A program made the position numbers and the translations under genes. A DNA stretch of 64,000 nt. It comes from Geomonas subterranea (GTDB lineage: Bacteria > Desulfobacterota > Desulfuromonadia > Geobacterales > Geobacteraceae). This document shows positions 1-64,000 of the stretch, in pieces. Each line of letters begins with the position of its first letter. Position 1 is the first letter of the stretch. The notes beneath the pieces are model-generated. The model saw only the letters and a list, made by a program, of their open reading frames with translations, did not search any database and was not told the DNA's origin. The stretch spans positions 1,364,001-1,428,000 of the forward strand of contig NZ_CP077683.1 of NCBI RefSeq assembly GCF_019063845.1, written 5' to 3'.

Positions 1-151
1 CGCCTACCCCATGCCCGAAAAATTCCTCGACGCGCTTTCCGGGATGCCGGAAGCAGCCGGAATCGCCCTCGGCCTCGACCGTCTGGTGATGGTCCTTCTC
101 GACGCAGAGAGCATCGACGACGTCGTCGCCTTCACCACCGAGGAGCTTTGA
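1..151 (+). CDS. epmA: EpmA/GenX-like class II lysyl-tRNA synthetase paralogue, C-terminal end (partial)
   Basis: Only the last 50 codons are present; the 5' part lies outside the window. The peptide runs [10 protein letters not shown], then [17 protein letters not shown], then the TGA stop at 149-151. [11 protein letters not shown] is motif 3 of class II lysyl-tRNA synthetases (ATP binding). The short tail after it fits EpmA (PoxA/GenX), the ligase that attaches beta-lysine to elongation factor P, better than full LysS, but the fragment cannot separate the two with certainty. It ends 268 bp before bioB and is probably a separate transcript, because a biotin operator and promoter lie in the gap. 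Confidence 0.7.
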
Positions 152-220
152 CCGAGCTCGCGGCCGGCGACCAGTGGTCGGCGGCCGCGGCGTTCCCCTC
201 ACCCCTGTCCTAGGTCACAG

Positions 221-263
221 TCCCCTCGCCCTTTGGGAGAGGGTGGCCGAAGGCCGGGTGTGG
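221..263. repeat. Dispersed intergenic repeat, CTCxCCC..GGGAGAGGG..GGCCGGGTG family
   Basis: A GC-rich imperfect hairpin element. Related copies or fragments occur at about 1441-1483, 1509-1529, 3896-3922, 4011-4034, 16792-16834, 22936-22970 and 38811-38853, always between genes. It has no coding logic. Confidence 0.6.
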
Positions 264-344
264 GTTCTTGCCTCAGCGAGATGTTGCTTCCTATCGATGC
301 AAATCCCCCTTTTCAGAGAAGCGACGGACCACACCCTCACCTAA

Positions 345-376
345 TCGTCAACCGTCCACCTTGAAGTGGTTGACAA
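345..376 (+). promoter_or_regulatory. BirA-type biotin operator overlapping a -35 box
   Basis: TCGTCAACC (345-353), a 14-bp spacer, then GGTTGACAA (368-376). This matches the bacterial BirA operator layout (TTGTTAACC-N14/15-GGTTAACAA type). The right half contains a perfect TTGACA (370-375) usable as a -35 box. A weak extended -10 (TGCTAAAT, 391-398) follows about 18 bp on. Bound BirA-biotinyl-AMP would block this promoter. bioB begins at 419. Confidence 0.8.
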
Positions 377-418
377 CCTACTCCCGCGCGTGCTAAATGA
401 GCGCTTGGAGGATCACTC

Positions 419-1405
419 ATGGAAAAACTCATCTCTGAAATAGCTCAAAGAATCATCGCAGGCGGGTCCATCACCCAGGACGAGGCCGTCCGGCTCTCGG
501 ACGCCCAAGGCTCGGAACTCTTCGACCTGTACCGCGCCGCCACTCGCGTCAAGGAGCACTTCGTCGGCAACGAGGTGCACCTCTGCTCCATCATCAACGC
601 CAAGTCCGGCCGTTGCGCCGAAAACTGCGCCTTCTGCGCCCAATCCGCTCACCACACGACGGACGCACCGGTTTACCCGCTGGTCCAGGAAGAGCAGATG
701 GTGGAATGCGCGAAGACGGCCGAGACCAACGGCTCCGCCTGTTTCGGCATCATCACCAGCGGCACCACGGTCAAGGGGCAGGAACTCGAACAGATATTGG
801 CCGCATTGCGCCGCATAAGGAAGGAAACCTCCATCCTCCCCTCCTGCTCCCTCGGCATCATCGACGAGGAGACCGCGCTGAAACTCAAGGAAGCCGGGAT
901 GGACACCTACCACCACAACCTCGAGACCGCGGAGAGCTTCTTCCCCAACATCTGCACCACCCACGAATACCAGGATGACGTCAACACGGTCCGCGCCGTT
1001 AAGAAAGCCGGTGTGAAGGTCTGCTCGGGGGGGATTTTCGGCATGGGCGAGAGCGCCGCGCAGCGCGTCGAGATGGCCTTCACCCTCAAGGACCTGGACG
1101 TAGACTCCGTACCGATGAACTTTCTGAACCCCATCGAGGGAACCAGGCTCGAGGGGGCCAGGAACATCACCGCGCAGGAGTGCCTTAAGACCATCGCCAT
1201 CTACCGCCTGATCCTGCCGGCAAAGAGAATTACCATCTGCGGCGGCCGCGAGAAGAACCTGCGCGACCTGCAGTCCTGGATCTTCTTCGCCGGCGCGAAC
1301 GGCACCATGATCGGCAACTACCTGACCACCCTTGGGCGCAACGTCGACACCGACCTGACCATGTTCAGCGATCTCGGCCTCACCACGGTCATGTGCGCGC
1401 ACTAA
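419..1405 (+). CDS. bioB: Biotin synthase
   Basis: A radical-SAM enzyme that inserts sulfur into dethiobiotin, the last step of biotin synthesis. At 328 aa it has the usual family length. The radical [4Fe-4S] motif CAENCAFC (CxxxCxxC) lies in the context SGRCAENCAFCAQ. Later conserved stretches include GGIFGMGES, NFLNPIEGT and ICGGRE, and the C-terminal part carries the cysteine and arginine ligands of the sulfur-donor cluster region. The ATG at 419 follows GGAGG with good spacing. It is the first gene of a bioB-bioD-bioA set, directly downstream of the BirA-type operator, so repression by biotin is likely. Confidence 0.97.
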   Translation: MEKLISEIAQRIIAGGSITQDEAVRLSDAQGSELFDLYRAATRVKEHFVGNEVHLCSIINAKSGRCAENCAFCAQSAHHTTDAPVYPLVQEEQMVECAKTAETNGSACFGIITSGTTVKGQELEQILAALRRIRKETSILPSCSLGIIDEETALKLKEAGMDTYHHNLETAESFFPNICTTHEYQDDVNTVRAVKKAGVKVCSGGIFGMGESAAQRVEMAFTLKDLDVDSVPMNFLNPIEGTRLEGARNITAQECLKTIAIYRLILPAKRITICGGREKNLRDLQSWIFFAGANGTMIGNYLTTLGRNVDTDLTMFSDLGLTTVMCAH

Positions 1406-1440
1406 ACCACGACCGTTTGCCCCCTCGCTCATAAGGACAT

Positions 1441-1529
1441 CCCCTCTCCCCCCGGGAGAGGGTGGCCGCAGGTCGGGTGAGGGAGACGCCGTTACCATCC
1501 GGTACATCCCTCTCCCAGAGGGAGAGGGA
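1441..1529. repeat. Two copies of the GGGAGAGGG intergenic repeat between bioB and bioD
   Basis: Copies at about 1441-1483 and 1509-1529 of the family described at 221. They can fold into GC-rich hairpins inside the bio transcript. Whether they affect expression is unknown. Confidence 0.55.
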
Positions 1530-1542
1530 TGGGGCAACCGGC

Positions 1543-1569
1543 AGGGGCGAATGATTATTCGCCCCTACA
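1543..1569. repeat. Palindromic intergenic repeat, AGGGGCGAAT..ATTCGCCCCT family
   Basis: Near-perfect inverted repeat just upstream of bioD. A related copy lies at 22861-22885 after the LysR gene. Such short hairpins are common in intergenic DNA of many bacteria. Confidence 0.6.
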
Positions 1570-1598
1570 GTTGAACCTGACTGAAAGGAAAACAGCAT

Positions 1599-2318
1599 AT
1601 GCCTGCCAAAAGCATCTTCATCACCGGGACCGACACTGGAGTCGGGAAAACCATCGCATCGGCCACCATCGCCATGCTCCTGCGGAAAATGGGGCACAGT
1701 GTCGGCGTCATGAAGCCGGTCACCAGCGGCTGCATCGAGCGCGACGGCGCTCTGGTCTCCGAAGACGCGGAACTCCTCGCCTTTGCCGCCGGCGTTCCGG
1801 TAACGCCGGACTCCGCCACGTACCTGCTCAGGGCGCCCCTTGCCCCTTCCGTTTCCGCCAGCCAGGACAGCGTCCGCATCAGCTTCGACGCCATCAAGGA
1901 GGCCTACCAGAGACTCGCCGCCAACTACGATTTCATCATCGTGGAAGGTGCCGGCGGTTTGATGGTCCCCCTGGCCGGGGGGATGCTGGTGGCAGACCTC
2001 GCCCTGCACCTGGGGCTTCCCATCGCGGTGGTGGCACGCCCCAATCTCGGCACCATCAACCATACCCTGCTCACCACCTTCACCGCGCGCACCCTTGGGC
2101 TGCAGGTGAAAGGGGTCATCGTGAACCGCTACCCCGACGCCCCCGACCAGGCCGAATCCTACGCGCCGCACATGATCGACTCTCTGTCCGGCTCGCAGCT
2201 CCTCGGCCTCTTCCCCGACATCCAGGCGGAAAACGAGCGCGAACTGGTCACCCGGCTTACCGACCGGCTGCTGCAGATGCCGGCGACCGGAATCATGCTC
2301 AGGGAGATGTTCGAATAA
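1599..2318 (+). CDS. bioD: Dethiobiotin synthetase
   Basis: Converts 7,8-diaminopelargonate, CO2 and ATP to dethiobiotin, supplying the BioB substrate. At 239 aa it has family length. The P-loop GTDTGVGKT is at residues 8-16, MKPVTSG supplies substrate-binding residues, and VEGAGGLMVPL is the characteristic BioD glycine loop. The ATG at 1599 is preceded by GAAAGGAA. It lies 193 bp after bioB, a gap filled by intergenic repeats, and is followed by bioA after a hairpin-containing gap. Confidence 0.96.
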   Translation: MPAKSIFITGTDTGVGKTIASATIAMLLRKMGHSVGVMKPVTSGCIERDGALVSEDAELLAFAAGVPVTPDSATYLLRAPLAPSVSASQDSVRISFDAIKEAYQRLAANYDFIIVEGAGGLMVPLAGGMLVADLALHLGLPIAVVARPNLGTINHTLLTTFTARTLGLQVKGVIVNRYPDAPDQAESYAPHMIDSLSGSQLLGLFPDIQAENERELVTRLTDRLLQMPATGIMLREMFE

Positions 2319-2400
2319 CCTAGAACCGGTTCTACGTTCTACGTACCGGTTCCAGGTTGACGGGATTACATCCTTGATGGAAACTTCACCTTGCCTTGTT

Positions 2401-2442
2401 CCACCGCTTGATGCCTTGAGGGGCGGCGGTGGCTTCTTTTTT
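2401..2442 (+). terminator. Hairpin plus T-tract between bioD and bioA (terminator or attenuator)
   Basis: CCACCGC (2401-2407) pairs perfectly with GCGGTGG (2426-2432) across an 18-nt loop, followed by CTTCTTTTTT. The T-tract runs into the bioA ribosome-binding site (GGAGG, 2443-2447). The long loop makes it an imperfect intrinsic terminator, so partial termination between bioD and bioA is possible. Confidence 0.45.
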
Positions 2443-2452
2443 GGAGGACAAC

Positions 2453-3814
2453 ATGGTTGAACTCGATACCGAAACGCTCAGACGCTACGACAGCGACTAC
2501 CTGTGGCACCCCTTCACCCAGATGAGTGAATGGGAAAACGCCGAGAACATCATCATCACCAGGGGGGAAGGCTCCTTCATCATCGACTCCGACGGCAACC
2601 GCTACCTGGACGGTGTGGGCGCCATCTGGACCAACGTGCACGGCCACTGCCGCAAGGAGATCAACGACGCGGTCAAGGAACAGGTGGACCGGCTCGAACA
2701 CTCCACCCTGCTCGGGCTCTCCAACGACCGCGCCGCACTCCTGGCCAAGCGCCTGATCGATATCGCCCCCCCGGGGCTCGCCAAGGTGTTTTACTCCGAC
2801 AACGGCTCGACCGCGGTCGAGATCGGCGTGAAGATGGCCTTCCAGTACCAGCAGCAGACCGGAAACAAGGCCAAGCAGAAGTTCATCCGCTTCGACAACG
2901 CCTACCACGGTGACACGGTCGGCTCCATGAGCGTGGGCGGCATCGCCATCTACCACGAGGTATACGCCCCCCTGCTCTTCCCGACCATCATGGCCCCCTC
3001 CCCCTACTGCTACCGCTGCCCCCTTTCCTCTGAAGGGGATTGCGGCAGTTGCGGCCTTCTCTGCCTGAAGGAACTCGAGCGGCTCATGAAAGAACACGCG
3101 CATGAACTGGCTGGTCTCGTGATCGAGCCCTCGGTGCAGGGGGCCGGCGGCATGATCGTGCAGCCTCCAGGCTTCGTCAAGGGGGTGCGTGAACTGTGCG
3201 ACCGCTACGATGTCCTCATGATCGCGGACGAGGTCGCCGTCGGCTTCGGCCGCACCGGAGCCATGTTCGCCTGCGGCAAGGAAGGGGTGACCCCGGACAT
3301 CATGGCCATCTCCAAAGGGATCTCGGCCGGCTACCTGCCACTAGCCGCCACGCTCACCACCCGCAAAGTCTACGACGCCTTCTGGGGCGCTTACAGCGAC
3401 CTCAAGACCTTCTTCCACGGCCACACCTTCACCGGGAACCCCATTGCCTGCGCGGCCGCGCTCGCAAGCCTCGACCTCTTCGAGAAGGACCGCCTGCTGG
3501 AGCAGTTGCCGGAGAAGATCGACTACCTCCAGGACCGGCTGCAACGGCTCATGGAACTGCCCCACGTCGGAGACGTACGCCAGGAAGGGATGATCGCCGG
3601 GATCGAACTGGTCCGCGACCGTCACAGCCGCGAACCGTACCACTGGGAGGAGCGTGTCGGTGTCCGGGTGTGCCTGGAAGCCCGGAAGCACGGACTGTTC
3701 CTCCGCCCCTTGGGGAACGTGATCGTCGTGTTCCCTCCCCTCTCCATCTCGATGGACGAACTCGCCATCCTCATGGACGGCATTGAGGCCTCCATCCGCT
3801 GCATCACCGGATAG
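2453..3814 (+). CDS. bioA: Adenosylmethionine-8-amino-7-oxononanoate aminotransferase
   Basis: A class III PLP aminotransferase that makes 7,8-diaminopelargonate from KAPA, upstream of BioD in the pathway. Start at ATG 2453, because GGAGG lies 6-10 nt before it; a frame-compatible codon at 2429 would place the hairpin T-tract inside the gene. This gives 453 aa. Visible motifs: WHPFTQMSEW near the N-terminus (BioA signature), YHGDTVGSMSVGG, IADEVAVGFGRTG with the PLP-ring aspartate, and AISKGISAGYLP with the PLP lysine. HTFTGNPIACAAALA is also typical. Confidence 0.95.
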   Translation: MVELDTETLRRYDSDYLWHPFTQMSEWENAENIIITRGEGSFIIDSDGNRYLDGVGAIWTNVHGHCRKEINDAVKEQVDRLEHSTLLGLSNDRAALLAKRLIDIAPPGLAKVFYSDNGSTAVEIGVKMAFQYQQQTGNKAKQKFIRFDNAYHGDTVGSMSVGGIAIYHEVYAPLLFPTIMAPSPYCYRCPLSSEGDCGSCGLLCLKELERLMKEHAHELAGLVIEPSVQGAGGMIVQPPGFVKGVRELCDRYDVLMIADEVAVGFGRTGAMFACGKEGVTPDIMAISKGISAGYLPLAATLTTRKVYDAFWGAYSDLKTFFHGHTFTGNPIACAAALASLDLFEKDRLLEQLPEKIDYLQDRLQRLMELPHVGDVRQEGMIAGIELVRDRHSREPYHWEERVGVRVCLEARKHGLFLRPLGNVIVVFPPLSISMDELAILMDGIEASIRCITG

Positions 3815-4105
3815 GCTGCCGACCCGCCGCGCCCGACGCAGAAACATCTGGCATCTGACAAATTCATCCAGTAATATAATGAACTTCGCCTCTACTCCCC
3901 TCTCCCGCCCGGAGAGGGGCAGGGGTTTGGCGGCTCAGGCGGCACCGGGCTCGGAGGGCGAGTCCCCCGGCACCAATGACGCCGGTTCGTCCCCCGTCCG
4001 CCCTGCGGTACCCTCTCCCGGTGGGCGAGGGAGTGACGGTCGCCGCCACGGCGCACAGCATCATAAACAGAGCATGTTACAGAGTAAAAGCTCGAGGAGC
4101 ACTTC
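3815..4105. other. Non-coding gap with intergenic repeats
   Basis: Contains GC-rich repeat fragments at about 3896-3922 and 4011-4034 (same family as 221). No convincing gene or clear promoter was seen. A GAGGAG ribosome-binding site sits just before the next gene. Confidence 0.5.
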
Positions 4106-5482
4106 ATGGAACTGATCGACAGCCATTCCCACATATACGGACACGAGTACGCGGAGGATTTCGAGGAGATGATGGCCCGCGCCAGTGAAGCGGGGGTGGG
4201 CACCATCATGGCGGTAGGCGCGGACATGGAGTCCAGCCGCGAGGCGGTTGCCTTGGCGGCCGCGCGCCCCAACATCTACTGCGCGGTGGGTATCCATCCC
4301 CACGACGCGGCCGGCGTGACCGAGGAGGACTACCAGGCGGTGCGCGAACTCGCCCTGGGAAACCCGAAGGTGGTTGCCATAGGCGAGGTGGGGCTCGACT
4401 TCTTCCGTGACCGTTCGCCCCGCCCGGCGCAGGAAGAGGTGTTCCGGCGTTTCATCCGGATGGCGCGGGAACTCTCGCTGCCGCTCATCATCCACGACCG
4501 CGACGCCCATGACCGCATCCTCGCCATCCTCAAGGAGGAAAAGGCCCACGAAGTGGGGGGCGTTTTGCACTGCTTCTCCGGCGACCTGGCCATGGCGCAG
4601 GAATGCATCGCGATGAACTTCATGATCTCCATCCCCGGCACCGTCACCTACCCCTCCAACGAGGCGCTCAGGGAGGTGGTGCGCGGGGTGAAGATCGAAA
4701 GGCTCATGGTGGAAACCGACGCACCCTACCTCACCCCGGTACCGCACCGCGGCAAGAGGAACGAGCCCGCCTTCGTGAGGTTTGCCGCCGAGCGGATCGC
4801 GGAACTGAAAGGTCTTTCCCCCGACGACGTGGGGCGCATCACGTCCTTCAACACGAGGAGACTGTTCCGGATCGACCAGCCGGCACAGGAGGACACCATC
4901 GCCTACAAGATCCGGGAATCCCTCTACCTCAACATCACCAACCGCTGCTCCAACCGCTGCACCTTCTGCCCCAAGTTCGAGGAACTGTCGGTCAAGGGGC
5001 ATGAGCTGAAGCTCTCGCACGAGCCCGATTTCGCTGAGGTGATCGCCGCCGTGGACGCGGCATCGGATTATAACGAGGTGGTCTTCTGCGGGTTCGGCGA
5101 GCCCCTGATCCGGCTGGACCTGGTCAAGGAGGTGGCTGCCGAGCTGAAACGGCGGGGTTTGCGGGTGAGGATCAACACGGACGGGCAGGCAAACCTCGTG
5201 CACGGCCGGAACATACTGCCGGAACTGAGCGGGCTGGTGGATTCACTGTCGGTCAGCCTGAACGCCGCCAACGCCGCCGATTACGACAGGCTCTGCAATA
5301 CCCCGTTCGGGGCGGCGGGATTCGCGGGTTTGTGCGATTTCCTGCGGGAGGCTCCCCGGTACGTGCCCCAGGTGACGGCGAGCGCGGTGACGGTGCCAGG
5401 GCTTGATGTCGACCAGGTTCGTAAACTCGCCCTGTCGCTCGGCGTCGAATTCCGCGAGCGCGAGTACTCCGAGGTCGGCTAG
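4106..5482 (+). CDS. TatD-family hydrolase fused to a TatD-associated radical SAM domain
   Basis: A 458-aa fusion. Residues 1-255 are a TatD metal-dependent nuclease/hydrolase: HSH near the start, GEVGLDFF, HDRDAHD and ETDAPYLTP are the metal ligands. From about residue 265 a short radical-SAM domain begins with the cluster motif CSNRCTFC (CxxxCxxC), followed by GFGEPLIR. A family of TatD-linked radical-SAM proteins is known as separate neighbouring genes; here both halves are one polypeptide. Its substrate is unknown. The 3' end overlaps the convergent kinase gene by 4 bp: both stop codons share a CTAG palindrome. Confidence 0.88.
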   Translation: MELIDSHSHIYGHEYAEDFEEMMARASEAGVGTIMAVGADMESSREAVALAAARPNIYCAVGIHPHDAAGVTEEDYQAVRELALGNPKVVAIGEVGLDFFRDRSPRPAQEEVFRRFIRMARELSLPLIIHDRDAHDRILAILKEEKAHEVGGVLHCFSGDLAMAQECIAMNFMISIPGTVTYPSNEALREVVRGVKIERLMVETDAPYLTPVPHRGKRNEPAFVRFAAERIAELKGLSPDDVGRITSFNTRRLFRIDQPAQEDTIAYKIRESLYLNITNRCSNRCTFCPKFEELSVKGHELKLSHEPDFAEVIAAVDAASDYNEVVFCGFGEPLIRLDLVKEVAAELKRRGLRVRINTDGQANLVHGRNILPELSGLVDSLSVSLNAANAADYDRLCNTPFGAAGFAGLCDFLREAPRYVPQVTASAVTVPGLDVDQVRKLALSLGVEFREREYSEVG

Positions 5483-7563
5483 GGTGCGTCGGCGGGGGGG
5501 AGCGTGAAGTAGAAGGTCGATCCCTCGCCTGGCACCCCCTCGCCCCACACCCTGCCCCCCATCCGCTCCAGCATGTGGCGCACCATGGAAAGGCCCAGGC
5601 CGTGGCCGCCGAAGCGGCTGCCGTCATGCAGTTTCTGGAACGGGGTGAAGAGTTTTTCGGACTCGGTCATGTCGAACCCCTCCCCGTTGTCCCTCACGTA
5701 ACAGATCCCGCCGTTTCTGCCGAAGGAGATCCTGGTGCAGCTTTTCAGCGCGCTGTACTTCCAGGCGTTCCCCAAAAGGTTTTCCATCACGCTGGCCAGC
5801 AGCCTCTGGTCGCCGGTGACCACTACGCCATCCTCCACTTCCAGCGACACCTCCCTTTTGGGATCGGTGATCCTCAGGTCTGCCAGGATGCGCCGGGCCA
5901 GGAGACTCAGGTCGACGGGCTGCAGGGTCGGCCGCGCCGATTTCACCTCGGAAAAATCAAGCATCCTGTCCAAGGTCCTCTCCATCCTCTCTCCGCCACT
6001 TATGATGCTGGCCAGGTACTCCTTGGCGGGTTCGTCGAGCCGGTCACCGTAACCTTCCAGCAACAATTCGCCGTAGCCGTAGATCACCCGCAGCGGAGTG
6101 CGCAGATCATGGGAGACCGAATCGTAGAGCAATTCGAGCTCTGCGTAGGCCTGGCTCAACTCCGAGGTCCGCTCTGCGACGCGCCGTTCCAGGTGCTCCG
6201 ACGCCCTGCGGAGCTGGTCCGACAACCGCCTCTCGTTGGCGAGCCGCATCGCGTTGCGAACGCTCACCCCGATCACAGGCGCGATCCCCTGTATAAGGTT
6301 GAGATCGCTTTGCAGCAGCCCTCCTGCCCTGCTTGCGTCATCGACGGCGAGCACCCCCAGCGCCTCACCTTCACAAACGATGGGGGCACAGATGAACGAT
6401 CTGACCCCGAGGGCGTGGATAAGCGAGAAGTTTTCCGGAACCGCCTGCAGCCTGATATCCTCGATGTCCCCGACCAGCACCGGTTGCTGGGTGTGGAAGC
6501 AGCTGACCAGCACCCCGCGGGGGGCACCGGAAGCAAGCGGGAACTCGATGCGGCGCACCCGCTCCTCCTCCTCGGGGCTCAGGCCGAAACAGCCGCGCAA
6601 AACGAGGGTGTTGTGCTGCGGATCGAGCAGGACCACGATGCCCCGGCCGTACCCGAGCCTGGTATGCAGGATGTGGTTGACGCTGGAGAGGATGCCGTCA
6701 AGTTCGGACCGGGTGGATATGACCTGGCCGATCTCGTTGACGGCGAGGGCGCGATCGAAGTTCTCCTGGACCTGGGAGAGGAGCCTTTCGCTTGAACTGC
6801 GCATGCTGGTGAGCGACGAAAGGAGGGCCTTGCGCTCGAAATGATGACTGAGCATGGTGAACCCAAGGTAGAAGAGGAGCGCGAGCAGAACCGCAGGGCC
6901 CATGAGCGTGGGGCTCCAGTAGAGCGCGCCCAGCAAAGCGACGAGCAGCAGCAGCGAGCAGGTGCGCTGCGCCAGCAGCAGCCGCGAGGCCAGCGAGGGG
7001 CGCCACCTGATCAGGTAGCGGCACACCGTGCCCCCCTTGAATACGCATTCGGTGTGCACGATCTCGGGGAAGTCATGTCCGAAAAGCAAAAACGCGGCCT
7101 CGAAGAAACCGATCCGGTTCTCGCATTGGCTCGGATTCTCCCGCACCCCCTCGTTGAAGGCAACGGTGAGTTCTATCTCGCGGGGACCGGTTTTACGGGC
7201 GCTGCAGCGGGAAGAACGGGTGAACCTGGGAGCTATCCTGTTGATGAGATAAAAGATGTACTCGGGCCCCACCATGCCGAGGAAGAACGACCTCAGGGGA
7301 CCGAGGACGTCGGGCGAGGCGGAGTAGCGGCCGGCCTCACGGGCTATCGCCTGGTCGCCGGTAACCTGCACCAGCTTTTCGTGGAAAAGGTCGACCTGGC
7401 GCTGGCTGAACCAGTGCCCGGGGTCCGAGACTTCGTGCCGCTTCATACCCGCGTGAGCCAGCAATCCCGAAATGTCTACATCCGGGTACTTTTTCCGAAG
7501 TAGTTTCAGGTAGGAGTCGAAAATACGGCTGTTATAGAGGGGCGTGTCCGGGGACTGTGGCAT
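5479..7563 (-). CDS. GAF-domain sensor histidine kinase with AraC-ligand-like N-terminal sensor
   Basis: About 694 aa, starting at the ATG at 7563 (GAAAGG upstream). Residues 1-190 form a sensor with a helical part resembling the N-terminal domain of AraC-type regulators (GHWFSQRQVDLFHEKL, AREAGRY) and a V4R-like end (ECVFKGGTVCRYLIRW). Two membrane segments follow at about 195-240, then a GAF domain, a HisKA domain with SHDLRTPLRV, and a HATPase with N, G1 and G2 boxes (DNGEGFD, GHGLGLSMV). The same sensor, membrane and GAF order recurs in the HD-GYP protein at 12539. No receiver gene is adjacent, so its partner is unknown. Confidence 0.9.
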   Translation of the reverse strand: MPQSPDTPLYNSRIFDSYLKLLRKKYPDVDISGLLAHAGMKRHEVSDPGHWFSQRQVDLFHEKLVQVTGDQAIAREAGRYSASPDVLGPLRSFFLGMVGPEYIFYLINRIAPRFTRSSRCSARKTGPREIELTVAFNEGVRENPSQCENRIGFFEAAFLLFGHDFPEIVHTECVFKGGTVCRYLIRWRPSLASRLLLAQRTCSLLLLVALLGALYWSPTLMGPAVLLALLFYLGFTMLSHHFERKALLSSLTSMRSSSERLLSQVQENFDRALAVNEIGQVISTRSELDGILSSVNHILHTRLGYGRGIVVLLDPQHNTLVLRGCFGLSPEEEERVRRIEFPLASGAPRGVLVSCFHTQQPVLVGDIEDIRLQAVPENFSLIHALGVRSFICAPIVCEGEALGVLAVDDASRAGGLLQSDLNLIQGIAPVIGVSVRNAMRLANERRLSDQLRRASEHLERRVAERTSELSQAYAELELLYDSVSHDLRTPLRVIYGYGELLLEGYGDRLDEPAKEYLASIISGGERMERTLDRMLDFSEVKSARPTLQPVDLSLLARRILADLRITDPKREVSLEVEDGVVVTGDQRLLASVMENLLGNAWKYSALKSCTRISFGRNGGICYVRDNGEGFDMTESEKLFTPFQKLHDGSRFGGHGLGLSMVRHMLERMGGRVWGEGVPGEGSTFYFTLPPADAP

Positions 7564-8096
7564 CCGCAACCTTTCAGGTGTCGATTGCGACGGATTTTAG
7601 CGGTAACGCTGGCGGGAATCAATCAGTTTATTCCCTATGCATCCCCACTTCACTCAATTCACATCCACATATTCATATGATTTAAAATGGAAGACTTAAT
7701 CAGCAGCCATTAGCATTGACGGGTGAACACGATCAGAGTGTCCACTCCAGGACTACGACGTGCCGGATCCAGCCAGCCTATATCTTTGGACATAAACGCA
7801 TTAATATGTGATTCAAAATACTGACTTTATTACTGCATGCTCCGATAGTAACATTGCCGCACAATCCTTGCGCCAATATCGATGCATCACATCCGGGTTG
7901 ACGGCGCTGCGTCCACCGCCAGTTTTAAGCGCAGATAATTGCAGGTTTTTAATAGTATTTGACCGCAAAAAGAACGGATGAAAGAACACGCTGCGTTGGT
8001 GTGGAACGTGCATTATAAATGTCTCTTTTAACGCATGCCGGGCACCCCTTCCCTCTCCCGAGAACCCGCATGCACCATTGCACCGGAGCCTGACCT
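7564..8096. other. Divergent intergenic region
   Basis: This AT-richer stretch separates the kinase from the diguanylate cyclase. No gene or riboswitch was recognised, and the conserved core of a cyclic-di-GMP (GEMM) riboswitch was not seen. A possible sigma54 element lies at 7997-8012. Confidence 0.5.
7997..8012 (+). promoter_or_regulatory. Possible sigma54 promoter upstream of the diguanylate cyclase
   Basis: TTGGTGTGGAACGTGCA keeps the invariant GG-N10-GC spacing (GG 7998-7999, GC 8010-8011) and a TGCA -12 element, but the -24 element is weak (TGGTGT rather than TGGCAC). It lies about 85 bp before the start codon. Confidence 0.3.
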
Positions 8097-10241
8097 GTGA
8101 CACAGGAACGAGCGAACATGCCTTTCGGCGACCTGCTGACGGAGTTGAAGAGACTCCCCGCACTGGACCGCTACAGCCTTACGCTGTATCGCAGGTGTGC
8201 CGGTGCGGTTGCGTCCATTGGTCGTTTCGAACCCTGCGCCACGATGGTGGAAGATCATCTATGCCGGGAGGTTTCGCGTCAGTTCTTCGAGGAGAACATG
8301 GAGGTGTTCTTCGACGAGGGGACCCCTTCAGTCTGTCGCTACGGTGGCGGCTTCTTCGGCTTTCTCATCCCCTTCAGCATGTCCGGCGAAGACTTCTGTC
8401 TGGTTGGAGACGGCGTACGCGAGGCATCCATCGATCTGTGGCAACTGGCGTCACTGGCCAGAGACGGCGGCGATGCCTTTTCGCTGCTCCCATACGTGGA
8501 ATCGCTTTGCACGGCGAGCTACGAGGAGGTCGAGAACGTCGCCGAGCAGGTGAGACTGAAAATCGAGCAGTACAGGCTTCCTGAGGCGGCTGGAAGTGCG
8601 CACGCCGCCGTGGCGCAGGGCCAGGAGCCGGTTGGCGACGCGGAGTTGGCGGCGGTGTCCCAGGCCATGGAGAGGCTCGACAAGGCCGCCACCGTCACCG
8701 CCTGCATCGCCATCTGCTGCGAGACCATCGTCTCCGCATTTCAAGCCGCGAGTATCGCGGTCGCTCTCCCCGACAACGATGGAAAATCCTTCCCGGTAAC
8801 CGGCGTGTGGGGGCTTCCCGACGAACTGGGAACCGTCAACGCGGACTCGCTGCACCTGTTCGTTGCGCCGGAAAAGGTGAAGAAGACCGTGCTATGGGAC
8901 GGCAAGATGCGCGCCCTCCTTCCCGAAATAAGGGCAGCCGTCTGCACCATCTTCCCTTTGAAGGCGCAGGGGGAGCGGCTCGGATTCCTGGCGCTGTTCG
9001 ACACCGACGTCCACACAAACGCCGCGCTGCTCATCTCCATGCTGGCCGGCGCCATGGCGGGAAAGCTCTCCTCGATCGGCAAGGACGCGACGCGCAGCAA
9101 GGAAAACGCCCTCTCCGAACGCCTCATGTCGCTCACCGACACGCTTTTGCAGATAGACAGCAAGGACCTCCTCTACGAATCGATCCTGAAGATCGCGTCG
9201 GAACTGATCGATGCGACCCAGGGATCGATCATGCTGATCGACAAGGACGGCGTCGGGATGCAGATCGTTTTCACCCAGGGCATGACGCTCAACGTTGCGC
9301 GCTGCCTGCAGCTCAAGGTGGGCAAGGGCATCGCGGGCATGGTCGCCAAGACCGGGCAACCGCTGCTCGTCAACGACGTCGAGAAGGACAGCAGGGTCGC
9401 GATGGCCAACAGGTCGCGTTTCAAGTCCAAGTCGCTGATCTGCATCCCCCTCAAGCTGAAGGACAAGGTGATCGGGGTGCTGAACCTCTCCGACAAGAAA
9501 AACCTGCGTCCTTTCACCCACTCCGACCTGCAGCTGCTCACTTCCTTCGCGAACCTCGCCTCCCTGATGATCGAGCGCACCGAGGTGCTCGAGGAGTCGG
9601 AGCGCTTCGAGCAGCTCTCGGTCACCGATCCCCTCACCGGCCTCTATAACCGCCGCTTCCTGAAAAGCAGGCTCGAGGAGGAACTAAACCGGAGCATGCG
9701 CCAGGGGTTGAACCTCACCATCATCTTCATCGACCTCGACTTCTTCAAGAGCTACAACGACCTCTGCGGGCACCTGGCCGGGGACGAGGCGCTCAAGCTG
9801 ACCGCCGACATCATCAAGGATTCGCTGCGCGACATGGACATCGTGGCCCGTTACGGAGGCGAGGAGTTCTGCGCCGTGCTGCCGGGCACTTCGAAGGTCG
9901 AGGCGATGATCGTGGCGGAGCGGATCCGCGCCGGAATCGAGAGCAAGCGTTTCCCCGGCGAGAGCGACATACCGCTCAGGCGGCTCACTGCCAGCCTCGG
10001 CGTAGCCTCCTTCCCCGAGGATGGCAGGTCGTTCAACGACCTGGTGCACGCCTCGGATATCGCGCTCTACGAGGCGAAGGCGCGTGGCCGCAACCGCATC
10101 GTGGCGGCGCGCACTTCCTCCGAGCGTGGTGAGCCAAAGCACGAGATACCCGAGCACCGCCCCGTGCAGACGCAGAGCGCCCTCGCCAAGACCCTGGATT
10201 TCAACGCCTATCTCGAAGCTTCTCTGCAGTCCAAAGGGTGA
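8097..10241 (+). CDS. Diguanylate cyclase with GAF and GGDEF domains
   Basis: A 714-aa soluble protein. The N-terminal 160 residues match nothing I recognise. A degenerate GAF-like stretch is followed by a clear GAF domain at about 345-500 (GKGIAGMVAKTG, SLICIPLKLKDKVIGVLNL) and a GGDEF domain at about 515-685. The active site reads ARYGGEEF, so catalysis is expected. RDMD sits five residues before it and forms an RxxD inhibitory site, implying product inhibition by c-di-GMP. The GTG at 8097 has GGAG 8 nt upstream; an ATG at 8118 is an alternative. It heads a c-di-GMP module with the PilZ-like and HD-GYP genes downstream. Confidence 0.93.
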   Translation: MTQERANMPFGDLLTELKRLPALDRYSLTLYRRCAGAVASIGRFEPCATMVEDHLCREVSRQFFEENMEVFFDEGTPSVCRYGGGFFGFLIPFSMSGEDFCLVGDGVREASIDLWQLASLARDGGDAFSLLPYVESLCTASYEEVENVAEQVRLKIEQYRLPEAAGSAHAAVAQGQEPVGDAELAAVSQAMERLDKAATVTACIAICCETIVSAFQAASIAVALPDNDGKSFPVTGVWGLPDELGTVNADSLHLFVAPEKVKKTVLWDGKMRALLPEIRAAVCTIFPLKAQGERLGFLALFDTDVHTNAALLISMLAGAMAGKLSSIGKDATRSKENALSERLMSLTDTLLQIDSKDLLYESILKIASELIDATQGSIMLIDKDGVGMQIVFTQGMTLNVARCLQLKVGKGIAGMVAKTGQPLLVNDVEKDSRVAMANRSRFKSKSLICIPLKLKDKVIGVLNLSDKKNLRPFTHSDLQLLTSFANLASLMIERTEVLEESERFEQLSVTDPLTGLYNRRFLKSRLEEELNRSMRQGLNLTIIFIDLDFFKSYNDLCGHLAGDEALKLTADIIKDSLRDMDIVARYGGEEFCAVLPGTSKVEAMIVAERIRAGIESKRFPGESDIPLRRLTASLGVASFPEDGRSFNDLVHASDIALYEAKARGRNRIVAARTSSERGEPKHEIPEHRPVQTQSALAKTLDFNAYLEASLQSKG

Positions 10242-10440
10242 GCCCGAAAGTTCCGCGCACCTTCTCCCACCCTGGAACGGCTCCCGCCGCCCCCCCCTGT
10301 GGCCTATCGGCCTCTTTTTTCAATGACACACATCGTTTTATAGTGAAAAATTATTCAGATTATGCTATTAATCGCAGCGCGTAACTGGTGGATGTCCTGC
10401 ATCTCTTTCACAAGCACTGGCATACAGTCATGAGGTAGTG

Positions 10441-12528
10441 ATGAAAGACGCCAGCAAGATTTTACAGTTTGCCCGGCCGGACACAGTAATAGAGTTTTCT
10501 CCCGGTACCGAGAAGGAGGCCGGGCTCAATAAGCTGATCAACAAACTTAATTTCATCAACTTCCAAGAAGAGTCCATCCTCGTCAACTTCAGGCACACCA
10601 AGTACCCCCGAACCGTAACCCTCGAAGCAGCCCCCCTTCCCTGTCTGAACAACAAACTCGAATGCCGCTGGGTGTCGGTGGACTCCATCAACGCCGCGAC
10701 CAACGGCTGCGCCTTCGAGAGCATCTTCGTGGTCAGCGGCCACCGCATGATCACCGCCACACCCGAACTGATCAGCATCAGTGACGAGGGGGCCGTGTTC
10801 CTGCTTCCCGAGAAATGCATCGAGGTCAACTACCGCAAGTCCCGGCGCCACCCGTGCCATGGGGTCTCCGGCGAACTGTTCCAGAACGGAGCCCGCTTCC
10901 AGGGGACGCTGATCGACTTCAGCGCCGTTTCCTTCAGGGTCCGGGTCGAAGGGGACGGCGGCCGCGCCTTCAACTGGATCAACAGCGAGGCCCCGGTCCA
11001 GGTGGTCTTCACCGGTGACGGCACCACCCTGTACTCTTCCGAGTGCCGCATCACCTCGCAGACGCTTGGGCACCGGGACCGGATCTACCTGCTCGAGCCG
11101 CTGCAGGCGCGCATGCAGCGCTTCAAGGCGAAGGAGATCCGCAGCTGCCGGCACGAACTGCTCCCGCTTCCCAACGCGGTCTTCAAACACCCCTTCAGCC
11201 ACAAGATCATCGACCTGAAGGTCCTCGACATCTCCGGCTCCGGGTTCTCGGTCTGCGAGGACGTCGAGGCGAGCGTTCTCCTGCCGGGGATGATCGTACC
11301 CGAACTGGAGCTGCGCATCGGCAACAGCTTTTCCACCAGGTGCGTTGCGCAGGTCGTCTACCGCGAGGATGCCTCCAGCAAGGAGAACGCCCCGGTGGTG
11401 AAGTGCGGACTATGCTTCCTGGACATGGACATCAGAGACCACGTCAGCCTCTTGTCGCTACTGTACCTCGCCAAGAACCGGCACTCCTACGTGAGCACGC
11501 AGGTGGACCTTGACGAACTCTGGCAGTTCTTCTTCGATACCGGCTTCATCTATCCGGAGAAGTATCACTTCGTTCAGCTGAACAAGGCCCACCTCAAGGA
11601 GACCTACCGCAGGCTCTACACCGAAAACCCCGGCATCGCCCGGCACTTCATCTACCAGGAGCACGGCAACATCCTGGGGCACCTGGCGATGCTGCGCTTT
11701 TATCAGGGGACCTGGCTTGTGCACCACCACGCAGCCAACAAGTCCGAATCCAACCAGGCCGGCATGATCGTGCTCGACCACCTGTGCAACTCGATCAACG
11801 ACACCTACAACCTGCGCTCGGCGCACATGGACTACCTGATCTGCTACTACAAGCCGGAAAACAGGTTTCCCAACAGGATCTTCGGCGGCTTCCTGAAGGA
11901 GGCCGGGGACAAGAGGAGCTGCTCCACCGACACCTTCGTTTACTTCCACTACCAGCGCACCTTCTCGGATGACTGGAACTTCTCCGGCCCCTGGGGGCTC
12001 ACCCGCACCACGAGGGAGGACCTGCTCGAACTGGAGGCGTTCTACGAGCAGTACTCCGGCGGGCTCATGCTGCACGCCCTCGACCTGGAACCGGGGATGA
12101 GCGAGTGCGAGGAGTTGTCACACGATTACCGGGAGGCGGGATTCTCGCTGCAGCGCCACCTCTACACCTTGAAGCGCGACGGTGCGATCAAGGCGGTGTT
12201 CATGATCAACATCTCCGACGTCGGGCTGAACCTTTCCGACCTCACCAACTGCATCAAGGTATTCGTCCTGGACCAGGAGCAGTTTCCCAGGGACATCCTG
12301 CTCATAGCGCTCTCGATCATCACGCACAAGTACCAGCAAAACGACATACCGGTGATGGTCTACCCGGAAAGCTACGCCGAGGCCACCAACCTCCCCTACG
12401 AGCGCAAATACATCCTCTGGGCCTTCAATGCCCAGACGCAGACCTCCAACTTCATCAAATACTTAGGAGACCTCCACCCACGCGGCAAGTACAAAAGGGC
12501 GCCAAAGAGCGCGGCCCAGGGGACCTAG
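10441..12528 (+). CDS. PilZ-like protein with acetyltransferase-like C-terminal half
   Basis: About 695 aa, starting at ATG 10441 (GAGGT upstream). Two PilZ-like segments are visible. One starts near YRKSRRH (about residues 130-240). The second runs from KEIRSCRHELLPL to DISGSGFSV (about 235-340) and carries the RxxxR-like and DxSxxG elements that bind c-di-GMP; the first has a degenerate DxSxxG. From about residue 355 the protein changes character. Segments such as HGNILGHLAMLRF and WLVHHHAANK resemble a GNAT/acyltransferase fold, but that assignment is tentative. It is followed after 10 bp by the HD-GYP gene and is probably co-transcribed with it. It is a plausible effector of the flanking cyclase and phosphodiesterase. 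Confidence 0.7.
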   Translation: MKDASKILQFARPDTVIEFSPGTEKEAGLNKLINKLNFINFQEESILVNFRHTKYPRTVTLEAAPLPCLNNKLECRWVSVDSINAATNGCAFESIFVVSGHRMITATPELISISDEGAVFLLPEKCIEVNYRKSRRHPCHGVSGELFQNGARFQGTLIDFSAVSFRVRVEGDGGRAFNWINSEAPVQVVFTGDGTTLYSSECRITSQTLGHRDRIYLLEPLQARMQRFKAKEIRSCRHELLPLPNAVFKHPFSHKIIDLKVLDISGSGFSVCEDVEASVLLPGMIVPELELRIGNSFSTRCVAQVVYREDASSKENAPVVKCGLCFLDMDIRDHVSLLSLLYLAKNRHSYVSTQVDLDELWQFFFDTGFIYPEKYHFVQLNKAHLKETYRRLYTENPGIARHFIYQEHGNILGHLAMLRFYQGTWLVHHHAANKSESNQAGMIVLDHLCNSINDTYNLRSAHMDYLICYYKPENRFPNRIFGGFLKEAGDKRSCSTDTFVYFHYQRTFSDDWNFSGPWGLTRTTREDLLELEAFYEQYSGGLMLHALDLEPGMSECEELSHDYREAGFSLQRHLYTLKRDGAIKAVFMINISDVGLNLSDLTNCIKVFVLDQEQFPRDILLIALSIITHKYQQNDIPVMVYPESYAEATNLPYERKYILWAFNAQTQTSNFIKYLGDLHPRGKYKRAPKSAAQGT

Positions 12529-12538
12529 GGAAGAAACG

Positions 12539-14470
12539 ATGACAACTCCGCTTTACAACAGCAGCATCATCGACATATACATCAAGCTGATCAGGAGCAA
12601 GTACAACTTCGTCAACATCGAGGAGTTGCTGAGCTACGCCAGGATGACCCCGCTGGAGGTGACCGACCAGGGGCACTGGTTCACCCAGGAGCAGGTCAAC
12701 CTATTCTACGAACGGCTGCACAAGCTGACCGGCAACGACAACATAGCGCGCGAGGCAGGCAGGTACGCGGCCTCCCCCGATGCCATGGGAATCCTCAGGC
12801 AGTATTTCCTCGGGCTGGTGGGTCCGGCACGCGCCTACAGCCTGATCGGCGACACCGTCAACAGGAACTTCGTCAGGTCCTCCGTCTACAGCTCCAAACA
12901 GCTCAGCGCCAACAGCTACGAGATCACCGTAACCCCCCGTCCGGGATGCCATGAGGAACTGTTCCAGTGCCAGAACCGGATGGGGTTCTTCGAGGCCATC
13001 GCCAACCTCTTCCAGCCCAGGCTTCCCCACATCGAGCATCCCCAGTGCATGTTCCATGGCGACCCCGTCTGCCGCTACATCGTCACCTGGGAATCAACCG
13101 GCGCCGGCTTCTGGCAATTCACGCGGAATTACGCGGCGATCGCCATCTTCGTCCTCATCGCCTTCTGCTACCAGGCGAACCAGATAAAGACCATCTACCT
13201 GGTCGCACCCTGGGCGCTGGCCCTGCTCCTCACCATCAAGATCTGCTCGTTGCGCAGCGAGAAGGACGCCCTGCTCACCAGCCAGAAAAGCCTCAAGGAT
13301 CTGACCGACAACCTCTTCAAGCGGATGGAGATCAACTACAACAACGCGCTCGTCACCAACGAGATAGGCCAGGCGATCAGCAGGCAGACCGAACTGCACG
13401 ACATCCTGTCCAACGTGATCCAGATCCTGGAAAAGCGCCTCGATTACAGCCGCGGGCTGATCCTGCTCAGTAACCCCGAGAAGACGAGGTTGGTGTTCCA
13501 GGCGGGGTTCGGCTACCAGGACGAGCAACTGGCCTTTCTGGGGAAGACCACCTTTCACCTGGACCGGCCTGACTCCAAGGGGGTCTTCGTCATCTCCTTC
13601 AGGGAGCAGCGCCCCTTCCTGGTCGCCGACGTCAAGGACATCGAGGGGAACCTCTCCGGCAAGAGCCAGAACTTCGCGAAGCAGCTTTTGTCCCAGACCT
13701 TCATCTGCTGCCCGATCATCTGTGATGGGGAATCACTGGGAATCATCGCGGTCGACAACCTGAAGTCAAAGCGCCCCCTGGTGCAAAGCGACGTCTCACT
13801 CCTGATGGGGCTCGCACCCGTCATCGGCATCAGCATGCGTAACGCCAAACTGCACGAGGCGAAGTCCAACCAGTTCAGCTCGTTCCTGAAGGTCATGGCC
13901 GCCTCTATCGACGCCAGGGACCCGCTGACCGCGGGCCACTCCGAGAAGGTCACCGAGTACTGCGAGGAGATCTGCGAGGAACTTGGGCTTCCGCGCGCCG
14001 AGCGGGAGATGATCCGGGTCGCCTCGCTTTTGCACGACTACGGCAAGATCGGGGTTCCGGACGCCATCCTGAAGAAAAACGGCAGGCTGTCCGACCTCGA
14101 GTACGAGATCGTCAAGACCCATTGCCACAAGACCCGCGACATCCTGGAACAGGTCAATTTCGAGGGGATTTACCGCGAGGTGCCGGAGATCGCCGGCGCG
14201 CACCACGAGAAGATCGATGGCACCGGCTATCCGAAGGGGTTGAAGGGGAAGGACATCCCGCTAGGCTCGAAGATCATAGCGGTGGCCGACTTCTTCGAGG
14301 CGGTGACCTCGCAGCGCCACTACCGCGCCCCGATGCAGGTCGAGGAGGCCTTCCGCCTGCTCAGGGAGGGGGCCGGGACTCATTTCGACCGGCACATCGT
14401 CGATGCGCTCATCACCTGCCGGATGCGCGCCATTGGGGAGAGTGAACCCGCGTCGCGTCAGGAGGCCTGA
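12539..14470 (+). CDS. HD-GYP phosphodiesterase with AraC-ligand-like sensor and GAF domain
   Basis: At 643 aa it is the same build as the kinase at 5479 up to the output domain. It has an N-terminal sensor (GHWFTQEQVNLFYERL, AREAGRYAASPD, QCMFHGDPVCRYIVTW), two membrane helices (about 195-240), a GAF domain, then HD-GYP from about 440. LLHDYGKIG supplies the HD metal ligands, and AAHHEKIDGTGYPKGL carries an intact GYP signature, so c-di-GMP hydrolysis is expected. The ATG at 12539 is 10 bp after the PilZ-like gene. Its 3' end overlaps the convergent methyltransferase gene by 13 bp. Confidence 0.93.
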   Translation: MTTPLYNSSIIDIYIKLIRSKYNFVNIEELLSYARMTPLEVTDQGHWFTQEQVNLFYERLHKLTGNDNIAREAGRYAASPDAMGILRQYFLGLVGPARAYSLIGDTVNRNFVRSSVYSSKQLSANSYEITVTPRPGCHEELFQCQNRMGFFEAIANLFQPRLPHIEHPQCMFHGDPVCRYIVTWESTGAGFWQFTRNYAAIAIFVLIAFCYQANQIKTIYLVAPWALALLLTIKICSLRSEKDALLTSQKSLKDLTDNLFKRMEINYNNALVTNEIGQAISRQTELHDILSNVIQILEKRLDYSRGLILLSNPEKTRLVFQAGFGYQDEQLAFLGKTTFHLDRPDSKGVFVISFREQRPFLVADVKDIEGNLSGKSQNFAKQLLSQTFICCPIICDGESLGIIAVDNLKSKRPLVQSDVSLLMGLAPVIGISMRNAKLHEAKSNQFSSFLKVMAASIDARDPLTAGHSEKVTEYCEEICEELGLPRAEREMIRVASLLHDYGKIGVPDAILKKNGRLSDLEYEIVKTHCHKTRDILEQVNFEGIYREVPEIAGAHHEKIDGTGYPKGLKGKDIPLGSKIIAVADFFEAVTSQRHYRAPMQVEEAFRLLREGAGTHFDRHIVDALITCRMRAIGESEPASRQEA

Positions 14471-15276
14471 GGTTTGCGGCCGCGGCAGGAGATGATCGGG
14501 GTGTAGGTGAAGCGGCGGGGATTGGCGAAGAAGGCGCGGAATTCGGTCAGAAATTCCTCGTAGCCACCTTCGTACTCGTCGAAGCCGTAGCCTGACCTCT
14601 TGGCGGCCACCTCGACCTTTCTGGTCCAGTTGAAACCGTCCACCTCCTTCAGTTCGCCGAAGATCTGGTGATGCGCCTCGACCTTCACGTCGATGTCCTG
14701 GTAGCCGAGATCGTAGAGAAAGGAGTACAGCTTCCGCCCCACGTACGGGTCAAAGTTGTCTTTTTCCTCGAGGCTCTTCATGGTGGCGGCGACGGCGCGC
14801 TCCATGCGCGGAGAATGGCCGAAATGGCTGAGACAGTTGTGGTCGAGGTCGATGAGGCATAGTATCCCCCCCGGCTTGAGCGCGGCCGAGATGTTGCGCA
14901 CCAGGTCGAAGCAGTCGGCGAGGTGGTACTCGAGGACGAAGCGGCACCAGGCGAAATCGAACTCGCCGAGCCCGGCGAGGGGCTGGTAGAGGTCGCGGCG
15001 CTCGAAGCTCACCGTGTCCGAACCGTAGTGCTCCCGGGCGAAGGCGAGGCGCTGCTCGGACAGGTCGACGCCCACGGCCCGCCCACCCGGCTGCACCAGT
15101 TCCCCCAGGACGCTGGTCGTCTTGCCGGGGCCGCAGCCGATATCGATGACGCTCATGCCCGGCGCGAGCCCTGCCCACCGCGCCTGCTTCTCGGTCACAG
15201 CGTTGTCTGTTTTCATGTCGAGCCGGAGGGATTCCCCGGCGTGTTCCATCAGGTAGCGTCGTTCCGGATTATGCAT
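14458..15276 (-). CDS. Class I SAM-dependent methyltransferase
   Basis: 272 aa. Motif I is IDIGCGPGKTT (residues about 43-53), followed by VGVDLSEQRL (acidic motif II) and FAWCRFVLEYH (post motif). These define a Rossmann-fold class I methyltransferase of the UbiE/Methyltransf_11/25 type. The C-terminal third is alpha/beta rich with no recognised substrate domain, so the substrate is unknown. It is convergent with the HD-GYP gene and divergent from the FadL-like porin gene. Confidence 0.85.
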   Translation of the reverse strand: MHNPERRYLMEHAGESLRLDMKTDNAVTEKQARWAGLAPGMSVIDIGCGPGKTTSVLGELVQPGGRAVGVDLSEQRLAFAREHYGSDTVSFERRDLYQPLAGLGEFDFAWCRFVLEYHLADCFDLVRNISAALKPGGILCLIDLDHNCLSHFGHSPRMERAVAATMKSLEEKDNFDPYVGRKLYSFLYDLGYQDIDVKVEAHHQIFGELKEVDGFNWTRKVEVAAKRSGYGFDEYEGGYEEFLTEFRAFFANPRRFTYTPIISCRGRKPQAS

Positions 15277-15431
15277 CAGCTGCTCCCATTAACCGATTTG
15301 AATGATCCGGTTTTTAGCACGAATGGCGTGGCGTGGTCAACCAACTCCGCCATGTTACCCGTTGGCGTGCCGGTTCGTCAACGGTGCCGGTGAAACAGCT
15401 CAGCATCCGACTTTAATTTCCAGGAGGGGTT

Positions 15432-16709
15432 ATGAACTACAGGAAGAGCCTGATTGCCGGGGTGCTCGCTTCGGCGGTCACGCTGGGTGCCGGTGCTCCG
15501 TCCGGAGCGCACGCCGCCGGTTATGCAGTCTTCACCCACGGTGCCAGCGCGTTGGGCCAGGGGAACGCCGTGACCGCCCACACAAGCGACGCCAGCACCA
15601 TCTTTTACAACCCGGCCTTGATGAACAAACTCGAGGGGACCCAGCTGCAGATCGGCACCACCGCCATATTCTCCTCCCGCGAGTATGCAAGCTCCATCGG
15701 AGGGTCCCCCTCCTCCGACGAATCGGTCTTCTTCCCGAGCCATATCTACATAACCCACAAGTTCAACGACCGGGTGAGCGCGGGCCTCGGGATCTTCAAT
15801 CCATTCGGCCTGGGCACCAAGTGGAACGACGACTGGGACGGCCGCTACATCGCCACCAGGTCCAACCTGAGAACCTTCGACATAAACCCGGTGCTCTCCT
15901 ACCGAGTGCTCCCCTCGCTGAGCCTGGCCGCCGGGGTCGACGTGATGCTCATCGACGCCACGCTGCAGAGAAAGATCCCCTCAGCCGCGCTCACCCCACT
16001 GCTCGGATACGCACCGGGCACCGACATCAACCAGAAGTTCAAGGGGGACGGCACCGGCGTCGGCTTCAACGTGGCCGCCGCCTGGGAACCCTGCGAACAC
16101 CTCACCGTCGGCGCCTCCTACCGCAGCCAGGTCTATGTCGACGTATCCGGTGACGCGACTTTCGCGAGCCCCACCCCGTTGGCGCCACCGGTCACGGTGC
16201 TGAACAGCGGCGGCAAGACCGATCTCACCCTGCCGCCACAGTTCACCGCCGCCGTCGCCTTCAAAGGGATCGACAAGCTCACCCTGGAGGCGGGCGTGCG
16301 CTGGGAGGGGTGGTCCAAGTTCCAGAACCTGGACATCCGGTTGGACAACCACAACCGGTCGTTCACCCCGAGAGACTGGAAGGACAACTGGGGGCTCAAC
16401 CTCGGCGGCAGGTACCAGGTCGATCCGAAAGTCGCGCTCCTGGCAGGTTACGTCTACGGCGACAGCGCCGTACCCGACAGCACCTTCGACCCCTCCATTC
16501 CCGACGCGAAGACCCACGTCTTCTGCGCCGGCACCGACCTCGACCTGAAGCCTTTCACCGTCGCGGTCGCCTACGGTTACCAGTACTACGAGAACAGGAA
16601 CAAGAACAACGCCATCTACGGCGTTCCCGGCGTCGCCGCCACCTCCGCCAACGGCAAATACCAAAGCGACGCCCACCTCGTGGCCGTCTCGCTGGGGTAC
16701 AAGTTTTAG
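15432..16709 (+). CDS. FadL/OmpP1/TodX-family outer-membrane transport protein
   Basis: At 425 aa it begins with a signal peptide (MNYRKSLIAGVLASAVTLGA, cleavage near AHA-AGYAV). The mature N-terminus contains the family hallmark GASALGQGNAVTAHTSDAST followed by FYNPALM. Alternating hydrophobic strands run to a terminal aromatic (SLGYKF), as in 14-strand beta-barrels. FadL-type proteins pass hydrophobic compounds such as fatty acids or aromatics across the outer membrane. AGGAGGGG precedes the ATG. A strong hairpin terminator follows, so it appears monocistronic. Confidence 0.92.
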   Translation: MNYRKSLIAGVLASAVTLGAGAPSGAHAAGYAVFTHGASALGQGNAVTAHTSDASTIFYNPALMNKLEGTQLQIGTTAIFSSREYASSIGGSPSSDESVFFPSHIYITHKFNDRVSAGLGIFNPFGLGTKWNDDWDGRYIATRSNLRTFDINPVLSYRVLPSLSLAAGVDVMLIDATLQRKIPSAALTPLLGYAPGTDINQKFKGDGTGVGFNVAAAWEPCEHLTVGASYRSQVYVDVSGDATFASPTPLAPPVTVLNSGGKTDLTLPPQFTAAVAFKGIDKLTLEAGVRWEGWSKFQNLDIRLDNHNRSFTPRDWKDNWGLNLGGRYQVDPKVALLAGYVYGDSAVPDSTFDPSIPDAKTHVFCAGTDLDLKPFTVAVAYGYQYYENRNKNNAIYGVPGVAATSANGKYQSDAHLVAVSLGYKF

Positions 16710-16732
16710 CCATCGGCAAGCCAGGATGCATG

Positions 16733-16768
16733 AAAAAGGCCTCTTCCGGAATGGAAGAGGCCTTTTTT
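16733..16768 (+). terminator. Rho-independent terminator after the FadL-like gene
   Basis: An A-run, then GGCCTCTTCC paired with GGAAGAGGCC around a short loop, then T6. The A and T flanks suggest it can also work for the gene converging from the right. Confidence 0.9.
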
Positions 16769-16791
16769 AGATTGCTTCTTTGTGGGAAGTT

Positions 16792-16834
16792 TCCCCTCGC
16801 CCTCCGGGAGAGGGGGGCCGGAGGCCGGGTGAAG
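16792..16834. repeat. Copy of the GGGAGAGGG..GGCCGGGTG intergenic repeat
   Basis: Same family as at 221; sits between the terminator and the helical exported protein gene. Confidence 0.55.
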
Positions 16835-16877
16835 GCGCTGGCAGCTGCGACGATCCGCCCAAGCGGCAGAACATGGT

Positions 16878-17804
16878 CTACTTCTTCGCGAACCTAGGGT
16901 CCAGCGTGCGCGCCAGGTCGTCGTAGGCGACCAGGGCCTTGATCTGCGGAGCTGTCTTCTTCACCGTGGCGTCGAAGAGCTGCAGCTTGCCGTTGAAGAC
17001 CTGCGCCTTGTTCCTGAGCGAGGTGGTGCTTTCGGCGAGGAAGCTCTTCTCGGCCTTCTCGTCGCTCTTCAGGAAGGACTTCGCCTTGCTGAGCGCCTCG
17101 TCGCCGGAACCCACGTAGTGGTTCACGCTCTCAAGAAAGGAGAGCGAGGAGGCGGAAAGCTGGGAGGTGGTGGTGAGCCGGTCCTGCACCTCGGTCATCC
17201 CCTTCAAAAGGTCCTGGTCGGCGAAACGCACCAGGTCGGAGACCTCCTGGTTGTAGGTCGGCTTGTTCGGGTCCAGCGCGTCGGCCCGGGACAGGAACTG
17301 CTGCGAGGTCCCCAGGTACTTGTTGATGGAGACCGAAGCTGCGCCGAGGGAGACCGCGGAGTCGGAGACGAACTTGGTGAAGAGCGAGGCCTGCCCGGCA
17401 TAGGGAATCGGGAAGAACTTGACGAAACGGGCGGCGACGGAACTCGCCTGGATGTACTTTGAGTACCCCGCCACGTGGCCGGACATCCACTTCACGTAGC
17501 TCTCGAACTCCGCCATGGACTGGCGCTGGGCGCGCACGTCGGCGGTGATCTCCTTGAGCTTTTTGGAGTTGCGGACGGCAAGGTCGGTCGAACTGATGCT
17601 GCAGCTCTCCAGGGTCTTGATCTTCTCCTGCAGGAGCGCGTTCTCCTTGGCGAGAGCGGCGATGGCGGCAGCCTGGTCGGGGGCAGTCGCGGCGACAGGC
17701 GCCGGGATGGCCTGGACGGGAGGTGCCGTGTCGGCGGCATGGGCAAGCGGCGCTGCAATGCAGGCGGAAAGAAACGAAAGGGTGACAAGGGTGCGGATCT
17801 GCAC
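16878..17804 (-). CDS. Exported alpha-helical protein of unknown function
   Basis: I chose the GTG at 17804 because TAGGAG lies 8-13 nt before it and a clean signal peptide (QIRTLVTLSFLSACIAAPLA, cleavage at AHA-ADT) starts there; a longer open frame to 17942 has no such support. This gives 308 aa. The mature protein has a Pro/Ala-rich linker, a heptad-like segment (AAIAALAKENALLQEKIKTL, about residues 45-65) and long helical stretches rich in Ser, Lys and Leu. No family was recognised. It is likely periplasmic. It lies downstream of the transglutaminase-like gene, separated from it by a terminator. Confidence 0.75.
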   Translation of the reverse strand: MQIRTLVTLSFLSACIAAPLAHAADTAPPVQAIPAPVAATAPDQAAAIAALAKENALLQEKIKTLESCSISSTDLAVRNSKKLKEITADVRAQRQSMAEFESYVKWMSGHVAGYSKYIQASSVAARFVKFFPIPYAGQASLFTKFVSDSAVSLGAASVSINKYLGTSQQFLSRADALDPNKPTYNQEVSDLVRFADQDLLKGMTEVQDRLTTTSQLSASSLSFLESVNHYVGSGDEALSKAKSFLKSDEKAEKSFLAESTTSLRNKAQVFNGKLQLFDATVKKTAPQIKALVAYDDLARTLDPRFAKK

Positions 17805-17918
17805 GGGTAAACTCCTAAATTCTTTATGTCGGGCCGCAGGAAAGATACAACAATCGCCCCCGCGAGACAAGGCAAAAGAGCTGGAAGCCGCGCCTGCCGG
17901 GCCTTGGCGCAGGAAACG

Positions 17919-17946
17919 AAAAAAGGCCGCGCCTTGCGGCACGGCC
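17919..17946 (-). terminator. Rho-independent terminator after the transglutaminase-like gene
   Basis: On the minus strand, GGCCGTGCC pairs with GGCGCGGCC (near perfect), followed by T6. It ends the transcript coming from 18980. Confidence 0.8.
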
Positions 17947-17969
17947 CGGTCGGGTCGGTCTCCCCTCCC

Positions 17970-18980
17970 CTACTTTTCCTTGAAGGTGATGCGGTAGCTG
18001 AACCCCTTCGGGTCGTACCAGTCGAGCACCTTGCCGCCAACCTCAGCGTAGGGGTAGCCGAAGGTGTTGAGCGGCGCGCCGGCCTGCTGCGGGTTGAGCA
18101 CCACGTCGCGCCCGGAGGCGATCTTGAAGCGGTACGGGTCGATGCCGCCCCAGAAGTAGTCACGGTATTCGCGGGTCTTGGCGTCCTTCAACTCGAGCTT
18201 TTCCACCAGCATGGCCTTTCTCACGTCGGCCGGGTCAACCGGCACCCACCCGGTGCCCGGGAGGAAGAACTCGACCCAGCAGTGCTGCCAGGTGGTGATG
18301 TCCTCCTCAGCCTTCTTGCCAAGGCGCAGGCCGAACACCTCGCGCGCCGGGACCCCGGCCGCACGCGCCAGCGCGATATAGACCGAAGAGATGTCGGTGC
18401 ACTTGCCGCCGGGCTTTTTCAGCAGCTCGCAGACGTCGCCCTTGCCGCACCCCACGGTGGCCGGGTCGCGGTACATGTTCTCGCAGGCCCAGTCGTAGAT
18501 CGCCTTCGCCTTCTCGAGAACCGTGGTCTTGCCCTTCACGATGCCCTCCGCCAGTTTCTTCACCTCGCCATCCACCGGCCCCAGCGAGGTCGGCTTCAGG
18601 TACTCGGCGTAGTCGGCCTTGTTCCACGCGGGTTCCTTTGCGGCAAGATCCTTGATCCGCTGCTCCTCGCGCTGCACGGTGAAGCTGTAGACCAGCTTCC
18701 GGCTCTTGGCGTCCTTGTCCCACTGCGCGTACAGGATGGGGGTACCGTTGGCCTGGTCGGTGTAGACCGCCGAGGTGGCGAAATCGCCGCTCACCTTGAC
18801 GTCGGTCACCTTCTGATTCGCGTCGGAGACCGCGTAGGGGATCCAGAGCCTGGTCTCCTTGCCCGCCTCCTGCTTTGATAGATCGACCTCTACGCTCACC
18901 TGGCCGCTGCGGCTTTTGGCCCAGGCGGCAGGGGTGAGGCAGAGGGAAAACGCCAGCATCGTCAACAACAACCTCTTCAT
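17970..18980 (-). CDS. Exported transglutaminase-like (papain-fold) protein
   Basis: Start at ATG 18980, preceded by AAAGGAGCAC. This gives 336 aa with a signal peptide (MKRLLLTMLAFSLCLTPAAW, cleavage near AWA-KSR). The transglutaminase-core catalytic triad is readable: Cys in GGKCTDISSVY, His in TTWQHCWVEFF and Asp in PVDPADV. The first 150 residues form a beta-rich domain. Bacterial members of this family act as proteases or amidases or have unknown substrates. The gene lies between the double-rhodanese gene (44 bp upstream) and the helical protein gene on the same strand; the role is probably periplasmic. Confidence 0.85.
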   Translation of the reverse strand: MKRLLLTMLAFSLCLTPAAWAKSRSGQVSVEVDLSKQEAGKETRLWIPYAVSDANQKVTDVKVSGDFATSAVYTDQANGTPILYAQWDKDAKSRKLVYSFTVQREEQRIKDLAAKEPAWNKADYAEYLKPTSLGPVDGEVKKLAEGIVKGKTTVLEKAKAIYDWACENMYRDPATVGCGKGDVCELLKKPGGKCTDISSVYIALARAAGVPAREVFGLRLGKKAEEDITTWQHCWVEFFLPGTGWVPVDPADVRKAMLVEKLELKDAKTREYRDYFWGGIDPYRFKIASGRDVVLNPQQAGAPLNTFGYPYAEVGGKVLDWYDPKGFSYRITFKEK

Positions 18981-19024
18981 TCGTGCTCCTTTGTTTCCTG
19001 AAGTGATGGGATAAGAAACAGCTT

Positions 19025-19792
19025 CTACAGCTGCGATTTTACTACGGGGAAGCCGGCTTCCTTCCACTCGGCCAGGATGGCCTGGAAGATGGAGGGGTAG
19101 GCGAGCTTCATCAGCTTGCGGTAGGCCGAATAGCTGCGTCCGCCGCTGTTGCAGTAGACGATGATCCCCTTTTCCTTGGGGAGCACGCCGGACTTGGCGG
19201 CGAAGGTCTCAGCGGGGATGTTGATCGCCCCCTCGATGTGCCCCTCGGCGAACTCGAATTCGTCACGCACGTCCACGAGAACATAGGCGTCCTTTTTCTC
19301 CGCCAGGATCTCTTTGAGCTTGGCCGGGGAAAACTTGGTGGTCTCGATCTTCTTGGCGTATTCCGCGCCGGCCACGATCGGGTACCCTTTTTCCTCCCAG
19401 ACGGGGAAGCCGTCGGGGTAGATGACCAGGTTGGTGTATCCGGCCTCCTTGGCCTTCGCGGCGACCTTCTTGCTCTTGCCGCACTTGACCCCGTTGCAGT
19501 AGAAGACGATCAACGCCCCCTTGTCCTTGGGGAGCAGCGCGATGTGCTTGTCGAACTCCTTGTCCGGGATGCTGATCGCGCTCACCAGGTGGGCCACCTG
19601 GTATTCGTCGCTGGTGCGGGCGTCAACCAGGGTGAACGCTCTTTTCTCTTCCAGCATGTCCCTCAAAGCCTCGCTGGAGACGGTTTTGAACTCGGCCTCC
19701 GCGGCAAAGAGCGGCATCGCTGCAGTCAAAACCAGAAAAAGCGCCAGCAGTGAAAGGACCGACGTGCCGATGAAACGGGTAAAGCTTTTCAT
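19025..19792 (-). CDS. Exported protein with two rhodanese domains
   Basis: Start at ATG 19792, with GGAGGT 5-10 nt upstream; 255 aa. A hydrophobic N-terminus (VLSLLALFLVLTAAMPLFA) acts as a signal peptide or anchor. Domain 1 (about 40-140) has the loop YCNGVKCGKS and domain 2 (about 155-250) has YCNSGGRSYS. Both keep the active-site cysteine that carries persulfide sulfur. Tandem exported rhodaneses act in sulfur transfer or thiol chemistry in the periplasm. The order rhodanese, transglutaminase-like, helical protein on one strand suggests joint function, which is unproven. Confidence 0.88.
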   Translation of the reverse strand: MKSFTRFIGTSVLSLLALFLVLTAAMPLFAAEAEFKTVSSEALRDMLEEKRAFTLVDARTSDEYQVAHLVSAISIPDKEFDKHIALLPKDKGALIVFYCNGVKCGKSKKVAAKAKEAGYTNLVIYPDGFPVWEEKGYPIVAGAEYAKKIETTKFSPAKLKEILAEKKDAYVLVDVRDEFEFAEGHIEGAINIPAETFAAKSGVLPKEKGIIVYCNSGGRSYSAYRKLMKLAYPSIFQAILAEWKEAGFPVVKSQL

Positions 19793-19876
19793 GGTGACCT
19801 CCATTTGATTGAAATGACATGACAGAATCGACGTGGTACCCGCAGTCGTCGAACAGTTCCGCGTGCCGCGCCCCTC

Positions 19877-21043
19877 TCAAGGGCGCCCTCCCCGCCTGGT
19901 CCCTATCACCTCCAGGAACGCCTCGATGCGCACCTTCAGCTGCTCCGTGTCGGATTCGGAATAGTCGGTTTCGATCTGCAGGAAAGGAACCTGCGCCGTC
20001 TCCTGCAGGTGGCGCTTGACGGTGAACGATTCGACGTTGTAGGTATGGCACCCCTGCCAGGTAAGATCGATCACCCCGTCCGCCTGGAACTCCTGCACCA
20101 GCTTTTCCAGCAGCTGCAGGCGCCCGGTGTTGGGCGACATGCACGAACAGGGGACGCGCAGGTACTTTTCCGCGATGGAGCGCAGCAGGTCGTTGCCTGG
20201 CAAGACGGGGTCCACCTTCTTGTAAGCACCGCAACTCTCGAAGCAGACCACGCTCCCCCCCAGTTCCTCGACCAGGCGCACGACCTTTTCCGACCCGATC
20301 CCCACCGGCACGCCGGTCAGCAGGATGCGCGGGGTCCGGGTAGTGAAGGGAGAAAAGCCGTTATCGCTCAGCCCGGTCAGTTCCGCGGTCAGGCGGTCGA
20401 TGAGCCCGATGGCCTCCCGCTTGTCCACGGTGAAGCCGCGGTTGTGCAAAACGGTCAGCAGGTCCATCCCCGAGATCGGGGCCGGCTTGCGTTTCAAAAG
20501 GTCCTGCAGGGCCTTGAGCGAGCGCCGCTCCTCGTTCAAAAGCAGCACCGCCGCGGCCAGTTTCTCAGGGGTGATCTTCACATCGAACGCCTGCTCCAGG
20601 CGCCTTATCAGGCGTTTGAGCTCAAGGACCCAGTATTCCAGCGCCGCCTCGTCCTGCACCTGCGGCAGCTGCATCAGGTGCAGCGGTTTCATCCGGCCCA
20701 GCAGCTCGTACATCTTCTTCTTGCCGTCGCAGGTGGTTTCGGCGAGCAAGAGGTCGGAGAAATGGAAGAAGGGACAGGTGTCGGTGAGCGCGAAACCGTA
20801 GCTGGACTTGATCAGCGGGCAAAGCGAACGCGGCAGCACCTTTTCCGCAGCGGGGATGGGCGTCGCGCTGGTGCCGCACAGCGATACCGGGATGGCACCG
20901 GCGGCGACGATCAGTTCGACCGGCGAGAACAGACAGTAGGTGCCGACCACCTTCCTGCCGCGGTCCTTGGCAACCTTGAGCGCGATGGCGTTTCGTTCCC
21001 TGAGGCCGGCGATCTCGTCGAAGCTGGCACAGATTTCCCTCAT
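19877..21043 (-). CDS. Double-cubane-cluster type 2-hydroxyacyl-CoA dehydratase D-family protein
   Basis: 388 aa, starting at ATG 21043, which overlaps the activator stop codon (ATGA). It belongs to the HgdB/BcrB-type family. Cysteines occur in VGTYCLFSPVELI, DTCPFFHFSD, LAETTCDGKKKM, CFESCGAYKK, PCSCMSP and TWQGCHTYN, the pattern expected for clusters at the subunit core. It stands alone with one activator and has no CoA-transferase or second dehydratase subunit nearby. That resembles the YjiM/DCCP branch, whose members reduce small molecules at very low potential, rather than a classic dehydratase. The physiological substrate is unknown. Confidence 0.82.
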   Translation of the reverse strand: MREICASFDEIAGLRERNAIALKVAKDRGRKVVGTYCLFSPVELIVAAGAIPVSLCGTSATPIPAAEKVLPRSLCPLIKSSYGFALTDTCPFFHFSDLLLAETTCDGKKKMYELLGRMKPLHLMQLPQVQDEAALEYWVLELKRLIRRLEQAFDVKITPEKLAAAVLLLNEERRSLKALQDLLKRKPAPISGMDLLTVLHNRGFTVDKREAIGLIDRLTAELTGLSDNGFSPFTTRTPRILLTGVPVGIGSEKVVRLVEELGGSVVCFESCGAYKKVDPVLPGNDLLRSIAEKYLRVPCSCMSPNTGRLQLLEKLVQEFQADGVIDLTWQGCHTYNVESFTVKRHLQETAQVPFLQIETDYSESDTEQLKVRIEAFLEVIGTRRGGRP

Positions 21044-21801
21044 GCCTCGAACCCCATGATGGCGGCGCCCAACGCGCCGACCATCTGCGGCGCGTGCGGA
21101 ACCCACATGTCGACACCGAGGCTCGCGCCTATGGCGCTGCAGAGTTCGCGGTTCAGTGCTACGCCGCCGCTGAAGGTGACCCGGTGCGACAGGGTGACTT
21201 TCCCGGCCAGCCCCTGGATCCTCCCGGCGATGGAATGAAAGATACCGGCTGCGATGCTCCCTTTGTCAGCCCCGCGGGCCAGCAGGCCGATCACCTCTGA
21301 CTCGGCGAAAACGGCGCACATGCTGGAGATCTGTGCCGGCGTCGCGCCGACGGCGAGCTGCCCCAGCTGTTCCAGGGATACGTCGAGCACGCCGGCCATG
21401 ACCTGCAGGAAACGCCCGGTACCGGCGGCACACTTGTCGTTCATGGCGAACTCTGCCACCCGTCCATGTTCATCGACGCTGATCACCTTGCTGTCCTGTC
21501 CGCCGATATCGATCACGCTGCGGGTTTCCGGATAAAGGAAGTGGGCTCCGCGGGCGTGGCAGGTGATCTCGGTGACTTTCCTGTCGAAGATGGGGAGGGA
21601 GACCCGGCCGTAGCCGGTCCCGACGATGCTGTGCACGTCGCCTTCGGCGATGCCTGCGCAGTCAAGCGCCTGGCGAAAAGCCTCGAGCCCCGCGGCCTTG
21701 GGGTCCCACCCCGTGGGAACCACGATGCTGGCGCGGATCTCTCCATCGAAGAGAACCGCTTTTGTCCCTGTCGAGCCTATGTCGATTCCTGCTGCAACCA
21801 T
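21040..21801 (-). CDS. Activator ATPase of the dehydratase/DCCP (HgdC/YjiL-like, ASKHA fold)
   Basis: 253 aa from ATG 21801, which starts at MVAAGIDIGSTGTKAVLF, the phosphate-1 loop of ASKHA ATPases. IGGQDSKVI is the second phosphate loop. The bridging [4Fe-4S] cluster of the homodimer should use the cysteines in NDKCAAGTGRF and SSMCAVFAES. Such proteins use ATP hydrolysis to push electrons onto the partner double-cubane or dehydratase. The 4-bp ATGA overlap with the downstream partner gene implies translational coupling. It is divergent from the LysR gene, which probably regulates it. Confidence 0.9.
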   Translation of the reverse strand: MVAAGIDIGSTGTKAVLFDGEIRASIVVPTGWDPKAAGLEAFRQALDCAGIAEGDVHSIVGTGYGRVSLPIFDRKVTEITCHARGAHFLYPETRSVIDIGGQDSKVISVDEHGRVAEFAMNDKCAAGTGRFLQVMAGVLDVSLEQLGQLAVGATPAQISSMCAVFAESEVIGLLARGADKGSIAAGIFHSIAGRIQGLAGKVTLSHRVTFSGGVALNRELCSAIGASLGVDMWVPHAPQMVGALGAAIMGFEA

Positions 21802-21948
21802 ATATGTGTCTCGCTGAAATGAGATGCCGGAAAAAAGCGGGAGATGTGGGAAAGGCTCTGACATGAATAACTAATTGACCGGCCGGAGTCAAATTGATAA
21901 ATTCGATGAAATAAATAACAATGATCGCAATTCTTAATAGGAGGGGCG

Positions 21949-22854
21949 GTGAACCTGAAACAACTGGAGGTCTTCATCAAGGTTGCGGAAAGCGGCAGTT
22001 TTTCAAAGGGAGCCGAAGCCACCTTCATAACCCAGTCCACGGTAAGCCAGCACATCTCCGCCCTCGAGAGCGAATTCGGGATGAAACTTCTCGATCGCAC
22101 CGGCAAGGGTGCCCTTCCCACCGAAGGAGGCAAGATCCTTTTGGACCGTGCGCGCAAACTGGTGGAGTACGCGAAAGAGATCCCGGTTGCGCTGGCGCGC
22201 TTCAAGGGGATCGAGGAAGCGGAACTGAACATCGCGGGGAGCAGCATACCGGGTGAATACATGATCCCGGCCGCCCTCCCCCTCCTGATCAGCCGTTTCC
22301 CCGGCGTGACCATCGTGCTGAGGCAGGGTGACAGCCGCGACGTACTCGGAAAGCTCATATCCGAGGAGGTGGAGTTTGGCGTGGTGGGCGGGCGTTTCGA
22401 GGAGGAGGCGCTTGAATTCGTCCCCTTTGCCGAGGACGAGCTGGTGCTGATAGCTCCCTACGGGCACCGCTGGGACCGGAAGAGCGCGATCAGCAAAGAA
22501 GAACTCCTTGGTGAGCCCGTGGTGCTGCGGGAAACCGGTTCCGGAACCGGCAAGGCCACGGCCCAGGCCTTGCGCGAGGCAGGGATCGATCCCGGCAGGT
22601 TGCGGGTGGCGGCGCACCTTGGGAGCAACGAGGCGGTGAAGCGTGCCGTCATCGCCGGGATTGGAGTCTCGTTCGTCTCGGCGGTGTCGGTGCAGTACGA
22701 GCTGGAACAGGGGACGCTGATCCAGGTTCCGGTTACCGGGGTCTCCATCAAGCGGCAGTTCTACCTGGCCAGCCGCAAAGGACGGGAGCTGTCACCGGCC
22801 GCCGTTGCCTTCAGGACGATCATGATGGAGATGTACAAGGCACCGAGCGATTAA
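21949..22854 (+). CDS. LysR-family transcriptional regulator
   Basis: A 301-aa regulator. The N-terminal winged HTH reads LKQLEVFIKVAESGSFSKGA with TQSTVSQHISALE as recognition helix. The rest is a periplasmic-binding-like effector domain (GSSIPGEYMIPAALPL). The sequence looks most like the branch named selenium-metabolism-associated LysR, which often neighbours DCCP-type genes, but no selenium gene is visible here. A GTG start at 21949 follows GAGGGG. It lies divergently, 147 bp from the activator ATPase gene, so autoregulation and control of that operon are likely. Confidence 0.9.
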   Translation: MNLKQLEVFIKVAESGSFSKGAEATFITQSTVSQHISALESEFGMKLLDRTGKGALPTEGGKILLDRARKLVEYAKEIPVALARFKGIEEAELNIAGSSIPGEYMIPAALPLLISRFPGVTIVLRQGDSRDVLGKLISEEVEFGVVGGRFEEEALEFVPFAEDELVLIAPYGHRWDRKSAISKEELLGEPVVLRETGSGTGKATAQALREAGIDPGRLRVAAHLGSNEAVKRAVIAGIGVSFVSAVSVQYELEQGTLIQVPVTGVSIKRQFYLASRKGRELSPAAVAFRTIMMEMYKAPSD

Positions 22855-22860
22855 CAAATC

Positions 22861-22885
22861 TGTAGGGGCGAATAATCATTCGCCC
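22861..22885. repeat. Copy of the AGGGGCGAAT..ATTCGCCC palindromic repeat
   Basis: Second copy of the element at 1543, just after the LysR stop codon. Confidence 0.55.
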
Positions 22886-22982
22886 AAAGGGGGGAAAGCT
22901 CTGCCGGCTACGGTAATCTTCTCCGTGGCAACGCCCTCACCCTCCCCCTCCCACGGAGGGGGAGGGGATCCTGACGTTGAAA

Positions 22983-23306
22983 TTAATCGTCCACCGACGA
23001 CCGCTGTCTCTTCCGCGCCGAAACCGCCTTCTTGTCGGAAAGCCGTTTCTCCTTCGCGCCACGCGGCACCTTGGTTGCGACCCGTTTCTTTCTTTTCTGC
23101 TCGCGCCGGCGCAAAAGCTCGGCCAGACGCTCCAGGGCCTTCTCCCTGTTTTGCGTCTGTGACCGGCTCTCGCTGGCCTGGGCAACGATACCCGTCGGGA
23201 GGTGCCGCACCCGCACCGCCGAGTCAGTCGTGTTCCGATGCTGCCCCCCCGGCCCCGAGGCCCGGTAAAACTCAATTTTTATTTCCGATTCTTTTATCTC
23301 TATCAT
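22983..23306 (-). CDS. ArfB-like peptidyl-tRNA hydrolase (RF-1 domain protein)
   Basis: 107 aa from ATG 23306 (AAGGGA upstream; a start 18 bp further out lacks one). The GGQ motif occurs in [11 protein letters not shown], the catalytic loop of class I release factors. It lacks codon-recognition domains and ends in a strongly basic tail ([17 protein letters not shown]), as in ArfB/YaeJ and related factors that rescue stalled ribosomes by inserting the tail into the empty mRNA channel. It differs from ArfB in having [10 protein letters not shown] where ArfB usually has NVNKV, so a release-factor-like paralogue is possible. Confidence 0.8.
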
Positions 23307-23535
23307 TTCCCTTGTCCTCGTCATCTCAAAACCCGGTCACTATACCACGACGGCAGCGTACTCCATAGGATTGCCACTCTCATCCATGGCGCACAACCGA
23401 TACTTACCTGTACAGGTACGGCGCTGAACGTCATGCCGAGTCGCCCCTGATCGAGATACCGCTGTTGATGTGACCAGTAATATTTGATACATTGACCCCT
23501 TCCGACATCCACAGCTGCCAAAAGGAGAAATTCCC

Positions 23536-23727
23536 ATGCCCGTCATCACCATTGATCTCGGCACCATCGAGAACAAAGAGAAAAAGGGTCAACTGGTGCA
23601 GGCTTTGACCGAAGCCGCCAGTTCGGTCACCCAGATCCCGCCTGAGAAGTTCATCGTCTTCATCAAGGAAATGGAGAGGGAGAACATAGGGGTCGGCGGC
23701 AAACTGCTGTCGGACATCCTCAAGTAA
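23536..23727 (+). CDS. 4-oxalocrotonate tautomerase family protein
   Basis: A 63-aa protein with the expected size for a 4-OT subunit. Pro follows the initiator Met (MPVITIDLG), giving the catalytic N-terminal proline after Met removal. The middle IPPEKFIVFIKEM matches the family fold. AAAGGAG precedes the ATG. Only 16 bp separate it from the flavin reductase-like gene, so the two are probably one transcript. The substrate is unknown. Confidence 0.9.
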   Translation: MPVITIDLGTIENKEKKGQLVQALTEAASSVTQIPPEKFIVFIKEMERENIGVGGKLLSDILK

Positions 23728-23743
23728 AGGTCCAGGAGGCCAT

Positions 23744-24316
23744 ATGAAGAAGAGTTTGGGCAAAGGAACCCACGCCATGCCGACCCCGGTCTGGCTGGTG
23801 GGAAGTTACGACCAGGCGGGTAAGCCGAACCTGGCCACGGTCGCGTGGGGCGGCGTCTGCAGTTCCGATCCCGCTGCAGTGACCATTTCCCTGCGCAAGT
23901 CCCGCTACAGCTACGACTCGATCCTCAGGCACGGCGCCTTCACGGTCAACATCCCGTCGCAGGCGTTCGCGGTTGCGGCCGACTACGCAGGGATCGCCTC
24001 CGGGAAGAACGAGAACAAGTTCGCCCAGGCGGGACTTACCGCCGTGAAGAGCGACCTGGTCGATGCCCCGTACGTCGCGGAATTCCCGCTCGTCATCGAG
24101 TGCCGCCTGCTGCAGACGGTGGAAATCGGAGTGCATACCCAGTTCATCGGCGAGATCGTCGATGTGAAGGCCGATGAATCCGTTCTCGACGCCAACGGCC
24201 TTCCCGACCCGGCCAAGGTGCTGCCGCTCATCTACAGCCCGACCAACCGCATCTACTACGCCCTGGGGGAGCCGGTGGGAAAGGGTTTCGACATCGGGAA
24301 ACAGTTGATGAAGTAA
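23744..24316 (+). CDS. Flavoredoxin/flavin reductase-like FMN-binding protein
   Basis: 190 aa. Features of the flavin-reductase domain include PTPVWLVGSYDQAGKPNLAT at the N-terminus, VTISLRKSRYSYDSI, and GAFTVNIPSQ. Members bind FMN and shuttle electrons or reduce flavins; the length and start are typical of flavoredoxins of anaerobes. The ATG at 23744 follows AGGAGGCCAT. It is likely co-transcribed with the tautomerase gene before it. Confidence 0.88.
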   Translation: MKKSLGKGTHAMPTPVWLVGSYDQAGKPNLATVAWGGVCSSDPAAVTISLRKSRYSYDSILRHGAFTVNIPSQAFAVAADYAGIASGKNENKFAQAGLTAVKSDLVDAPYVAEFPLVIECRLLQTVEIGVHTQFIGEIVDVKADESVLDANGLPDPAKVLPLIYSPTNRIYYALGEPVGKGFDIGKQLMK

Positions 24317-24415
24317 CTGGATGGTTTCCGCTGCTACGGTATAATCGTTCCCGTCATTAAACCAAGAGGTGCTGGTCCCACCCTGACCGCCGGGAGACCC
24401 GCACCGGGGACGACC

Positions 24416-24637
24416 ATGGACGACGAGACCTTCAAGAACGAGGTACTGGACCGGCTGCAACAGATCATGGATATGCTCGCCGGTCTCCTACCGGAGGCGT
24501 GCATCGAAGACCCGGAGGAAGCACCCGTGTCACCCGCCGCCCCACAGGTAAGCGACACCTACGGCATCCGCCAGGAACTGCAGGACGACTACGATTGCGC
24601 CCTGGAGAAATGGAAGCTGGAACACGGCAGCACCTGA
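24416..24637 (+). CDS. Small acidic protein of unknown function
   Basis: 73 aa, with two predicted helices (TFKNEVLDRLQQIMDMLAGL and QELQDDYDCALEKWKLEHG) joined by a Pro/Ala/Glu-rich linker. No family was recognised. GGGGA lies upstream of the ATG, and a hairpin terminator follows the stop after about 25 bp, which supports it being a real gene. Confidence 0.55.
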   Translation: MDDETFKNEVLDRLQQIMDMLAGLLPEACIEDPEEAPVSPAAPQVSDTYGIRQELQDDYDCALEKWKLEHGST

Positions 24638-24662
24638 ACACGGTGCCGCAACTCACACCCCT

Positions 24663-24713
24663 GCCGGTGCATCCCGAGCGTGACATGCGCCGGGTGCACC
24701 GGCCTTTCTTTTT
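24663..24713 (+). terminator. Rho-independent terminator
   Basis: GCCGGTGCA (24663-24671) pairs with TGCACCGGC (24695-24703), followed by CTTTCTTTTT. It serves the small gene before it and lies just before the end of the convergent ADP-ribosylglycohydrolase gene. Confidence 0.8.
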
Positions 24714-24723
24714 GGCCCTCACC

Positions 24724-25512
24724 CTATCCCCTCACGCTCCGCCCTTCCACAAACCGCGCCTCGAACAACAGGGTCACCCTCCTCAACGGCTCGTCCAGAA
24801 AGCGCAGCGCCTCCTGCGCGATATGCACCGGGACCCCGCCGTAGTACGCCTGCGCGATGCCGCCGGTGATACATGCCAGCGTGTCCGAATCCCCCCCAAG
24901 CGAGACGGCGAGGCGCAGGGCGCTTTCGAAATCCTCCGAATCGAAGAAGGCGGCCAGCGCCTGGGGGACTGTCCCCTGGCAGGAGACGTCGAAGCGGTAA
25001 CCGGGGCGGATCTCGTCGCAGCTCTTCGTGAGATCATATCCGAAGCGGCCGGTGATGAAGCTGCGCATCTCCTCTTTGGTGGCGCCGGTACGCCCGAGGT
25101 AGACCGCCGCAGCCGCGGCCTGCGCACCTCTCACCCCCTCCGGGTGCCCGTGGGTCGGGAGGGTGAATTCCTCGGCCTTACGCAGCACCTCTTCCAGGGA
25201 ATCAAAGGCCCAGGCCGCCGGGGCGATGCGCATCGCGGCGCCGTTGCCCCAGCTTTGGTAAGGGGCGGCCTCTTTGCTTGCGGCCCAGCGCGTGAAGTTC
25301 TTGCCGTACCCGGCCTCCGGGTAGCTGCGGTAGTAACGCCGCATCACCGCGGCATAGGGGGCGCCGCTCATGATCGCCTCGGCCAGCGCCACCGTAAGCA
25401 CGGTGTCATCGGTAAAGCGGCAGCTCTCCTGGAACAGGGGGAATTCGGTCGTCTTTATGTTGCTCCATTCGTAGATGGAGCCGACGATGTCGCCGGTCAG
25501 CGCTCCAAGCAT
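24724..25512 (-). CDS. ADP-ribosylglycohydrolase family protein (DraG-like)
   Basis: 262 aa. The N-terminus LGALTGDIVGSIYEW, then FTDDTVLTVALAEA, and near the C-terminus SLGGDSDTLACITGGIAQA supply the Asp and Thr ligands of the two-metal site of ARH/DraG enzymes. These remove ADP-ribose from protein arginine or other acceptors. In nitrogen fixers DraG reactivates nitrogenase reductase, but no draT or nif gene is present here, so the target is unknown. The gene is divergent from acpH. Confidence 0.9.
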   Translation of the reverse strand: MLGALTGDIVGSIYEWSNIKTTEFPLFQESCRFTDDTVLTVALAEAIMSGAPYAAVMRRYYRSYPEAGYGKNFTRWAASKEAAPYQSWGNGAAMRIAPAAWAFDSLEEVLRKAEEFTLPTHGHPEGVRGAQAAAAAVYLGRTGATKEEMRSFITGRFGYDLTKSCDEIRPGYRFDVSCQGTVPQALAAFFDSEDFESALRLAVSLGGDSDTLACITGGIAQAYYGGVPVHIAQEALRFLDEPLRRVTLLFEARFVEGRSVRG

Positions 25513-25559
25513 GTCACCCCCCTATCCCTCGCGCCGTGGTTTTGGTATCATCACCTGCC

Positions 25560-26138
25560 ATGAACTACCTTTTCCATCTCTATCTATCCGGCGATGATCC
25601 CGCCATCCTCACCGGCAACTTCATGGGCGATTTCGTCAAGGGGCCCCTCGCGGACCGGTTTCCCGAGCGCCTGCGCCAGGGGCTCGAACTGCACCGGCGC
25701 ATCGATTCCTTCGCCCAGGGGCATGCCTGCTTCACCAGCAGCCGCCTGCGCATCGCGCCGGAGTTCGGACTTTACCGCGGCATCCTCGTCGACCTGTATT
25801 ACGACCACTTCCTCTCCCGCGGGTGGCGGCAGTGGCACGACGAACCGTTGCCGGAGTACCTCAGGCGCGCCAGGAGCATCGTCGAGGGAAACCGGGACCT
25901 GCTCCCCGAGCCCATGCGGAGACTGGTTCCGGTGATCTTCGAGGAGATGATCCCCTCCTACCTCACCTCAGACGGCGTGGCCGGCGCCCTGGAGCGGATG
26001 TCCAGGCGCGTACGCCGGTCCAATCCCCTCGCCGGCGGCGGCAGGGAGCTTACCCGCAACTACCACGCATTGCAAGAGGATTTCCTCGGTTTCCTCCCTG
26101 ATGTACGCCGGTACGCGAGGGAGTTTTTGCGGGGGTGA
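25560..26138 (+). CDS. acpH: Acyl carrier protein phosphodiesterase
   Basis: Start taken at ATG 25560 because the AcpH family begins MNYLFHLYLS and the preceding frame-compatible codons add nothing conserved; 192 aa, the usual size. Conserved segments include NFMGDFVKG, LHRRIDSFAQGH and DLYYDHFLSRGW, whose His and Asp residues form the metal site of this HD-like hydrolase. It removes the 4'-phosphopantetheine arm from holo-ACP. It appears to stand alone between divergent and downstream units. Confidence 0.9.
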   Translation: MNYLFHLYLSGDDPAILTGNFMGDFVKGPLADRFPERLRQGLELHRRIDSFAQGHACFTSSRLRIAPEFGLYRGILVDLYYDHFLSRGWRQWHDEPLPEYLRRARSIVEGNRDLLPEPMRRLVPVIFEEMIPSYLTSDGVAGALERMSRRVRRSNPLAGGGRELTRNYHALQEDFLGFLPDVRRYAREFLRG

Positions 26139-26204
26139 CCCCGCTTTGTTTCCCGCATGTTTCAATCAGCAAAGCGGCGCCACTCTGTTTCATTTTGTGC
26201 CGAT

Positions 26205-26281
26205 TGTCACAGTCCCCACCACGCTCTATCATCTCCAGACCGGCTTTACAGGTGATCCTTTAACGAGCTCATGCTGTGACA
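26205..26281. repeat. Inverted TGTCACAG / CTGTGACA pair in the promoter region of the chemosensory operon
   Basis: TGTCACAG at 26205-26212 and its exact reverse complement at 26274-26281, with 61 bp between. It could be an operator pair or chance. No clear sigma70 or sigma54 promoter was identified in 26139-26414. Confidence 0.35.
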
Positions 26282-26414
26282 GTACTCCAAGAAGAAGCTC
26301 CTGCTGCAAAAAATCACATGAACAGTCACCAAATCAGCACAATCCCCTTGAATAGAAACGCATCACGCGGTAAATTAGAGCGCTGTATTTAGACGCCGGA
26401 CCTGGAGAAAACAG

Positions 26415-26870
26415 ATAGAGACCGTCCACCTGCTCATCTTCGCCCTCGATGGCCAACGCTACGCCTTGAAGCTTGACCAGGTCACCAGGGTCATCAGGGC
26501 TGCGGCGCTCACCCCGGTCCCCCACGCCCCCGACATCGTTCTCGGCGTTCTCGACCTGCAAGGCGAGGTCATTCCCGTCATAAATCTGAGAAGACGTTTC
26601 CGGCTGCCGGAACGGAACATCGGTTGCGAGGATCAGTTCGTCGTGGCGCGAACCGGCAGACTCGCCCTGGCGCTCCACGTCGACGCGACGGAGGGTGTGT
26701 GCGAGCTGGCTGCCGGGGCGCTCCTGCCAGCGGACGACATCGTGCCGGGGACCGGATATCTCGCCGGCGTCACGAGGACCGCGGACGGCCTGGTGCTGAT
26801 CCACGACCTCGACACCCTGCTCTTCCCCGACGAAGAGGCGCAGATCCGTGCCGTCCTGGAAAAGGGATAG
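26415..26870 (+). CDS. cheW: CheW-like adaptor (first copy), with no canonical start codon
   Basis: A CheW-domain protein of about 151 aa that would couple the chemoreceptor to the CheA kinase. The fold starts with ETVHLLIFALDGQRYALKLD and continues with VLGVLDLQGEVIPVINLRRR, the core signature. The first strand lies upstream of the only in-frame canonical start, a TTG at 26466 without a ribosome site. A good GGAG (26404-26407) sits 7 nt before an ATA at 26415, which is therefore the best start; the next stop upstream is a TAG at 26376. Either AUA initiates or the base is a variant of ATG. The stop is 1 bp before the cheR GTG. Confidence 0.75.
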   Translation: METVHLLIFALDGQRYALKLDQVTRVIRAAALTPVPHAPDIVLGVLDLQGEVIPVINLRRRFRLPERNIGCEDQFVVARTGRLALALHVDATEGVCELAAGALLPADDIVPGTGYLAGVTRTADGLVLIHDLDTLLFPDEEAQIRAVLEKG

Positions 26871-26871
26871 C

Positions 26872-28347
26872 GTGAGCGAGGACCAGCATAACCATTGCCT
26901 GCGCAGTTTCTCCCGGTTCATCGCCATGAACATGGGACTGCACTTTCCCGAACGGCGCTTTCCGGAACTGGCCCAAAAGATGGCCGCTCTGGGACGCGAG
27001 TCCGGGTTCGTCGATCTGGACCACTACCTGTACCAGCTCATGGCCGCCCCGCTCTCCAGTGAACAGCTTAAAGCCTTAAGCGGGGCCTTGACCATCGGCG
27101 AAACCTACTTCCTGCGCGATCCAAAGAGCTACCGCGTGCTCGAAGAGCGGGTGCTCCCCGCGCTCATCGCGGCCCGACGCCGCGGCGGCAAGACCCTCAA
27201 GATCTGGAGCGCCGGCTGTTCCACCGGAGAGGAGCCCTACTCCATCGCCATCATCCTGACCCGGCTGTTGCGGGACCCCGGTGAATGGAAGATCACGCTC
27301 CTTGGAACCGACATCAACGAGGAAGCACTGGAGCGCGCCCGCAGAGGGGTGTACGGCAAATGGTCCTTCCGCAACGCCCCGGAATGGCTCATGGAATACT
27401 TCACTCCTCTTGGGGACGGCCAGTTCGAGATAATCCCGCGCATCCGGCAGATGGTGCAGTTCGGGCAACTGAACCTGGCCGGAGACGCGGCCGGAGCCGG
27501 TTCACTCACCAGCGGCATGGACGTCATCTTCTGCCGCAATGTGATGCTCTACTTCCATGCGGATCAGATCGAAAAGACGGTGGCCCGTTTGCACGGTGCA
27601 CTCAAGCAGGGGGGGTGGCTTTTCGTCGGCCCGACCGAAGTGGACCACCAGAAGCTGAGCGGATTCAGCTGCCACCACTTCGACGGCGCCGTGCTTTTGA
27701 GAAAAGGGGAACCGCGACGCAAAAGCGTGCGCCCGGCGGTCCTTCCCGGCCCCGGGGAAGCGTTCGCTGCCGCGCCGAGCCCGGCCGCGCCCCCGGCGAC
27801 CGGCGTCCCCCAGGCCCGATATACCGCCGGCGCCCCCGTACCGCCGGCGGATCAGCTCCCGGCAAGCGTCGAGCAGGCCCGCGCCGCGTACCGCGCGGGT
27901 GAGTACCTGGAGGCCGCCCGTCTTTCCCTGTCGGCGCCGCACCTCGCCGAATGCCTCACCCTGGCGGCGCGCTGCTACGCGAACCTCGGCCGCTACCAGG
28001 AGGCGCGTGAGCAGTGCGAAAAGGCCCTGCAGCTGGAGCGCCTGGACGCGCACAGCCACTACCTTTTTTCCATGATACTGGAGCAGCTGGGTGACGCGGA
28101 GGGTGCGGAGGCGTCGTTGAAGCGTGCGCTCTACCTGGACCACGACTACCTGCTCGCCTACTTCGCACTGGGGAACCTCTGCCGCAAGCGCGGTGAGATC
28201 CGGGAGGCCGAGCAGAGTTTCGCCAACGCCCTGCGCCTTCTGCAGCGCTACGATCCGGCCGAGGTCCTGCCGGAGGCCGAAGGGATCACGGCGGGGATGC
28301 TGTCACAGCTGATCAAGGGGATGAATGCCGGTTTGAGCCACAGGTAA
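26872..28347 (+). CDS. cheR: CheR-type chemoreceptor methyltransferase with TPR tail (WspC-like)
   Basis: 491 aa from the GTG at 26872 (AAGGGA upstream), immediately after the cheW stop. The N-terminal 280 residues are CheR: TIGETYFLRD, then the SAM-binding IWSAGCSTGEEPYSIA, and LLGTDINEEALERA. A Pro/Ala-rich linker (about 290-340) leads to TPR-like repeats (LAARCYANLGRYQEAREQCE, HYLFSMILEQLGDAEGAEAS). CheR with TPRs is typical of alternative-function chemosensory systems such as Wsp and Frz. It methylates glutamates on the receptor encoded downstream. Confidence 0.92.
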   Translation: MSEDQHNHCLRSFSRFIAMNMGLHFPERRFPELAQKMAALGRESGFVDLDHYLYQLMAAPLSSEQLKALSGALTIGETYFLRDPKSYRVLEERVLPALIAARRRGGKTLKIWSAGCSTGEEPYSIAIILTRLLRDPGEWKITLLGTDINEEALERARRGVYGKWSFRNAPEWLMEYFTPLGDGQFEIIPRIRQMVQFGQLNLAGDAAGAGSLTSGMDVIFCRNVMLYFHADQIEKTVARLHGALKQGGWLFVGPTEVDHQKLSGFSCHHFDGAVLLRKGEPRRKSVRPAVLPGPGEAFAAAPSPAAPPATGVPQARYTAGAPVPPADQLPASVEQARAAYRAGEYLEAARLSLSAPHLAECLTLAARCYANLGRYQEAREQCEKALQLERLDAHSHYLFSMILEQLGDAEGAEASLKRALYLDHDYLLAYFALGNLCRKRGEIREAEQSFANALRLLQRYDPAEVLPEAEGITAGMLSQLIKGMNAGLSHR

Positions 28348-28381
28348 GGCCGGCCGCACAACTAGTTTCAGGAGAAGGCGG

Positions 28382-28987
28382 ATGTCGGTGAAGAGTTCGA
28401 GCATAGATTGGGCCCTCCTGCTCAAGCGCCAGGAGGCCGCCTTCGCAGCGACGGGTGCGCCCTCACGCGACCCGGAGCGCGAGCAGGCGCTGCTCGAGGA
28501 GCGGGCGCGCCTTTTAAGGCAGAGACCCGGGGGGGGCACGCACGCGACCGGCATCCACTGCCTGGAATTCCTCCTCTCCGGCGAACGCTACGCCATCGAA
28601 CTTCCCTATGTCGCGGCGACCCTGCCGCTTACCGATTTCACGCCGCTTTTCTGCGCGCCTCCTTTCGTACTGGGGGTCACCAACCTGCGCGGACGCATCA
28701 TTTCCATCGTCGACCTGCGCCGTTTTTTCGAGCTGCCGGCCCTTGGCCTGTCCGACCTCAACCGGGTGATCGTGGTCAGCGGCGATGAAATGGAATTCGG
28801 AGTCTTGGCCGACCGCATCGTCGGCACGACCTCGGTCCCGGCCGGAGACTTTCTCCCCACGCCCGACACCTTCACCGGCCCCAGGGAGGAATTTGTCGCC
28901 GGTGTCACCGCCGACCGCCTCGCCCTGCTCGACATGGGACGGATACTCGCCGACCCGAGGATGGTTGTGCACGAAGAAGTGGGGTAG
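28382..28987 (+). CDS. cheW: CheW-like adaptor (second copy, WspD-like)
   Basis: 201 aa with a charged N-terminal extension (LLKRQEAAFAATGAPSRDPE) before a CheW domain from about residue 58 (IHCLEFLLSGERYAIELPYV, FVLGVTNLRGRIISIVDLRR). Having two CheWs, one of them extended, around the CheR-TPR gene follows the Wsp order B-C-D. GGAG precedes the ATG at 28382. It lies between cheR and the receptor gene. Confidence 0.92.
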   Translation: MSVKSSSIDWALLLKRQEAAFAATGAPSRDPEREQALLEERARLLRQRPGGGTHATGIHCLEFLLSGERYAIELPYVAATLPLTDFTPLFCAPPFVLGVTNLRGRIISIVDLRRFFELPALGLSDLNRVIVVSGDEMEFGVLADRIVGTTSVPAGDFLPTPDTFTGPREEFVAGVTADRLALLDMGRILADPRMVVHEEVG

Positions 28988-29033
28988 GACAACAGCTCTC
29001 AACTCAACCTCAACCTGATTCTTAGGGGGTTCC

Positions 29034-30890
29034 ATGCTGAACAACATGAAGATCCGTACCCGACTGGTTGCCGGCTTTTCCGTGCTGGTACTGTTCCTGA
29101 TCCTGATCGGGGGGCTCTCCCTGAAAAACATCGCCGCCGAAGGCGACCTTCTGAGCGAGTTTTACGAGCACCCGTTCACCGTCACCAACGCCATCCACCA
29201 GGTGGACAGCAATATCGTGCGCATGCACCGCGACATGAAGGACGTCGTGCTCTACGCCCACGACTCGGCCGACCTGGAAAGCTCCCTCCTCGACATCGAC
29301 AACTGCGAGCATACAGTCTACCAGCAGCTTGCAGTGGCCCGCGAAAAGTTCCTCGGCGAGAAGGGGAAGATCGACCAGATCAAGGAGTCCATGGACCAGT
29401 GGAAGGAGGTCCGGTCCCGGACGATCGCATTGGTGCGGCAGGGCAAGATAAATGAGGCCGTCGCGTTTCACAAGACCTACGCGCGCCGCACGGTTGCCAA
29501 GATCGACGCCCAGGTCAACGACGTACTCAAGTTCTCCTTTGGCAAAGCCCAGTCCTTCGCCCAGGAGTCCCGGCGCAACCAGAGTTCCACCTTCGCCATC
29601 ACCGCCATCCTCGTCGCCCTCGCCGGCATTCTCGCCGCCGTCATCGCCTTCGCCATCACCGGGTCCATCACCACCCCGCTCAACGACGCCGTGCAGGCCG
29701 CAGAGCGACTGGCCCAGGGTGACGTCTCCGTGGAGATCGGCAGTGGTTCCGCCGACGAGCTGGGACAGCTTCTGAGGGCGATGGGCAAGGTGGTGCACGC
29801 CCTGCGCGGCGTCGGGGAGACCGCCAACCGGATCGCCCTGGGCGACCTGGACGTCGACGTGGTGCTTCTGTCCGAGCGCGACGTGTTCGGCTCCGCCTTG
29901 CGCAACATGGTGGCCTCGCTCAACAGCCTCGCCGAAAACGCCGACCGCATCGCTTCGGGGGATCTGACCATCGAGGTGCTCCCCGCCTCACCCAAGGATC
30001 GGCTGGGGAACTCGTTCCGGGTCATGACCTGCAACCTTAGGGAGCTCACCGAGGAGATCGCCCAAGTCGTCAACGTCCTCGCCGGGTCAGCCGCCGAGAT
30101 CATGACCACCGTGAGCGAGCTCGCCTCCAGCTCGGCCCAGACCGCCACCTCCATCTCCGAGACCAACGCCACCGTGCAGGAGATCCGCCAGACCACCGAC
30201 CTCACCTCCCAGAAGTCGCGCCAGGTGTACGAGGGCGCCCACCGCTCGGCCCAGATCGCCCGCACCGGAAGGGAATCCGTTAACAGCGCCATAGACGGCA
30301 TGCAGGGGATCGACGAGCGCATGGGCTTCATCGCCGAGCGCATCGTCAACCTCTCCGAACAGAGCCAGGCCATAGGCGAGATCATCGCCACGGTCGCCGA
30401 CCTCGCCGAGCAGTCAAACCTCCTGGCGGTGAACGCCGCCATCGAGGCGGCCAAGGCGGGGGAACACGGCAAGGGGTTCGCCGTCGTCGCGCAGGAGGTG
30501 AAGAACCTGGCCACCCAGTCCAAGCAGGCCACCTCCCAGGTCAGAAACATCATCGGCCAGATCCAGAAAGCGACCACGGCGGCGGTCCTCGCCACCGAAC
30601 AGGGAAGCAAGGCGGTCGAGGCGGGCGTGAAACAGTCAAGCGAAGCCGGCGAGTCCATCCGACAGCTCGCCGCCAGCATCGAGGAATCCTCCAACGCCAC
30701 CCTGCAGATCGTCACATCCACCCAGGAGCAGGCCATCGGCATGGACCAGATCGCCATCGCCATCCAGAGCATCAACCAGGCCAGCGACCAGAACGTCGAA
30801 GGGTCGCGCCAGATCGAGGCCGCCGCCCGCAACCTCTACGAGCTGAACCAGAAGCTGCAGCAGCTGGTCAGCGGCTACAAGGTGGCGTGA
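29034..30890 (+). CDS. Methyl-accepting chemotaxis protein with several HAMP units
   Basis: 618 aa. A first membrane segment at about 13-35 ([20 protein letters not shown]) is followed by a 4-helix-bundle-type periplasmic sensor, then a second membrane segment at about 190-212. Three consecutive HAMP-like units follow ([47 protein letters not shown]), so signal passes through a poly-HAMP stack. The signalling hairpin [20 protein letters not shown] is intact. In order it takes the position of the receptor of a Wsp-like system, although Wsp operons usually begin with it. Confidence 0.94.
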
Positions 30891-30926
30891 TGACCAGGAC
30901 CGCTGCAAACGTGGGGCCCTCGCGGC

Positions 30927-31661
30927 ATGCTTGACAGCGACGCCCTGCTCAAAGAACTCCTGGCGACCTTCGAACTGGAGGCGCGGGAGCACCTCGGGGA
31001 ACTCTCCTCCCTGCTCCTCTCGCTGGAGCGCGAGACGGAGGCGGCAGGACGCAACCCCCTGCTGGAGGCGATCTTCCGTCGCGTGCACACCCTGAAGGGG
31101 GCCGCGCACGCGGTGAACTTCCCGGACGTCGCCCTCGCGTGCCAGCGCCTCGAGGACGTGCTCGCCGGTCTCAAGCGTGGCGACCTCGCGCTCGGGCTGG
31201 AGCAGTTTGACTCGCTCCACGCCAGCGTCAACGCACTGAGCGACGGGCTGTTCCGGGGGCTGTCGGCTGCGGCGGCGCTGCCGGCGCCTTCCCCGGAAGA
31301 GTCCCCTCCCCTCCCCGCACCTCCCACCCGGGCGGTGCCGCACGAGGCGCCGGAGGTCACGGTCTCCCAGCGGCGGCAGGTGGCAACGCCTGTCCAGCCA
31401 CGCCCCACCCCCCCTCCCCCGGCCCGGGTGCCGGGGGTAAACCTGCCGCGCCGCCCCCCGCGGCCACGCGCCCGCAGGGGGACGAGACGGTCCGTGTCTC
31501 GGCACGATTGCTGGAAGAGCTTCTCTTGCAGTCAGAAGAGCTGGTTTCCGCCAAGCTCTCCGCGTCGGCCCTCCACGAAGAGCTGGCGGCCGCCGCCGCC
31601 GAGCTCGCCCAGCGCCATGGTGAGCGCAGCCGCGCGCACGAGACCGCCCGACGCGGCGTGA
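30927..31661 (+). CDS. cheA: CheA 5' part: Hpt domain and Pro-rich linker (frame 1 of a split cheA)
   Basis: Starts at ATG 30927 with a weak GTGGGG upstream, 37 bp after the receptor gene. Residues 1-110 form an Hpt domain with the phospho-acceptor His in RRVHTLKGAAHAVNF. A Pro/Ala-rich linker follows. After the C7 tract at 31408-31414 this frame runs into low-complexity Arg/Pro/Ser sequence with no CheA similarity and ends at 31661. The expected CheA continuation lies in the -1 frame. The functional product is therefore probably made by frameshifting or by a tract-length variant. Confidence 0.75.
   Translation: MLDSDALLKELLATFELEAREHLGELSSLLLSLERETEAAGRNPLLEAIFRRVHTLKGAAHAVNFPDVALACQRLEDVLAGLKRGDLALGLEQFDSLHASVNALSDGLFRGLSAAAALPAPSPEESPPLPAPPTRAVPHEAPEVTVSQRRQVATPVQPRPTPPPPARVPGVNLPRRPPRPRARRGTRRSVSRHDCWKSFSCSQKSWFPPSSPRRPSTKSWRPPPPSSPSAMVSAAARTRPPDAA
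31409..31415 (+). other. C_CCC_CCT slippery heptamer at the cheA frame change
   Basis: In the Hpt frame the codons are ACC, CCC, CCT. The run C7-T gives an X_XXY_YYZ heptamer; slipping back one base moves translation into the frame encoding the kinase core. A one-base contraction of the C tract would explain the same thing. Confidence 0.5.
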
Positions 31662-33217
31662 AGGGAGCCGGGGGGCGGGAGGCCGCGCTCTGCGTCCTGC
31701 TGGAGCAGAGCTGCCACGCCGAGCGGCAACTGGAAGGGCGCCTGCGCCTCCTGGAAAAGAGCGCCGACAAGCACCTGAGGTCGCTGCAGTCCATGCTCGA
31801 CCCTCTTCTCGAGGAGATGAAGAAGCTGCAGCTCCTTCCCGGCGCCACCGTCTGCGAACCGTTCGCGAAGCTCGTGCGGGATCTGTCACGCGAGTTGGGC
31901 AAGGAGGCGGATTTCACCTGTCTGGGGGGGGAGGTCGAACTCGACCGCCGCATCCTCGCCGAACTCAGGGAGCCGCTCCTGCACCTGGTACGGAACATGG
32001 TTGACCACGGCATAGAGGAGCCGCGGGAGCGAGAGGCCGCAGGGAAGCCTGCCAGGGGGTCCATCCGCGCCGAGATAAGGCTTCAGGATGCCAACCGCGC
32101 CGAGCTTATCCTCGAGGATGACGGCCGCGGCATCGACATCGACCGGGTGAAGGCTGCCGCTCTGCGGCTGGAGACGGCCCCGGCGGACCTTCTGGAGCGG
32201 ATGTCCGACCACGACGCGCTGCAGCTCGTCTTCGAAAGCGGCCTCTCCACCAGCACGTCCGTCGGGAGCGTCTCCGGGCGGGGTGTCGGACTTGCCATCG
32301 TGCGCCAGTCGCTCGAGCGCCTCGGGGGGCACGTGACCGTCTCCAGCACGCCCGGCGCCGGGACCGCGTTCCGGCTCGTGTTTCCCCTCTCCTTCGCCCG
32401 GATGCGCGGGTTGCTGGTGCAGGTGAGCGGTCGTGACTGCGTGATTCCGGCCGCCAGCGTAGAGCTGAGCGCGAGGGTGGCGCCCGACGGGGTGAAGCGG
32501 GTGGAGAACCGCGACACGGTGCTCGTGAACGGCGAGCTGGTGGCGCTGGTTTCGCTGGGGCGGATCCTCGAGGTGCCACGCAGCGCGCCGGGACCGGAGC
32601 AGGGGCCCTGCTTCGTGGTGCTGCACGCCGGCGAGAAGAGGATCGCGTTCGCCGTGGACCAGGTGCTGGGGGTCCAGGAGATCCTGGTCAAGCCGCTGGG
32701 ACGGCAGCTGTCGAGGGTCCGCAACGTGGCAGGTGCCACCATCCTCGGCAATGGGCGGGTGGTGCCTGTTCTCAACGTGGCCGACCTGTTCCGCTCGGCG
32801 CTCCTCGTTGATGCCCCAGCGCTCCCCTCCCCCACCCCCGTCGCGCAGGCGCGGCAAGTCTCGGTGCTCGTGGCCGAGGACTCCATCACCTCGCGCACGC
32901 TGTTGAAGAACATACTGGAATCGGCCGGCTACGATGTGCGCACCGCCGTGGACGGAATGGACGCGCTCTCCCAGCTCAGGGCCGGGTCCTGCGACGTGGT
33001 CGTCTCCGACATAGAAATGCCGCGCATGGACGGTTTCCAGCTCACCGCGGCGATACGCGCCGACGCGAAACTCTCGGCTCTTCCGGTAATCCTGGTGACC
33101 GGGCTCGAATCGCGCGGCGACCGGGAGCGGGGCATCGACGTAGGCGCCAGCGCCTACCTTGTGAAGAGCAGCTTCGATCAGGCCAACCTGATCGAGGTTA
33201 TTCAAAAACTTAGCTGA
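31415..33217 (+). CDS. cheA: CheA 3' part: kinase core, CheW-like and receiver domains (frame 2 of a split cheA)
   Basis: In this frame the linker runs straight into GDETVRVSARLLEELLLQSEEL, the normal junction before a CheA dimerisation domain. An independent start would have to be the TTG at 31508, which lacks a ribosome site and removes part of that segment. Then come HLVRNMVDHGIEEPRE (N box), LEDDGRGID and GRGVGLAIV (G boxes), a CheW-like domain (about 300-430) and a C-terminal receiver with VSDIEMPRMDG. CheA with a fused receiver is the WspE/FrzE layout. Confidence 0.88.
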   Translation, partial: SPGPGAGGKPAAPPPAATRPQGDETVRVSARLLEELLLQSEELVSAKLSASALHEELAAAAAELAQRHGERSRAHETARRGVKGAGGREAALCVLLEQSCHAERQLEGRLRLLEKSADKHLRSLQSMLDPLLEEMKKLQLLPGATVCEPFAKLVRDLSRELGKEADFTCLGGEVELDRRILAELREPLLHLVRNMVDHGIEEPREREAAGKPARGSIRAEIRLQDANRAELILEDDGRGIDIDRVKAAALRLETAPADLLERMSDHDALQLVFESGLSTSTSVGSVSGRGVGLAIVRQSLERLGGHVTVSSTPGAGTAFRLVFPLSFARMRGLLVQVSGRDCVIPAASVELSARVAPDGVKRVENRDTVLVNGELVALVSLGRILEVPRSAPGPEQGPCFVVLHAGEKRIAFAVDQVLGVQEILVKPLGRQLSRVRNVAGATILGNGRVVPVLNVADLFRSALLVDAPALPSPTPVAQARQVSVLVAEDSITSRTLLKNILESAGYDVRTAVDGMDALSQLRAGSCDVVVSDIEMPRMDGFQLTAAIRADAKLSALPVILVTGLESRGDRERGIDVGASAYLVKSSFDQANLIEVIQKLS

Positions 33218-33228
33218 CGAGGAAGCAT

Positions 33229-34287
33229 GTGATCAGAGTGCTGGTGGTTGAGGATTCCAAAACGGTGCAGCGCGCGCTGGTGGCCGCCTTCGAGGCCGAT
33301 CCCGGGATCGAGGTGATCGCTACGGCGGAGACCGGCGAGGAGGCCGTCGAGGCCGCGAGGACCCTGCGCCCCGACCTGATAACCATGGACATCAACCTCC
33401 CCGGCATGGACGGCTTCGACGCCACCCGGGCCATCATGTCCAGCTGGCCCGTCCCCATCGTCATCGTCACCGGGAAGATGAACCCGAGGGATTCCGCCAC
33501 ACTGTTCCGGGTGATGGAGGCCGGAGCCCTCATGGTTCTCTCCAAGCCGGACCCGGTGGGGACGCCGGGGTACCAGGCCTCGGTGGACAACCTGGTCCGC
33601 CACCTGAAACTGATGGCCGAGATCAAGGTGGTGCGACGCACCTTCCCGTCCGGCAAGGTCCCCCCCCGCACCGACCGGCCGGTCCCCCTTCCCCCGGTGC
33701 ATCCGGTCAAGGTGGTGGCGATCGGCGCCTCGACGGGAGGGCCGCCCCTCTTGCGCCAGATCCTCGCCGCGCTCCCCCCCCGCTTCCCCGCCGCGGTCGT
33801 GGTGGTGCAGCACATGGCGGTCGGTTTCACCGAGAATTTCGTGCACTGGCTGAACCGCAGCTCCACGCTCCCTGTAGAACTCGGCACCGACGGAGCGCAG
33901 TTGATCCCCGGCCAGGTCTACGTGGCGCCGGACAACTGCCACATGGAGGTGACCCCTTCCGGGAGGCTCCTCCTCACCGACGCCCCCCCGGAGTACGGGG
34001 TGCGCCCCTCGGTCTCGGCGCTGTTCCGGTCGGTGGCGCAAAGTTACGGCCGTCAGGCCATGGGGGTGCTCCTCACCGGCATGGGGAAGGATGGTGCGCT
34101 GGAGCTGAAGGCGATACGCGGGCGCGGCGGCATCACGGTCGCCCAGGACCGGGAAAGCTCCATGGTCTTCGGAATGCCGGGAGAGGCGATAGAGATCGAC
34201 GCGGCCCAGCACGTACTGCCGCCGGTGGGGATTATCGAACTGTTACGCAGTGTGAACAGCAAGGGCGCGAGCGCCGTCTCAAGTTAA
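33229..34287 (+). CDS. cheB: CheB protein-glutamate methylesterase
   Basis: A 352-aa protein starting at GTG 33229 after GAGGAAG. An N-terminal receiver (VVEDSKTVQRAL, MDINLPGMDG) is linked to a C-terminal methylesterase domain whose catalytic Ser, His and Asp lie in IGASTGGPPLL, VQHMAVGFTENF and LLTGMGKDGALE. It removes methyl groups from the receptor and so opposes CheR; phosphorylation by CheA should activate it (WspF-like). It begins 11 bp after the cheA stop. Confidence 0.95.
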   Translation: MIRVLVVEDSKTVQRALVAAFEADPGIEVIATAETGEEAVEAARTLRPDLITMDINLPGMDGFDATRAIMSSWPVPIVIVTGKMNPRDSATLFRVMEAGALMVLSKPDPVGTPGYQASVDNLVRHLKLMAEIKVVRRTFPSGKVPPRTDRPVPLPPVHPVKVVAIGASTGGPPLLRQILAALPPRFPAAVVVVQHMAVGFTENFVHWLNRSSTLPVELGTDGAQLIPGQVYVAPDNCHMEVTPSGRLLLTDAPPEYGVRPSVSALFRSVAQSYGRQAMGVLLTGMGKDGALELKAIRGRGGITVAQDRESSMVFGMPGEAIEIDAAQHVLPPVGIIELLRSVNSKGASAVSS

Positions 34288-34299
34288 GGAACGAACGTG

Positions 34300-35658
34300 A
34301 TGGAGATCGAAAACACGGCTGCTTTCACGCGGCACCACATACTGATCGTCGACGACAGCCCGACTCAGGCGAAACTATTGGAACAGATGCTGGCCGAACA
34401 GGGGTACCGGGTGCTGTGCGCCCGAAACGGCAGCGACGCGCTGGAGACGATCCGGTCCGCGCGCCCCGACCTGGTGATCAGCGACATCCTGATGCCGGAG
34501 ATGGACGGCTTCGAGCTCTGCCGCAGGGTCCGGCAGATGCCGGAGGCGGGGCAGCTTCCGATCATCCTGCTCACCCACCTGAACGACCCGGCAGACGTCT
34601 TGCACAGCCTCGAGGTCGGCGCTGACTACTTCGTCTCCAAGCCCTACAGCCGCAAGCTCCTCCTCTCCCGTATCCGCGCGGTGCTCGAAGGGGAACGGCT
34701 GTGCCGCCAGGGGGAGGCCGAGGGTGAGGTGTCCGTTGGCTACCGCGGGAGACAGTACCGGGTCCACGCCGATTGCGCGCATACCCTGGAACTGCTTTTG
34801 GCGACCTACGAGATGGCCGCAGAAAAAAACCAGGAACTCCTCGGGGCGCAGGCCCTTCTCTCCAAACTGAACCGTGAACTGGAGCAGCGGGTTCTGGAGC
34901 GCACGGCGGCGCTCACCCAGGAGACGGCGGAGCGCCTGCAGGCGCTGGAGGAGCTGCGCAAGAAGGACGAAGTGCTCATGCAGCAAAGCCGGCAGGCCGC
35001 CATGGGGGAGATGATCGGCAACATCGCACACCAGTGGCGCCAGCCCCTCAACGCCGTCGGGCTCCTGGTCCAGGACCTGACCCTCTCCTACGAGTACGGC
35101 AACTTCACCCGGGAGTACCTCGAGTCCAGCACCGGCAAGATCATGCAGATGATCCGGCACATGTCCCAGACCATCGACGACTTCCGGAACTTCTTCACAC
35201 CGGACAAGGAAAAGACCGAGTTTCACCTGGAGAAGGTGCTGCGGCGCACCCTGGCGCTGGTAGACGGCAGCCTCAACGACAAGGGGATAATCATAGAGCT
35301 GGAGGCGGGTGAGGTCCCCCCCGTGACCGGCCACCCCAACGAGTTTTCACAGGTTCTTTTGAACATCATCAACAACGCCATGGACGCCTTCTGCGAGAGG
35401 AAGGTACGGGCGCCACGGGTGAAGGTTACCCTTTCCAGCCACGACAAGAAGGCCGTGGTCACCATCGCCGACAACGCGGGGGGGATCCCCGACGGAGTCA
35501 TCGGCCGCATCTTCGAGCCCTACTTCACCACCAAGGAGCAGGGCAAGGGGACCGGCATCGGCCTCTTCATGGCCAAGAACATCGTGGAAAAGAGCATGAA
35601 CGGCTCCCTGACCGTCCGCAACACAGGGGAAGGCGCCGAGTTCAGGATAGAGGTTTGA
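34300..35658 (+). CDS. Hybrid response regulator/histidine kinase (REC-HisKA-HATPase)
   Basis: 452 aa from ATG 34300 (AAGGA upstream; a GTG one codon earlier is also possible). The receiver at 10-130 has the acceptor Asp in VISDILMPEMDG. A coiled coil (about 165-225) leads to the kinase: His in NIAHQWRQPLNAV, N box NIINNAMDAF, and G boxes ADNAGGIPDG and GKGTGIGLFMAKN. The receiver-first order suggests CheA-type phosphorylation controls kinase activity and passes the signal on to the kinase/regulator genes downstream. Confidence 0.92.
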   Translation: MEIENTAAFTRHHILIVDDSPTQAKLLEQMLAEQGYRVLCARNGSDALETIRSARPDLVISDILMPEMDGFELCRRVRQMPEAGQLPIILLTHLNDPADVLHSLEVGADYFVSKPYSRKLLLSRIRAVLEGERLCRQGEAEGEVSVGYRGRQYRVHADCAHTLELLLATYEMAAEKNQELLGAQALLSKLNRELEQRVLERTAALTQETAERLQALEELRKKDEVLMQQSRQAAMGEMIGNIAHQWRQPLNAVGLLVQDLTLSYEYGNFTREYLESSTGKIMQMIRHMSQTIDDFRNFFTPDKEKTEFHLEKVLRRTLALVDGSLNDKGIIIELEAGEVPPVTGHPNEFSQVLLNIINNAMDAFCERKVRAPRVKVTLSSHDKKAVVTIADNAGGIPDGVIGRIFEPYFTTKEQGKGTGIGLFMAKNIVEKSMNGSLTVRNTGEGAEFRIEV

Positions 35659-35659
35659 C

Positions 35660-37168
35660 ATGACGACTGCGGCACCAGGTAGCGGATTCAAGTTGTTATA
35701 CGTCGAGGACGACGACATCACCCGGCAGACGGTGCTCACCCTTTTGGAGCGGCGTTTCCCTGGGCTTGCCATCCAGGCGGCCCACAACGGAAAGGAGGCG
35801 ATGGAGCTCTACGGCACCTTCGCACCCGACCTCATAGTCACTGACATCAAGATGCCGGTGATGAGCGGGATCGAGATGGCGCGCCGGCTCCTGGAGCGCA
35901 AGCCTTCCCTGCCGGTCATCGTCACCAGCGCACACAGCGACATGGAGTTCCTGCTGGAATCGATAGAGCTGGGTATCGCGCGCTACGTGCTGAAACCGAT
36001 CGACAGCGGCAAGCTTTTCGCCTCGATCGACGCCTGTCTCACCACCTTGTCACTGGAGCGGGAGCTGCAGGAACAGCAGGCGTTCGTGCGCAAGCTGTCG
36101 CGCGCCGTGCAGCAAAGCCCGACCTCCATCGTCATCACCGATCCCCAGGGGATTGTCGAATACGTGAACCCGAAGTTCCGCGCATTCACCGGAGCCGCCG
36201 AACCTGAACCGCTGGGGCGCCCACTGGCCGCGCTCCTTCCAAACGGAGAGGAAATCTGGGCCCGCGTCAAGGCCGGCGGCACCTGGCACGGCGAGGTGGA
36301 AGGAGTGGGGAGGGACGGCCTCCCCTTTTACCAGTCGAGCTCGGTATCGCCGGTAATGGACGAGAGCGGCGCGATCGCCAACTTCGTTGCGGTCCAGGAG
36401 GACATCACGGAGCGGGTGCGCAACGAGCGGGAAATTGAACAGTTGAACCTGAGCCTCTCCGCCCGCGCCGAGGAACTGGAGATCGCCAACCGCGACCTTG
36501 AAGGTTTCAGCTACACCGTCTCCCACGACCTGCGCACGCCGCTCACCAATATCAACGGCTACTGCCAGGTCATCCTGGAGCTCTACGGCGCGACGCTCGA
36601 GGAGGGGTGCAAGGAGTTCATCAACGTCATCCTCAACGAGACCATCAGCATGAACCAGCTGATCAGGACCCTCCTGGAGTTCTCCCGGGTCACCCGCGCC
36701 GAAATGGCGAAATCCCCGGTAAACCTGAGCGAGATGGCGACGCTTATCGCGGCGGCGCGGCAGCTTGCCGCCCCCGGGCGCAAGATCTGCTTCACCATAG
36801 AGCCGGACCTGGACGCCTACGGCGACCCGGACCTCTTGAAGGTGGTACTGGAAAACCTCATTTCCAACGCATGCAAGTATTCCGGCAAAAGGGAGCAGGC
36901 AGTCATCGAATTCCGCCGCATGGAGCGCGACGGGGAAGCGGTGTACCTGGTGCGGGACAACGGGGCGGGGTTCGACATGTCGCAGGCGGACCGGCTCTTC
37001 AGCCCGTTCCAGCGTCTCCATTCCGAACGCGAGTTCAACGGCTTCGGCGTGGGACTGGCGACGGTCCAGCGCATCATACAGCGCCACGGCGGGCGCGTGT
37101 GGGCCGAGGGCGAGGTCGACCAAGGGGCGTGCTTCTACTTCACCCTTCCCGGGCCGCAGCCAAAGTGA
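35660..37168 (+). CDS. Hybrid histidine kinase (REC-PAS-HisKA-HATPase)
   Basis: 502 aa; the ATG at 35660 is 1 bp after the previous stop, suggesting coupled translation. Receiver: VTDIKMPVMSG. PAS domain at about 145-265 (SPTSIVITDPQGIVEYVNPK). HisKA His in YTVSHDLRTPLTN. HATPase boxes: ISNACKY, RDNGAGFD and FGVGLATVQ. The kinase part is of the phytochrome-like type also seen in the kinase at 5479. It is the second receiver-headed kinase in the operon. Confidence 0.92.
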   Translation: MTTAAPGSGFKLLYVEDDDITRQTVLTLLERRFPGLAIQAAHNGKEAMELYGTFAPDLIVTDIKMPVMSGIEMARRLLERKPSLPVIVTSAHSDMEFLLESIELGIARYVLKPIDSGKLFASIDACLTTLSLERELQEQQAFVRKLSRAVQQSPTSIVITDPQGIVEYVNPKFRAFTGAAEPEPLGRPLAALLPNGEEIWARVKAGGTWHGEVEGVGRDGLPFYQSSSVSPVMDESGAIANFVAVQEDITERVRNEREIEQLNLSLSARAEELEIANRDLEGFSYTVSHDLRTPLTNINGYCQVILELYGATLEEGCKEFINVILNETISMNQLIRTLLEFSRVTRAEMAKSPVNLSEMATLIAAARQLAAPGRKICFTIEPDLDAYGDPDLLKVVLENLISNACKYSGKREQAVIEFRRMERDGEAVYLVRDNGAGFDMSQADRLFSPFQRLHSEREFNGFGVGLATVQRIIQRHGGRVWAEGEVDQGACFYFTLPGPQPK

Positions 37169-37211
37169 CGGCGGTCATGGGAGTTTCTACTGTTAGCGGG
37201 AGGTTTCAGCG

Positions 37212-38636
37212 GTGAAAGCAATAAACAAGCATTCGCAACGGATTTTACTGGTCGACGACGAGGTATTGATCCTGGAGGGGTGCCGCGCCTGCCTCAGCAA
37301 CGCCGGCTGGAGTGACGTCATCGTCGAAAGCGACAGCCGCCTGGTGTTGCCGCTACTTGAGAGGGAAGAGGTCGACGTCATCGTGCTCGATTTGCGCATG
37401 CCCAACATCACCGGGCTGGAGCTGCTGCCGCAGATCGTGAAGCAGCACCCGGAAATCAAGGTCATCGTCGCCACGGCCAGCAACGAGGTAGAGACGGTGG
37501 TGAACTGCATGAAGGAAGGCGCCTTCGACTACATGGTGAAGCCGATCGACGTAAAACGGCTGCTTACCTCGGTGAAAAAGGCGCTGGAAATGCGCAGCCT
37601 CGCCAAGGAGCTCACCGCGCTGAAAAACTACATGTTCACCGACCGCCTGGACCACCCGGAGGCCTTCGCGGGGATCGTCACCGGCAACAAGGCGATGCGC
37701 GCGGTGTTCCAGTACCTGGAAGTCATCGCCGGGACCAGGCAGCCGGTCACCATCACCGGCGAGACCGGCACCGGAAAGGAGCTGATCGCCCGCGCCATCC
37801 ACGACCTGAGCGGCTGCAGCGGCGACTACGTCGCCCTGAACGTGGCGGGCCTTGACGACAACATGTTCTCCGACACCCTGTTCGGCCACCGCAAGGGGGC
37901 CTTTACCGGCGCCGACCAGGCGAGGGACGGGCTGATCACGCGCGCCGCTGGGGGGACGCTCTTTCTCGACGAGATCGGGGACCTGAACGAGATGTCGCAG
38001 ATCAAACTGCTCAGGCTTTTGCAGGAACAGGAGTATTACCCGGTGGGGTCCGACTTCGTCAAGAAGAGCGACGCCCGCATCGTGCTGGCCACCAACCGTA
38101 ACCTTCAGGAGATGATCAAGCAGGGAAAGTTCAGAAACGATCTATACTACCGGCTGTGCGGGCACCGGGTGCACCTCCCTCCCCTGCGCGAACGGCGCGA
38201 CGACATCCCGCTCCTTCTGGACCACTTCCTGGAAAAGGTGTCCGCGCGCCTGGGCAAGAAGAAGCCGACCCCGCCCCCCGAGCTGGCGGTGATGCTCACG
38301 CTGTACCCGTTTCCGGGCAATATCCGCGAGATGGAGGCCCTGGTTTCGGACGCCGTCCTGCGGCACACGTCCGGCGTGCTCTCCATGGAAACGTTCCGGG
38401 AGGTGATCGGGAACGAGCGCCCCGCCTCCAACGGCGCCGCAGCGGCCGGCCAGGCCGGTGACGAAAACCCGCTCTGCGGCATCTTCGGACATTTTCCGAC
38501 CATCGACGAAGTCGAGCAGTACATGATAAACGAGGCGATGAAGATGGCGAAAGGGAACCAGGGACTGGCCGGCAAGATCCTCGGCATGGGGCGTCAGACC
38601 CTCAACAAGCGTCTCAAGACCCAGCCCTCATCCTAA
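37212..38636 (+). CDS. NtrC-family sigma54-dependent response regulator
   Basis: 474 aa from GTG 37212 (GGGAGGT upstream). Receiver with acceptor Asp in VIVLDLRMPNITG; AAA+ domain with Walker A GETGTGKEL, the sigma54-contact loop GAFTGA (RKGAFTGADQ) and Walker B LFLDEIGDL; C-terminal Fis-type HTH (GNQGLAGKILGMGRQTLNKR). It closes the chemosensory operon and is the likely output, switching on sigma54 promoters instead of acting on flagella or making c-di-GMP as WspR does. Its targets are unknown. Confidence 0.95.
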   Translation: MKAINKHSQRILLVDDEVLILEGCRACLSNAGWSDVIVESDSRLVLPLLEREEVDVIVLDLRMPNITGLELLPQIVKQHPEIKVIVATASNEVETVVNCMKEGAFDYMVKPIDVKRLLTSVKKALEMRSLAKELTALKNYMFTDRLDHPEAFAGIVTGNKAMRAVFQYLEVIAGTRQPVTITGETGTGKELIARAIHDLSGCSGDYVALNVAGLDDNMFSDTLFGHRKGAFTGADQARDGLITRAAGGTLFLDEIGDLNEMSQIKLLRLLQEQEYYPVGSDFVKKSDARIVLATNRNLQEMIKQGKFRNDLYYRLCGHRVHLPPLRERRDDIPLLLDHFLEKVSARLGKKKPTPPPELAVMLTLYPFPGNIREMEALVSDAVLRHTSGVLSMETFREVIGNERPASNGAAAAGQAGDENPLCGIFGHFPTIDEVEQYMINEAMKMAKGNQGLAGKILGMGRQTLNKRLKTQPSS

Positions 38637-38948
38637 AGGGCGACGCGAACAGAGTCTGAAGCGGGCAGAACCTGACAGGGGCTCACATGGGCAGAGCCTG
38701 ACGCGCGCGGAACGCGACACGAGCAGAGCCTGACAAGAGCATCAACAACAAAACCGCCTGGAGCAGCTTGCCCCGGCGGTTTTTCATATCATCCCTCCCG
38801 TGAGGGATTTCCCCCTCTCCCCCTGGGAGAGGGTGCCCGCAGGGCGGGTGAGGGCCTTGCCACGAAGAGAGACCCTTGCCGAAGCGCGCCCTCGCCCCCC
38901 TCTCTCCCCGCAAAGAGGTAAGCAGTCAGGAGAGCTGGCGGTGTTCCC
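38637..38948. other. Gap with short direct repeats and an intergenic repeat
   Basis: Four imperfect 14-bp direct repeats of the type GGGCAGAGCCTGAC lie at 38647, 38663, 38689 and 38721. A terminator follows at 38750-38784, then a GGGAGAGGG-family repeat at 38811-38853. No gene seen. Confidence 0.55.
38750..38784 (+). terminator. Rho-independent terminator of the chemosensory operon
   Basis: AAAACCGCC pairs with GGCGGTTTT, followed by T residues. Symmetric flanks suggest it also stops transcription from the convergent lhgO gene. Confidence 0.85.
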
Positions 38949-40157
38949 TCAGCTTCCTGCGTTGAAGTGTTTCGCCACGATCCCCTGGGCGAGGTCCATA
39001 GACGAGGTGAATGCGGGAGAAATGGGGTTGAGCACGTGCAGCGTCGCCCCATCGGCCACCACCAGGAAGTCCATCACCAGCTGTTTCGTGTCCCAGTCCA
39101 CGAGTTGCGGCCGGATTCCCACCTTGGAGGCCGCAACCACGTCCCCGGGCTTGAGTTCCTTGACCAGCCGGGCGGCGTCCTTGAAGAAAACGGAGGGGAT
39201 GTATTTGGCGGGCTCGGTGAGCGCCACGTTGCGGAAGGACTTGTTGGTCAGAAAGAGCACCAGGTCCTGGAACGCGATGGAGAAGGCCTCGGAATCGATC
39301 CCCTTGACGATGCCGTAGTTCTCCCTTCCGAAAGCGGGAATCGCCGTAGGCCCTAGGTAGACGTCGCCGTGCACGCTGCGGGTGAAATGGACGCCGAGAA
39401 ACGGATTGCGGATGTCCGGGACCGGATAGATGCTGGAATTGACCGTGTAGGGGGCGTCTTTTTTGAGGAGCCGGTACACCCCCTTGAAGGGGATCAGGCG
39501 GTAGTTTTCTCCGACCCCGAAGAACCCCGCCACCTTGTTGCAGTACGCCCCCGCCGCGTTGACGAACCTGTTGAAGCGGATCTCCCCCTTGGTCGTGAGA
39601 GCCACCCCGCTTCCCTTGAGGCCGGTCATGCGGCACCCCATGACGAAGGTCACCCTGCCGCTCTCTTCGAGGTCCTTTTTCAGGCTCTTCAGCACCGCCT
39701 TCGGGTCGACCACGGCGGTGTAGTGGGAGAAGAGCGCCCGTTCCACGGTGCGGGCATTGGGCTCTATGGACGCGAGCTGATGTTGGTCGATCATGTCCAC
39801 CTTGGCGCCGTTGGCGGTAGCGCGGCGGAACAGTTCGTCCAGCACCGGCAGTTCCGCCTGCGTGCGGGTCACGATCACCTTGCCGTTTTCCAGAAGTGGC
39901 AGCCCCTTCTCCTTGCAGTAGGCGCGCATCAGGAAGTTTCCGTTCAGGCAGGACTTTGCCTTGAGGCTGTCCGGCGAATAGTAGATCCCTGCGTGCAGCA
40001 CGCCGGAGTTGCGGCCCGAGGCGTGCACCCCAAGCTCCGCCTCCTTCTCGATGATCACGATGTCGCCGTGCCCGGTCCTCACCAGTTCCCGCGCGATGGT
40101 AAGACCGATGATGCCAGCCCCGACGATCAGTATCTCCGCCTTGGTGTCGATGCTCAT
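38949..40157 (-). CDS. lhgO: L-2-hydroxyglutarate oxidase/dehydrogenase
   Basis: 402 aa, starting at ATG 40157 (GGAGGC upstream). FAD-binding Rossmann motif VGAGIIGLTIARELV (about residues 12-26), then EKEAELGVHASGRNSGVLHAGIYY split across the family signature, and the C-terminal GIRPQLVD typical of LhgO. It oxidises L-2-hydroxyglutarate to 2-oxoglutarate and passes electrons to the membrane quinone pool. L-2-hydroxyglutarate arises in lysine/glutarate degradation or by side reactions. This fits loosely with the amino-acid catabolism genes further right, but it is not part of their apparent regulon. Confidence 0.93.
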   Translation of the reverse strand: MSIDTKAEILIVGAGIIGLTIARELVRTGHGDIVIIEKEAELGVHASGRNSGVLHAGIYYSPDSLKAKSCLNGNFLMRAYCKEKGLPLLENGKVIVTRTQAELPVLDELFRRATANGAKVDMIDQHQLASIEPNARTVERALFSHYTAVVDPKAVLKSLKKDLEESGRVTFVMGCRMTGLKGSGVALTTKGEIRFNRFVNAAGAYCNKVAGFFGVGENYRLIPFKGVYRLLKKDAPYTVNSSIYPVPDIRNPFLGVHFTRSVHGDVYLGPTAIPAFGRENYGIVKGIDSEAFSIAFQDLVLFLTNKSFRNVALTEPAKYIPSVFFKDAARLVKELKPGDVVAASKVGIRPQLVDWDTKQLVMDFLVVADGATLHVLNPISPAFTSSMDLAQGIVAKHFNAGS

Positions 40158-40204
40158 AGTGCCTCCGGATCTGCGGACTGGCTCCGCAGGTGCCTGTCCC
40201 TCTT

Positions 40205-40940
40205 AAAACCGAAAATCATTTGTAACGCAAAGCCGCAAAGACGCAAAGAAACGACAGGGGCCTTGCTTGCCCTAAAAGGTTTTCTTAGCGTCTTAGCGTC
40301 TTTGCGTTAAAAAATAGGTTTTACGGTGTTGTAGTTCTTATTGCCATTGCACGACGATTAGTGTCAGCATCTCGATGCTCGTATCAGAGACCTTTTTGTC
40401 ACTTTAAAAACCGAAAATCATTTGTAACGCAAAGCCGCAAAGACGCAAAGAAACGACTGGATCCTTGCTTGTCCTAAAAAGGTTTTCTTAGCGTCTTTGC
40501 GTCTTTGCGTTAAAAATAAGTTTTACGGTGTTGTAGTTCTTATTGTCATTGCACGACGATTAGTGTCAGCATCTCGATGCTCGTATCAGAGACCTTTTTG
40601 TCACTTTAAAAACCGAAAAACATTTGTAACGCAAAGCCGCAAAGACGCAAAGAAACGACTGGATCCTTGCTTGTCCTAAAAAGGTTTTCTTAGCGTCTTT
40701 GCGTCTTTGCGTTAAAAATAGGGTTTACGGTGTTGTAGTTCTTATTGTCATTGCACGACGATTAGTGTCAGCATCTCGATGCTCGTATCAGAGACCTTTT
40801 TGTCACTTTAAAAACCGAAAAACATTTGTAACGCAAAGCCGCAAAGACGCAAAGAAACGACTGGATCCTTGCTTGTCCTAAAAAGGTTTTCTTAGCGTCT
40901 TTGCGCCTTTGCGTTAAAAAATAGGGTTTTACGGCTTCTA
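40205..40940. repeat. Tandem array of a 202-bp repeat, three full units plus a truncated fourth
   Basis: Equivalent positions recur exactly every 202 bp (units starting at about 40205, 40407, 40609 and 40811). Each unit carries a long inverted repeat: TAACGCAAAGCCGCAAAGACGC pairs with a downstream arm with one mismatch in 22, separated by about 40 bp. A second small hairpin, AGCATCTCGATGCT, follows. The period is not a multiple of three and the short open frames inside show no gene-like features. The last unit ends in degenerate sequence near 40940-40990. The GCAAAGACGCAAAG core is common in intergenic DNA of many bacteria. Confidence 0.9.
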
Positions 40941-41003
40941 GCCTGTTTTTGTATCTCTTATTGCCATTCCACCTTGGTGTCTTTGCGTTGAAAGGCTTGG
41001 CCG

Positions 41004-41939
41004 CTATTCACGTACCGAGAACCTTGCATAGGCGTCGCAACGCATGATCTGCACCGCACCGGTGTTGCCGCGGGGATAGATCTCCCGCGCCAGGTAGGCA
41101 AGCTCCTCCGACTCCACGTCCGCGGGGACGTCGCGCCACCAGGCCTTGCTTCCCCCCTGCGACCCGTCACTCCAGCGGTACCCCCTCTCCTTGAGGACGT
41201 CCTTCTTGTCGAACGGAGCGGACACCGCGAAGATGCGGGAGGTCACTTCGTGGGCGCGTTTCAAGAGCGCCTGAAAGATCGATGCGCCGCTCACCGGCAG
41301 GCGCTCAAGCAACAGCCCCAGCACCCCCTCGGCGTCGTCCAGGGCGCGATGCGCGTTGATGGTGAGGGCGCCGGTCTTGAACAGGAGGAACTCCAGGGTG
41401 CGCGAAGAGAGGCGTTCGGCGCTCCAGTCGATCTGGCAGACGGTACAGGCCCAGGGGAGTTTCACGAAGGCGGGAAAGCGGGTCTCCACGAACTTGCGGT
41501 CAAAGGCGGCGTTGTGCGCGATGACCAGGTCGGATTTCTCCGCCAGGGCGTTGACAAAGGCATCGTCGAAGGCCTGGCCACGCACCATGTCGTCGGAGAT
41601 GCCGGTTATCTCCTGTACCTCGGGAGGGATGGCGAAGCCGGGATCCTCGAAACCGGAATAGCGGTCGGTGATGCGGAAGATCTCGCCGCTGTCGGCGTCG
41701 AACTCGAAGGCAACGATTCCCAGTTCGATGACCTTGTCCTGCTTGTGATTCAAACCGGTGGTCTCCGTGTCGAGGCAAAGAGCGACCTTGGCGTGACCAG
41801 GGCCGGGGCGACCGAGCCTCGCATCGCGCGCCAGGTTCAAACGGCGCAACACCTGGAAATCCCCTGTGGAATGAAGGGCCGCAATGGCGACTTCTATCTC
41901 CAGCGGGTTCATCGGGCCCCCTTTTTGCTTCACAGCCAT
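41004..41939 (-). CDS. DnaQ-like DEDDh 3'-5' exonuclease
   Basis: About 311 aa from ATG 41939 (AAGGTG upstream); an internal ATG at 41912 also has a good GGGGG site. Exo I LDTETTGL, Exo II AHNAAFDRKF and Exo III HRALDDAEG define the DEDDh active site, as in the DNA polymerase III epsilon subunit. The C-terminal 80 residues (KERGYRWSDGS, WWRDVPADVESEEL) form an extra conserved module seen in a subset of bacterial exonucleases; it may bind nucleic acid. It is divergent from the ThiF-like gene. Confidence 0.9.
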   Translation of the reverse strand: MAVKQKGGPMNPLEIEVAIAALHSTGDFQVLRRLNLARDARLGRPGPGHAKVALCLDTETTGLNHKQDKVIELGIVAFEFDADSGEIFRITDRYSGFEDPGFAIPPEVQEITGISDDMVRGQAFDDAFVNALAEKSDLVIAHNAAFDRKFVETRFPAFVKLPWACTVCQIDWSAERLSSRTLEFLLFKTGALTINAHRALDDAEGVLGLLLERLPVSGASIFQALLKRAHEVTSRIFAVSAPFDKKDVLKERGYRWSDGSQGGSKAWWRDVPADVESEELAYLAREIYPRGNTGAVQIMRCDAYARFSVRE

Positions 41940-42120
41940 GTCGTCACCTTGTGCCTTTGGGTATGCACCGGGAAAAGATTGCGGCTGGCAGGCCATCCCG
42001 GTAGTCGGGCACGATATCACAGACTTAGCATGACAGGCAACAGTGAGCATTCAGGGGTGGAGAAAAACCGCCAGCCATGGTGCGCCGGGGGCGGCCCCGC
42101 TGCATGCAAAGGATAAACGA

Positions 42121-42945
42121 ATGGACGAACTGAACAACTTTCTGGAGGCACACACGGAGATGGGGCTGATCGGCTGGGTGCACCAGGCCGAGGCGGCGCG
42201 CCGATTTGGCATCACCGTACATCAGGCGGAACGCGCCATCCTTGAGATGGGCCTGCTCCCGGCGCGTTACCAGCGTAACTGTGGCACCGCGTCCGTCGAG
42301 GGGCAGCTCGTACTGCACGGCAGCCGGGTCGCTGTGATAGGATGCGGCGGGCTGGGAGGCTACGTGGTGGAGCAACTGGCGCGGCTGGGAGTCGGCACTA
42401 TCGTTGCCGTCGATCCCGATGTCTTCGAGGAACATAACCTCAACCGGCAGCTCCTCAGCAGCATCGAGGGGCTTGGGGCACCAAAAGCCGCGGCCGCCGC
42501 GCAGCGCGTCGCGGCGATAAACCCCGCGGTAACCGTCGTGCCGGTGCAGGACGCATTTTGCCCGGAGAACGCAAGCGTGCTTCTAGCCGGAAGCCGGGTG
42601 GCCGTTGACGCCCTCGACAGCGTGCAGACCCGGCTGGAACTGGCGGACGCCTGCAACAGATTACAGCTTCCACTGGTCCACGGCGCCATCGCCGGCTGGT
42701 ACGGCCAGGTCGCCACGCAACTGCCGGGACACGCAACGGTTCGTCATATCTACAGCTCCTGGACCTCAGGTGCCGGGGTGGAGCGCGAACTGGGTAATCC
42801 CTCATTCACCCCCGCTGCCGTTGCCGGCGTCCAGACGGCCGAGGTGTGCAAACTGCTGCTCGGCCTGGAGCACCCCCTCTCGGGACGCAAGCTGCTGCTT
42901 GACCTGCTGCACATGGACATGGACCACTTCACCCTCCCCGCCTAG
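42121..42945 (+). CDS. ThiF/MoeB/HesA-type adenylyltransferase, probably for the tungsten cofactor
   Basis: 274 aa from ATG 42121 (AAAGGA upstream). After a 60-aa helical N-terminal part ending GLLPARYQRN comes the E1-like nucleotide-binding core VAVIGCGGLGGYVVEQL, then EEHNLNRQLL (catalytic Arg/Gln region) and VVDPD-type acidic residues. The zinc-binding CxxC pairs of MoeB/ThiF are missing. Such short ThiF-like proteins often accompany aldehyde:ferredoxin oxidoreductase genes, where they would adenylate a MoaD-like sulfur carrier (here at 48297) for pterin cofactor synthesis. It lies directly upstream of the AOR operon's regulatory region. Confidence 0.85.
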   Translation: MDELNNFLEAHTEMGLIGWVHQAEAARRFGITVHQAERAILEMGLLPARYQRNCGTASVEGQLVLHGSRVAVIGCGGLGGYVVEQLARLGVGTIVAVDPDVFEEHNLNRQLLSSIEGLGAPKAAAAAQRVAAINPAVTVVPVQDAFCPENASVLLAGSRVAVDALDSVQTRLELADACNRLQLPLVHGAIAGWYGQVATQLPGHATVRHIYSSWTSGAGVERELGNPSFTPAAVAGVQTAEVCKLLLGLEHPLSGRKLLLDLLHMDMDHFTLPA

Positions 42946-42954
42946 CCTTACCCC

Positions 42955-43015
42955 GCGCCGCAGACCGGATGTGCCGATGCATCCTTGATGCAGCGCCGCA
43001 TCCGGTCTGCGGCGC
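42955..43015. repeat. 17-bp perfect inverted repeat after the ThiF-like gene
   Basis: GCGCCGCAGACCGGATG (42955-42971) and its exact reverse complement (42999-43015), with 27 bp between. It could end thiF-like transcription, although no T-tract follows. It contains the palindromic activator sites described at 42968. Confidence 0.75.
42968..43002. promoter_or_regulatory. Tandem pair of GATGC-N6-GCATC activator sites (AOR operon, distal)
   Basis: GATGT-N6-GCATC at 42968-42983 (one mismatch) and GATGC-N6-GCATC at 42987-43002 (perfect), 19 bp start to start. They lie about 320-355 bp upstream of the sigma54 promoter at 43324. Confidence 0.65.
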
Positions 43016-43131
43016 CACAGCACTTCATTCGACGGCGCATGTCGACCGAATTCCCTCTGAAAACCCACGCCGTGAGCGGCGGGACTTCCATCCTGCCGCC
43101 CCCCCGGCCTCCCATGCCGCCGTGCGGGCAG

Positions 43132-43147
43132 GATGCGCGTCTGCATC
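43132..43147. promoter_or_regulatory. GATGC-N6-GCATC activator site (AOR operon, proximal)
   Basis: Perfect site, about 180 bp upstream of the sigma54 promoter, a normal enhancer distance. A degraded half-match (CATGC-N6-GCGGG) lies 19 bp upstream at 43113. Confidence 0.65.
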
Positions 43148-43323
43148 ACCCGATTCCGGCAAGGTAAGCGGAGCGGAGGGCGCGCCGTGGGCGCCCAAAC
43201 AGCCGCTCCCCCCCTGACGCCCCTTCCAGGATGGTAAAACGCACGGTCCTACGCCGTGTTACACGCCTAACCACCGGGACCGGGCGCACGCTCCTCCGCC
43301 TATCCTTCAGCGGCGAAGAAGCG

Positions 43324-43339
43324 TGGCACAACCTGTGCT
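43324..43339 (+). promoter_or_regulatory. Sigma54 promoter of the AOR operon
   Basis: TGGCAC-AACCT-GTGCT: GG and GC separated by exactly 10 bp, with a consensus -24 element. The predicted start is near 43349, leaving about 97 nt of leader before the AOR start codon. Confidence 0.8.
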
Positions 43340-43445
43340 ACCAGCAGGGCGCCGACGAAAGGGGCGCAGTCGCACGGATTCAGCTTCGGATCCGACAGCG
43401 CCCCCCCGATGCATCCAATCTTCGAGAGACGAATACGGGGTGAAT

Positions 43446-45215
43446 ATGAATCTTTACATGGGAAAGATGCTGGTGGTAGATCTAAGCGCTGAGTCGGTTA
43501 CGACTGAGCCGTTGCGAGCCGAGTGGCTCCGTGAGTACTGGGGTGCGTGGGGGCTGGCGCTAGCCTACTACACCGATGCAGTCTCGCCCGAGGTCGATCC
43601 CCTCGCGCCGGAAAACGCCGTGGTCATCATGACCGCCCCCCTGTGCGGGACCCTGGTGCCGCTCGCCTCCCGCATGTGCCTGGTCTCCAAGTCGCCGCAC
43701 ACCGGGACCATTTTTGAGTCAAACGTGGGGGGATCCTTCGGCCCCGAGCTGAAGTACGCCGGTTACGACGGCATCATCATCAAGGGACGCGCCAGCTCCC
43801 CCGTCTTCCTGAAGATAGACGATGACCGGGTCAGCATCGAGTGCGCCGAGCACATGGCGGGCCAGGGGATCTTCGAGACCGAGAAACTGATGGAGGCGGC
43901 CATGGGCGCCCACGGCGCCAAGACCCTCGCCATCGGACCGGCCGCCGAGAACCTGATCACCTACAGCATGATCGGCTCCGAGTCCTACCGCCAGTTCGGC
44001 CGCGGCGGGACCGGCGCCCTCTTCGGGAGCAAGAACCTGAAAGGCATCGTCTGCCGCGGCACCGGCGGCGTCCGGGTTGCCGACATGGCCAGGTTCCTGG
44101 AGCGCACCGACCACTACACGAAGAACGACCTCCTTTGCGACGACAACCTCTGGGCCAAGACCGACGGCACCCCCATCCTGGTGGAGGTAACCAACGAAAT
44201 GGGGATCCATCCCACCCGCAACTACACCAAGGGCTTCAACGGCAGGAAAGACCGGCTGAACTCCGACGCCATCCAGGCCGCCAAGCTCGGCAACCGCGCC
44301 TGCGCCTCCTGTCCCATGGCCTGCGGCAAGTTCACCCGCGTCAACTCGGCCGAGATCGAAGGGCCTGAGTACGAGACGCTCTGCCTGGGAGGATCCAACT
44401 GCGAGGTGCACGACCTCGAGGCGGTGATCCGCTTCAACCGCCTGTGCGACGACCTGGGACTCGACACCATGACCTGCGGCAGCACCATAAGCCTCGCCAT
44501 GGAGATGACCGAGAACGGCGTCCACGACTTCAAGCTCCGCTTCGGGCAGGTGGACGAGTACCTCAAGGTCGTCTACGAGATCGCCACCCTCTCCACCGAG
44601 CGCGGCCGCGACCTGGCCAAAGGGGCGAAGCACCTGGCCGCCAAGTACGGCGCGGAAGACCTCAGCATGGAGGTGAAAGGGCTCGAGATGCCCGCCTACG
44701 AGCCGCGCGGCAACTTCGGCATGGGGATCGCCTACGCCACGAGCGAGCGTGGCGCCTGCCACCTGCGCGCGTTCCCCATCTTCGCCACCGATCCGCACGA
44801 CATCGACGCGCTGGTCTCCGACGTGGTCGATGCGCAGAACGCCAACTCGATCAAGTGGTCGCTCGGCTTCTGCGACTTCTGGGGCACGATCAACACGACC
44901 ATCGAGGCGGACCTCATGTCGGCAGGGCTGGGCGAGGCGGTGAGCGCCGAGGAACTGGACCAGGCCGGCGAGCGGATCTGGACCCTGAGCCGGCTCTTCA
45001 ACCTGGCGGCCGGCTTCACGGCGGCGGACGATACGCTGCCCAAGAAGATCATGGAGCGCCCGCTTGAGGCGGGGCGCCACGAAGGGCGCGTTTTCAGCCG
45101 TCCCGACCTCGCCCGGGCCATTCAGTCCTACTACCAGCTGCGCGACTGGAGCGCCAAGGGGATCCCGTCGTCTCGCAAGCTGGCCGCCCTCGGCCTCGAC
45201 AAAAAGACCTTATAG
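43446..45215 (+). CDS. Tungsten aldehyde:ferredoxin oxidoreductase (AOR family), catalytic subunit
   Basis: 589 aa from ATG 43446 (ACGGGG upstream; a GTG two codons earlier is possible). AOR N-terminal features: YWGAWGLALAYYT, TAPLCGTLVPLASRM and NVGGSFGPELKYAGYDGI. The [4Fe-4S] ligands are Cys286, Cys289 and Cys293 (CASCPMAC) with Cys476 in LGFCDFWG. These enzymes bind a tungsten bis-pterin and oxidise aldehydes to acids with ferredoxin-type acceptors. The Fe-S subunit and an aminotransferase follow in the same operon, so aldehydes made by transamination are likely substrates. No FAD subunit gene is present. Confidence 0.93.
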   Translation: MNLYMGKMLVVDLSAESVTTEPLRAEWLREYWGAWGLALAYYTDAVSPEVDPLAPENAVVIMTAPLCGTLVPLASRMCLVSKSPHTGTIFESNVGGSFGPELKYAGYDGIIIKGRASSPVFLKIDDDRVSIECAEHMAGQGIFETEKLMEAAMGAHGAKTLAIGPAAENLITYSMIGSESYRQFGRGGTGALFGSKNLKGIVCRGTGGVRVADMARFLERTDHYTKNDLLCDDNLWAKTDGTPILVEVTNEMGIHPTRNYTKGFNGRKDRLNSDAIQAAKLGNRACASCPMACGKFTRVNSAEIEGPEYETLCLGGSNCEVHDLEAVIRFNRLCDDLGLDTMTCGSTISLAMEMTENGVHDFKLRFGQVDEYLKVVYEIATLSTERGRDLAKGAKHLAAKYGAEDLSMEVKGLEMPAYEPRGNFGMGIAYATSERGACHLRAFPIFATDPHDIDALVSDVVDAQNANSIKWSLGFCDFWGTINTTIEADLMSAGLGEAVSAEELDQAGERIWTLSRLFNLAAGFTAADDTLPKKIMERPLEAGRHEGRVFSRPDLARAIQSYYQLRDWSAKGIPSSRKLAALGLDKKTL

Positions 45216-45226
45216 GAGACCTGACC

Positions 45227-45745
45227 TTGAAAAAAGAACTCTTCGCCAACCCGGACCTCTGCACCGGCTGCAACAGGTGCACCATCGCCTGCTCCGCAAA
45301 GAATGAAGGCGTCTTTCAACCAAGCAAGGCCAGGCTGCGCGTCACCAACTTCCCGCTGCGCGGCTTCTCGGTGCCGAACGTCTGCTTCCAGTGCCCCAAG
45401 GCCAACTGCCTGGAAGCCTGCCCCAACGACGCGATGTTTCGCGGGGCGGACGGGGTGGTCCGCCTGAACCGCGATCTCTGTTCCGGGTGCGGCAACTGCG
45501 TGAACGCCTGCCCCTACGGCATGGTCGAGCAAAACGCCAAGGGGATCCCCTACAAGTGCGACCTGTGTGACGGCGATCCCGCATGCGTCAAGGAGTGCCA
45601 TGCGGAGGCACTGGTGCACGCCGCCGGGGACGCCGCACTGTTCCAGCTCAAGGCGGCGCAGATGAAAACGAGGCCCCAGTCGGGCACACCGCTCGAGAAG
45701 CGGCACAAGGTCGCCCAAACGATAAAAAGAAATTCCAGAGGCTAA
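45227..45745 (+). CDS. Four-cluster ferredoxin subunit of AOR
   Basis: 172 aa starting at TTG 45227 after TAGGAGACC. Sixteen cysteines in four groups (CTGCNRCTIAC; CFQCPKANCLEAC; CSGCGNCVNAC; CDLCDGDPACVKEC) bind four [4Fe-4S] clusters, as in the polyferredoxin partner of AOR-type enzymes and HycB-like proteins. It would carry electrons from the tungsten subunit encoded 11 bp upstream to ferredoxin or another acceptor. Cytoplasmic; no signal peptide. Confidence 0.92.
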   Translation: MKKELFANPDLCTGCNRCTIACSAKNEGVFQPSKARLRVTNFPLRGFSVPNVCFQCPKANCLEACPNDAMFRGADGVVRLNRDLCSGCGNCVNACPYGMVEQNAKGIPYKCDLCDGDPACVKECHAEALVHAAGDAALFQLKAAQMKTRPQSGTPLEKRHKVAQTIKRNSRG

Positions 45746-45818
45746 TCCTGCGGCGCGGAATGCAGTATCAAGCGCTCTACACCAGATGCTTCACCCGAAG
45801 CGACAAGGAGATTCAATA

Positions 45819-47177
45819 ATGATGAGAGATGTAGCGTATGCGAAAAGCGAAGCCCAGAGGATGCTGAACCTGCTCATGACCCCGGAGCACGAGGTTCCTG
45901 CGGCCGAGCGCGAGAAGATCGAGCAGGAGACCGTGGAGAACTTCGTCAACCACATCAACAAGGGGTGGCTCAAGTACAGAAAATCGATGACCGAGGCCGG
46001 CGACTACGCCTCCGTCGAGTGGACCGGACAGGGCTCCATCCTCACCGACACCCGCGGCCGCGAGTTCATCGACATCCTGGGCGGCTTCGGCCTCTACTCA
46101 GCCGGGATCAGGCATCCCAAGATCGTCGCCGCCGCCAAGGCCCAGCTCGACCGCAGCCCCCAGTACAGCCAGGAGATGCTCGACCCGCTGCGCGCCCACC
46201 TGGGCAAGGTGCTCGCCCACCTGCTCCCCGGCGACATCCAGTACGGCTTCTTCATCAACTCCGGCACCGAGGCGGTGGACGGCGCCATGAAGCTCGCCAA
46301 GCTCTACACCGGCAAGGCAGGCTTCATCTCCACCGAGCGCGCCTTCCACGGCAAGACCCTTGGGCCGCTGACCCTCATGGGCAAGGCGATGTACCGCGAG
46401 CCGCTTCTGCCGCTTCTGGGCAACGTGCGCCACGTTCCTTACGGCGACGCCGCGGCGGTCGAGAAGGCAATCGTGTCTGCGCACCAGGTGGGTGACGGCA
46501 TCGCCGCCATGATTGCCGAGCCGATCCAGGGCGAGGCCGGCGCCATCATCCCGCCGGACGATTACTGGCCGAAACTGCGCGAGATCTGCGACAAGTACGG
46601 CGTGCTCCTGATCGCCGACGAGGTGCAGACCGGTCTCGGGCGCACCGGCACCCTCTTCGGGGTGGACCACTGGAACGTGACCCCGGACATCATCTGCCTG
46701 GGCAAGGCCCTGGGGGGGGGCGTCATCCCCTGCTCCGGCTTCTTTGCCAGCAAGAAGGTGTGGGAATGCATGGAGCCGAACCCCTTCATGCACTCCACCA
46801 CCACCGGCGGCAACCCGATCGCCTGCGCCGCGGCTTTGGCCTACATCAACGTGATGCTGGAAGAGGATCTGCCGCGCCAGGCGCGCGAGAAAGGGGAGTA
46901 CATCGTCTCGAAGCTGGAGGGTCTGAAGGCGAAGTACCCGCAGGTCCTGAAAGAAGTGCGCGGCAAGGGGCTCCTGATCGGCATGGACTTCCCGACCGAC
47001 GAGATGGGTTGGCAGGTCGCCTCCGGCATGTTCACCCGCCGCGTGCTGACCGCCGGCACCTTCATAAACGCGAAGAGCATCAGGATCGAGCCCGCCCTGA
47101 CCATCGGCTACGACCTCATCGACGAGATGCTGGTCAGGCTCGAAGACGTCTTCAAGAGCATCGCCGGCAAGGCCTAG
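45819..47177 (+). CDS. Class III aminotransferase, putrescine aminotransferase type (copy 1)
   Basis: About 452 aa from ATG 45819 with AAGGAG 8 nt upstream. It resembles E. coli putrescine aminotransferase in its N-terminal arm (NHINKGWLKYRKSMTEAGDY), in NSGTEAVDGAMKLAK, in the PLP aspartate of LLIADEVQTGLGRTG and in the PLP lysine of CLGKALGGGVIP. The reaction would be diamine (or omega-amino acid) plus 2-oxoglutarate to aminoaldehyde plus glutamate. As the third gene of the AOR operon, it would hand its aldehyde product to AOR. A second copy at 53771 is about 99% identical in DNA. Confidence 0.88.
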   Translation: MMRDVAYAKSEAQRMLNLLMTPEHEVPAAEREKIEQETVENFVNHINKGWLKYRKSMTEAGDYASVEWTGQGSILTDTRGREFIDILGGFGLYSAGIRHPKIVAAAKAQLDRSPQYSQEMLDPLRAHLGKVLAHLLPGDIQYGFFINSGTEAVDGAMKLAKLYTGKAGFISTERAFHGKTLGPLTLMGKAMYREPLLPLLGNVRHVPYGDAAAVEKAIVSAHQVGDGIAAMIAEPIQGEAGAIIPPDDYWPKLREICDKYGVLLIADEVQTGLGRTGTLFGVDHWNVTPDIICLGKALGGGVIPCSGFFASKKVWECMEPNPFMHSTTTGGNPIACAAALAYINVMLEEDLPRQAREKGEYIVSKLEGLKAKYPQVLKEVRGKGLLIGMDFPTDEMGWQVASGMFTRRVLTAGTFINAKSIRIEPALTIGYDLIDEMLVRLEDVFKSIAGKA

Positions 47178-47288
47178 CCGATCCCTTGGGGGGACGAGGC
47201 TCCAGCGTCCTCGTCTCCCCGAAGATTTCTCGAACAACCGGTGCAGCCGGCGCTGTAGCCGACGCAACGATGCGCTGCCACTCGCGTC

Positions 47289-47321
47289 GCCCCCTTTGCG
47301 AAGGGGGGACAGGGGGGATTT
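47289..47321. repeat. Dispersed intergenic repeat, CCCCCTTTGCGAAGGGGGGACA family
   Basis: A second copy lies at 56865-56900. Both are between genes. Short open frames through this element are artefacts widely seen in Geobacter-like genomes. Confidence 0.6.
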
Positions 47322-47342
47322 GCATTCCATGACAAAACAATG

Positions 47343-47377
47343 AGAAGGGGGGTGTCGCTCACGCGCGCCCCCCTTCT
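47343..47377 (+). terminator. GC-rich hairpin at the end of the AOR operon
   Basis: AGAAGGGGGG pairs with CCCCCCTTCT around a 15-nt loop, without a strong T-tract. A second hairpin lies just before it at about 47190-47220. Confidence 0.4.
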
Positions 47378-47444
47378 TCGGTAACAGCGCAGCACCGGCC
47401 GTTTACCGCAACCACTTAAACCTCTGCCTTAAAGGTGAACCACC

Positions 47445-48284
47445 ATGCTTTCCGTACTCTTCGGCCTCGCGACCGCCTTCTGCTGGGGAACCTGCGACTT
47501 CATAGGCGGGACCAGCAGTCGCCGCACCGGCGCCTTCTTCATGACCCTCGCAACCATCGCCTCAGGCCTCGCCATGCTGATCCCGGTTGCCTTGATGGTG
47601 CGGGAGACGCCGCCGACTGCAGCGGGATGGGCGCTCAACATGATTGCCGGCGGCTTCGACGCCCTTGGGATCCTCCTGCTGTACCGGTCCATGAAGCTCG
47701 GAAGGCTGAGCCTCGCAGCCCCCCTTTCCGCGCTCACAGCCGCCACCATTCCGGTCATCGTGGGGATGGCGACCCAGGGCGTTCCGGACCGGAAGGTGGT
47801 CCTCGGCCTGGCGCTGGTACTGGCCTCGGTCTGGTTGTTATGCCGCGAGCAGTCGGAGGGGCCGGCGGAGCCCCTAAGGCCCGTTCACGTCTGGCTACCG
47901 CTACTTTCCGGGAGCTGCCTTGGGCTCTTCCTGGTCCTCATGCATAGCGCGAGCAGCGGAGCCGTGCTCTGGCCGATGGTTGCGGTCCGCTGCGGCGGCG
48001 TCCTGGTGCTGCTGCTGTTTCTGGCTGCGGGCAGACAGGGGGGAGGCGACTGGGGCGCACTCCCCTGGAGAATGGTCCTCCTCAACGCCTTTCTTGACGT
48101 TTGCGGCAACGGATTTTATATCATGGCCGGGCATTCGGGACGGATGGACGTGGCCGCGGTGCTCAGTTCGCTGTTTCCGGGGGCCACCGTTTTTCTGGCC
48201 TGGCTGATTCTCAAGGAGAGGGTTTCCATGGTGCAGTTAGGGGGGGTCGCGACGGCGCTGGCAGCAATCGCGCTATTGACCTGA
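47445..48284 (+). CDS. EamA/DMT-superfamily transporter
   Basis: 279 aa with about ten hydrophobic segments in two repeats, the hallmark of drug/metabolite (EamA) transporters: FGLATAFCWGTCDFIGG starts repeat 1 and HVWLPLLSGSCLGLFLVLM repeat 2; the C-terminal LILKERVSMVQLGGVATAL is typical. Members export or import amino acids and related metabolites; direction and substrate are unknown. GGTG lies upstream of the ATG at 47445. It sits between the AOR operon and the convergent MoaD-like gene, so a role in the same metabolism is possible. No sigma54 element was seen before it. Confidence 0.85.
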   Translation: MLSVLFGLATAFCWGTCDFIGGTSSRRTGAFFMTLATIASGLAMLIPVALMVRETPPTAAGWALNMIAGGFDALGILLLYRSMKLGRLSLAAPLSALTAATIPVIVGMATQGVPDRKVVLGLALVLASVWLLCREQSEGPAEPLRPVHVWLPLLSGSCLGLFLVLMHSASSGAVLWPMVAVRCGGVLVLLLFLAAGRQGGGDWGALPWRMVLLNAFLDVCGNGFYIMAGHSGRMDVAAVLSSLFPGATVFLAWLILKERVSMVQLGGVATALAAIALLT

Positions 48285-48296
48285 GGGGTCTAGGCA

Positions 48297-48521
48297 TCAT
48301 CCGCCGGAGACCAGCGGGAACAGTGCCAGGGTGTCGCCGTCCTTCAGCACGTGGTCGAGCGTCGCCGGCGCGCCGTTTATGAGGACCACGCCGGGGCCCG
48401 GATCGGCGAATTTCAGTTCGGCGATGCCGGTCCGTACCGAGGTTCCCGGGGCGTACTCGCGTACGGAGACCTTGAACCTGCCGATGCGGTAGTGGGCAAA
48501 AAGCTTTACGGTTACCTTCAT
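48297..48521 (-). CDS. MoaD/ThiS-like sulfur carrier, probably for the tungsten cofactor
   Basis: 74 aa from ATG 48521 (GGAG upstream). A ubiquitin-like fold ending in the Gly-Gly tail (LFPLVSGG) that is adenylated and thiocarboxylated. Together with the ThiF-like protein at 42121 it brackets the AOR operon. MoaD-like genes next to AOR genes are a known arrangement, interpreted as a pterin-cofactor sulfur donor dedicated to the tungsten enzyme. It lies 58 bp downstream of gabT on the same strand, with a GC hairpin (48543-48571) in the gap. Confidence 0.88.
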   Translation of the reverse strand: MKVTVKLFAHYRIGRFKVSVREYAPGTSVRTGIAELKFADPGPGVVLINGAPATLDHVLKDGDTLALFPLVSGG

Positions 48522-48579
48522 GAGCGCTCCGGATGCTAAAGTGCAGCCGGCGGGAAAACCCCGCCGGCTGCGGTTCAAG

Positions 48580-49881
48580 CTACCCCCTCAACTCCTGCAG
48601 GGACTCCTCCATGATGGACATGCCGCGCTCGAGCTCGGCGTCGGTGATTACCAGCGGCATCAGGGTCCTGATCACGTTGCCGTGGTTGCCGCAGGAAAGA
48701 ACCACCAGCCCTTTCTGGTAGCAGAGGTTGACCAGCTTTTTCGCCTCCGCCGCTGCCGGCTCCTTGCTCTCCCGGTCGCGCACCAGCTCCAGCGCCAGCA
48801 TCGGCCCCTTGCCGCGCACCTCGCCGATGATCTCGTGGCGCTTTTGCATCTCGTCGAAGCGGGCGCGCATCTTGACGCCGAGTTCCTCGGCGCGCGCAAG
48901 CAGGCCGTCCTCGGTGAATATCTCCAGTACCGCCCGCGCCGCGGCCAACGCGATGGGATTCCCTCCGTAGGTCCCTCCGAGCCCACCTACGTGCGGCGCG
49001 CTCATTACCTCTGACTTCCCGGTTACGGCGGAGATCGGGAGTCCCCCTCCCAGGCTCTTGGCGGTGGTGACCAGGTCGGGGACCACATCCCAGTGATCGA
49101 TGGCAAACAGCTTGCCGGTGCGCCCCATACCGGTCTGCACCTCGTCGATGATCAGCATGATCCCGTGTTTGTCGCAGATCTCGCGCAGCCTGGGGAAGTA
49201 TTCGGGCGGCGGCGTGACGAAGCCACCCTCCCCCTGGATCGGCTCAGCGATGACGGCGGCAGTCTTCTCTGCGGCGACGTGGCTTATGAAGAATTCCTCC
49301 AGGTGCTCGGCACAAGCCGTGTTGCAACTGGGGTGCTTGAGCCCGAACGGGCAGCGGTAGCAGTAAGCGAAGGGCATCCGGTAGATTTCCGGCGCGAACG
49401 GGCCGAAACCTAGTTTGTACGGCTTCACCTTGCTGGTGAGGGTCATGGTGAGGTTGGTCCGTCCGTGAAAGCCGTTCTCGAAGGCGATCACCGAGGGGCG
49501 TCCGGTGGCGTGGCGCGCGATCTTGATGGCGTTCTCCACCGCCTCCGCGCCGGAGTTGAGGAAGATGGTCATCTTGTCCCCGTCGCCCGGCGCCAGCCCG
49601 TTCAACCTCGCCGCGAGGTCGATGTACAGGTCGTAGGGAACGATGTGGAAGCAGGTGTGCAGGAACTTTTCGGCTTGGTCCTTCACGGCGGCGACGACCT
49701 TCGGATGGCAGTGCCCGACGTTGGCGACGCCGATCCCACCGGCGAAGTCGATCAGCTCGCGACCTTCCGTATCCACGATAATGGCACCGCGGGCCTCCTT
49801 GACGAAGGACGGGGACAAGATGCTCACACCGGGCGGTACATGCTTGTTGCGCAACGCTTGCGACACTTCTGTGGTTCTCAT
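48580..49881 (-). CDS. gabT: 4-aminobutyrate aminotransferase
   Basis: 433 aa from ATG 49881 (AAAGGAG upstream). Class III features: IDFAGGIGVANVGHCHPKVV, NSGAEAVENAIKIAR, IIDEVQTGMGRTGK and PLP lysine in TTAKSLGGGLPIS. It matches the GabT/PuuE branch, converting GABA (or 5-aminovalerate, beta-alanine-like omega-amino acids) to a semialdehyde. It would take the GABA made by the putrescine-type aminotransferase plus AOR, producing succinate semialdehyde, another possible AOR substrate. It is divergent from the sigma54 activator, with paired activator sites in between. Confidence 0.9.
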   Translation of the reverse strand: MRTTEVSQALRNKHVPPGVSILSPSFVKEARGAIIVDTEGRELIDFAGGIGVANVGHCHPKVVAAVKDQAEKFLHTCFHIVPYDLYIDLAARLNGLAPGDGDKMTIFLNSGAEAVENAIKIARHATGRPSVIAFENGFHGRTNLTMTLTSKVKPYKLGFGPFAPEIYRMPFAYCYRCPFGLKHPSCNTACAEHLEEFFISHVAAEKTAAVIAEPIQGEGGFVTPPPEYFPRLREICDKHGIMLIIDEVQTGMGRTGKLFAIDHWDVVPDLVTTAKSLGGGLPISAVTGKSEVMSAPHVGGLGGTYGGNPIALAAARAVLEIFTEDGLLARAEELGVKMRARFDEMQKRHEIIGEVRGKGPMLALELVRDRESKEPAAAEAKKLVNLCYQKGLVVLSCGNHGNVIRTLMPLVITDAELERGMSIMEESLQELRG

Positions 49882-50079
49882 CGATTCTGGCTCCTTTGAC
49901 TGAAGTAGATTGCATGCGCGCCCGGTGCATGCGGCCGGGCACCAGGTAACCTGCGTTATCAAGGAACGTACCAAACATCTGCCGCCTCTTTTCACCCCTG
50001 CTTTTCCCCTTTTTCCCCCACCTTGCGTCGCATGGCCCATCCCCTCCCCTGCCAACTCTCCCATTAGCCGGCACCGGGT

Positions 50080-50114
50080 GATGCCCCGCTGCATCCCGGA
50101 TGCGAATCCGCATC
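50080..50114. promoter_or_regulatory. Tandem pair of perfect GATGC-N6-GCATC activator sites
   Basis: Sites at 50080-50095 and 50099-50114, 19 bp start to start, both perfect. They lie about 200 bp upstream of gabT and 270 bp upstream of the activator gene. Confidence 0.65.
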
Positions 50115-50319
50115 ACCCCCGGCATCACGGTGAGCATCCTCTCAGGCTGCCCCAGAGGTTCAAGGGAGGAAAACCGGGGGCTCGACGAACGGGCCGACTC
50201 CCCCTCCAGCGTGGTCCGACGCAGCAAGTGTGCACTATTCTCACCCGGAGCCTTCCCCGTATACGGAATAGGCGCGGATCGTGAATATATCGGGGCGCGG
50301 CATTCCTTCTTGCATTTTT

Positions 50320-50335
50320 GATGCAGCTATGCATT
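50320..50335. promoter_or_regulatory. GATGC-N6-GCATT site just upstream of the activator gene
   Basis: One mismatch to the palindrome. It ends 45 bp before the activator ATG (50381), a position suited to autorepression. Confidence 0.55.
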
Positions 50336-50380
50336 TATTGGCACACCACGGCATCTAAACCGCCGTGGCAGGAGATCCAG

Positions 50381-52162
50381 ATGACCATCATGGCCGATTT
50401 CGTGGGCGAAAACGCCCCGACCCCCGAGCAGACCCACCAGGACGCTTTTAATGCAGCGCAGTACAACGCCATGGGCGACGGCATCATCTCGGTAGACACA
50501 TCCGGAACCGTGCTCCTGTCGGACCGGGTGAGCCGGGTGAGCCTCGACATCTACCCCGGGAGTTCGCTGAGCGGTCAGTACCCGTCGCTTTGGGGCAAGG
50601 TGGTCGAAACCATGCGCGACCGCAGGCCGCGCTTCGAGCTGTCGGTCCAGAGGGGCGAAACGAGCTTTTTGGTTACGGTGAGCCCGGTCATGGTCGACGA
50701 CGAGGTCTCCGGCGCCATCTGCGTCTTCGTGGAGAACACCGATCTCGAAATCATGACCAGGCAGTTGCGCTCGTTCCGGGAACTGACCAAGGAACTGGCG
50801 GCCATCATCGACTCCTCTTCCGAAGGGCTCTGGGTCTTCGACGGCTACGGCGTGGTGCTGCGCATCAACCCGGCCGCCGAGCGCAACAACCGGGTCAAGA
50901 AGGAAGTGGTGGTCGGCCTGACCGCGCGCGAACTGATCGAGCAGGGGTACATGGAGCGCTCGCCTGCCCTGGAGGTGCTCGGGTCGAAGTGCGTGGTCAA
51001 CATGCTGGTCAACGAGGGGAACAGGAAGCTGATCGTCACCGGCACGCCGGTTTTCGGCGACGAGGGGGGCATCATCAGGGTGGTGGTCTCGGAGCGGGAC
51101 ATCACCGAGATCGACAAGCTGCAGCGAGAGCTGGAGGACCAGGAGGCCATCAAGGGGCAGTTCTGGCACCACATGCTGGAGCAGCAGCAGGCCGAACTCG
51201 CCTCCCAGACCATCATCGCCAAGAGCCCGCGCATGATCACCGCCCTGCGCCAGGCGGTCAAGGTGAGCTCCGCCGACTCGACCGTGCTGATCCATGGCGA
51301 ATCCGGCGTCGGCAAGGGGCTCTTTGCCGACCTGATCCACAAGAATTCGAGCCGCAGCGCCAAGCCCATCATCAAGCTCAACTGCGGCGCCATCCCGGAA
51401 TCCCTCATCGAGTCCGAACTCTTCGGGCACGAGCGCGGTGCCTTCACCGGCGCCCAGACGGCCAAGCCCGGCTACCTCGAACTCGCAGACAACGGCATCC
51501 TCTTCCTGGACGAGATCGCCGAACTCCCGCTGGCGTCCCAGGTGAAGCTTTTGCGCTTTCTCGAGGACGGGCGGGTGACCAGGCTCGGCGGCACCACCGG
51601 TCGGACCGTCGACGTGCGCATCATCGCCGCCACCCACCGGGACCTGGAGAAGATGGTGGTGGAAAAGACCTTCCGCCTCGACCTCTACTACCGCCTCAAC
51701 GTGATCCCGCTCTACATCCCCGCGCTGCGCGAACGCCAGGAATGCCTGTTGCCGCTCATCCGCCACTACATCGACTATTTCAGCCAGAAGGTCGGCAAGC
51801 AGAAGCGGCTGGCGCGCGCCGCCCTCGACGCCCTGCTCGCCTACGGCTATCCCGGCAACGTGCGGGAACTGATGAACCTGTGCGAGCGGCTGGTGGTCAT
51901 GTCCGAGACCGAGGTGATCGACCTGCAGGACCTCCCCAAGCAGCTTTTCGGCAACGTCGAGGAAAAGCCCCTGTCGCAGTCCGAGCAGACCCTGCCGGTG
52001 TGGCCCGGGGACATGACACTGGAGCAGATCCTGGAAAGCGTGGAACGCTCCCTGTTGAGCGACGCCATGAAGGAGCACGGCAACCAGTACCGGATCGCGG
52101 AGTCACTGGGGATCAACCAGTCCACCGTGGCCCGCAAGCTCAAGAAGTACGGCATTTCCTAG
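50381..52162 (+). CDS. TyrR-like sigma54-dependent activator (PAS-PAS-AAA+-HTH)
   Basis: 593 aa from ATG 50381 (AGGAGA upstream). Two PAS-like sensor segments (about 25-135 and 145-265), a linker coiled coil, then AAA+ with Walker A GESGVGKG (about 304-311), the sigma54-contact motif GAFTGA (about 353-358) and Walker B LFLDEIAEL. The C-terminal HTH HGNQYRIAESLGINQSTVAR is of the TyrR/Fis type. There is no receiver domain, so it probably senses a small molecule. Its recognition helix type normally binds palindromes with a 6-bp spacer, matching the GATGC-N6-GCATC sites around it. Confidence 0.93.
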   Translation: MTIMADFVGENAPTPEQTHQDAFNAAQYNAMGDGIISVDTSGTVLLSDRVSRVSLDIYPGSSLSGQYPSLWGKVVETMRDRRPRFELSVQRGETSFLVTVSPVMVDDEVSGAICVFVENTDLEIMTRQLRSFRELTKELAAIIDSSSEGLWVFDGYGVVLRINPAAERNNRVKKEVVVGLTARELIEQGYMERSPALEVLGSKCVVNMLVNEGNRKLIVTGTPVFGDEGGIIRVVVSERDITEIDKLQRELEDQEAIKGQFWHHMLEQQQAELASQTIIAKSPRMITALRQAVKVSSADSTVLIHGESGVGKGLFADLIHKNSSRSAKPIIKLNCGAIPESLIESELFGHERGAFTGAQTAKPGYLELADNGILFLDEIAELPLASQVKLLRFLEDGRVTRLGGTTGRTVDVRIIAATHRDLEKMVVEKTFRLDLYYRLNVIPLYIPALRERQECLLPLIRHYIDYFSQKVGKQKRLARAALDALLAYGYPGNVRELMNLCERLVVMSETEVIDLQDLPKQLFGNVEEKPLSQSEQTLPVWPGDMTLEQILESVERSLLSDAMKEHGNQYRIAESLGINQSTVARKLKKYGIS

Positions 52163-52192
52163 CTCCCCACCGCCCTCTTCCCCACCGTGGCG

Positions 52193-52227
52193 GATGCCTC
52201 GCCGCATCCATGATTCCAATATGCATC
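52193..52227. promoter_or_regulatory. Tandem pair of GATGC-N6-GCATC activator sites (porin gene)
   Basis: GATGC-N6-GCATC at 52193-52208 (perfect) and GATTC-N6-GCATC at 52212-52227 (one mismatch), 19 bp start to start, about 165-200 bp upstream of the sigma54 promoter at 52391. Confidence 0.65.
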
Positions 52228-52390
52228 AAACGGGGGTTGTTGACAGTCGTCTCGCCCCCTCGCCCGCCACCACGCAACGCCCACCGCCCCCCCTCTCGCA
52301 CGCCTAACGCCTCCAAATCACCACTCAGACGACATTTTTTCCGGATTCCCCGGGTCACAGGCGCGGATCGCCGCGCTCCGTATACGCATC

Positions 52391-52406
52391 TGGCACACCT
52401 CGTGCT
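52391..52406 (+). promoter_or_regulatory. Sigma54 promoter of the porin gene
   Basis: TGGCAC-ACCTC-GTGCT with exact GG-N10-GC spacing. Predicted start near 52416, about 80 nt before the ATG at 52495. Confidence 0.8.
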
Positions 52407-52494
52407 GATCATCCCGCCCAACAGTCTTTCATTAGTAATTTGCAGATGCAGGGCAGTCATAAAAAACTGTTGCACTTACCCAAAGGAGGAAGAA

Positions 52495-53295
52495 ATGAGC
52501 AAAAGCGGTTTATTGGCAGCAGCGTTGGTACTCATGTTAGGCTCGGCGGTAATGGCGGCGGACGGCGATCCGCACGCGAAGGGGGAGGCGCCGGCCCTTC
52601 CGCCCGGGCCCAAGGTGAACGGCGACGTGTATATCGGGGTCATGAACAAATACCTGTTCCGCGGCAACCAGCTGAACGCCAACAGCTCCTTCGTCACCCA
52701 GGGGGGGATGGATCTTACCTACAACTCCTTCACCTTCAGCTACTGGTTCAACAACCAGAACCGCGCCAACGGGTATGCCAAGGCGAAGACCACCGAGAAC
52801 GACGCCATCATCAACTACGCGCTCCCCGAGCTTTTGAAGGACGTCACCATCAACGTGGGTGCCCAGTACTTCTCGCTCGACGCAGCCGAGGATACCGCCG
52901 AGTTCTACGCGCGGGCGACCTACAACACCCTGCTCAACCCGACGCTTGGGATCTACTGGGACTTCCTGGAGGCGCGCAACGACGGTCTCTTCTATACCGC
53001 CTCGGTCTCCCAACCCGTCCCCATTATCCAGGACAAGCTGACCCTTAACCTGGGGGCACTCGTCTCCTACAACCAGCACAACCCCAGTGCCGCCTACACC
53101 GACCTAGATTCCCGCAGCGGTATCTACAGCGACTGGCACAACTACGAGCTTTCCGCCACCCTCGACTACAAGGTGTTGGACAACGTGACCGTCACCCCCT
53201 CCTACACCTTTTCCGACAACCTGAGCAGCAACGCCAAAGACGTCGGCATCGGCGCGAAGAACTGCTACGGCATCAAGGCCATGCTCTCCTTCTAA
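52495..53295 (+). CDS. Outer-membrane porin-like protein (TorF/TIGR02001-like)
   Basis: 266 aa from ATG 52495 with AAAGGAGGA upstream. Signal peptide SGLLAAALVLMLGSAVMAA, then a beta-barrel-like protein: VYIGVMNKYLFRGNQ near the mature N-terminus matches the TorF-type putative porins, strands alternate, and the end is SF preceded by GIKAML. It probably admits small solutes to the periplasm. The sigma54 promoter and activator sites upstream place it with the amine catabolism genes, suggesting uptake of their substrate. Confidence 0.75.
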   Translation: MSKSGLLAAALVLMLGSAVMAADGDPHAKGEAPALPPGPKVNGDVYIGVMNKYLFRGNQLNANSSFVTQGGMDLTYNSFTFSYWFNNQNRANGYAKAKTTENDAIINYALPELLKDVTINVGAQYFSLDAAEDTAEFYARATYNTLLNPTLGIYWDFLEARNDGLFYTASVSQPVPIIQDKLTLNLGALVSYNQHNPSAAYTDLDSRSGIYSDWHNYELSATLDYKVLDNVTVTPSYTFSDNLSSNAKDVGIGAKNCYGIKAMLSF

Positions 53296-53330
53296 GCCGC
53301 TCCCCAATCCCGCAGGGGGTACTCCCCCCC

Positions 53331-53442
53331 CTGCCCTCACCTATCCCTGCCCTCACCTATCCCTGCCCTCACCTATCCCTGCCCTCACCTATCCCTGCCC
53401 TCACCTATCCCTGCCCTCACCTATCCCTGCCCTCACCTATCC
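53331..53442. repeat. Minisatellite: seven perfect copies of a 16-bp unit
   Basis: CTGCCCTCACCTATCC repeated seven times without a mismatch, starting at 53331, 53347, 53363, 53379, 53395, 53411 and 53427. It lies between the porin stop codon and the activator sites of the next gene. Confidence 0.97.
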
Positions 53443-53456
53443 CTGTCGACACCCCG

Positions 53457-53491
53457 GATGCAAACCCGCAGCTAAGATGCGGGAATGCATC
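53457..53491. promoter_or_regulatory. Tandem pair of GATGC-N6-GCATC activator sites (second aminotransferase)
   Basis: GATGC-N6-GCAGC at 53457-53472 (one mismatch) and GATGC-N6-GCATC at 53476-53491 (perfect), 19 bp start to start, 210-245 bp upstream of the sigma54 promoter at 53703. Confidence 0.65.
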
Positions 53492-53702
53492 TACCGCTCC
53501 CCCCATGGGCACCCGTCCATACCCCAACCGCAGCGCCACCAGGAACTCCGTAAAAAAAATTACTCTATCCGTGCCACCTCATTTCGCCCTCCGCGTATAC
53601 AAAATGTGGTTTTATATCAGCCGTATACCCAAAAACCTTCAAGCTCCCCGGCAGTTGCATGCCACCATCCCGCCCCACTCCGGGACGAAACTCGTTTCGA
53701 CG

Positions 53703-53718
53703 TGGCATGTCACGTGCA
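53703..53718 (+). promoter_or_regulatory. Sigma54 promoter of the second aminotransferase gene
   Basis: TGGCAT-GTCAC-GTGCA with exact GG-N10-GC spacing; predicted start near 53728. Confidence 0.78.
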
Positions 53719-53723
53719 AAATT

Positions 53724-53748
53724 AGAATGCGATATCAGATCGCATTCT
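53724..53748 (+). promoter_or_regulatory. 10-bp perfect hairpin at the predicted transcript start
   Basis: AGAATGCGAT pairs with ATCGCATTCT around a 5-nt loop. It overlaps the predicted sigma54 start and ends 10 bp before the ribosome-binding site, so it could be an operator or a 5' mRNA stabiliser. Confidence 0.5.
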
Positions 53749-53770
53749 GCAGCTCAAAGGAGATTCAGTG

Positions 53771-55129
53771 ATGATGAGAGACGTAGCGTACGCACAAAGC
53801 GAAGCCCAGAGGATGCTGAACCTGCTCCTGACCCCGGAGCACGAGGTTCCTGCGGCCGAGCGCGAGAAGATCGAGCAGGAGACCGTGGAGAATTTCGTCA
53901 ACCACATCAACAAGGGGTGGCTCAAGTACAGAAAATCGATGACCGAGGCCGGCGACTACGCCTCCGTCGAGTGGACCGGACAGGGCTCCATCCTCACCGA
54001 CACCCGCGGCCGCGAGTTCATCGACATCCTGGGCGGCTTCGGCCTCTACTCCGCCGGGATCAGGCATCCCAAGATCGTCGCCGCCGCTAAGGCCCAGCTC
54101 GACCGCAGCCCCCAGTACAGCCAGGAGATGCTCGACCCGCTGCGCGCCCACCTGGGCAAGGTGCTCGCCCACCTGCTCCCCGGCGACATCCAGTACGGCT
54201 TCTTCATCAACTCCGGCACCGAGGCGGTGGACGGCGCCATGAAGCTCGCCAAGCTCTACACCGGCAAGGCAGGCTTCATCTCCACCGAGCGCGCCTTCCA
54301 CGGCAAGACCCTTGGGCCGCTGACCCTCATGGGCAAGGCGATGTACCGCGAGCCGCTTCTGCCGCTTCTGGGCAACGTGCGCCACGTTCCTTACGGCGAC
54401 GCCGCGGCGGTCGAGAGGGCAATCGTGTCGGCACACCAGGTGGGTGACGGCATCGCCGCCATGATTGCCGAGCCGATCCAGGGCGAGGCCGGCGCCATCA
54501 TCCCGCCGGACGATTACTGGCCGAAACTGCGCGAGATCTGCGACAAGTACGGCGTGCTCCTGATCGCCGACGAGGTGCAGACCGGTCTCGGGCGCACCGG
54601 CACCCTCTTCGGGGTGGACCACTGGAACGTGACCCCGGACATCATCTGCCTGGGCAAGGCCCTGGGGGGCGGCGTCATCCCCTGCTCCGGCTTCTTTGCC
54701 AGCAAGAAGGTGTGGGAATGCATGGAGCCGAACCCCTTCATGCACTCCACCACCACCGGCGGCAACCCGATCGCCTGCGCCGCGGCTTTGGCCTACATCA
54801 ACGTGATGCTGGAAGAGGATCTGCCGCGCCAGGCGCGCGAGAAAGGGGAGTACATCGTCTCGAAGCTGGAGGGTCTGAAGGCGAAGTACCCGCAGGTCCT
54901 GAAAGAAGTGCGCGGCAAGGGGCTCCTGATCGGCATGGATTTCCCGACCGACGAGATGGGTTGGCAGGTCGCCTCCGGCATGTTCACCCGCCGCGTCCTG
55001 ACCGCCGGCACCTTCATCAACGCGAAGAGCATCAGGATCGAGCCCGCCCTGACCATCGGCTACGACCTCATCGACGAGATGCTGGTCAGGCTCGAAGACG
55101 TCTTCAAGAGCATCGCCAAGGAGCAATGA
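53771..55129 (+). CDS. Class III aminotransferase, putrescine aminotransferase type (copy 2)
   Basis: About 452 aa; ATG at 53771 (a GTG one codon earlier also possible) after AAAGGAG. By eye it differs from copy 1 (45819) by about fifteen substitutions over 1.35 kb, several in the first 60 nt, plus a different last few codons. Protein changes seen include AKSE to AQSE, a Met to Leu, and EKAIV to ERAIV. Active-site features are the same. Unlike copy 1 it has its own sigma54 promoter and activator sites and is followed by a terminator and the permease gene. Recent duplication or gene conversion is likely. Confidence 0.9.
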   Translation: MMRDVAYAQSEAQRMLNLLLTPEHEVPAAEREKIEQETVENFVNHINKGWLKYRKSMTEAGDYASVEWTGQGSILTDTRGREFIDILGGFGLYSAGIRHPKIVAAAKAQLDRSPQYSQEMLDPLRAHLGKVLAHLLPGDIQYGFFINSGTEAVDGAMKLAKLYTGKAGFISTERAFHGKTLGPLTLMGKAMYREPLLPLLGNVRHVPYGDAAAVERAIVSAHQVGDGIAAMIAEPIQGEAGAIIPPDDYWPKLREICDKYGVLLIADEVQTGLGRTGTLFGVDHWNVTPDIICLGKALGGGVIPCSGFFASKKVWECMEPNPFMHSTTTGGNPIACAAALAYINVMLEEDLPRQAREKGEYIVSKLEGLKAKYPQVLKEVRGKGLLIGMDFPTDEMGWQVASGMFTRRVLTAGTFINAKSIRIEPALTIGYDLIDEMLVRLEDVFKSIAKEQ

Positions 55130-55136
55130 TCAACTG

Positions 55137-55169
55137 CCGCGGCCGGGAGCTTCCCGCCGCGGTTTTTTT
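55137..55169 (+). terminator. Rho-independent terminator after the second aminotransferase
   Basis: CCGCGGCCGGGA pairs with TCCCGCCGCGG (one bulge), followed by T7. The permease gene starts 53 bp later. Confidence 0.85.
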
Positions 55170-55221
55170 ATAGGCAGAAGATACGGTAAATGTTATTTAA
55201 TCCCATTGAACGGAGAACCCT

Positions 55222-56733
55222 ATGACAGATCAAGTTAAAGAAGTGCATCTGTTGGAAACTGGATTTGAATCGTTCGACGACGGCGGCCTTAAACGCGGGC
55301 TCAAGGACCGCCACGTCATGATGATCGCCCTGGGGGGCATCATCGGCTCTGCTTTCTTCCTCGGTACCGGTTCCATCGTCAAGGACGTCGGCCCCTCCGC
55401 CTTCATCACCTACGCCTTTGGCGGCCTCATCGTCTACCTCGTCATGATCGCCCTGGGCGAGCTTGCCGTCGCCATCCCCATCTCGGGCTCCTTCGTCACC
55501 TACGCCTCCGAATTCATCTCCCCCTCCTGGGCGGCCGGGGTCGGTTGGAGCTACGTCTTCAACTGGATGGCCTACATACCCGCGGAATGTATCGCGGGGG
55601 GCATCATCATGAAGACCTTCGTGCCCGGCACCAGCGAATGGATGTGGGCCGTCCTCTTCGGCATCATCATCACGGTGGTCAACATCTCCCATGTCGAGGC
55701 CTTCGGCGAGATCGAGTTCTGGCTCTCCATCGTAAAGGTCATGGCCATCGTCGTCTTCTGCGTCGTCGCCGTCCTCATCTACTTCAACGTGATCCCGAAC
55801 CAGCACCCGGCCGGCATGGGCACAACCTACCTCACCGGCAACGGCGGCATATTCCCCAACGGCGGCTTCGTGCTGCTGACCACCATGGTCATGCTGCTCG
55901 TCAACTTCCAGGGGGTCGAGATCATCGGGCTCACCGCGGGTGAGGCGAAAGATCCCAGCAAGACCATCCCCACCGCCGTGCGCAGCATCACCATCAGGGT
56001 CATCATGCTGTTCATGGTCCCGGTATTCCTGCTGGTCACCATCTTCCCGTGGGCCAATGCCGGCGTGGAGGGGGGCTCCGTCTTCGCTGCTGCCCTTGAG
56101 CAGTACGGCCTGCATTGGGCGGCCGGCCTCTTCAGTTTCGTCGTCCTCACCGCGGCCCTTTCGTGCGCCAATTCCGGCCTCTACTCCACGGTCCGCGTCA
56201 CCTGGGCCATGGCGCGCGAAGGGATGGCGCCGAAGTTCCTGGGCGCCCTGAACAAGCACCAGGTTCCGGGCAACGCGGCCCTCTTCGTCATCGCCGGCGT
56301 ATGGTTCTTCCTGGCGGGCTCCTACTTCTTCGCAGCCTCCAAGGTATTCGTCGCCCTTCTCTCCATCTCCGGCTTCACCGGAACCATCGCCTGGATCTCC
56401 ATCATCTGGTCCCAGATGAACTTCCGCAAGCGCCTGGTGGCCAATGGCTACAGCACCAAGGATCTCAAGTACGTGGCGCCCGGCTTCCCCTACCTCGCGC
56501 ACCTGGGCATCTGGGGCATGGTCGGCTGCCTGGCCTTTACCGCCTTCAACGAGAGCCTGCGCATCGGCTTCTACGCCGGGGTTCCCCTGCTGATCCTGCC
56601 GATCGTCATCCACAAGATGCGCAAGGTCGACCACGAGTTGCTGGCCAAGCTGCACAGCAAGGTACGTTTCGACGACCTCTTCAAGCCGCGCAACGCCTGC
56701 GCCGTAGACTACGCCGCCGCCGAGACCGAATAA
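55222..56733 (+). CDS. Amino acid permease (APC superfamily, AAT type)
   Basis: 503 aa with about 12 membrane segments. The start GGLKRGLKDRHVMMIALGGI and GSAFFLGTG is the AAT-family signature; EISGSF-like AIPISGSFVTYASEFISPSW and AGEAKDPSKTIPTA follow. Such permeases import amino acids, GABA or related amines with protons. GGAG lies before the ATG at 55222. Position between the two halves of the catabolic cluster suggests that it imports the substrate. Transcription may come from read-through of the terminator upstream or from an unidentified promoter in the 92-bp gap. Confidence 0.92.
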   Translation: MTDQVKEVHLLETGFESFDDGGLKRGLKDRHVMMIALGGIIGSAFFLGTGSIVKDVGPSAFITYAFGGLIVYLVMIALGELAVAIPISGSFVTYASEFISPSWAAGVGWSYVFNWMAYIPAECIAGGIIMKTFVPGTSEWMWAVLFGIIITVVNISHVEAFGEIEFWLSIVKVMAIVVFCVVAVLIYFNVIPNQHPAGMGTTYLTGNGGIFPNGGFVLLTTMVMLLVNFQGVEIIGLTAGEAKDPSKTIPTAVRSITIRVIMLFMVPVFLLVTIFPWANAGVEGGSVFAAALEQYGLHWAAGLFSFVVLTAALSCANSGLYSTVRVTWAMAREGMAPKFLGALNKHQVPGNAALFVIAGVWFFLAGSYFFAASKVFVALLSISGFTGTIAWISIIWSQMNFRKRLVANGYSTKDLKYVAPGFPYLAHLGIWGMVGCLAFTAFNESLRIGFYAGVPLLILPIVIHKMRKVDHELLAKLHSKVRFDDLFKPRNACAVDYAAAETE

Positions 56734-56762
56734 CGCTGCGCAACTAACAGCGGCAGCGAAAA

Positions 56763-56794
56763 AAAAGGGGCCTCCCAAACGAGAGGCCCCTTTT
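56763..56794 (+). terminator. Rho-independent terminator after the permease
   Basis: GGGGCCTC pairs with GAGGCCCC, flanked by an A-run and T4. Confidence 0.88.
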
Positions 56795-56864
56795 CCATGC
56801 TCGCGCCAGCAATCCAGCGGACCGGCGGATGTGCTTCCCCGCAGTAACAGCAATGGACATACGT

Positions 56865-56900
56865 CCCCCCCCTTTGCGAAGGGGGGACAGGGGGGATTTG
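56865..56900. repeat. Second copy of the CCCCCTTTGCGAAGGGGGGACA repeat
   Basis: Matches the element at 47289; it lies just before the activator sites of the glutamate dehydrogenase gene. Confidence 0.6.
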
Positions 56901-56916
56901 CTGCGTCACATCTAGG

Positions 56917-56952
56917 GATGCCGCTCCGCATCAGGAAATGCAACCGGGCATG
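56917..56952. promoter_or_regulatory. GATGC-N6-GCATC activator sites (glutamate dehydrogenase operon, distal)
   Basis: Perfect site at 56917-56932 and a weaker AATGC-N6-GCATG at 56937-56952, 20 bp start to start; about 270-300 bp upstream of the sigma54 promoter. Confidence 0.6.
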
Positions 56953-57053
56953 AATCAGCCAAAAACAAAACTGACGTGTTTACGGCAACTTGAAAAACAG
57001 CACGGACCGATACATCCAGCTTCACCCTCAGCAAACCGCACAGGATGCTCCAG

Positions 57054-57069
57054 CATGCATGACCGCATC
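57054..57069. promoter_or_regulatory. CATGC-N6-GCATC activator site (glutamate dehydrogenase operon, proximal)
   Basis: One mismatch to the palindrome, about 150 bp upstream of the sigma54 promoter at 57220. Confidence 0.55.
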
Positions 57070-57219
57070 ACGTTCAGAACGCGCCACGTGCAACCCGGCT
57101 GCCGCATCCCAATTGCCGCGCCCAGGTGCAACGATCAAAGGCACACAACTTCGGCGACTTAGCGAACGCCACGGTATCACAACATCACGGCCTTCTCTCC
57201 CCTCTTTCACCAGCCAAGA

Positions 57220-57235
57220 TGGCACACCTTATGCT
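57220..57235 (+). promoter_or_regulatory. Sigma54 promoter of the glutamate dehydrogenase operon
   Basis: TGGCAC-ACCTT-ATGCT with exact GG-N10-GC spacing. Predicted start near 57245, about 117 nt before the start codon. Confidence 0.8.
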
Positions 57236-57361
57236 GTTTACACAAACGGCCACCCGGGTCCCGGTATCTTCAGCCCGGATCCAGGTGCGCGCAACGCCAG
57301 GCATCAAGATGGCAGAGCTGCCATTTCATCCCGGCCACTGGCCGTACTAGGGGAGTTACCG

Positions 57362-60337
57362 ATGGATATTGTTGATGACCGCATCTCGGGAAAGGTACAG
57401 CGGGTCATGAAGCAGAGCCGCTCTCTCGCCGACCGGAACCTCGCATGGATTCACTCGCGAATCCATCCCTACTTCTTCATCACCATGCAGGAGGAGATCG
57501 ACGCGATCGCCATCCTTGCCAGCGGGCTGCACAACCTGTCCCGCAACCGCCGCATGATCCTCGCCGACCGCGACCGGATGCTGATCCAGGCGGTGCTCAA
57601 CCGCCCCGGTTCGCTCTACGAGACGCTGCGCACCCTCAAGGAACGCGAGATCTCCTACGCCCATTTCGCCGTCTCCAATGGCCCGCTCCCCGACTCGGAG
57701 CACCACCTCGAGCTGCAGCGCTTCGAATTCGACAGAAAGAGCCCGCAGGAGGTGAGCGCAAGCAAGGACAAGGCTCCCACCGCCATCAGGCGCCGCATCG
57801 CGGCAGCCCTCAAGCGCGACTATCCCGGCTTCGACCACAAGAGGCTCGACTACCTCCTCAACATACTCTGGATCAACAACCAGGACTACGTGCGCATCTC
57901 TCCTGCCACGCGCGTGGCGCGCACGCTCACGCTGTTCCAGCACACCAGGAACAACGGCGGGGTCTACCTCGACGCCGAGCCGGCAAACACCGGCGAAACC
58001 AGGCTCATGTTCGCGGTCGGGAACCCGCCCCAGCGCGACTTCCTGCAGCAGATCATGGAGGTGTTCAACCGCCTCGAGGTGAGCGTGAAGAGGGCCTACT
58101 GCCTCACCATCAGCAACGAGATCCACCCCTATTTCCTCGGCAACTTCTACGTGACCACACGCGACGGCTCCGAGGTCACCCGGGGGTCGGAGCTCTTTCT
58201 GCGGCTGCAGAGCGAGCTCTACAACACCCAGATTCTCTCCACCGCCTCACCCTCCTACGCCGAGCTCGTGGTCAAGGGGGTGATGAGCGGCGAGGACGCG
58301 CTCCTGGTGAACGCCATGATCGGCTTTTGCCACACCAACCTGGCGCACACCCATCCGGACAGCTTCGACCTGGAAGGGATCATGCGCGCCTTCCACAACC
58401 ACCCCGACATCGCCCAGCAACTGGTGAAGCTGTTCCGCGCCCGCTTCGATCCGGCCGTATCCGACCGCGAGGCGCAGTACGCCGCGGTGCTGGAGGAGAC
58501 CACGCGGGTCGTGGACAGCTACAACACCGGGCACGGCTTTTTGGACGAGTTCCGGCGCAGCATCTTCCGCTGCGCGCTCCTCTTCATCCGCTACACGCTG
58601 AAGACCAACTTCTACGTGCTGGAGAAAAGCGCCCTCGCCTTCCGCCTGGACCCCGGTTACATGTCAGAGCTGGAGCCTAAGTTCTCCGCCGACCTCCCCC
58701 CCGAGCGCCCGTTCCGCATCACCTACTTCCACGCCCGCTACGGGCTCGGCTACCACATAGGCTTCTCGGACATCGCCCGCGGCGGCTGGCGCACGCTGAT
58801 CACCAACGGCCGCGACGACTACGTGACCTGCGCCAACTCCCTCTTCCGCGAGAACTACGTGCTCGCTCACACCCAGCACCTGAAGAACAAGGACATCTAC
58901 GAGGGGGGGTCCAAGATGGTGGTCGTGCTGGACGCGGCGGGAATCCATGACCGCGACCTGGTCACCCAGCGCCTGTACAAGCTGCAGTACACGCTGATCA
59001 ACGCCTTCCTCGACATCTTCGTCACCGATAAGGGAAAAGCCAAGGACCCGCGCGTGGTCGACTACTACGGCGAGGACGAGCCCATCGAACTCGGTCCGGA
59101 CGAGAACATGCACGACGCCATGGTCGAGTTGGTAGCTGCCCAGTCGGTGCGTCGCGGCTACCTTCTCGGCATCGGGATCATGTCCAGCAAGAAGGTGGGG
59201 ATCAATCACAAGGAGTACGGCGTCACCTCGGCGGGGGTGATCCGGTTCGCCGAGATCACCATGGCCGAACTCGGGATCGACATGCACCGCGACCCGTTCT
59301 CGGTGAAGTTCACCGGCGGCCCCAACGGCGACGTGGCCGGCAACTCCATGCGCCTTCTGCTGGAGCGCTGTCCCAAGGTGGCGATCCGGCTCATCATCGA
59401 CGGCACCGGCGCGCTCTACGACCCGGCCGGGGCCGACCGCGACGCCCTGGGGAGGGTCGTGCTGCAGTCCGACATCGATGCCTTCGACGCCGGCGCCCTG
59501 CATCACGGCGGCTTCATCCTCTACCGCAACCGGACCCGGCGCGAGGGGATGAAGGAGCTCTACTGCAAGGTCGTGCGGGACCAGGATGGGCTCAAGGAGT
59601 TCTGGATCTCCAACGACGACTTCTACCGCGAATACAACTCGCTGGTCTTCACCGTGGCGGCGGACCTCTTCATCCCCGCCGGCGGCAGGCCCGAAACCGT
59701 CCGCGAACACGACTGCGGCCGCTTCTTCGCCGAGGACGGCACCCCGCTCACCCGCGTCATCGTGGAGGGGGCCAACTCCTTCATCACCCCCAAGGCGAGG
59801 GTCGAGCTGCAGCGGCGCGGCATCGTTTTGATGCGCGACGCCTCCGCCAACAAGTGCGGGGTCATCTCCTCATCCTACGAGATCATCGCCAACCTGCTCC
59901 TGTCCGAGAAGGAGTTCCTGGAACAGAAGGAGCCCTACGTCCGCGACGTGATCCGGATCCTGAACAAGAGGGCCGAGGACGAGGCTCGGCTCATCTTCCG
60001 CCGCCACCGGGAGGCGGGGGGCGCTCAGCTCTTCACCGAGATCTCGGACGCCATCAGCACGGAGATCAACGCCCAGTACGCGACGCTGTTCAACTTCTTC
60101 CAGAAGCACCCGCAGTTGTGCGACCGGCCGCTGTACCGAAAGGCGATTCTCGCTCACCTGCCCGGCATGCTTGCCGACAAACCGGGGTACCGGATGCGGA
60201 CCAAGGGACTGCCCCCCAAGTACAAGTTCGCCATCCTCTCCAGCGAGATCGCCTCATCCATGGTCTACCGCGGCGAAAAGGAGAGCGACGGCTACCGGGA
60301 ACTCCTGGAGGCCCACCTGAAACGGCTGTCGGCCTGA
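57362..60337 (+). CDS. Large NAD-type glutamate dehydrogenase
   Basis: 991 aa from ATG 57362 (GGGGAG upstream). The frame stays open further left, but that stretch holds the promoter and activator sites, so it is leader. The N-terminal half is the regulatory part of large GDHs. The catalytic core shows GFSDIARGGWRTLI, the lysine motif YEGGSKMVVVLDA, NAD-domain FTGGPNGDVAGNSM, and VEGANSFITPKARVEL followed by DASANKCGVISSS. It deaminates glutamate to 2-oxoglutarate, regenerating the amino acceptor for the aminotransferases and making NADH and ammonium. It is first in an operon with a second AOR-family gene and a class III aminotransferase. Confidence 0.9.
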   Translation: MDIVDDRISGKVQRVMKQSRSLADRNLAWIHSRIHPYFFITMQEEIDAIAILASGLHNLSRNRRMILADRDRMLIQAVLNRPGSLYETLRTLKEREISYAHFAVSNGPLPDSEHHLELQRFEFDRKSPQEVSASKDKAPTAIRRRIAAALKRDYPGFDHKRLDYLLNILWINNQDYVRISPATRVARTLTLFQHTRNNGGVYLDAEPANTGETRLMFAVGNPPQRDFLQQIMEVFNRLEVSVKRAYCLTISNEIHPYFLGNFYVTTRDGSEVTRGSELFLRLQSELYNTQILSTASPSYAELVVKGVMSGEDALLVNAMIGFCHTNLAHTHPDSFDLEGIMRAFHNHPDIAQQLVKLFRARFDPAVSDREAQYAAVLEETTRVVDSYNTGHGFLDEFRRSIFRCALLFIRYTLKTNFYVLEKSALAFRLDPGYMSELEPKFSADLPPERPFRITYFHARYGLGYHIGFSDIARGGWRTLITNGRDDYVTCANSLFRENYVLAHTQHLKNKDIYEGGSKMVVVLDAAGIHDRDLVTQRLYKLQYTLINAFLDIFVTDKGKAKDPRVVDYYGEDEPIELGPDENMHDAMVELVAAQSVRRGYLLGIGIMSSKKVGINHKEYGVTSAGVIRFAEITMAELGIDMHRDPFSVKFTGGPNGDVAGNSMRLLLERCPKVAIRLIIDGTGALYDPAGADRDALGRVVLQSDIDAFDAGALHHGGFILYRNRTRREGMKELYCKVVRDQDGLKEFWISNDDFYREYNSLVFTVAADLFIPAGGRPETVREHDCGRFFAEDGTPLTRVIVEGANSFITPKARVELQRRGIVLMRDASANKCGVISSSYEIIANLLLSEKEFLEQKEPYVRDVIRILNKRAEDEARLIFRRHREAGGAQLFTEISDAISTEINAQYATLFNFFQKHPQLCDRPLYRKAILAHLPGMLADKPGYRMRTKGLPPKYKFAILSSEIASSMVYRGEKESDGYRELLEAHLKRLSA

Positions 60338-60389
60338 CAACGCCGGGGGTGGCAACATGCACATCAATACATCGAAATGAGGTAAAGAG

Positions 60390-62240
60390 ATGAGATTTAC
60401 CACCACTACGCCGGGGAGCGACCCGTCCGCAGTGCTCTACAACCGCTGCACGGTCTCCCTCGGGGACGGCGCCATTACCATGGAAGAGATACCCTGCCGC
60501 AACCTCGAAGAGGTGCTGGGAGGTTTCGGAAGATCCTTCCAGATGCTGGCCGAGCGGCCGGTGCAACAGGTATACACGCCGGAGAACCCGCTCATCCTCA
60601 ACACGGGGCTCCTGACCGGCAGCAACGTGATGACCGGGCTGCGCAGCTACTTTTCCGCCTACAGCCCGCTCAAGGAGTCCCGCAAAGGGCTTCCCGCCGC
60701 CATGTGGTCCGCCGCAAGCGGCAAGTTCGGCAGCAAACTGAAGTGGACCGGGATCGACGAGGTGGTCTTCGAGGGGCGCGCCGAGGAACCGGTCTACGCC
60801 GTCTTCCGCGCCGGAGAAAACGGGCCGGAAGCGGAACTGAAACCGGCCGGACACCTGCTCGGACTCAGCAGCCACGACAAGATCATGGCACTGCAAAAGG
60901 AGTATCCGGAAGCGCATTTCGCCGCCATCGGCCCGGCCGGTGAACACTACCAACAGGTGCTGATGGGCGCAGTCGCGCTCAGCACCGAAAACCAGCTGAA
61001 GTCGGGCGAGGACAAGTGCCGCTTTGCCGGTCGCGGCGGCATGGGGAGCCTGATGGGGTACAAGAACCTGATCGCCGTCGTGGCGCAGAGCGAGGACCGG
61101 CTCCCGCCGGTCGGCGTCGAGATGAGGGACGTGAACCGGGACGTGGTGAAGGGAGGGGGTTCCAACAGGTTCCAGCCCCTGGCGCAGGGGGGGGGCGGCG
61201 GGACCTGGGCCAATCTCGAGGTGCTGGACGTCTTCAAGGCGGTGCCGGAAAACAACTTCCGCTCCATAGCAGGCAAGCGAATCGAGGGGCTTTACCGCGA
61301 CAGCGTGGAAGAGTCGCTCCACGTGCGCAGCGAAGCATGCTTTCGCTGCGGGGTGCGCTGCCACAACAACCTCTACCGCAAGAACGCGGACGGGAGCGCC
61401 GGGGATTTCGTCGCCAAGTTCGACTTCGAGCCGCTGAACCTCTTCGGCACCAACCTGGGGATTCACGACGGGGAGAAGGTCGCCGAGCTGATCCGGCTGT
61501 GCGACAACCTCGCCATGGACGCCATCTCCCTGGGCACCACCATAGCCTACGTACTCGACTACAACGCGCGCCACCCCGGGAACACCATCCTGAACGGGGC
61601 CACCTTCGGCGATTATGACAAGGTGCGCGAACTGGTGCTCGCCACCGGTACCGGCAGCTGCGACCTCATCGGCCACGGCGTGCAGCGGCTCTCCACAAGG
61701 CTTGGCGAGACTGGCTACGCCATGCAGGTGAAGGGGCTGGAACTCCCGGCCTACCTCCCGGAAACCAACCCCGGTTACGCCTTCGCCATCGCCGGCGGAC
61801 ACATGTCCATGGGGACCCACATGATGGTCGCCCGGGAGGGAAAAGTCGGCATGGACGAATGGGTGCAGGCGATCACGCAGCAGGGGCTGCTCCAAGTCGG
61901 CTACGACATGATCGGACTGTGCAAGTTCGTGGGGCTGGGTCTTGGGCACGATTTCGTGGTGCGGGCGGTAAAGGCCGCGACCGGCCTGGAGATCACTTCC
62001 GCGGAGATCGTCGCGGCGGTGCGCCGCGCCTACCTCAGGGGACTCGCCTTGGAGCTGAACCAGGGGTACCAGGACGACGAATACACCCTCCCGCAGCAGG
62101 TCTTCAGCGAAGCGAACCCGACCATCACCCTGCCTCGATTCGTCACGCGGGAGTTCCTGGACGAGATGAAGAAGCGGGTATGGGATGCATTCAAACCGGA
62201 AATGGCGGGACTTTTACCTGAGCCGGACGGGAAAACATAG
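60390..62240 (+). CDS. Second AOR-family tungsten oxidoreductase, divergent type
   Basis: 616 aa from ATG 60390, 52 bp after the dehydrogenase stop. The Fe-S ligands are Cys317, Cys320 and Cys324 (CFRCGVRC) and Cys511 in IGLCKFVGL, so the cluster site is intact. GRGGMGSLMGYKNLIAV and PLNLFGTNLGIHDG are AOR-like, but the N-terminal 60 residues (including CRNLEEVLGGFG) differ from the first AOR and the two enzymes share only family-level similarity. No ferredoxin subunit gene lies next to it. It may oxidise a semialdehyde made by the aminotransferase gene downstream or by GabT. Confidence 0.88.
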   Translation: MRFTTTTPGSDPSAVLYNRCTVSLGDGAITMEEIPCRNLEEVLGGFGRSFQMLAERPVQQVYTPENPLILNTGLLTGSNVMTGLRSYFSAYSPLKESRKGLPAAMWSAASGKFGSKLKWTGIDEVVFEGRAEEPVYAVFRAGENGPEAELKPAGHLLGLSSHDKIMALQKEYPEAHFAAIGPAGEHYQQVLMGAVALSTENQLKSGEDKCRFAGRGGMGSLMGYKNLIAVVAQSEDRLPPVGVEMRDVNRDVVKGGGSNRFQPLAQGGGGGTWANLEVLDVFKAVPENNFRSIAGKRIEGLYRDSVEESLHVRSEACFRCGVRCHNNLYRKNADGSAGDFVAKFDFEPLNLFGTNLGIHDGEKVAELIRLCDNLAMDAISLGTTIAYVLDYNARHPGNTILNGATFGDYDKVRELVLATGTGSCDLIGHGVQRLSTRLGETGYAMQVKGLELPAYLPETNPGYAFAIAGGHMSMGTHMMVAREGKVGMDEWVQAITQQGLLQVGYDMIGLCKFVGLGLGHDFVVRAVKAATGLEITSAEIVAAVRRAYLRGLALELNQGYQDDEYTLPQQVFSEANPTITLPRFVTREFLDEMKKRVWDAFKPEMAGLLPEPDGKT

Positions 62241-62256
62241 AAAGAGAGGAGGGACG

Positions 62257-63645
62257 ATGATAACTGAAATGAAGACGTCCTACCGGGTGGTGTCCGATGC
62301 GCGGCTGGCAGAACTCAGGGGGCGCGAGGACAGGCTCTTTCACGAGCGTACGCCCGCGTCCAGGAAGACCTTCGAGCGCGCCCACGAAATGCTCCTGAAC
62401 GGGGTGCCTATGCCGTGGATGGGGGACTGGGGCACCTCCCATCCGATATTCGTAAAGCAGGCGCAAGGGAACAGGATCAGCGACATCGACGGCAACGAGT
62501 ACCTCGACTTCTGCCTGGGGGACACCGGGGCCATGTTCGGCCATTCCCCCGAGCCGACCGCGGCGGCGGTGGCCGACCAGGTGCGAAACGGGATCACCAC
62601 GATGCTGCCGTCGGAGAGCGCCCTCGCCATCGGCAGCGAGCTCGGTCGCCGGTTCGGCCTCCCCTTCTGGCAGGTCGCCATGACCGCCACCGAGGCGAAC
62701 CGCTACGTCCTCAGGATTTGCCGCGCGCTCACCGGCAGGCACAAGGTCCTCGTCATGAACGAGTGCTACCACGGTTCCATCGACGAAACCCTGCCGCACA
62801 TAGGCCCGACCGGAAAGCTGGAACTCCGCTCCGATTTCGACATGAACCCGGGGGTCCCCAAGGACGCGCTGACCCGCGTGGTCGAATTCAACGACATTGC
62901 CGCACTGGAAAGGGAGCTGGCCCACGGCGACGTGGCCTGCGTCCTCGCCGAGCCGATCATGACCAACTGCGGCATGGTGCTTCCGGCCGAAGGGTACCAC
63001 GATGCGCTCAGGGCGCTTTGCACAAGGTACGGCAGCATCCTGGTCATCGACGAGACCCACACCCTCTCCACGGGCCCCGGCGGCTACACGGCGGCCTACG
63101 GCCTCAAGCCGGATTTCGTCACGCTCGGCAAATCCATCGCCGGCGGCATCCCGGTTGCTGTGTACGGGTTCACCAAGGAGATCGCGGACCGGATCAACGC
63201 CTCCTTCGGCAAAAAGAGCGTCTCCGACCCGATGGGGATAGGTGGGACCCTCTCCGGCAACATGTTCGCCATCCGGGCCATGGAGGCGACCCTGACGCAC
63301 GTGGCCACCGACGATGCCTTCGGGCGGATGATCGCCGGGCAAAACAGGCTTTCGGACGGGCTCGACGCGGCGCTGAAAAGGCACGACATCCCCTGGAGCG
63401 TCACCAGAAGCGGCGCCCGTTGCGAACTGCAGTTCATGCCGCGCCTGCCCAAAAACGGCTCCGAGGCGAAGGCCCATTTCGACTGGGAGCTCATATACTA
63501 CACCCACCTCTACCTGGCCAACCGCGGCGTGCTCATCACCCCGTTCCACAACATGATGCTGGTCCCCCCCATGGCGACCGACGCCCAGATCGACACCCTG
63601 GTACAGGTCTGGGGCGACTGCATGGCGGAACTGTCCGCCCGCTAG
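62257..63645 (+). CDS. Class III aminotransferase, glutamate-1-semialdehyde aminomutase-like
   Basis: 462 aa from ATG 62257 (GAGGAGGG upstream), 16 bp after the AOR gene. DTGAMFGHSPEPTAAAVA, MTATEANRYVLRICRALTGR, ECYHGSIDETL, VIDETHTLSTGPGGY (PLP Asp) and PLP lysine TLGKSIAGGIPVAV place it in the HemL-like branch, but the thick N-terminus and TATEANR in place of SGTEA set it apart from true HemL. It is probably a catabolic aminotransferase whose product feeds the adjacent AOR. A terminator follows. Confidence 0.85.
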   Translation: MITEMKTSYRVVSDARLAELRGREDRLFHERTPASRKTFERAHEMLLNGVPMPWMGDWGTSHPIFVKQAQGNRISDIDGNEYLDFCLGDTGAMFGHSPEPTAAAVADQVRNGITTMLPSESALAIGSELGRRFGLPFWQVAMTATEANRYVLRICRALTGRHKVLVMNECYHGSIDETLPHIGPTGKLELRSDFDMNPGVPKDALTRVVEFNDIAALERELAHGDVACVLAEPIMTNCGMVLPAEGYHDALRALCTRYGSILVIDETHTLSTGPGGYTAAYGLKPDFVTLGKSIAGGIPVAVYGFTKEIADRINASFGKKSVSDPMGIGGTLSGNMFAIRAMEATLTHVATDDAFGRMIAGQNRLSDGLDAALKRHDIPWSVTRSGARCELQFMPRLPKNGSEAKAHFDWELIYYTHLYLANRGVLITPFHNMMLVPPMATDAQIDTLVQVWGDCMAELSAR

Positions 63646-63660
63646 GGCGCGTTGGCGACA

Positions 63661-63696
63661 AAAAAAGGGCTCGCATTGCGCGAGCCCTTTCCTTTT
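63661..63696. terminator. Bidirectional terminator between convergent genes
   Basis: A6, then GGGCTCGC paired with GCGAGCCC around a 5-nt loop, then TTTCCTTTT. It serves the aminotransferase gene and the convergent acyl-CoA synthetase gene. Confidence 0.88.
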
Positions 63697-63717
63697 GCTG
63701 ATCACCTATTCCCCAGC

Positions 63718-64000
63718 CTACCCCAAATGCTTTTCCCTGAGGGCGACCTTGTTGATCTTGCCTACGCTGGTCTTGTCGATGGCGTCGACGAGTTTCACCT
63801 TGACCAGCACGACCTGCTTGCTGACCACCCCCTTGTCGGCGTATTCCCTGACGTAATGGGCCAGCTCCTTCTCGGAAATCTTCACCGAAGGCTTGGCGAC
63901 CACCAGGGCCAGGGGGCGCTCGCCCCATTTCTCGTCGGCCTTGCCGATGACGGCGACCTCGGCAACCGCCGGATGGTGGGCGATTATATCCTCAAGCTCC
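63718..64000 (-). CDS. Acyl-CoA synthetase (AMP-binding), C-terminal part (partial)
   Basis: Only the last 94 codons are in the window; the 5' part lies beyond 64000. The visible part is the C-terminal AMP-binding subdomain: ELEDIIAHHPAVAEVAVIGK, then ERPLALVVAKP, and the catalytic lysine region DKTSVGKINKVALRE. This fits a fatty-acyl- or medium-chain acyl-CoA ligase. It is convergent with the aminotransferase. Whether it activates an acid produced by the AOR enzymes cannot be told from this fragment. Confidence 0.88.
   Translation of the reverse strand, partial: ELEDIIAHHPAVAEVAVIGKADEKWGERPLALVVAKPSVKISEKELAHYVREYADKGVVSKQVVLVKVKLVDAIDKTSVGKINKVALREKHLG

Follow-up and report, generated by a model that had tools for sequence, protein, structure and literature searches.

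Several described regulators share features with the activator analysed here. TyrR of E. coli carries an HTH of the HTH_50 type and binds the box TGTAAA-N6-TTTACA, in which the G at base 1, part of a G-N14-C pair, is essential according to the available sections of PMC4374768. PrdR, the proline reductase regulator of Clostridia, is a sigma54 activator of amino acid catabolism, and AorR of Clostridiales exerts sigma54 control over the aldehyde oxidoreductase gene aor; the accessible text gives TGT-N10-12-ACA for the sites of both (PMC6615313). The same HTH type occurs in Fis, in whose crystals the position-2 residue, Thr75, contacts a thymine immediately external to the one base that residue 12 reads, although removal of the methyl group of that thymine left the affinity unchanged (PMC4784862, available part). 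For the sigma54 regulome of Desulfovibrio vulgaris, enhancer motifs were predicted by comparative genomics, most regulators being assigned one to four operons, and motif similarity was not always in step with similarity of the DNA-binding domains, as stated in the portion available of PMC4641369. Our literature search, with thin coverage of subscription journals, found neither a residue-base code in sigma54 activators nor a report of the Geomonas regulon analysed here.

In the window, that is, the whole 64,000-nucleotide stretch of DNA analysed from the soil bacterium Geomonas subterranea, the gene at 50381 encodes a protein with a PAS-containing sensor part (PAS_4 at aa 144 to 243), an AAA+ sigma54 interaction domain (PF00158, E 5.6e-68) whose GAFTGA loop at aa 353 to 358 is invariant in alignment A1, and a C-terminal HTH_50/Fis-type HTH (PF18024, E 2.9e-11, 43.3 bits, cut-off 27). 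The best solved-structure match for the C-terminal part was Fis (E 3.2e-06), which differs in being a nucleoid protein with a loose sequence preference. The genome also encodes rpoN (TIGR02395, 438.8 bits, cut-off 277.35). Its domains make the 50381 protein a sigma54 activator whose HTH is of the TyrR type, distinct from TyrR itself. The description "TyrR-like" given in the first-pass annotation holds for the HTH and not otherwise, since the GAFTGA loop corresponds to an alignment gap in E. coli TyrR, which is therefore no typical sigma54 activator. Identity with TyrR was also rejected on the NF008085 score (247.5 bits, below the cut-off of 576). The two proteins share 36% identity, over the AAA+ and HTH parts only, and HTH residues 11 to 13 are S-H-T in TyrR, unlike the N-Q-S of the 50381 protein. 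Similarly, GATGC and the TyrR half-site GTAAA are unlike at bases 2 to 5, with only the spacer and base 1 in agreement, and the box TGTAAA-N6-TTTACA was not encountered at the targets, where the sites are GATGC-N6-GCATC. PrdR gave the best NCBIfam model, but at 388.2 bits against a cut-off of 795 this identity was discarded. The sites given for PrdR and AorR in the accessible text are likewise unlike GATGC-N6-GCATC, AorR being set apart by its description.

Sites, promoters and genes of the island

A scan of the whole window located seven perfect GATGC-N6-GCATC palindromes (42987, 43132, 50080, 50099, 52193, 53476 and 56917) and recovered the five one-mismatch palindromes reported earlier (42968, 50320, 52212, 53457 and 57054), so that all sites of the first-pass annotation were found again, together with its four pairs at an exact start-to-start offset of 19 bp. 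Absent from that annotation were one-mismatch palindromes elsewhere in the window (21724, 25054, 48532 and 48856), a fifth pair (56917/56937) with an offset of 20 bp and two mismatches in the partner, a 20-bp pair being found again at gdh in four other Geomonas, and a half-site, TTGCAT, which precedes the 50320 site in the 19-bp register. This half-site lies within a 32-base block identical across five Geomonas species, and the block at the 50320 site has a similar counterpart in five distant orthologues.

The rest of the genome (4.93 Mb) contains 25 copies of GATGC-N6-GCATC, approximately 0.32 per 64 kb, so that the 0.06 per 64 kb expected earlier by chance was too low a figure. With this background, 0.073 perfect sites would be expected in the 14.4-kb island, against the seven observed (Poisson P of ∼2e-12). 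Among the non-window copies in the ∼5-Mb genome, 24 of 25 fall within predicted open reading frames of at least 93 codons, and the remaining one touches the end of one gene, between two convergent genes. When up to three mismatches were allowed, the tandem motif gave five matches genome-wide, four of them inside the island. A chance origin or an even genomic spread was ruled out by the genome counts, the tandem clustering and the location of the other copies in reading frames. Several of the upstream regions with GATGC sites also contain a second conserved palindrome, GTATAC.

Potential sigma54 promoters were scored with weights devised for the present analysis (maximum, 21.7). The four promoters proposed earlier (43324, 52391, 53703 and 57220) are present, have the form TGGCAY-N5-NTGCW and include the three best scores in the window (20.5 of 21.7); the 53703 promoter scored 19.5, equal to one site inside the AOR gene. 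They lie 166 to 356 bp downstream of the sites. When a consensus promoter was looked for upstream of gabT, only a non-consensus element was seen, with GA in place of GC at -12 and a score of only 16.7, which had not been annotated before. The features are collected in Table 1.

Table 1. Operator sites, sigma54 promoters and genes of the island, in window coordinates
Feature	Position	Strand	Evidence or remarks
19-bp palindrome pair, one-mismatch + perfect	42968..43002	.	Upstream of AOR promoter
Perfect palindrome	43132..43147	.	Upstream of AOR promoter
Sigma54 promoter TGGCACAACCTGTGCT of aor1-fdx-pat1	43324..43339	+	Score 20.5 of 21.7; counterpart in four other Geomonas
Aldehyde ferredoxin oxidoreductase (AOR1), predicted target	43446..45215	+	PF01314 E 1.4e-108; PF02730 E 4.6e-70
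4Fe-4S ferredoxin-like partner of AOR1	45227..45745	+	PF13247 and other Fer4 matches
Putrescine aminotransferase copy 1	45819..47177	+	NF008570 647.5 bits, cut-off 612
4-Aminobutyrate aminotransferase (gabT), divergent, probable target	48580..49884	-	TIGR00700 575.2 bits, cut-off 506.65
Putative fifth sigma54 promoter TGGTACGTTCCTTGAT of gabT	49958..49973	-	Block identical in five Geomonas species
Perfect 19-bp tandem, two palindromes	50080..50114	.	Between gabT and activator gene
Probable autoregulatory site GATGCAGCTATGCATT	50320..50335	.	61 bp before activator start; identical in five Geomonas
Sigma54-dependent activator (bEBP)	50381..52162	+	Pfam domains, GAFTGA, HTH
19-bp palindrome pair	52193..52227	.	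Upstream of porin gene
Sigma54 promoter TGGCACACCTCGTGCT of porin-like gene	52391..52406	+	Promoter scoring
Outer-membrane porin-like protein, predicted target	52495..53295	+	Name inferred from sequence
19-bp palindrome pair	53457..53491	.	Upstream of aminotransferase copy 2
Sigma54 promoter TGGCATGTCACGTGCA (before aminotransferase copy 2)	53703..53718	+	Promoter scoring
Putrescine aminotransferase copy 2, predicted target	53771..55129	+	NF008570 648.5 bits, cut-off 612
Amino-acid permease (APC family)	55222..56733	+	PF00324 E 3.1e-95
Perfect palindrome + two-mismatch partner, 20-bp offset	56917..56952	.	Upstream of gdh
One-mismatch palindrome	57054..57069	.	Upstream of gdh
Sigma54 promoter TGGCACACCTTATGCT of gdh	57220..57235	+	Promoter scoring
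NAD-type glutamate dehydrogenase (GDH; 991 aa), predicted target	57362..60337	+	PF05088 E 1.5e-23; PF00208 E 8e-22
Second AOR-family protein (AOR2), downstream of gdh	60390..62240	+	PF01314 E 1.1e-45

The predicted targets would fit a putrescine/GABA pathway. Both aminotransferases remained below the cut-off of the putrescine aminotransferase model TIGR03372 (494 and 492.9 bits for copies 1 and 2, respectively; cut-off 658.65), and their substrate is therefore uncertain. The permease scored 303.8 bits with GABAperm, under the cut-off of 678.1, and the porin-like protein gave no Pfam match at E 0.001, with a weak Porin_2 match (E 0.0097) under its cut-off. The AOR2 gene possibly forms one operon with gdh.

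Proposed regulation and conservation in relatives

The sequences themselves show the sites, promoters, conservation and covariation; from these we infer binding, activation, an inducer and a pathway. In our main reading, to which we assign a probability of approximately 0.92, the 50381 protein would be a sigma54 enhancer-binding activator whose dimers, usually two at a 19-bp offset, occupy the GATGC-N6-GCATC palindromes and drive the sigma54 promoters of the amine/GABA genes of the island, with a specificity that derives from its HTH code. The AAA+ ring would contact sigma54 polymerase at the downstream promoters and open them. Control of the whole island, as first proposed, is favoured for the AOR1-ferredoxin-aminotransferase, porin, aminotransferase 2-permease and GDH (AOR2 behind) units, while gabT is only a likely member; the activator's own gene is a further probable one, self-regulation being reported for TyrR and proposed for the 50381 protein. 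The pathway would be a diamine/GABA oxidation, in which the aminotransferase would turn the amine into an aldehyde, AOR the aldehyde into an acid and GabT GABA into succinate semialdehyde, with GDH regenerating 2-oxoglutarate. This reading would supply the island with a regulatory protein, its operator and promoters, along with a pathway open to testing.

Each of the 10 genomes whose activator reached 70% identity or more has the 19-bp pair (up to two mismatches), against 4 of 131 other genomes. As counter-evidence, G096 carries a GATGC tandem but no close orthologue, and G024 has one two-mismatch match. Among 19 genomes of the same genus, the tandem was found in 5/5 with a close orthologue and in 0/14 without one. 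Checks of the two computable refuting conditions of the first-pass annotation, an even spread over the genome and occurrence in relatives lacking the regulator, both favoured its proposal. This co-occurrence could reflect gain and loss of the whole island as a block. In the 700 bp before the activator gene, an exact RATGC-N6-GCATY was observed for 10/10 orthologues and for 0/33 of the more distant relatives; three of the latter (L101, L102 and L146, all with Arg2) carry it downstream of the gene. Across four further Geomonas, AOR1, porin, aminotransferase 2 and GDH are preceded in 16/16 cases by sites with no more than one mismatch, and a strong sigma54 promoter was found at these genes in 15/16, none being seen for aminotransferase 2 of G030. 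In five distant genomes, the strong promoter at GDH was present in all five, whereas only one of them showed a site with one mismatch or none near GDH.

As inverted repeats in intergenic DNA, the palindromes might have no function in regulation and be merely structural, as repeats or as hairpins of terminators or mobile-element ends. Nevertheless, this is barely conceivable in view of the fixed N6 gap, the fixed 19-bp pairing, the location upstream of sigma54 promoters, the conservation in five Geomonas species although the flanks diverge, and the protein-operator covariation described below.

HTH residues and operator bases

Activator relatives were grouped at 85% identity into 93 clusters, 65 of which showed a perfect NATNC-N6-GNATN palindrome beside the activator gene. 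The 28 clusters without a perfect site, some with flanks cut by contig ends, include the Gln2/His2-SQPTV group (eight hold-out proteins). Total palindrome count by gap was dropped as a family test, all gaps from 1 to 12 lying above shuffles, probably due to hairpins and terminators, and the arms were then fixed for the gap control. Thus, with [GAT]AT[GT]C arms, 31/54 clusters had a site at gap 6, versus three or fewer at any other gap between 0 and 15.

With HTH residues numbered on alignment A1 (Q569, Y570, N579, Q580 and S581 being 1, 2, 11, 12 and 13, respectively), two rules were frozen on 33 training clusters and then tried on 32 new hold-out clusters. By rule A, Tyr or Arg at residue 2 accompanied a purine at base 1 (17/17 clusters), and other residues a T or C (48/48); the hold-out score was 32/32 (5/5 and 27/27, respectively). 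Rule B as frozen (P13 with T4, S/A13 with G4) held in 59/65 clusters, with 3/32 hold-out (L206, L227 and L243) and 3/33 training misses. A post hoc reading by residue 11 gave S with T in 11/11 and N/D with G in 48/50 at base 4. One exception to rule B, L176 (cluster c72), has stops inside the gene, and its "upstream" site may therefore lie within the broken gene. A weakly supported tree of the AAA+ part implied approximately six changes of residue-2 class; the independent-pairs test gave only one pair on starred branches and thus no formal significance. A chance CATTC site of L106 (first member of cluster c5) in the tree table adds one spurious base-1 change.

This covariation ties the family of the 50381 protein to the NATNC-N6-GNATN class of site, and the comparison, which spans dozens of relatives, points to the amino acids of the switch protein that would read particular operator bases: residue 2 (Tyr570) would read base 1, and residues 11/13 (Asn579/Ser581) base 4, of each half-site. 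In E. coli TyrR, position 2 aligns with Arg, which, together with the essential G at base 1 described in the available text, is as rule A predicts. The Thr75 contact in Fis crystals, next to the outermost base, also speaks for residue 2 reading base 1, while the result of methyl removal in Fis counts against it. Unlike the D. vulgaris comparison, as far as its accessible text goes, the present one allows two operator bases of bEBPs to be predicted from two spots in the HTH, a simple and falsifiable rule across 65 clusters of natural variants.

The earlier proposal that the 50381 protein binds the palindromes gains strong support from the covariation and its hold-out result at base 1. The assignment of the sites draws on position and covariation, and the co-occurring GTATAC palindrome makes a second regulator likely; a different regulator might bind the GATGC palindromes, with the 50381 protein acting elsewhere. 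We judge this highly improbable, since the operator variant tracks each family member's own HTH residues, in all 32 new clusters for base 1, and there is no reason for such tracking by another protein.

Beyond Geomonas, we consider it likely that this Desulfobacterota activator family uses a common NATNC-N6-GNATN frame with a modular code, in which residue 2 would set base 1 (Tyr/Arg, purine; others, T) and residues 11/13 base 4 (N/D-Q-S/A, G; S-Q-P/A, T; T-Q-A, mostly A). Duplicates would be insulated by one to three residue changes plus one or two base-pair changes per half-site, giving three channels in Geomonas subterranea (GATGC, TATGC and TATTC). If so, operators would be readable from protein sequence alone, activators could be re-aimed by point substitutions, and cross-talk avoidance between duplicated regulators would be directly testable with few substitutions.

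Paralogues in the same genome

The genome holds three paralogous activators, which adjoin GATGC, TATGC and TATTC sites. Those at 952655 and 3414292 are 59 to 64% identical to the 50381 protein and have the same HTH type, and the genome contains two related gabT/AOR/GDH loci, all of which would be compatible with either paralogue also controlling the island promoters. Even so, such control appears very unlikely, as the palindromes next to them depart from GATGC in the first base or in both the first and the fourth, and the stretches examined around them contained no perfect copy of the GATGC site. The TATGC and TATTC palindromes adjoining the paralogues at 952655 and 3414292 each occur only twice in 5 Mb.

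Paired palindromes and sigma54 promoters of the island

All seven perfect GATGC-N6-GCATC palindromes reported in the first-pass annotation were recovered, as were its five one-mismatch partners, and the spacing proposed for four pairs of sites (tandems) proved to be exactly 19 bp. The four sigma54 promoters that it had listed are also present; three are the top-scoring matches of the window, and the fourth scores the same as one match within the AOR gene. Sites and promoters are 166 to 356 bp apart.

In the genome (4,991,523 bp), the perfect palindrome occurs 32 times, 25 of them outside the island; 24 of these 25 fall within reading frames of at least 93 codons, and the remaining one touches a gene end between convergent genes. 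At the rate found outside, 0.073 perfect sites would be expected in the 14.4 kb of the island, compared with the 7 observed. With up to 3 mismatches, the tandem form occurs five times genome-wide, four of them in the island, while a reversed control of the pattern gave no match in the genome.

A survey of 141 genomes of the order, with 2 mismatches allowed, revealed the tandem in 14. An activator at least 70% identical was present in 10 genomes, all among these 14; the other carriers were comparison genomes G103, G109, G096, and G024. Within the genus, the tandem was found in 5/5 genomes with the orthologue and 0/14 without it. Upstream of AOR1, the porin, aminotransferase 2, and GDH, the four other Geomonas carry sites with no more than one mismatch in 16/16 cases, accompanied by a strong sigma54 promoter in 15, none being seen upstream of aminotransferase 2 in G030. 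Among five more distant genomes, in which some target genes lie at contig ends, AOR1 was preceded by sites and a strong promoter in 5/5, and GDH by a strong promoter in 5/5 and a near-perfect site in only 1/5; the looser site form there is RATGC-N6-GCATY. Five Geomonas share an identical 32-base block around the 50320 site, and five distant orthologues have a similar one; the block lies 59 to 115 bp ahead of where the protein match begins. In 45 of 97 clusters of relatives, the gene is flanked by the GCAT-N5-ATGC register, a product of the 19-bp pair; other distances up to 15 gave 2 to 31 clusters, the next highest being 13 (31 clusters) and 2 (25 clusters).

In G096, which has no close activator orthologue, a GATGC tandem with 1 mismatch adjoins an eamA homologue (C29:100977, locus L137).

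Covariation of HTH residues with operator bases

Operators were compared in the frame NATNC-N6-GNATN, with bases 1 and 4 variable, and HTH residues were numbered from Q569, which we take to be residue 1 of the classical 20-residue HTH. A first set of 89 relatives formed 54 clusters at 85% identity, and 700 bp on either side of each gene was scanned. The gap between [GAT]AT[GT]C arms was 6 in 31 clusters, any other gap being found in at most 3. Residue 2 covaried with base 1, and residues 11 and 13 covaried with base 4. This code was frozen before 277 genomes of the class were searched and further relatives were collected; removal of proteins at least 85% identical to the first set left 55 proteins in 43 clusters, 32 with a site. 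In this hold-out, base 1 was a purine in 5/5 clusters whose residue 2 was Tyr (Arg did not occur there) and T in 27/27 clusters with another residue, and the frozen rule for base 4 was correct in 29/32.

When both sets were combined, 65 of the 93 clusters had a site; base 1 was a purine in all 17 clusters with Tyr or Arg at residue 2 and T or C in all 48 others (47 T, one C), and base 4 followed the frozen rule in 59 of 65. At the site level, counting redundant proteins, 36/37 sites beside Tyr/Arg proteins started with a purine and 0/98 beside others. All four base-1/base-4 combinations (GATGC, TATGC, GATTC/AATTC, and TATTC) were observed in a search that fixed A2, T3, and C5. In a tree of the AAA+ part, with the HTH left out, the residue-2 class changes about 6 times and only 16/62 inner branches are starred, so the clusters cannot be counted as independent trials. 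Of the whole finding, this code is what could surprise.

The activator relatives of G103 and G109 (57% identity) carry Arg at residue 2, so that the code predicts a purine at base 1. Two paralogues are encoded in the same genome as the activator. The gene of one (Val at residue 2, NQS) ends at 954091 and is followed after 152 bp by TATGC-N6-GCATA; that of the other (SQP helix) ends at 3416007 and is followed after 34 bp by TATTC-N6-GAATA. Each palindrome occurs only twice genome-wide, and the chance of such a neighbor is about 0.001 each. Together with GATGC, this genome would thus run three separate channels.

No perfect site in frame was found within 700 bp of the gene on each side in 28/93 clusters. 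These include a group in which residue 2 is Gln or His and the helix reads SQPTV (relatives such as L248, L249, L254, L255, L257, L259, L261, and L262); its members would have either another operator or targets elsewhere.

Comparison with other regulators

In lambda-repressor-like contacts, residues 1 and 12 reach base 2 and residue 13 reaches base 4. In Fis crystals (PMC4784862), the thymine at position 8 is contacted by both Thr75 and Arg85 and lies one position farther out than the guanine that Arg85 recognizes; Asn84 contacts a purine at position 4 and disfavors thymine; methyl removal from the position-8 thymine left affinity unchanged. Alignment places Thr75, Asn84, and Arg85 at residues 2, 11, and 12 of the activator HTH. 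The contact geometry agrees with base 1, the register of base 4 being only approximate. TyrR has Arg at residue 2 in the alignment, and the essential G-N14-C of its box (PMC4374768) falls on frame bases 1 and 16. Beyond base 1, the two sites have no arm base in common, because TyrR residues 11 to 13 differ.

Sigma54 activators with paired palindromes are an already known type. Our literature search found neither the island regulon nor the operator family described, and no residue-base correlation study for sigma54 activators; such studies exist for GntR (PMC4494728), IclR (PMC8222616), and LacI (PMC4052901).

Predicted regulation and gene content

The sites, their spacing, the promoters, conservation, and covariation are seen in the sequences themselves. 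Activator dimers would bind the sites and, through DNA looping, activate the promoters, presumably under the control of an inducer; the activator gene probably controls itself through the 50320 site.

Features of the island and its surroundings (window coordinates)
Feature	Position	Remarks
AOR1 + ferredoxin-like protein		
Putrescine-aminotransferase-like, copy 1	45819-47177	
EamA transporter		
GABA aminotransferase (GabT)		divergent
GTATAC palindromes	50259, 52380, 53595, 53623	often CGTATAC
Site of the 32-base block	50320	
Activator	50381-52162 (+)	AAA+ with GAFTGA; HTH_50/Fis-type HTH; PAS part
Porin-like protein		
Fourth sigma54 promoter	53703	
Aminotransferase copy 2	53771-55129	
APC permease		
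NAD-type GDH		
Second AOR		
Third class III aminotransferase		
Array of 16-bp units	~53330-53445	CCTGCCCTCACCTATC
Identical 16-mers	40356, 40558, 40760	spacing exactly 202 bp

A second palindrome, GTATAC, shares the upstream regions of the sites, with 4/6 of its window copies in the island; the other Geomonas have it at matching places, and it is also present close to the paralogue at 3414292 (genome coordinate). A second regulator, perhaps of the GntR type, may bind there.

Gene family assignments suggest a diamine/GABA pathway, in which a diamine would be converted to an aminoaldehyde and AOR would make the acid from the aldehyde, GABA being handled by GabT and 2-oxoglutarate regenerated by GDH. 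Copies 1 and 2 of the putrescine-aminotransferase-like protein reach the cut-off of putrescine aminotransferase model NF008570 and stay below that of TIGR03372, so their substrate may be another amine.

The two aminotransferase copies, ~8 kb apart, show 98.2% DNA identity; in four other Geomonas, the pair is 97.1 to 99.9% identical within each genome, versus differences of 2.7 to 10.4% between species, a pattern of concerted evolution (gene conversion). For relative L084, this contrast is marginal (97.8 within, 97.3 to the nearest relative).

The array of 16-bp units immediately precedes the paired sites in front of aminotransferase 2. The regular spacing of the three identical 16-mers suggests that 202-bp units are repeated in tandem.
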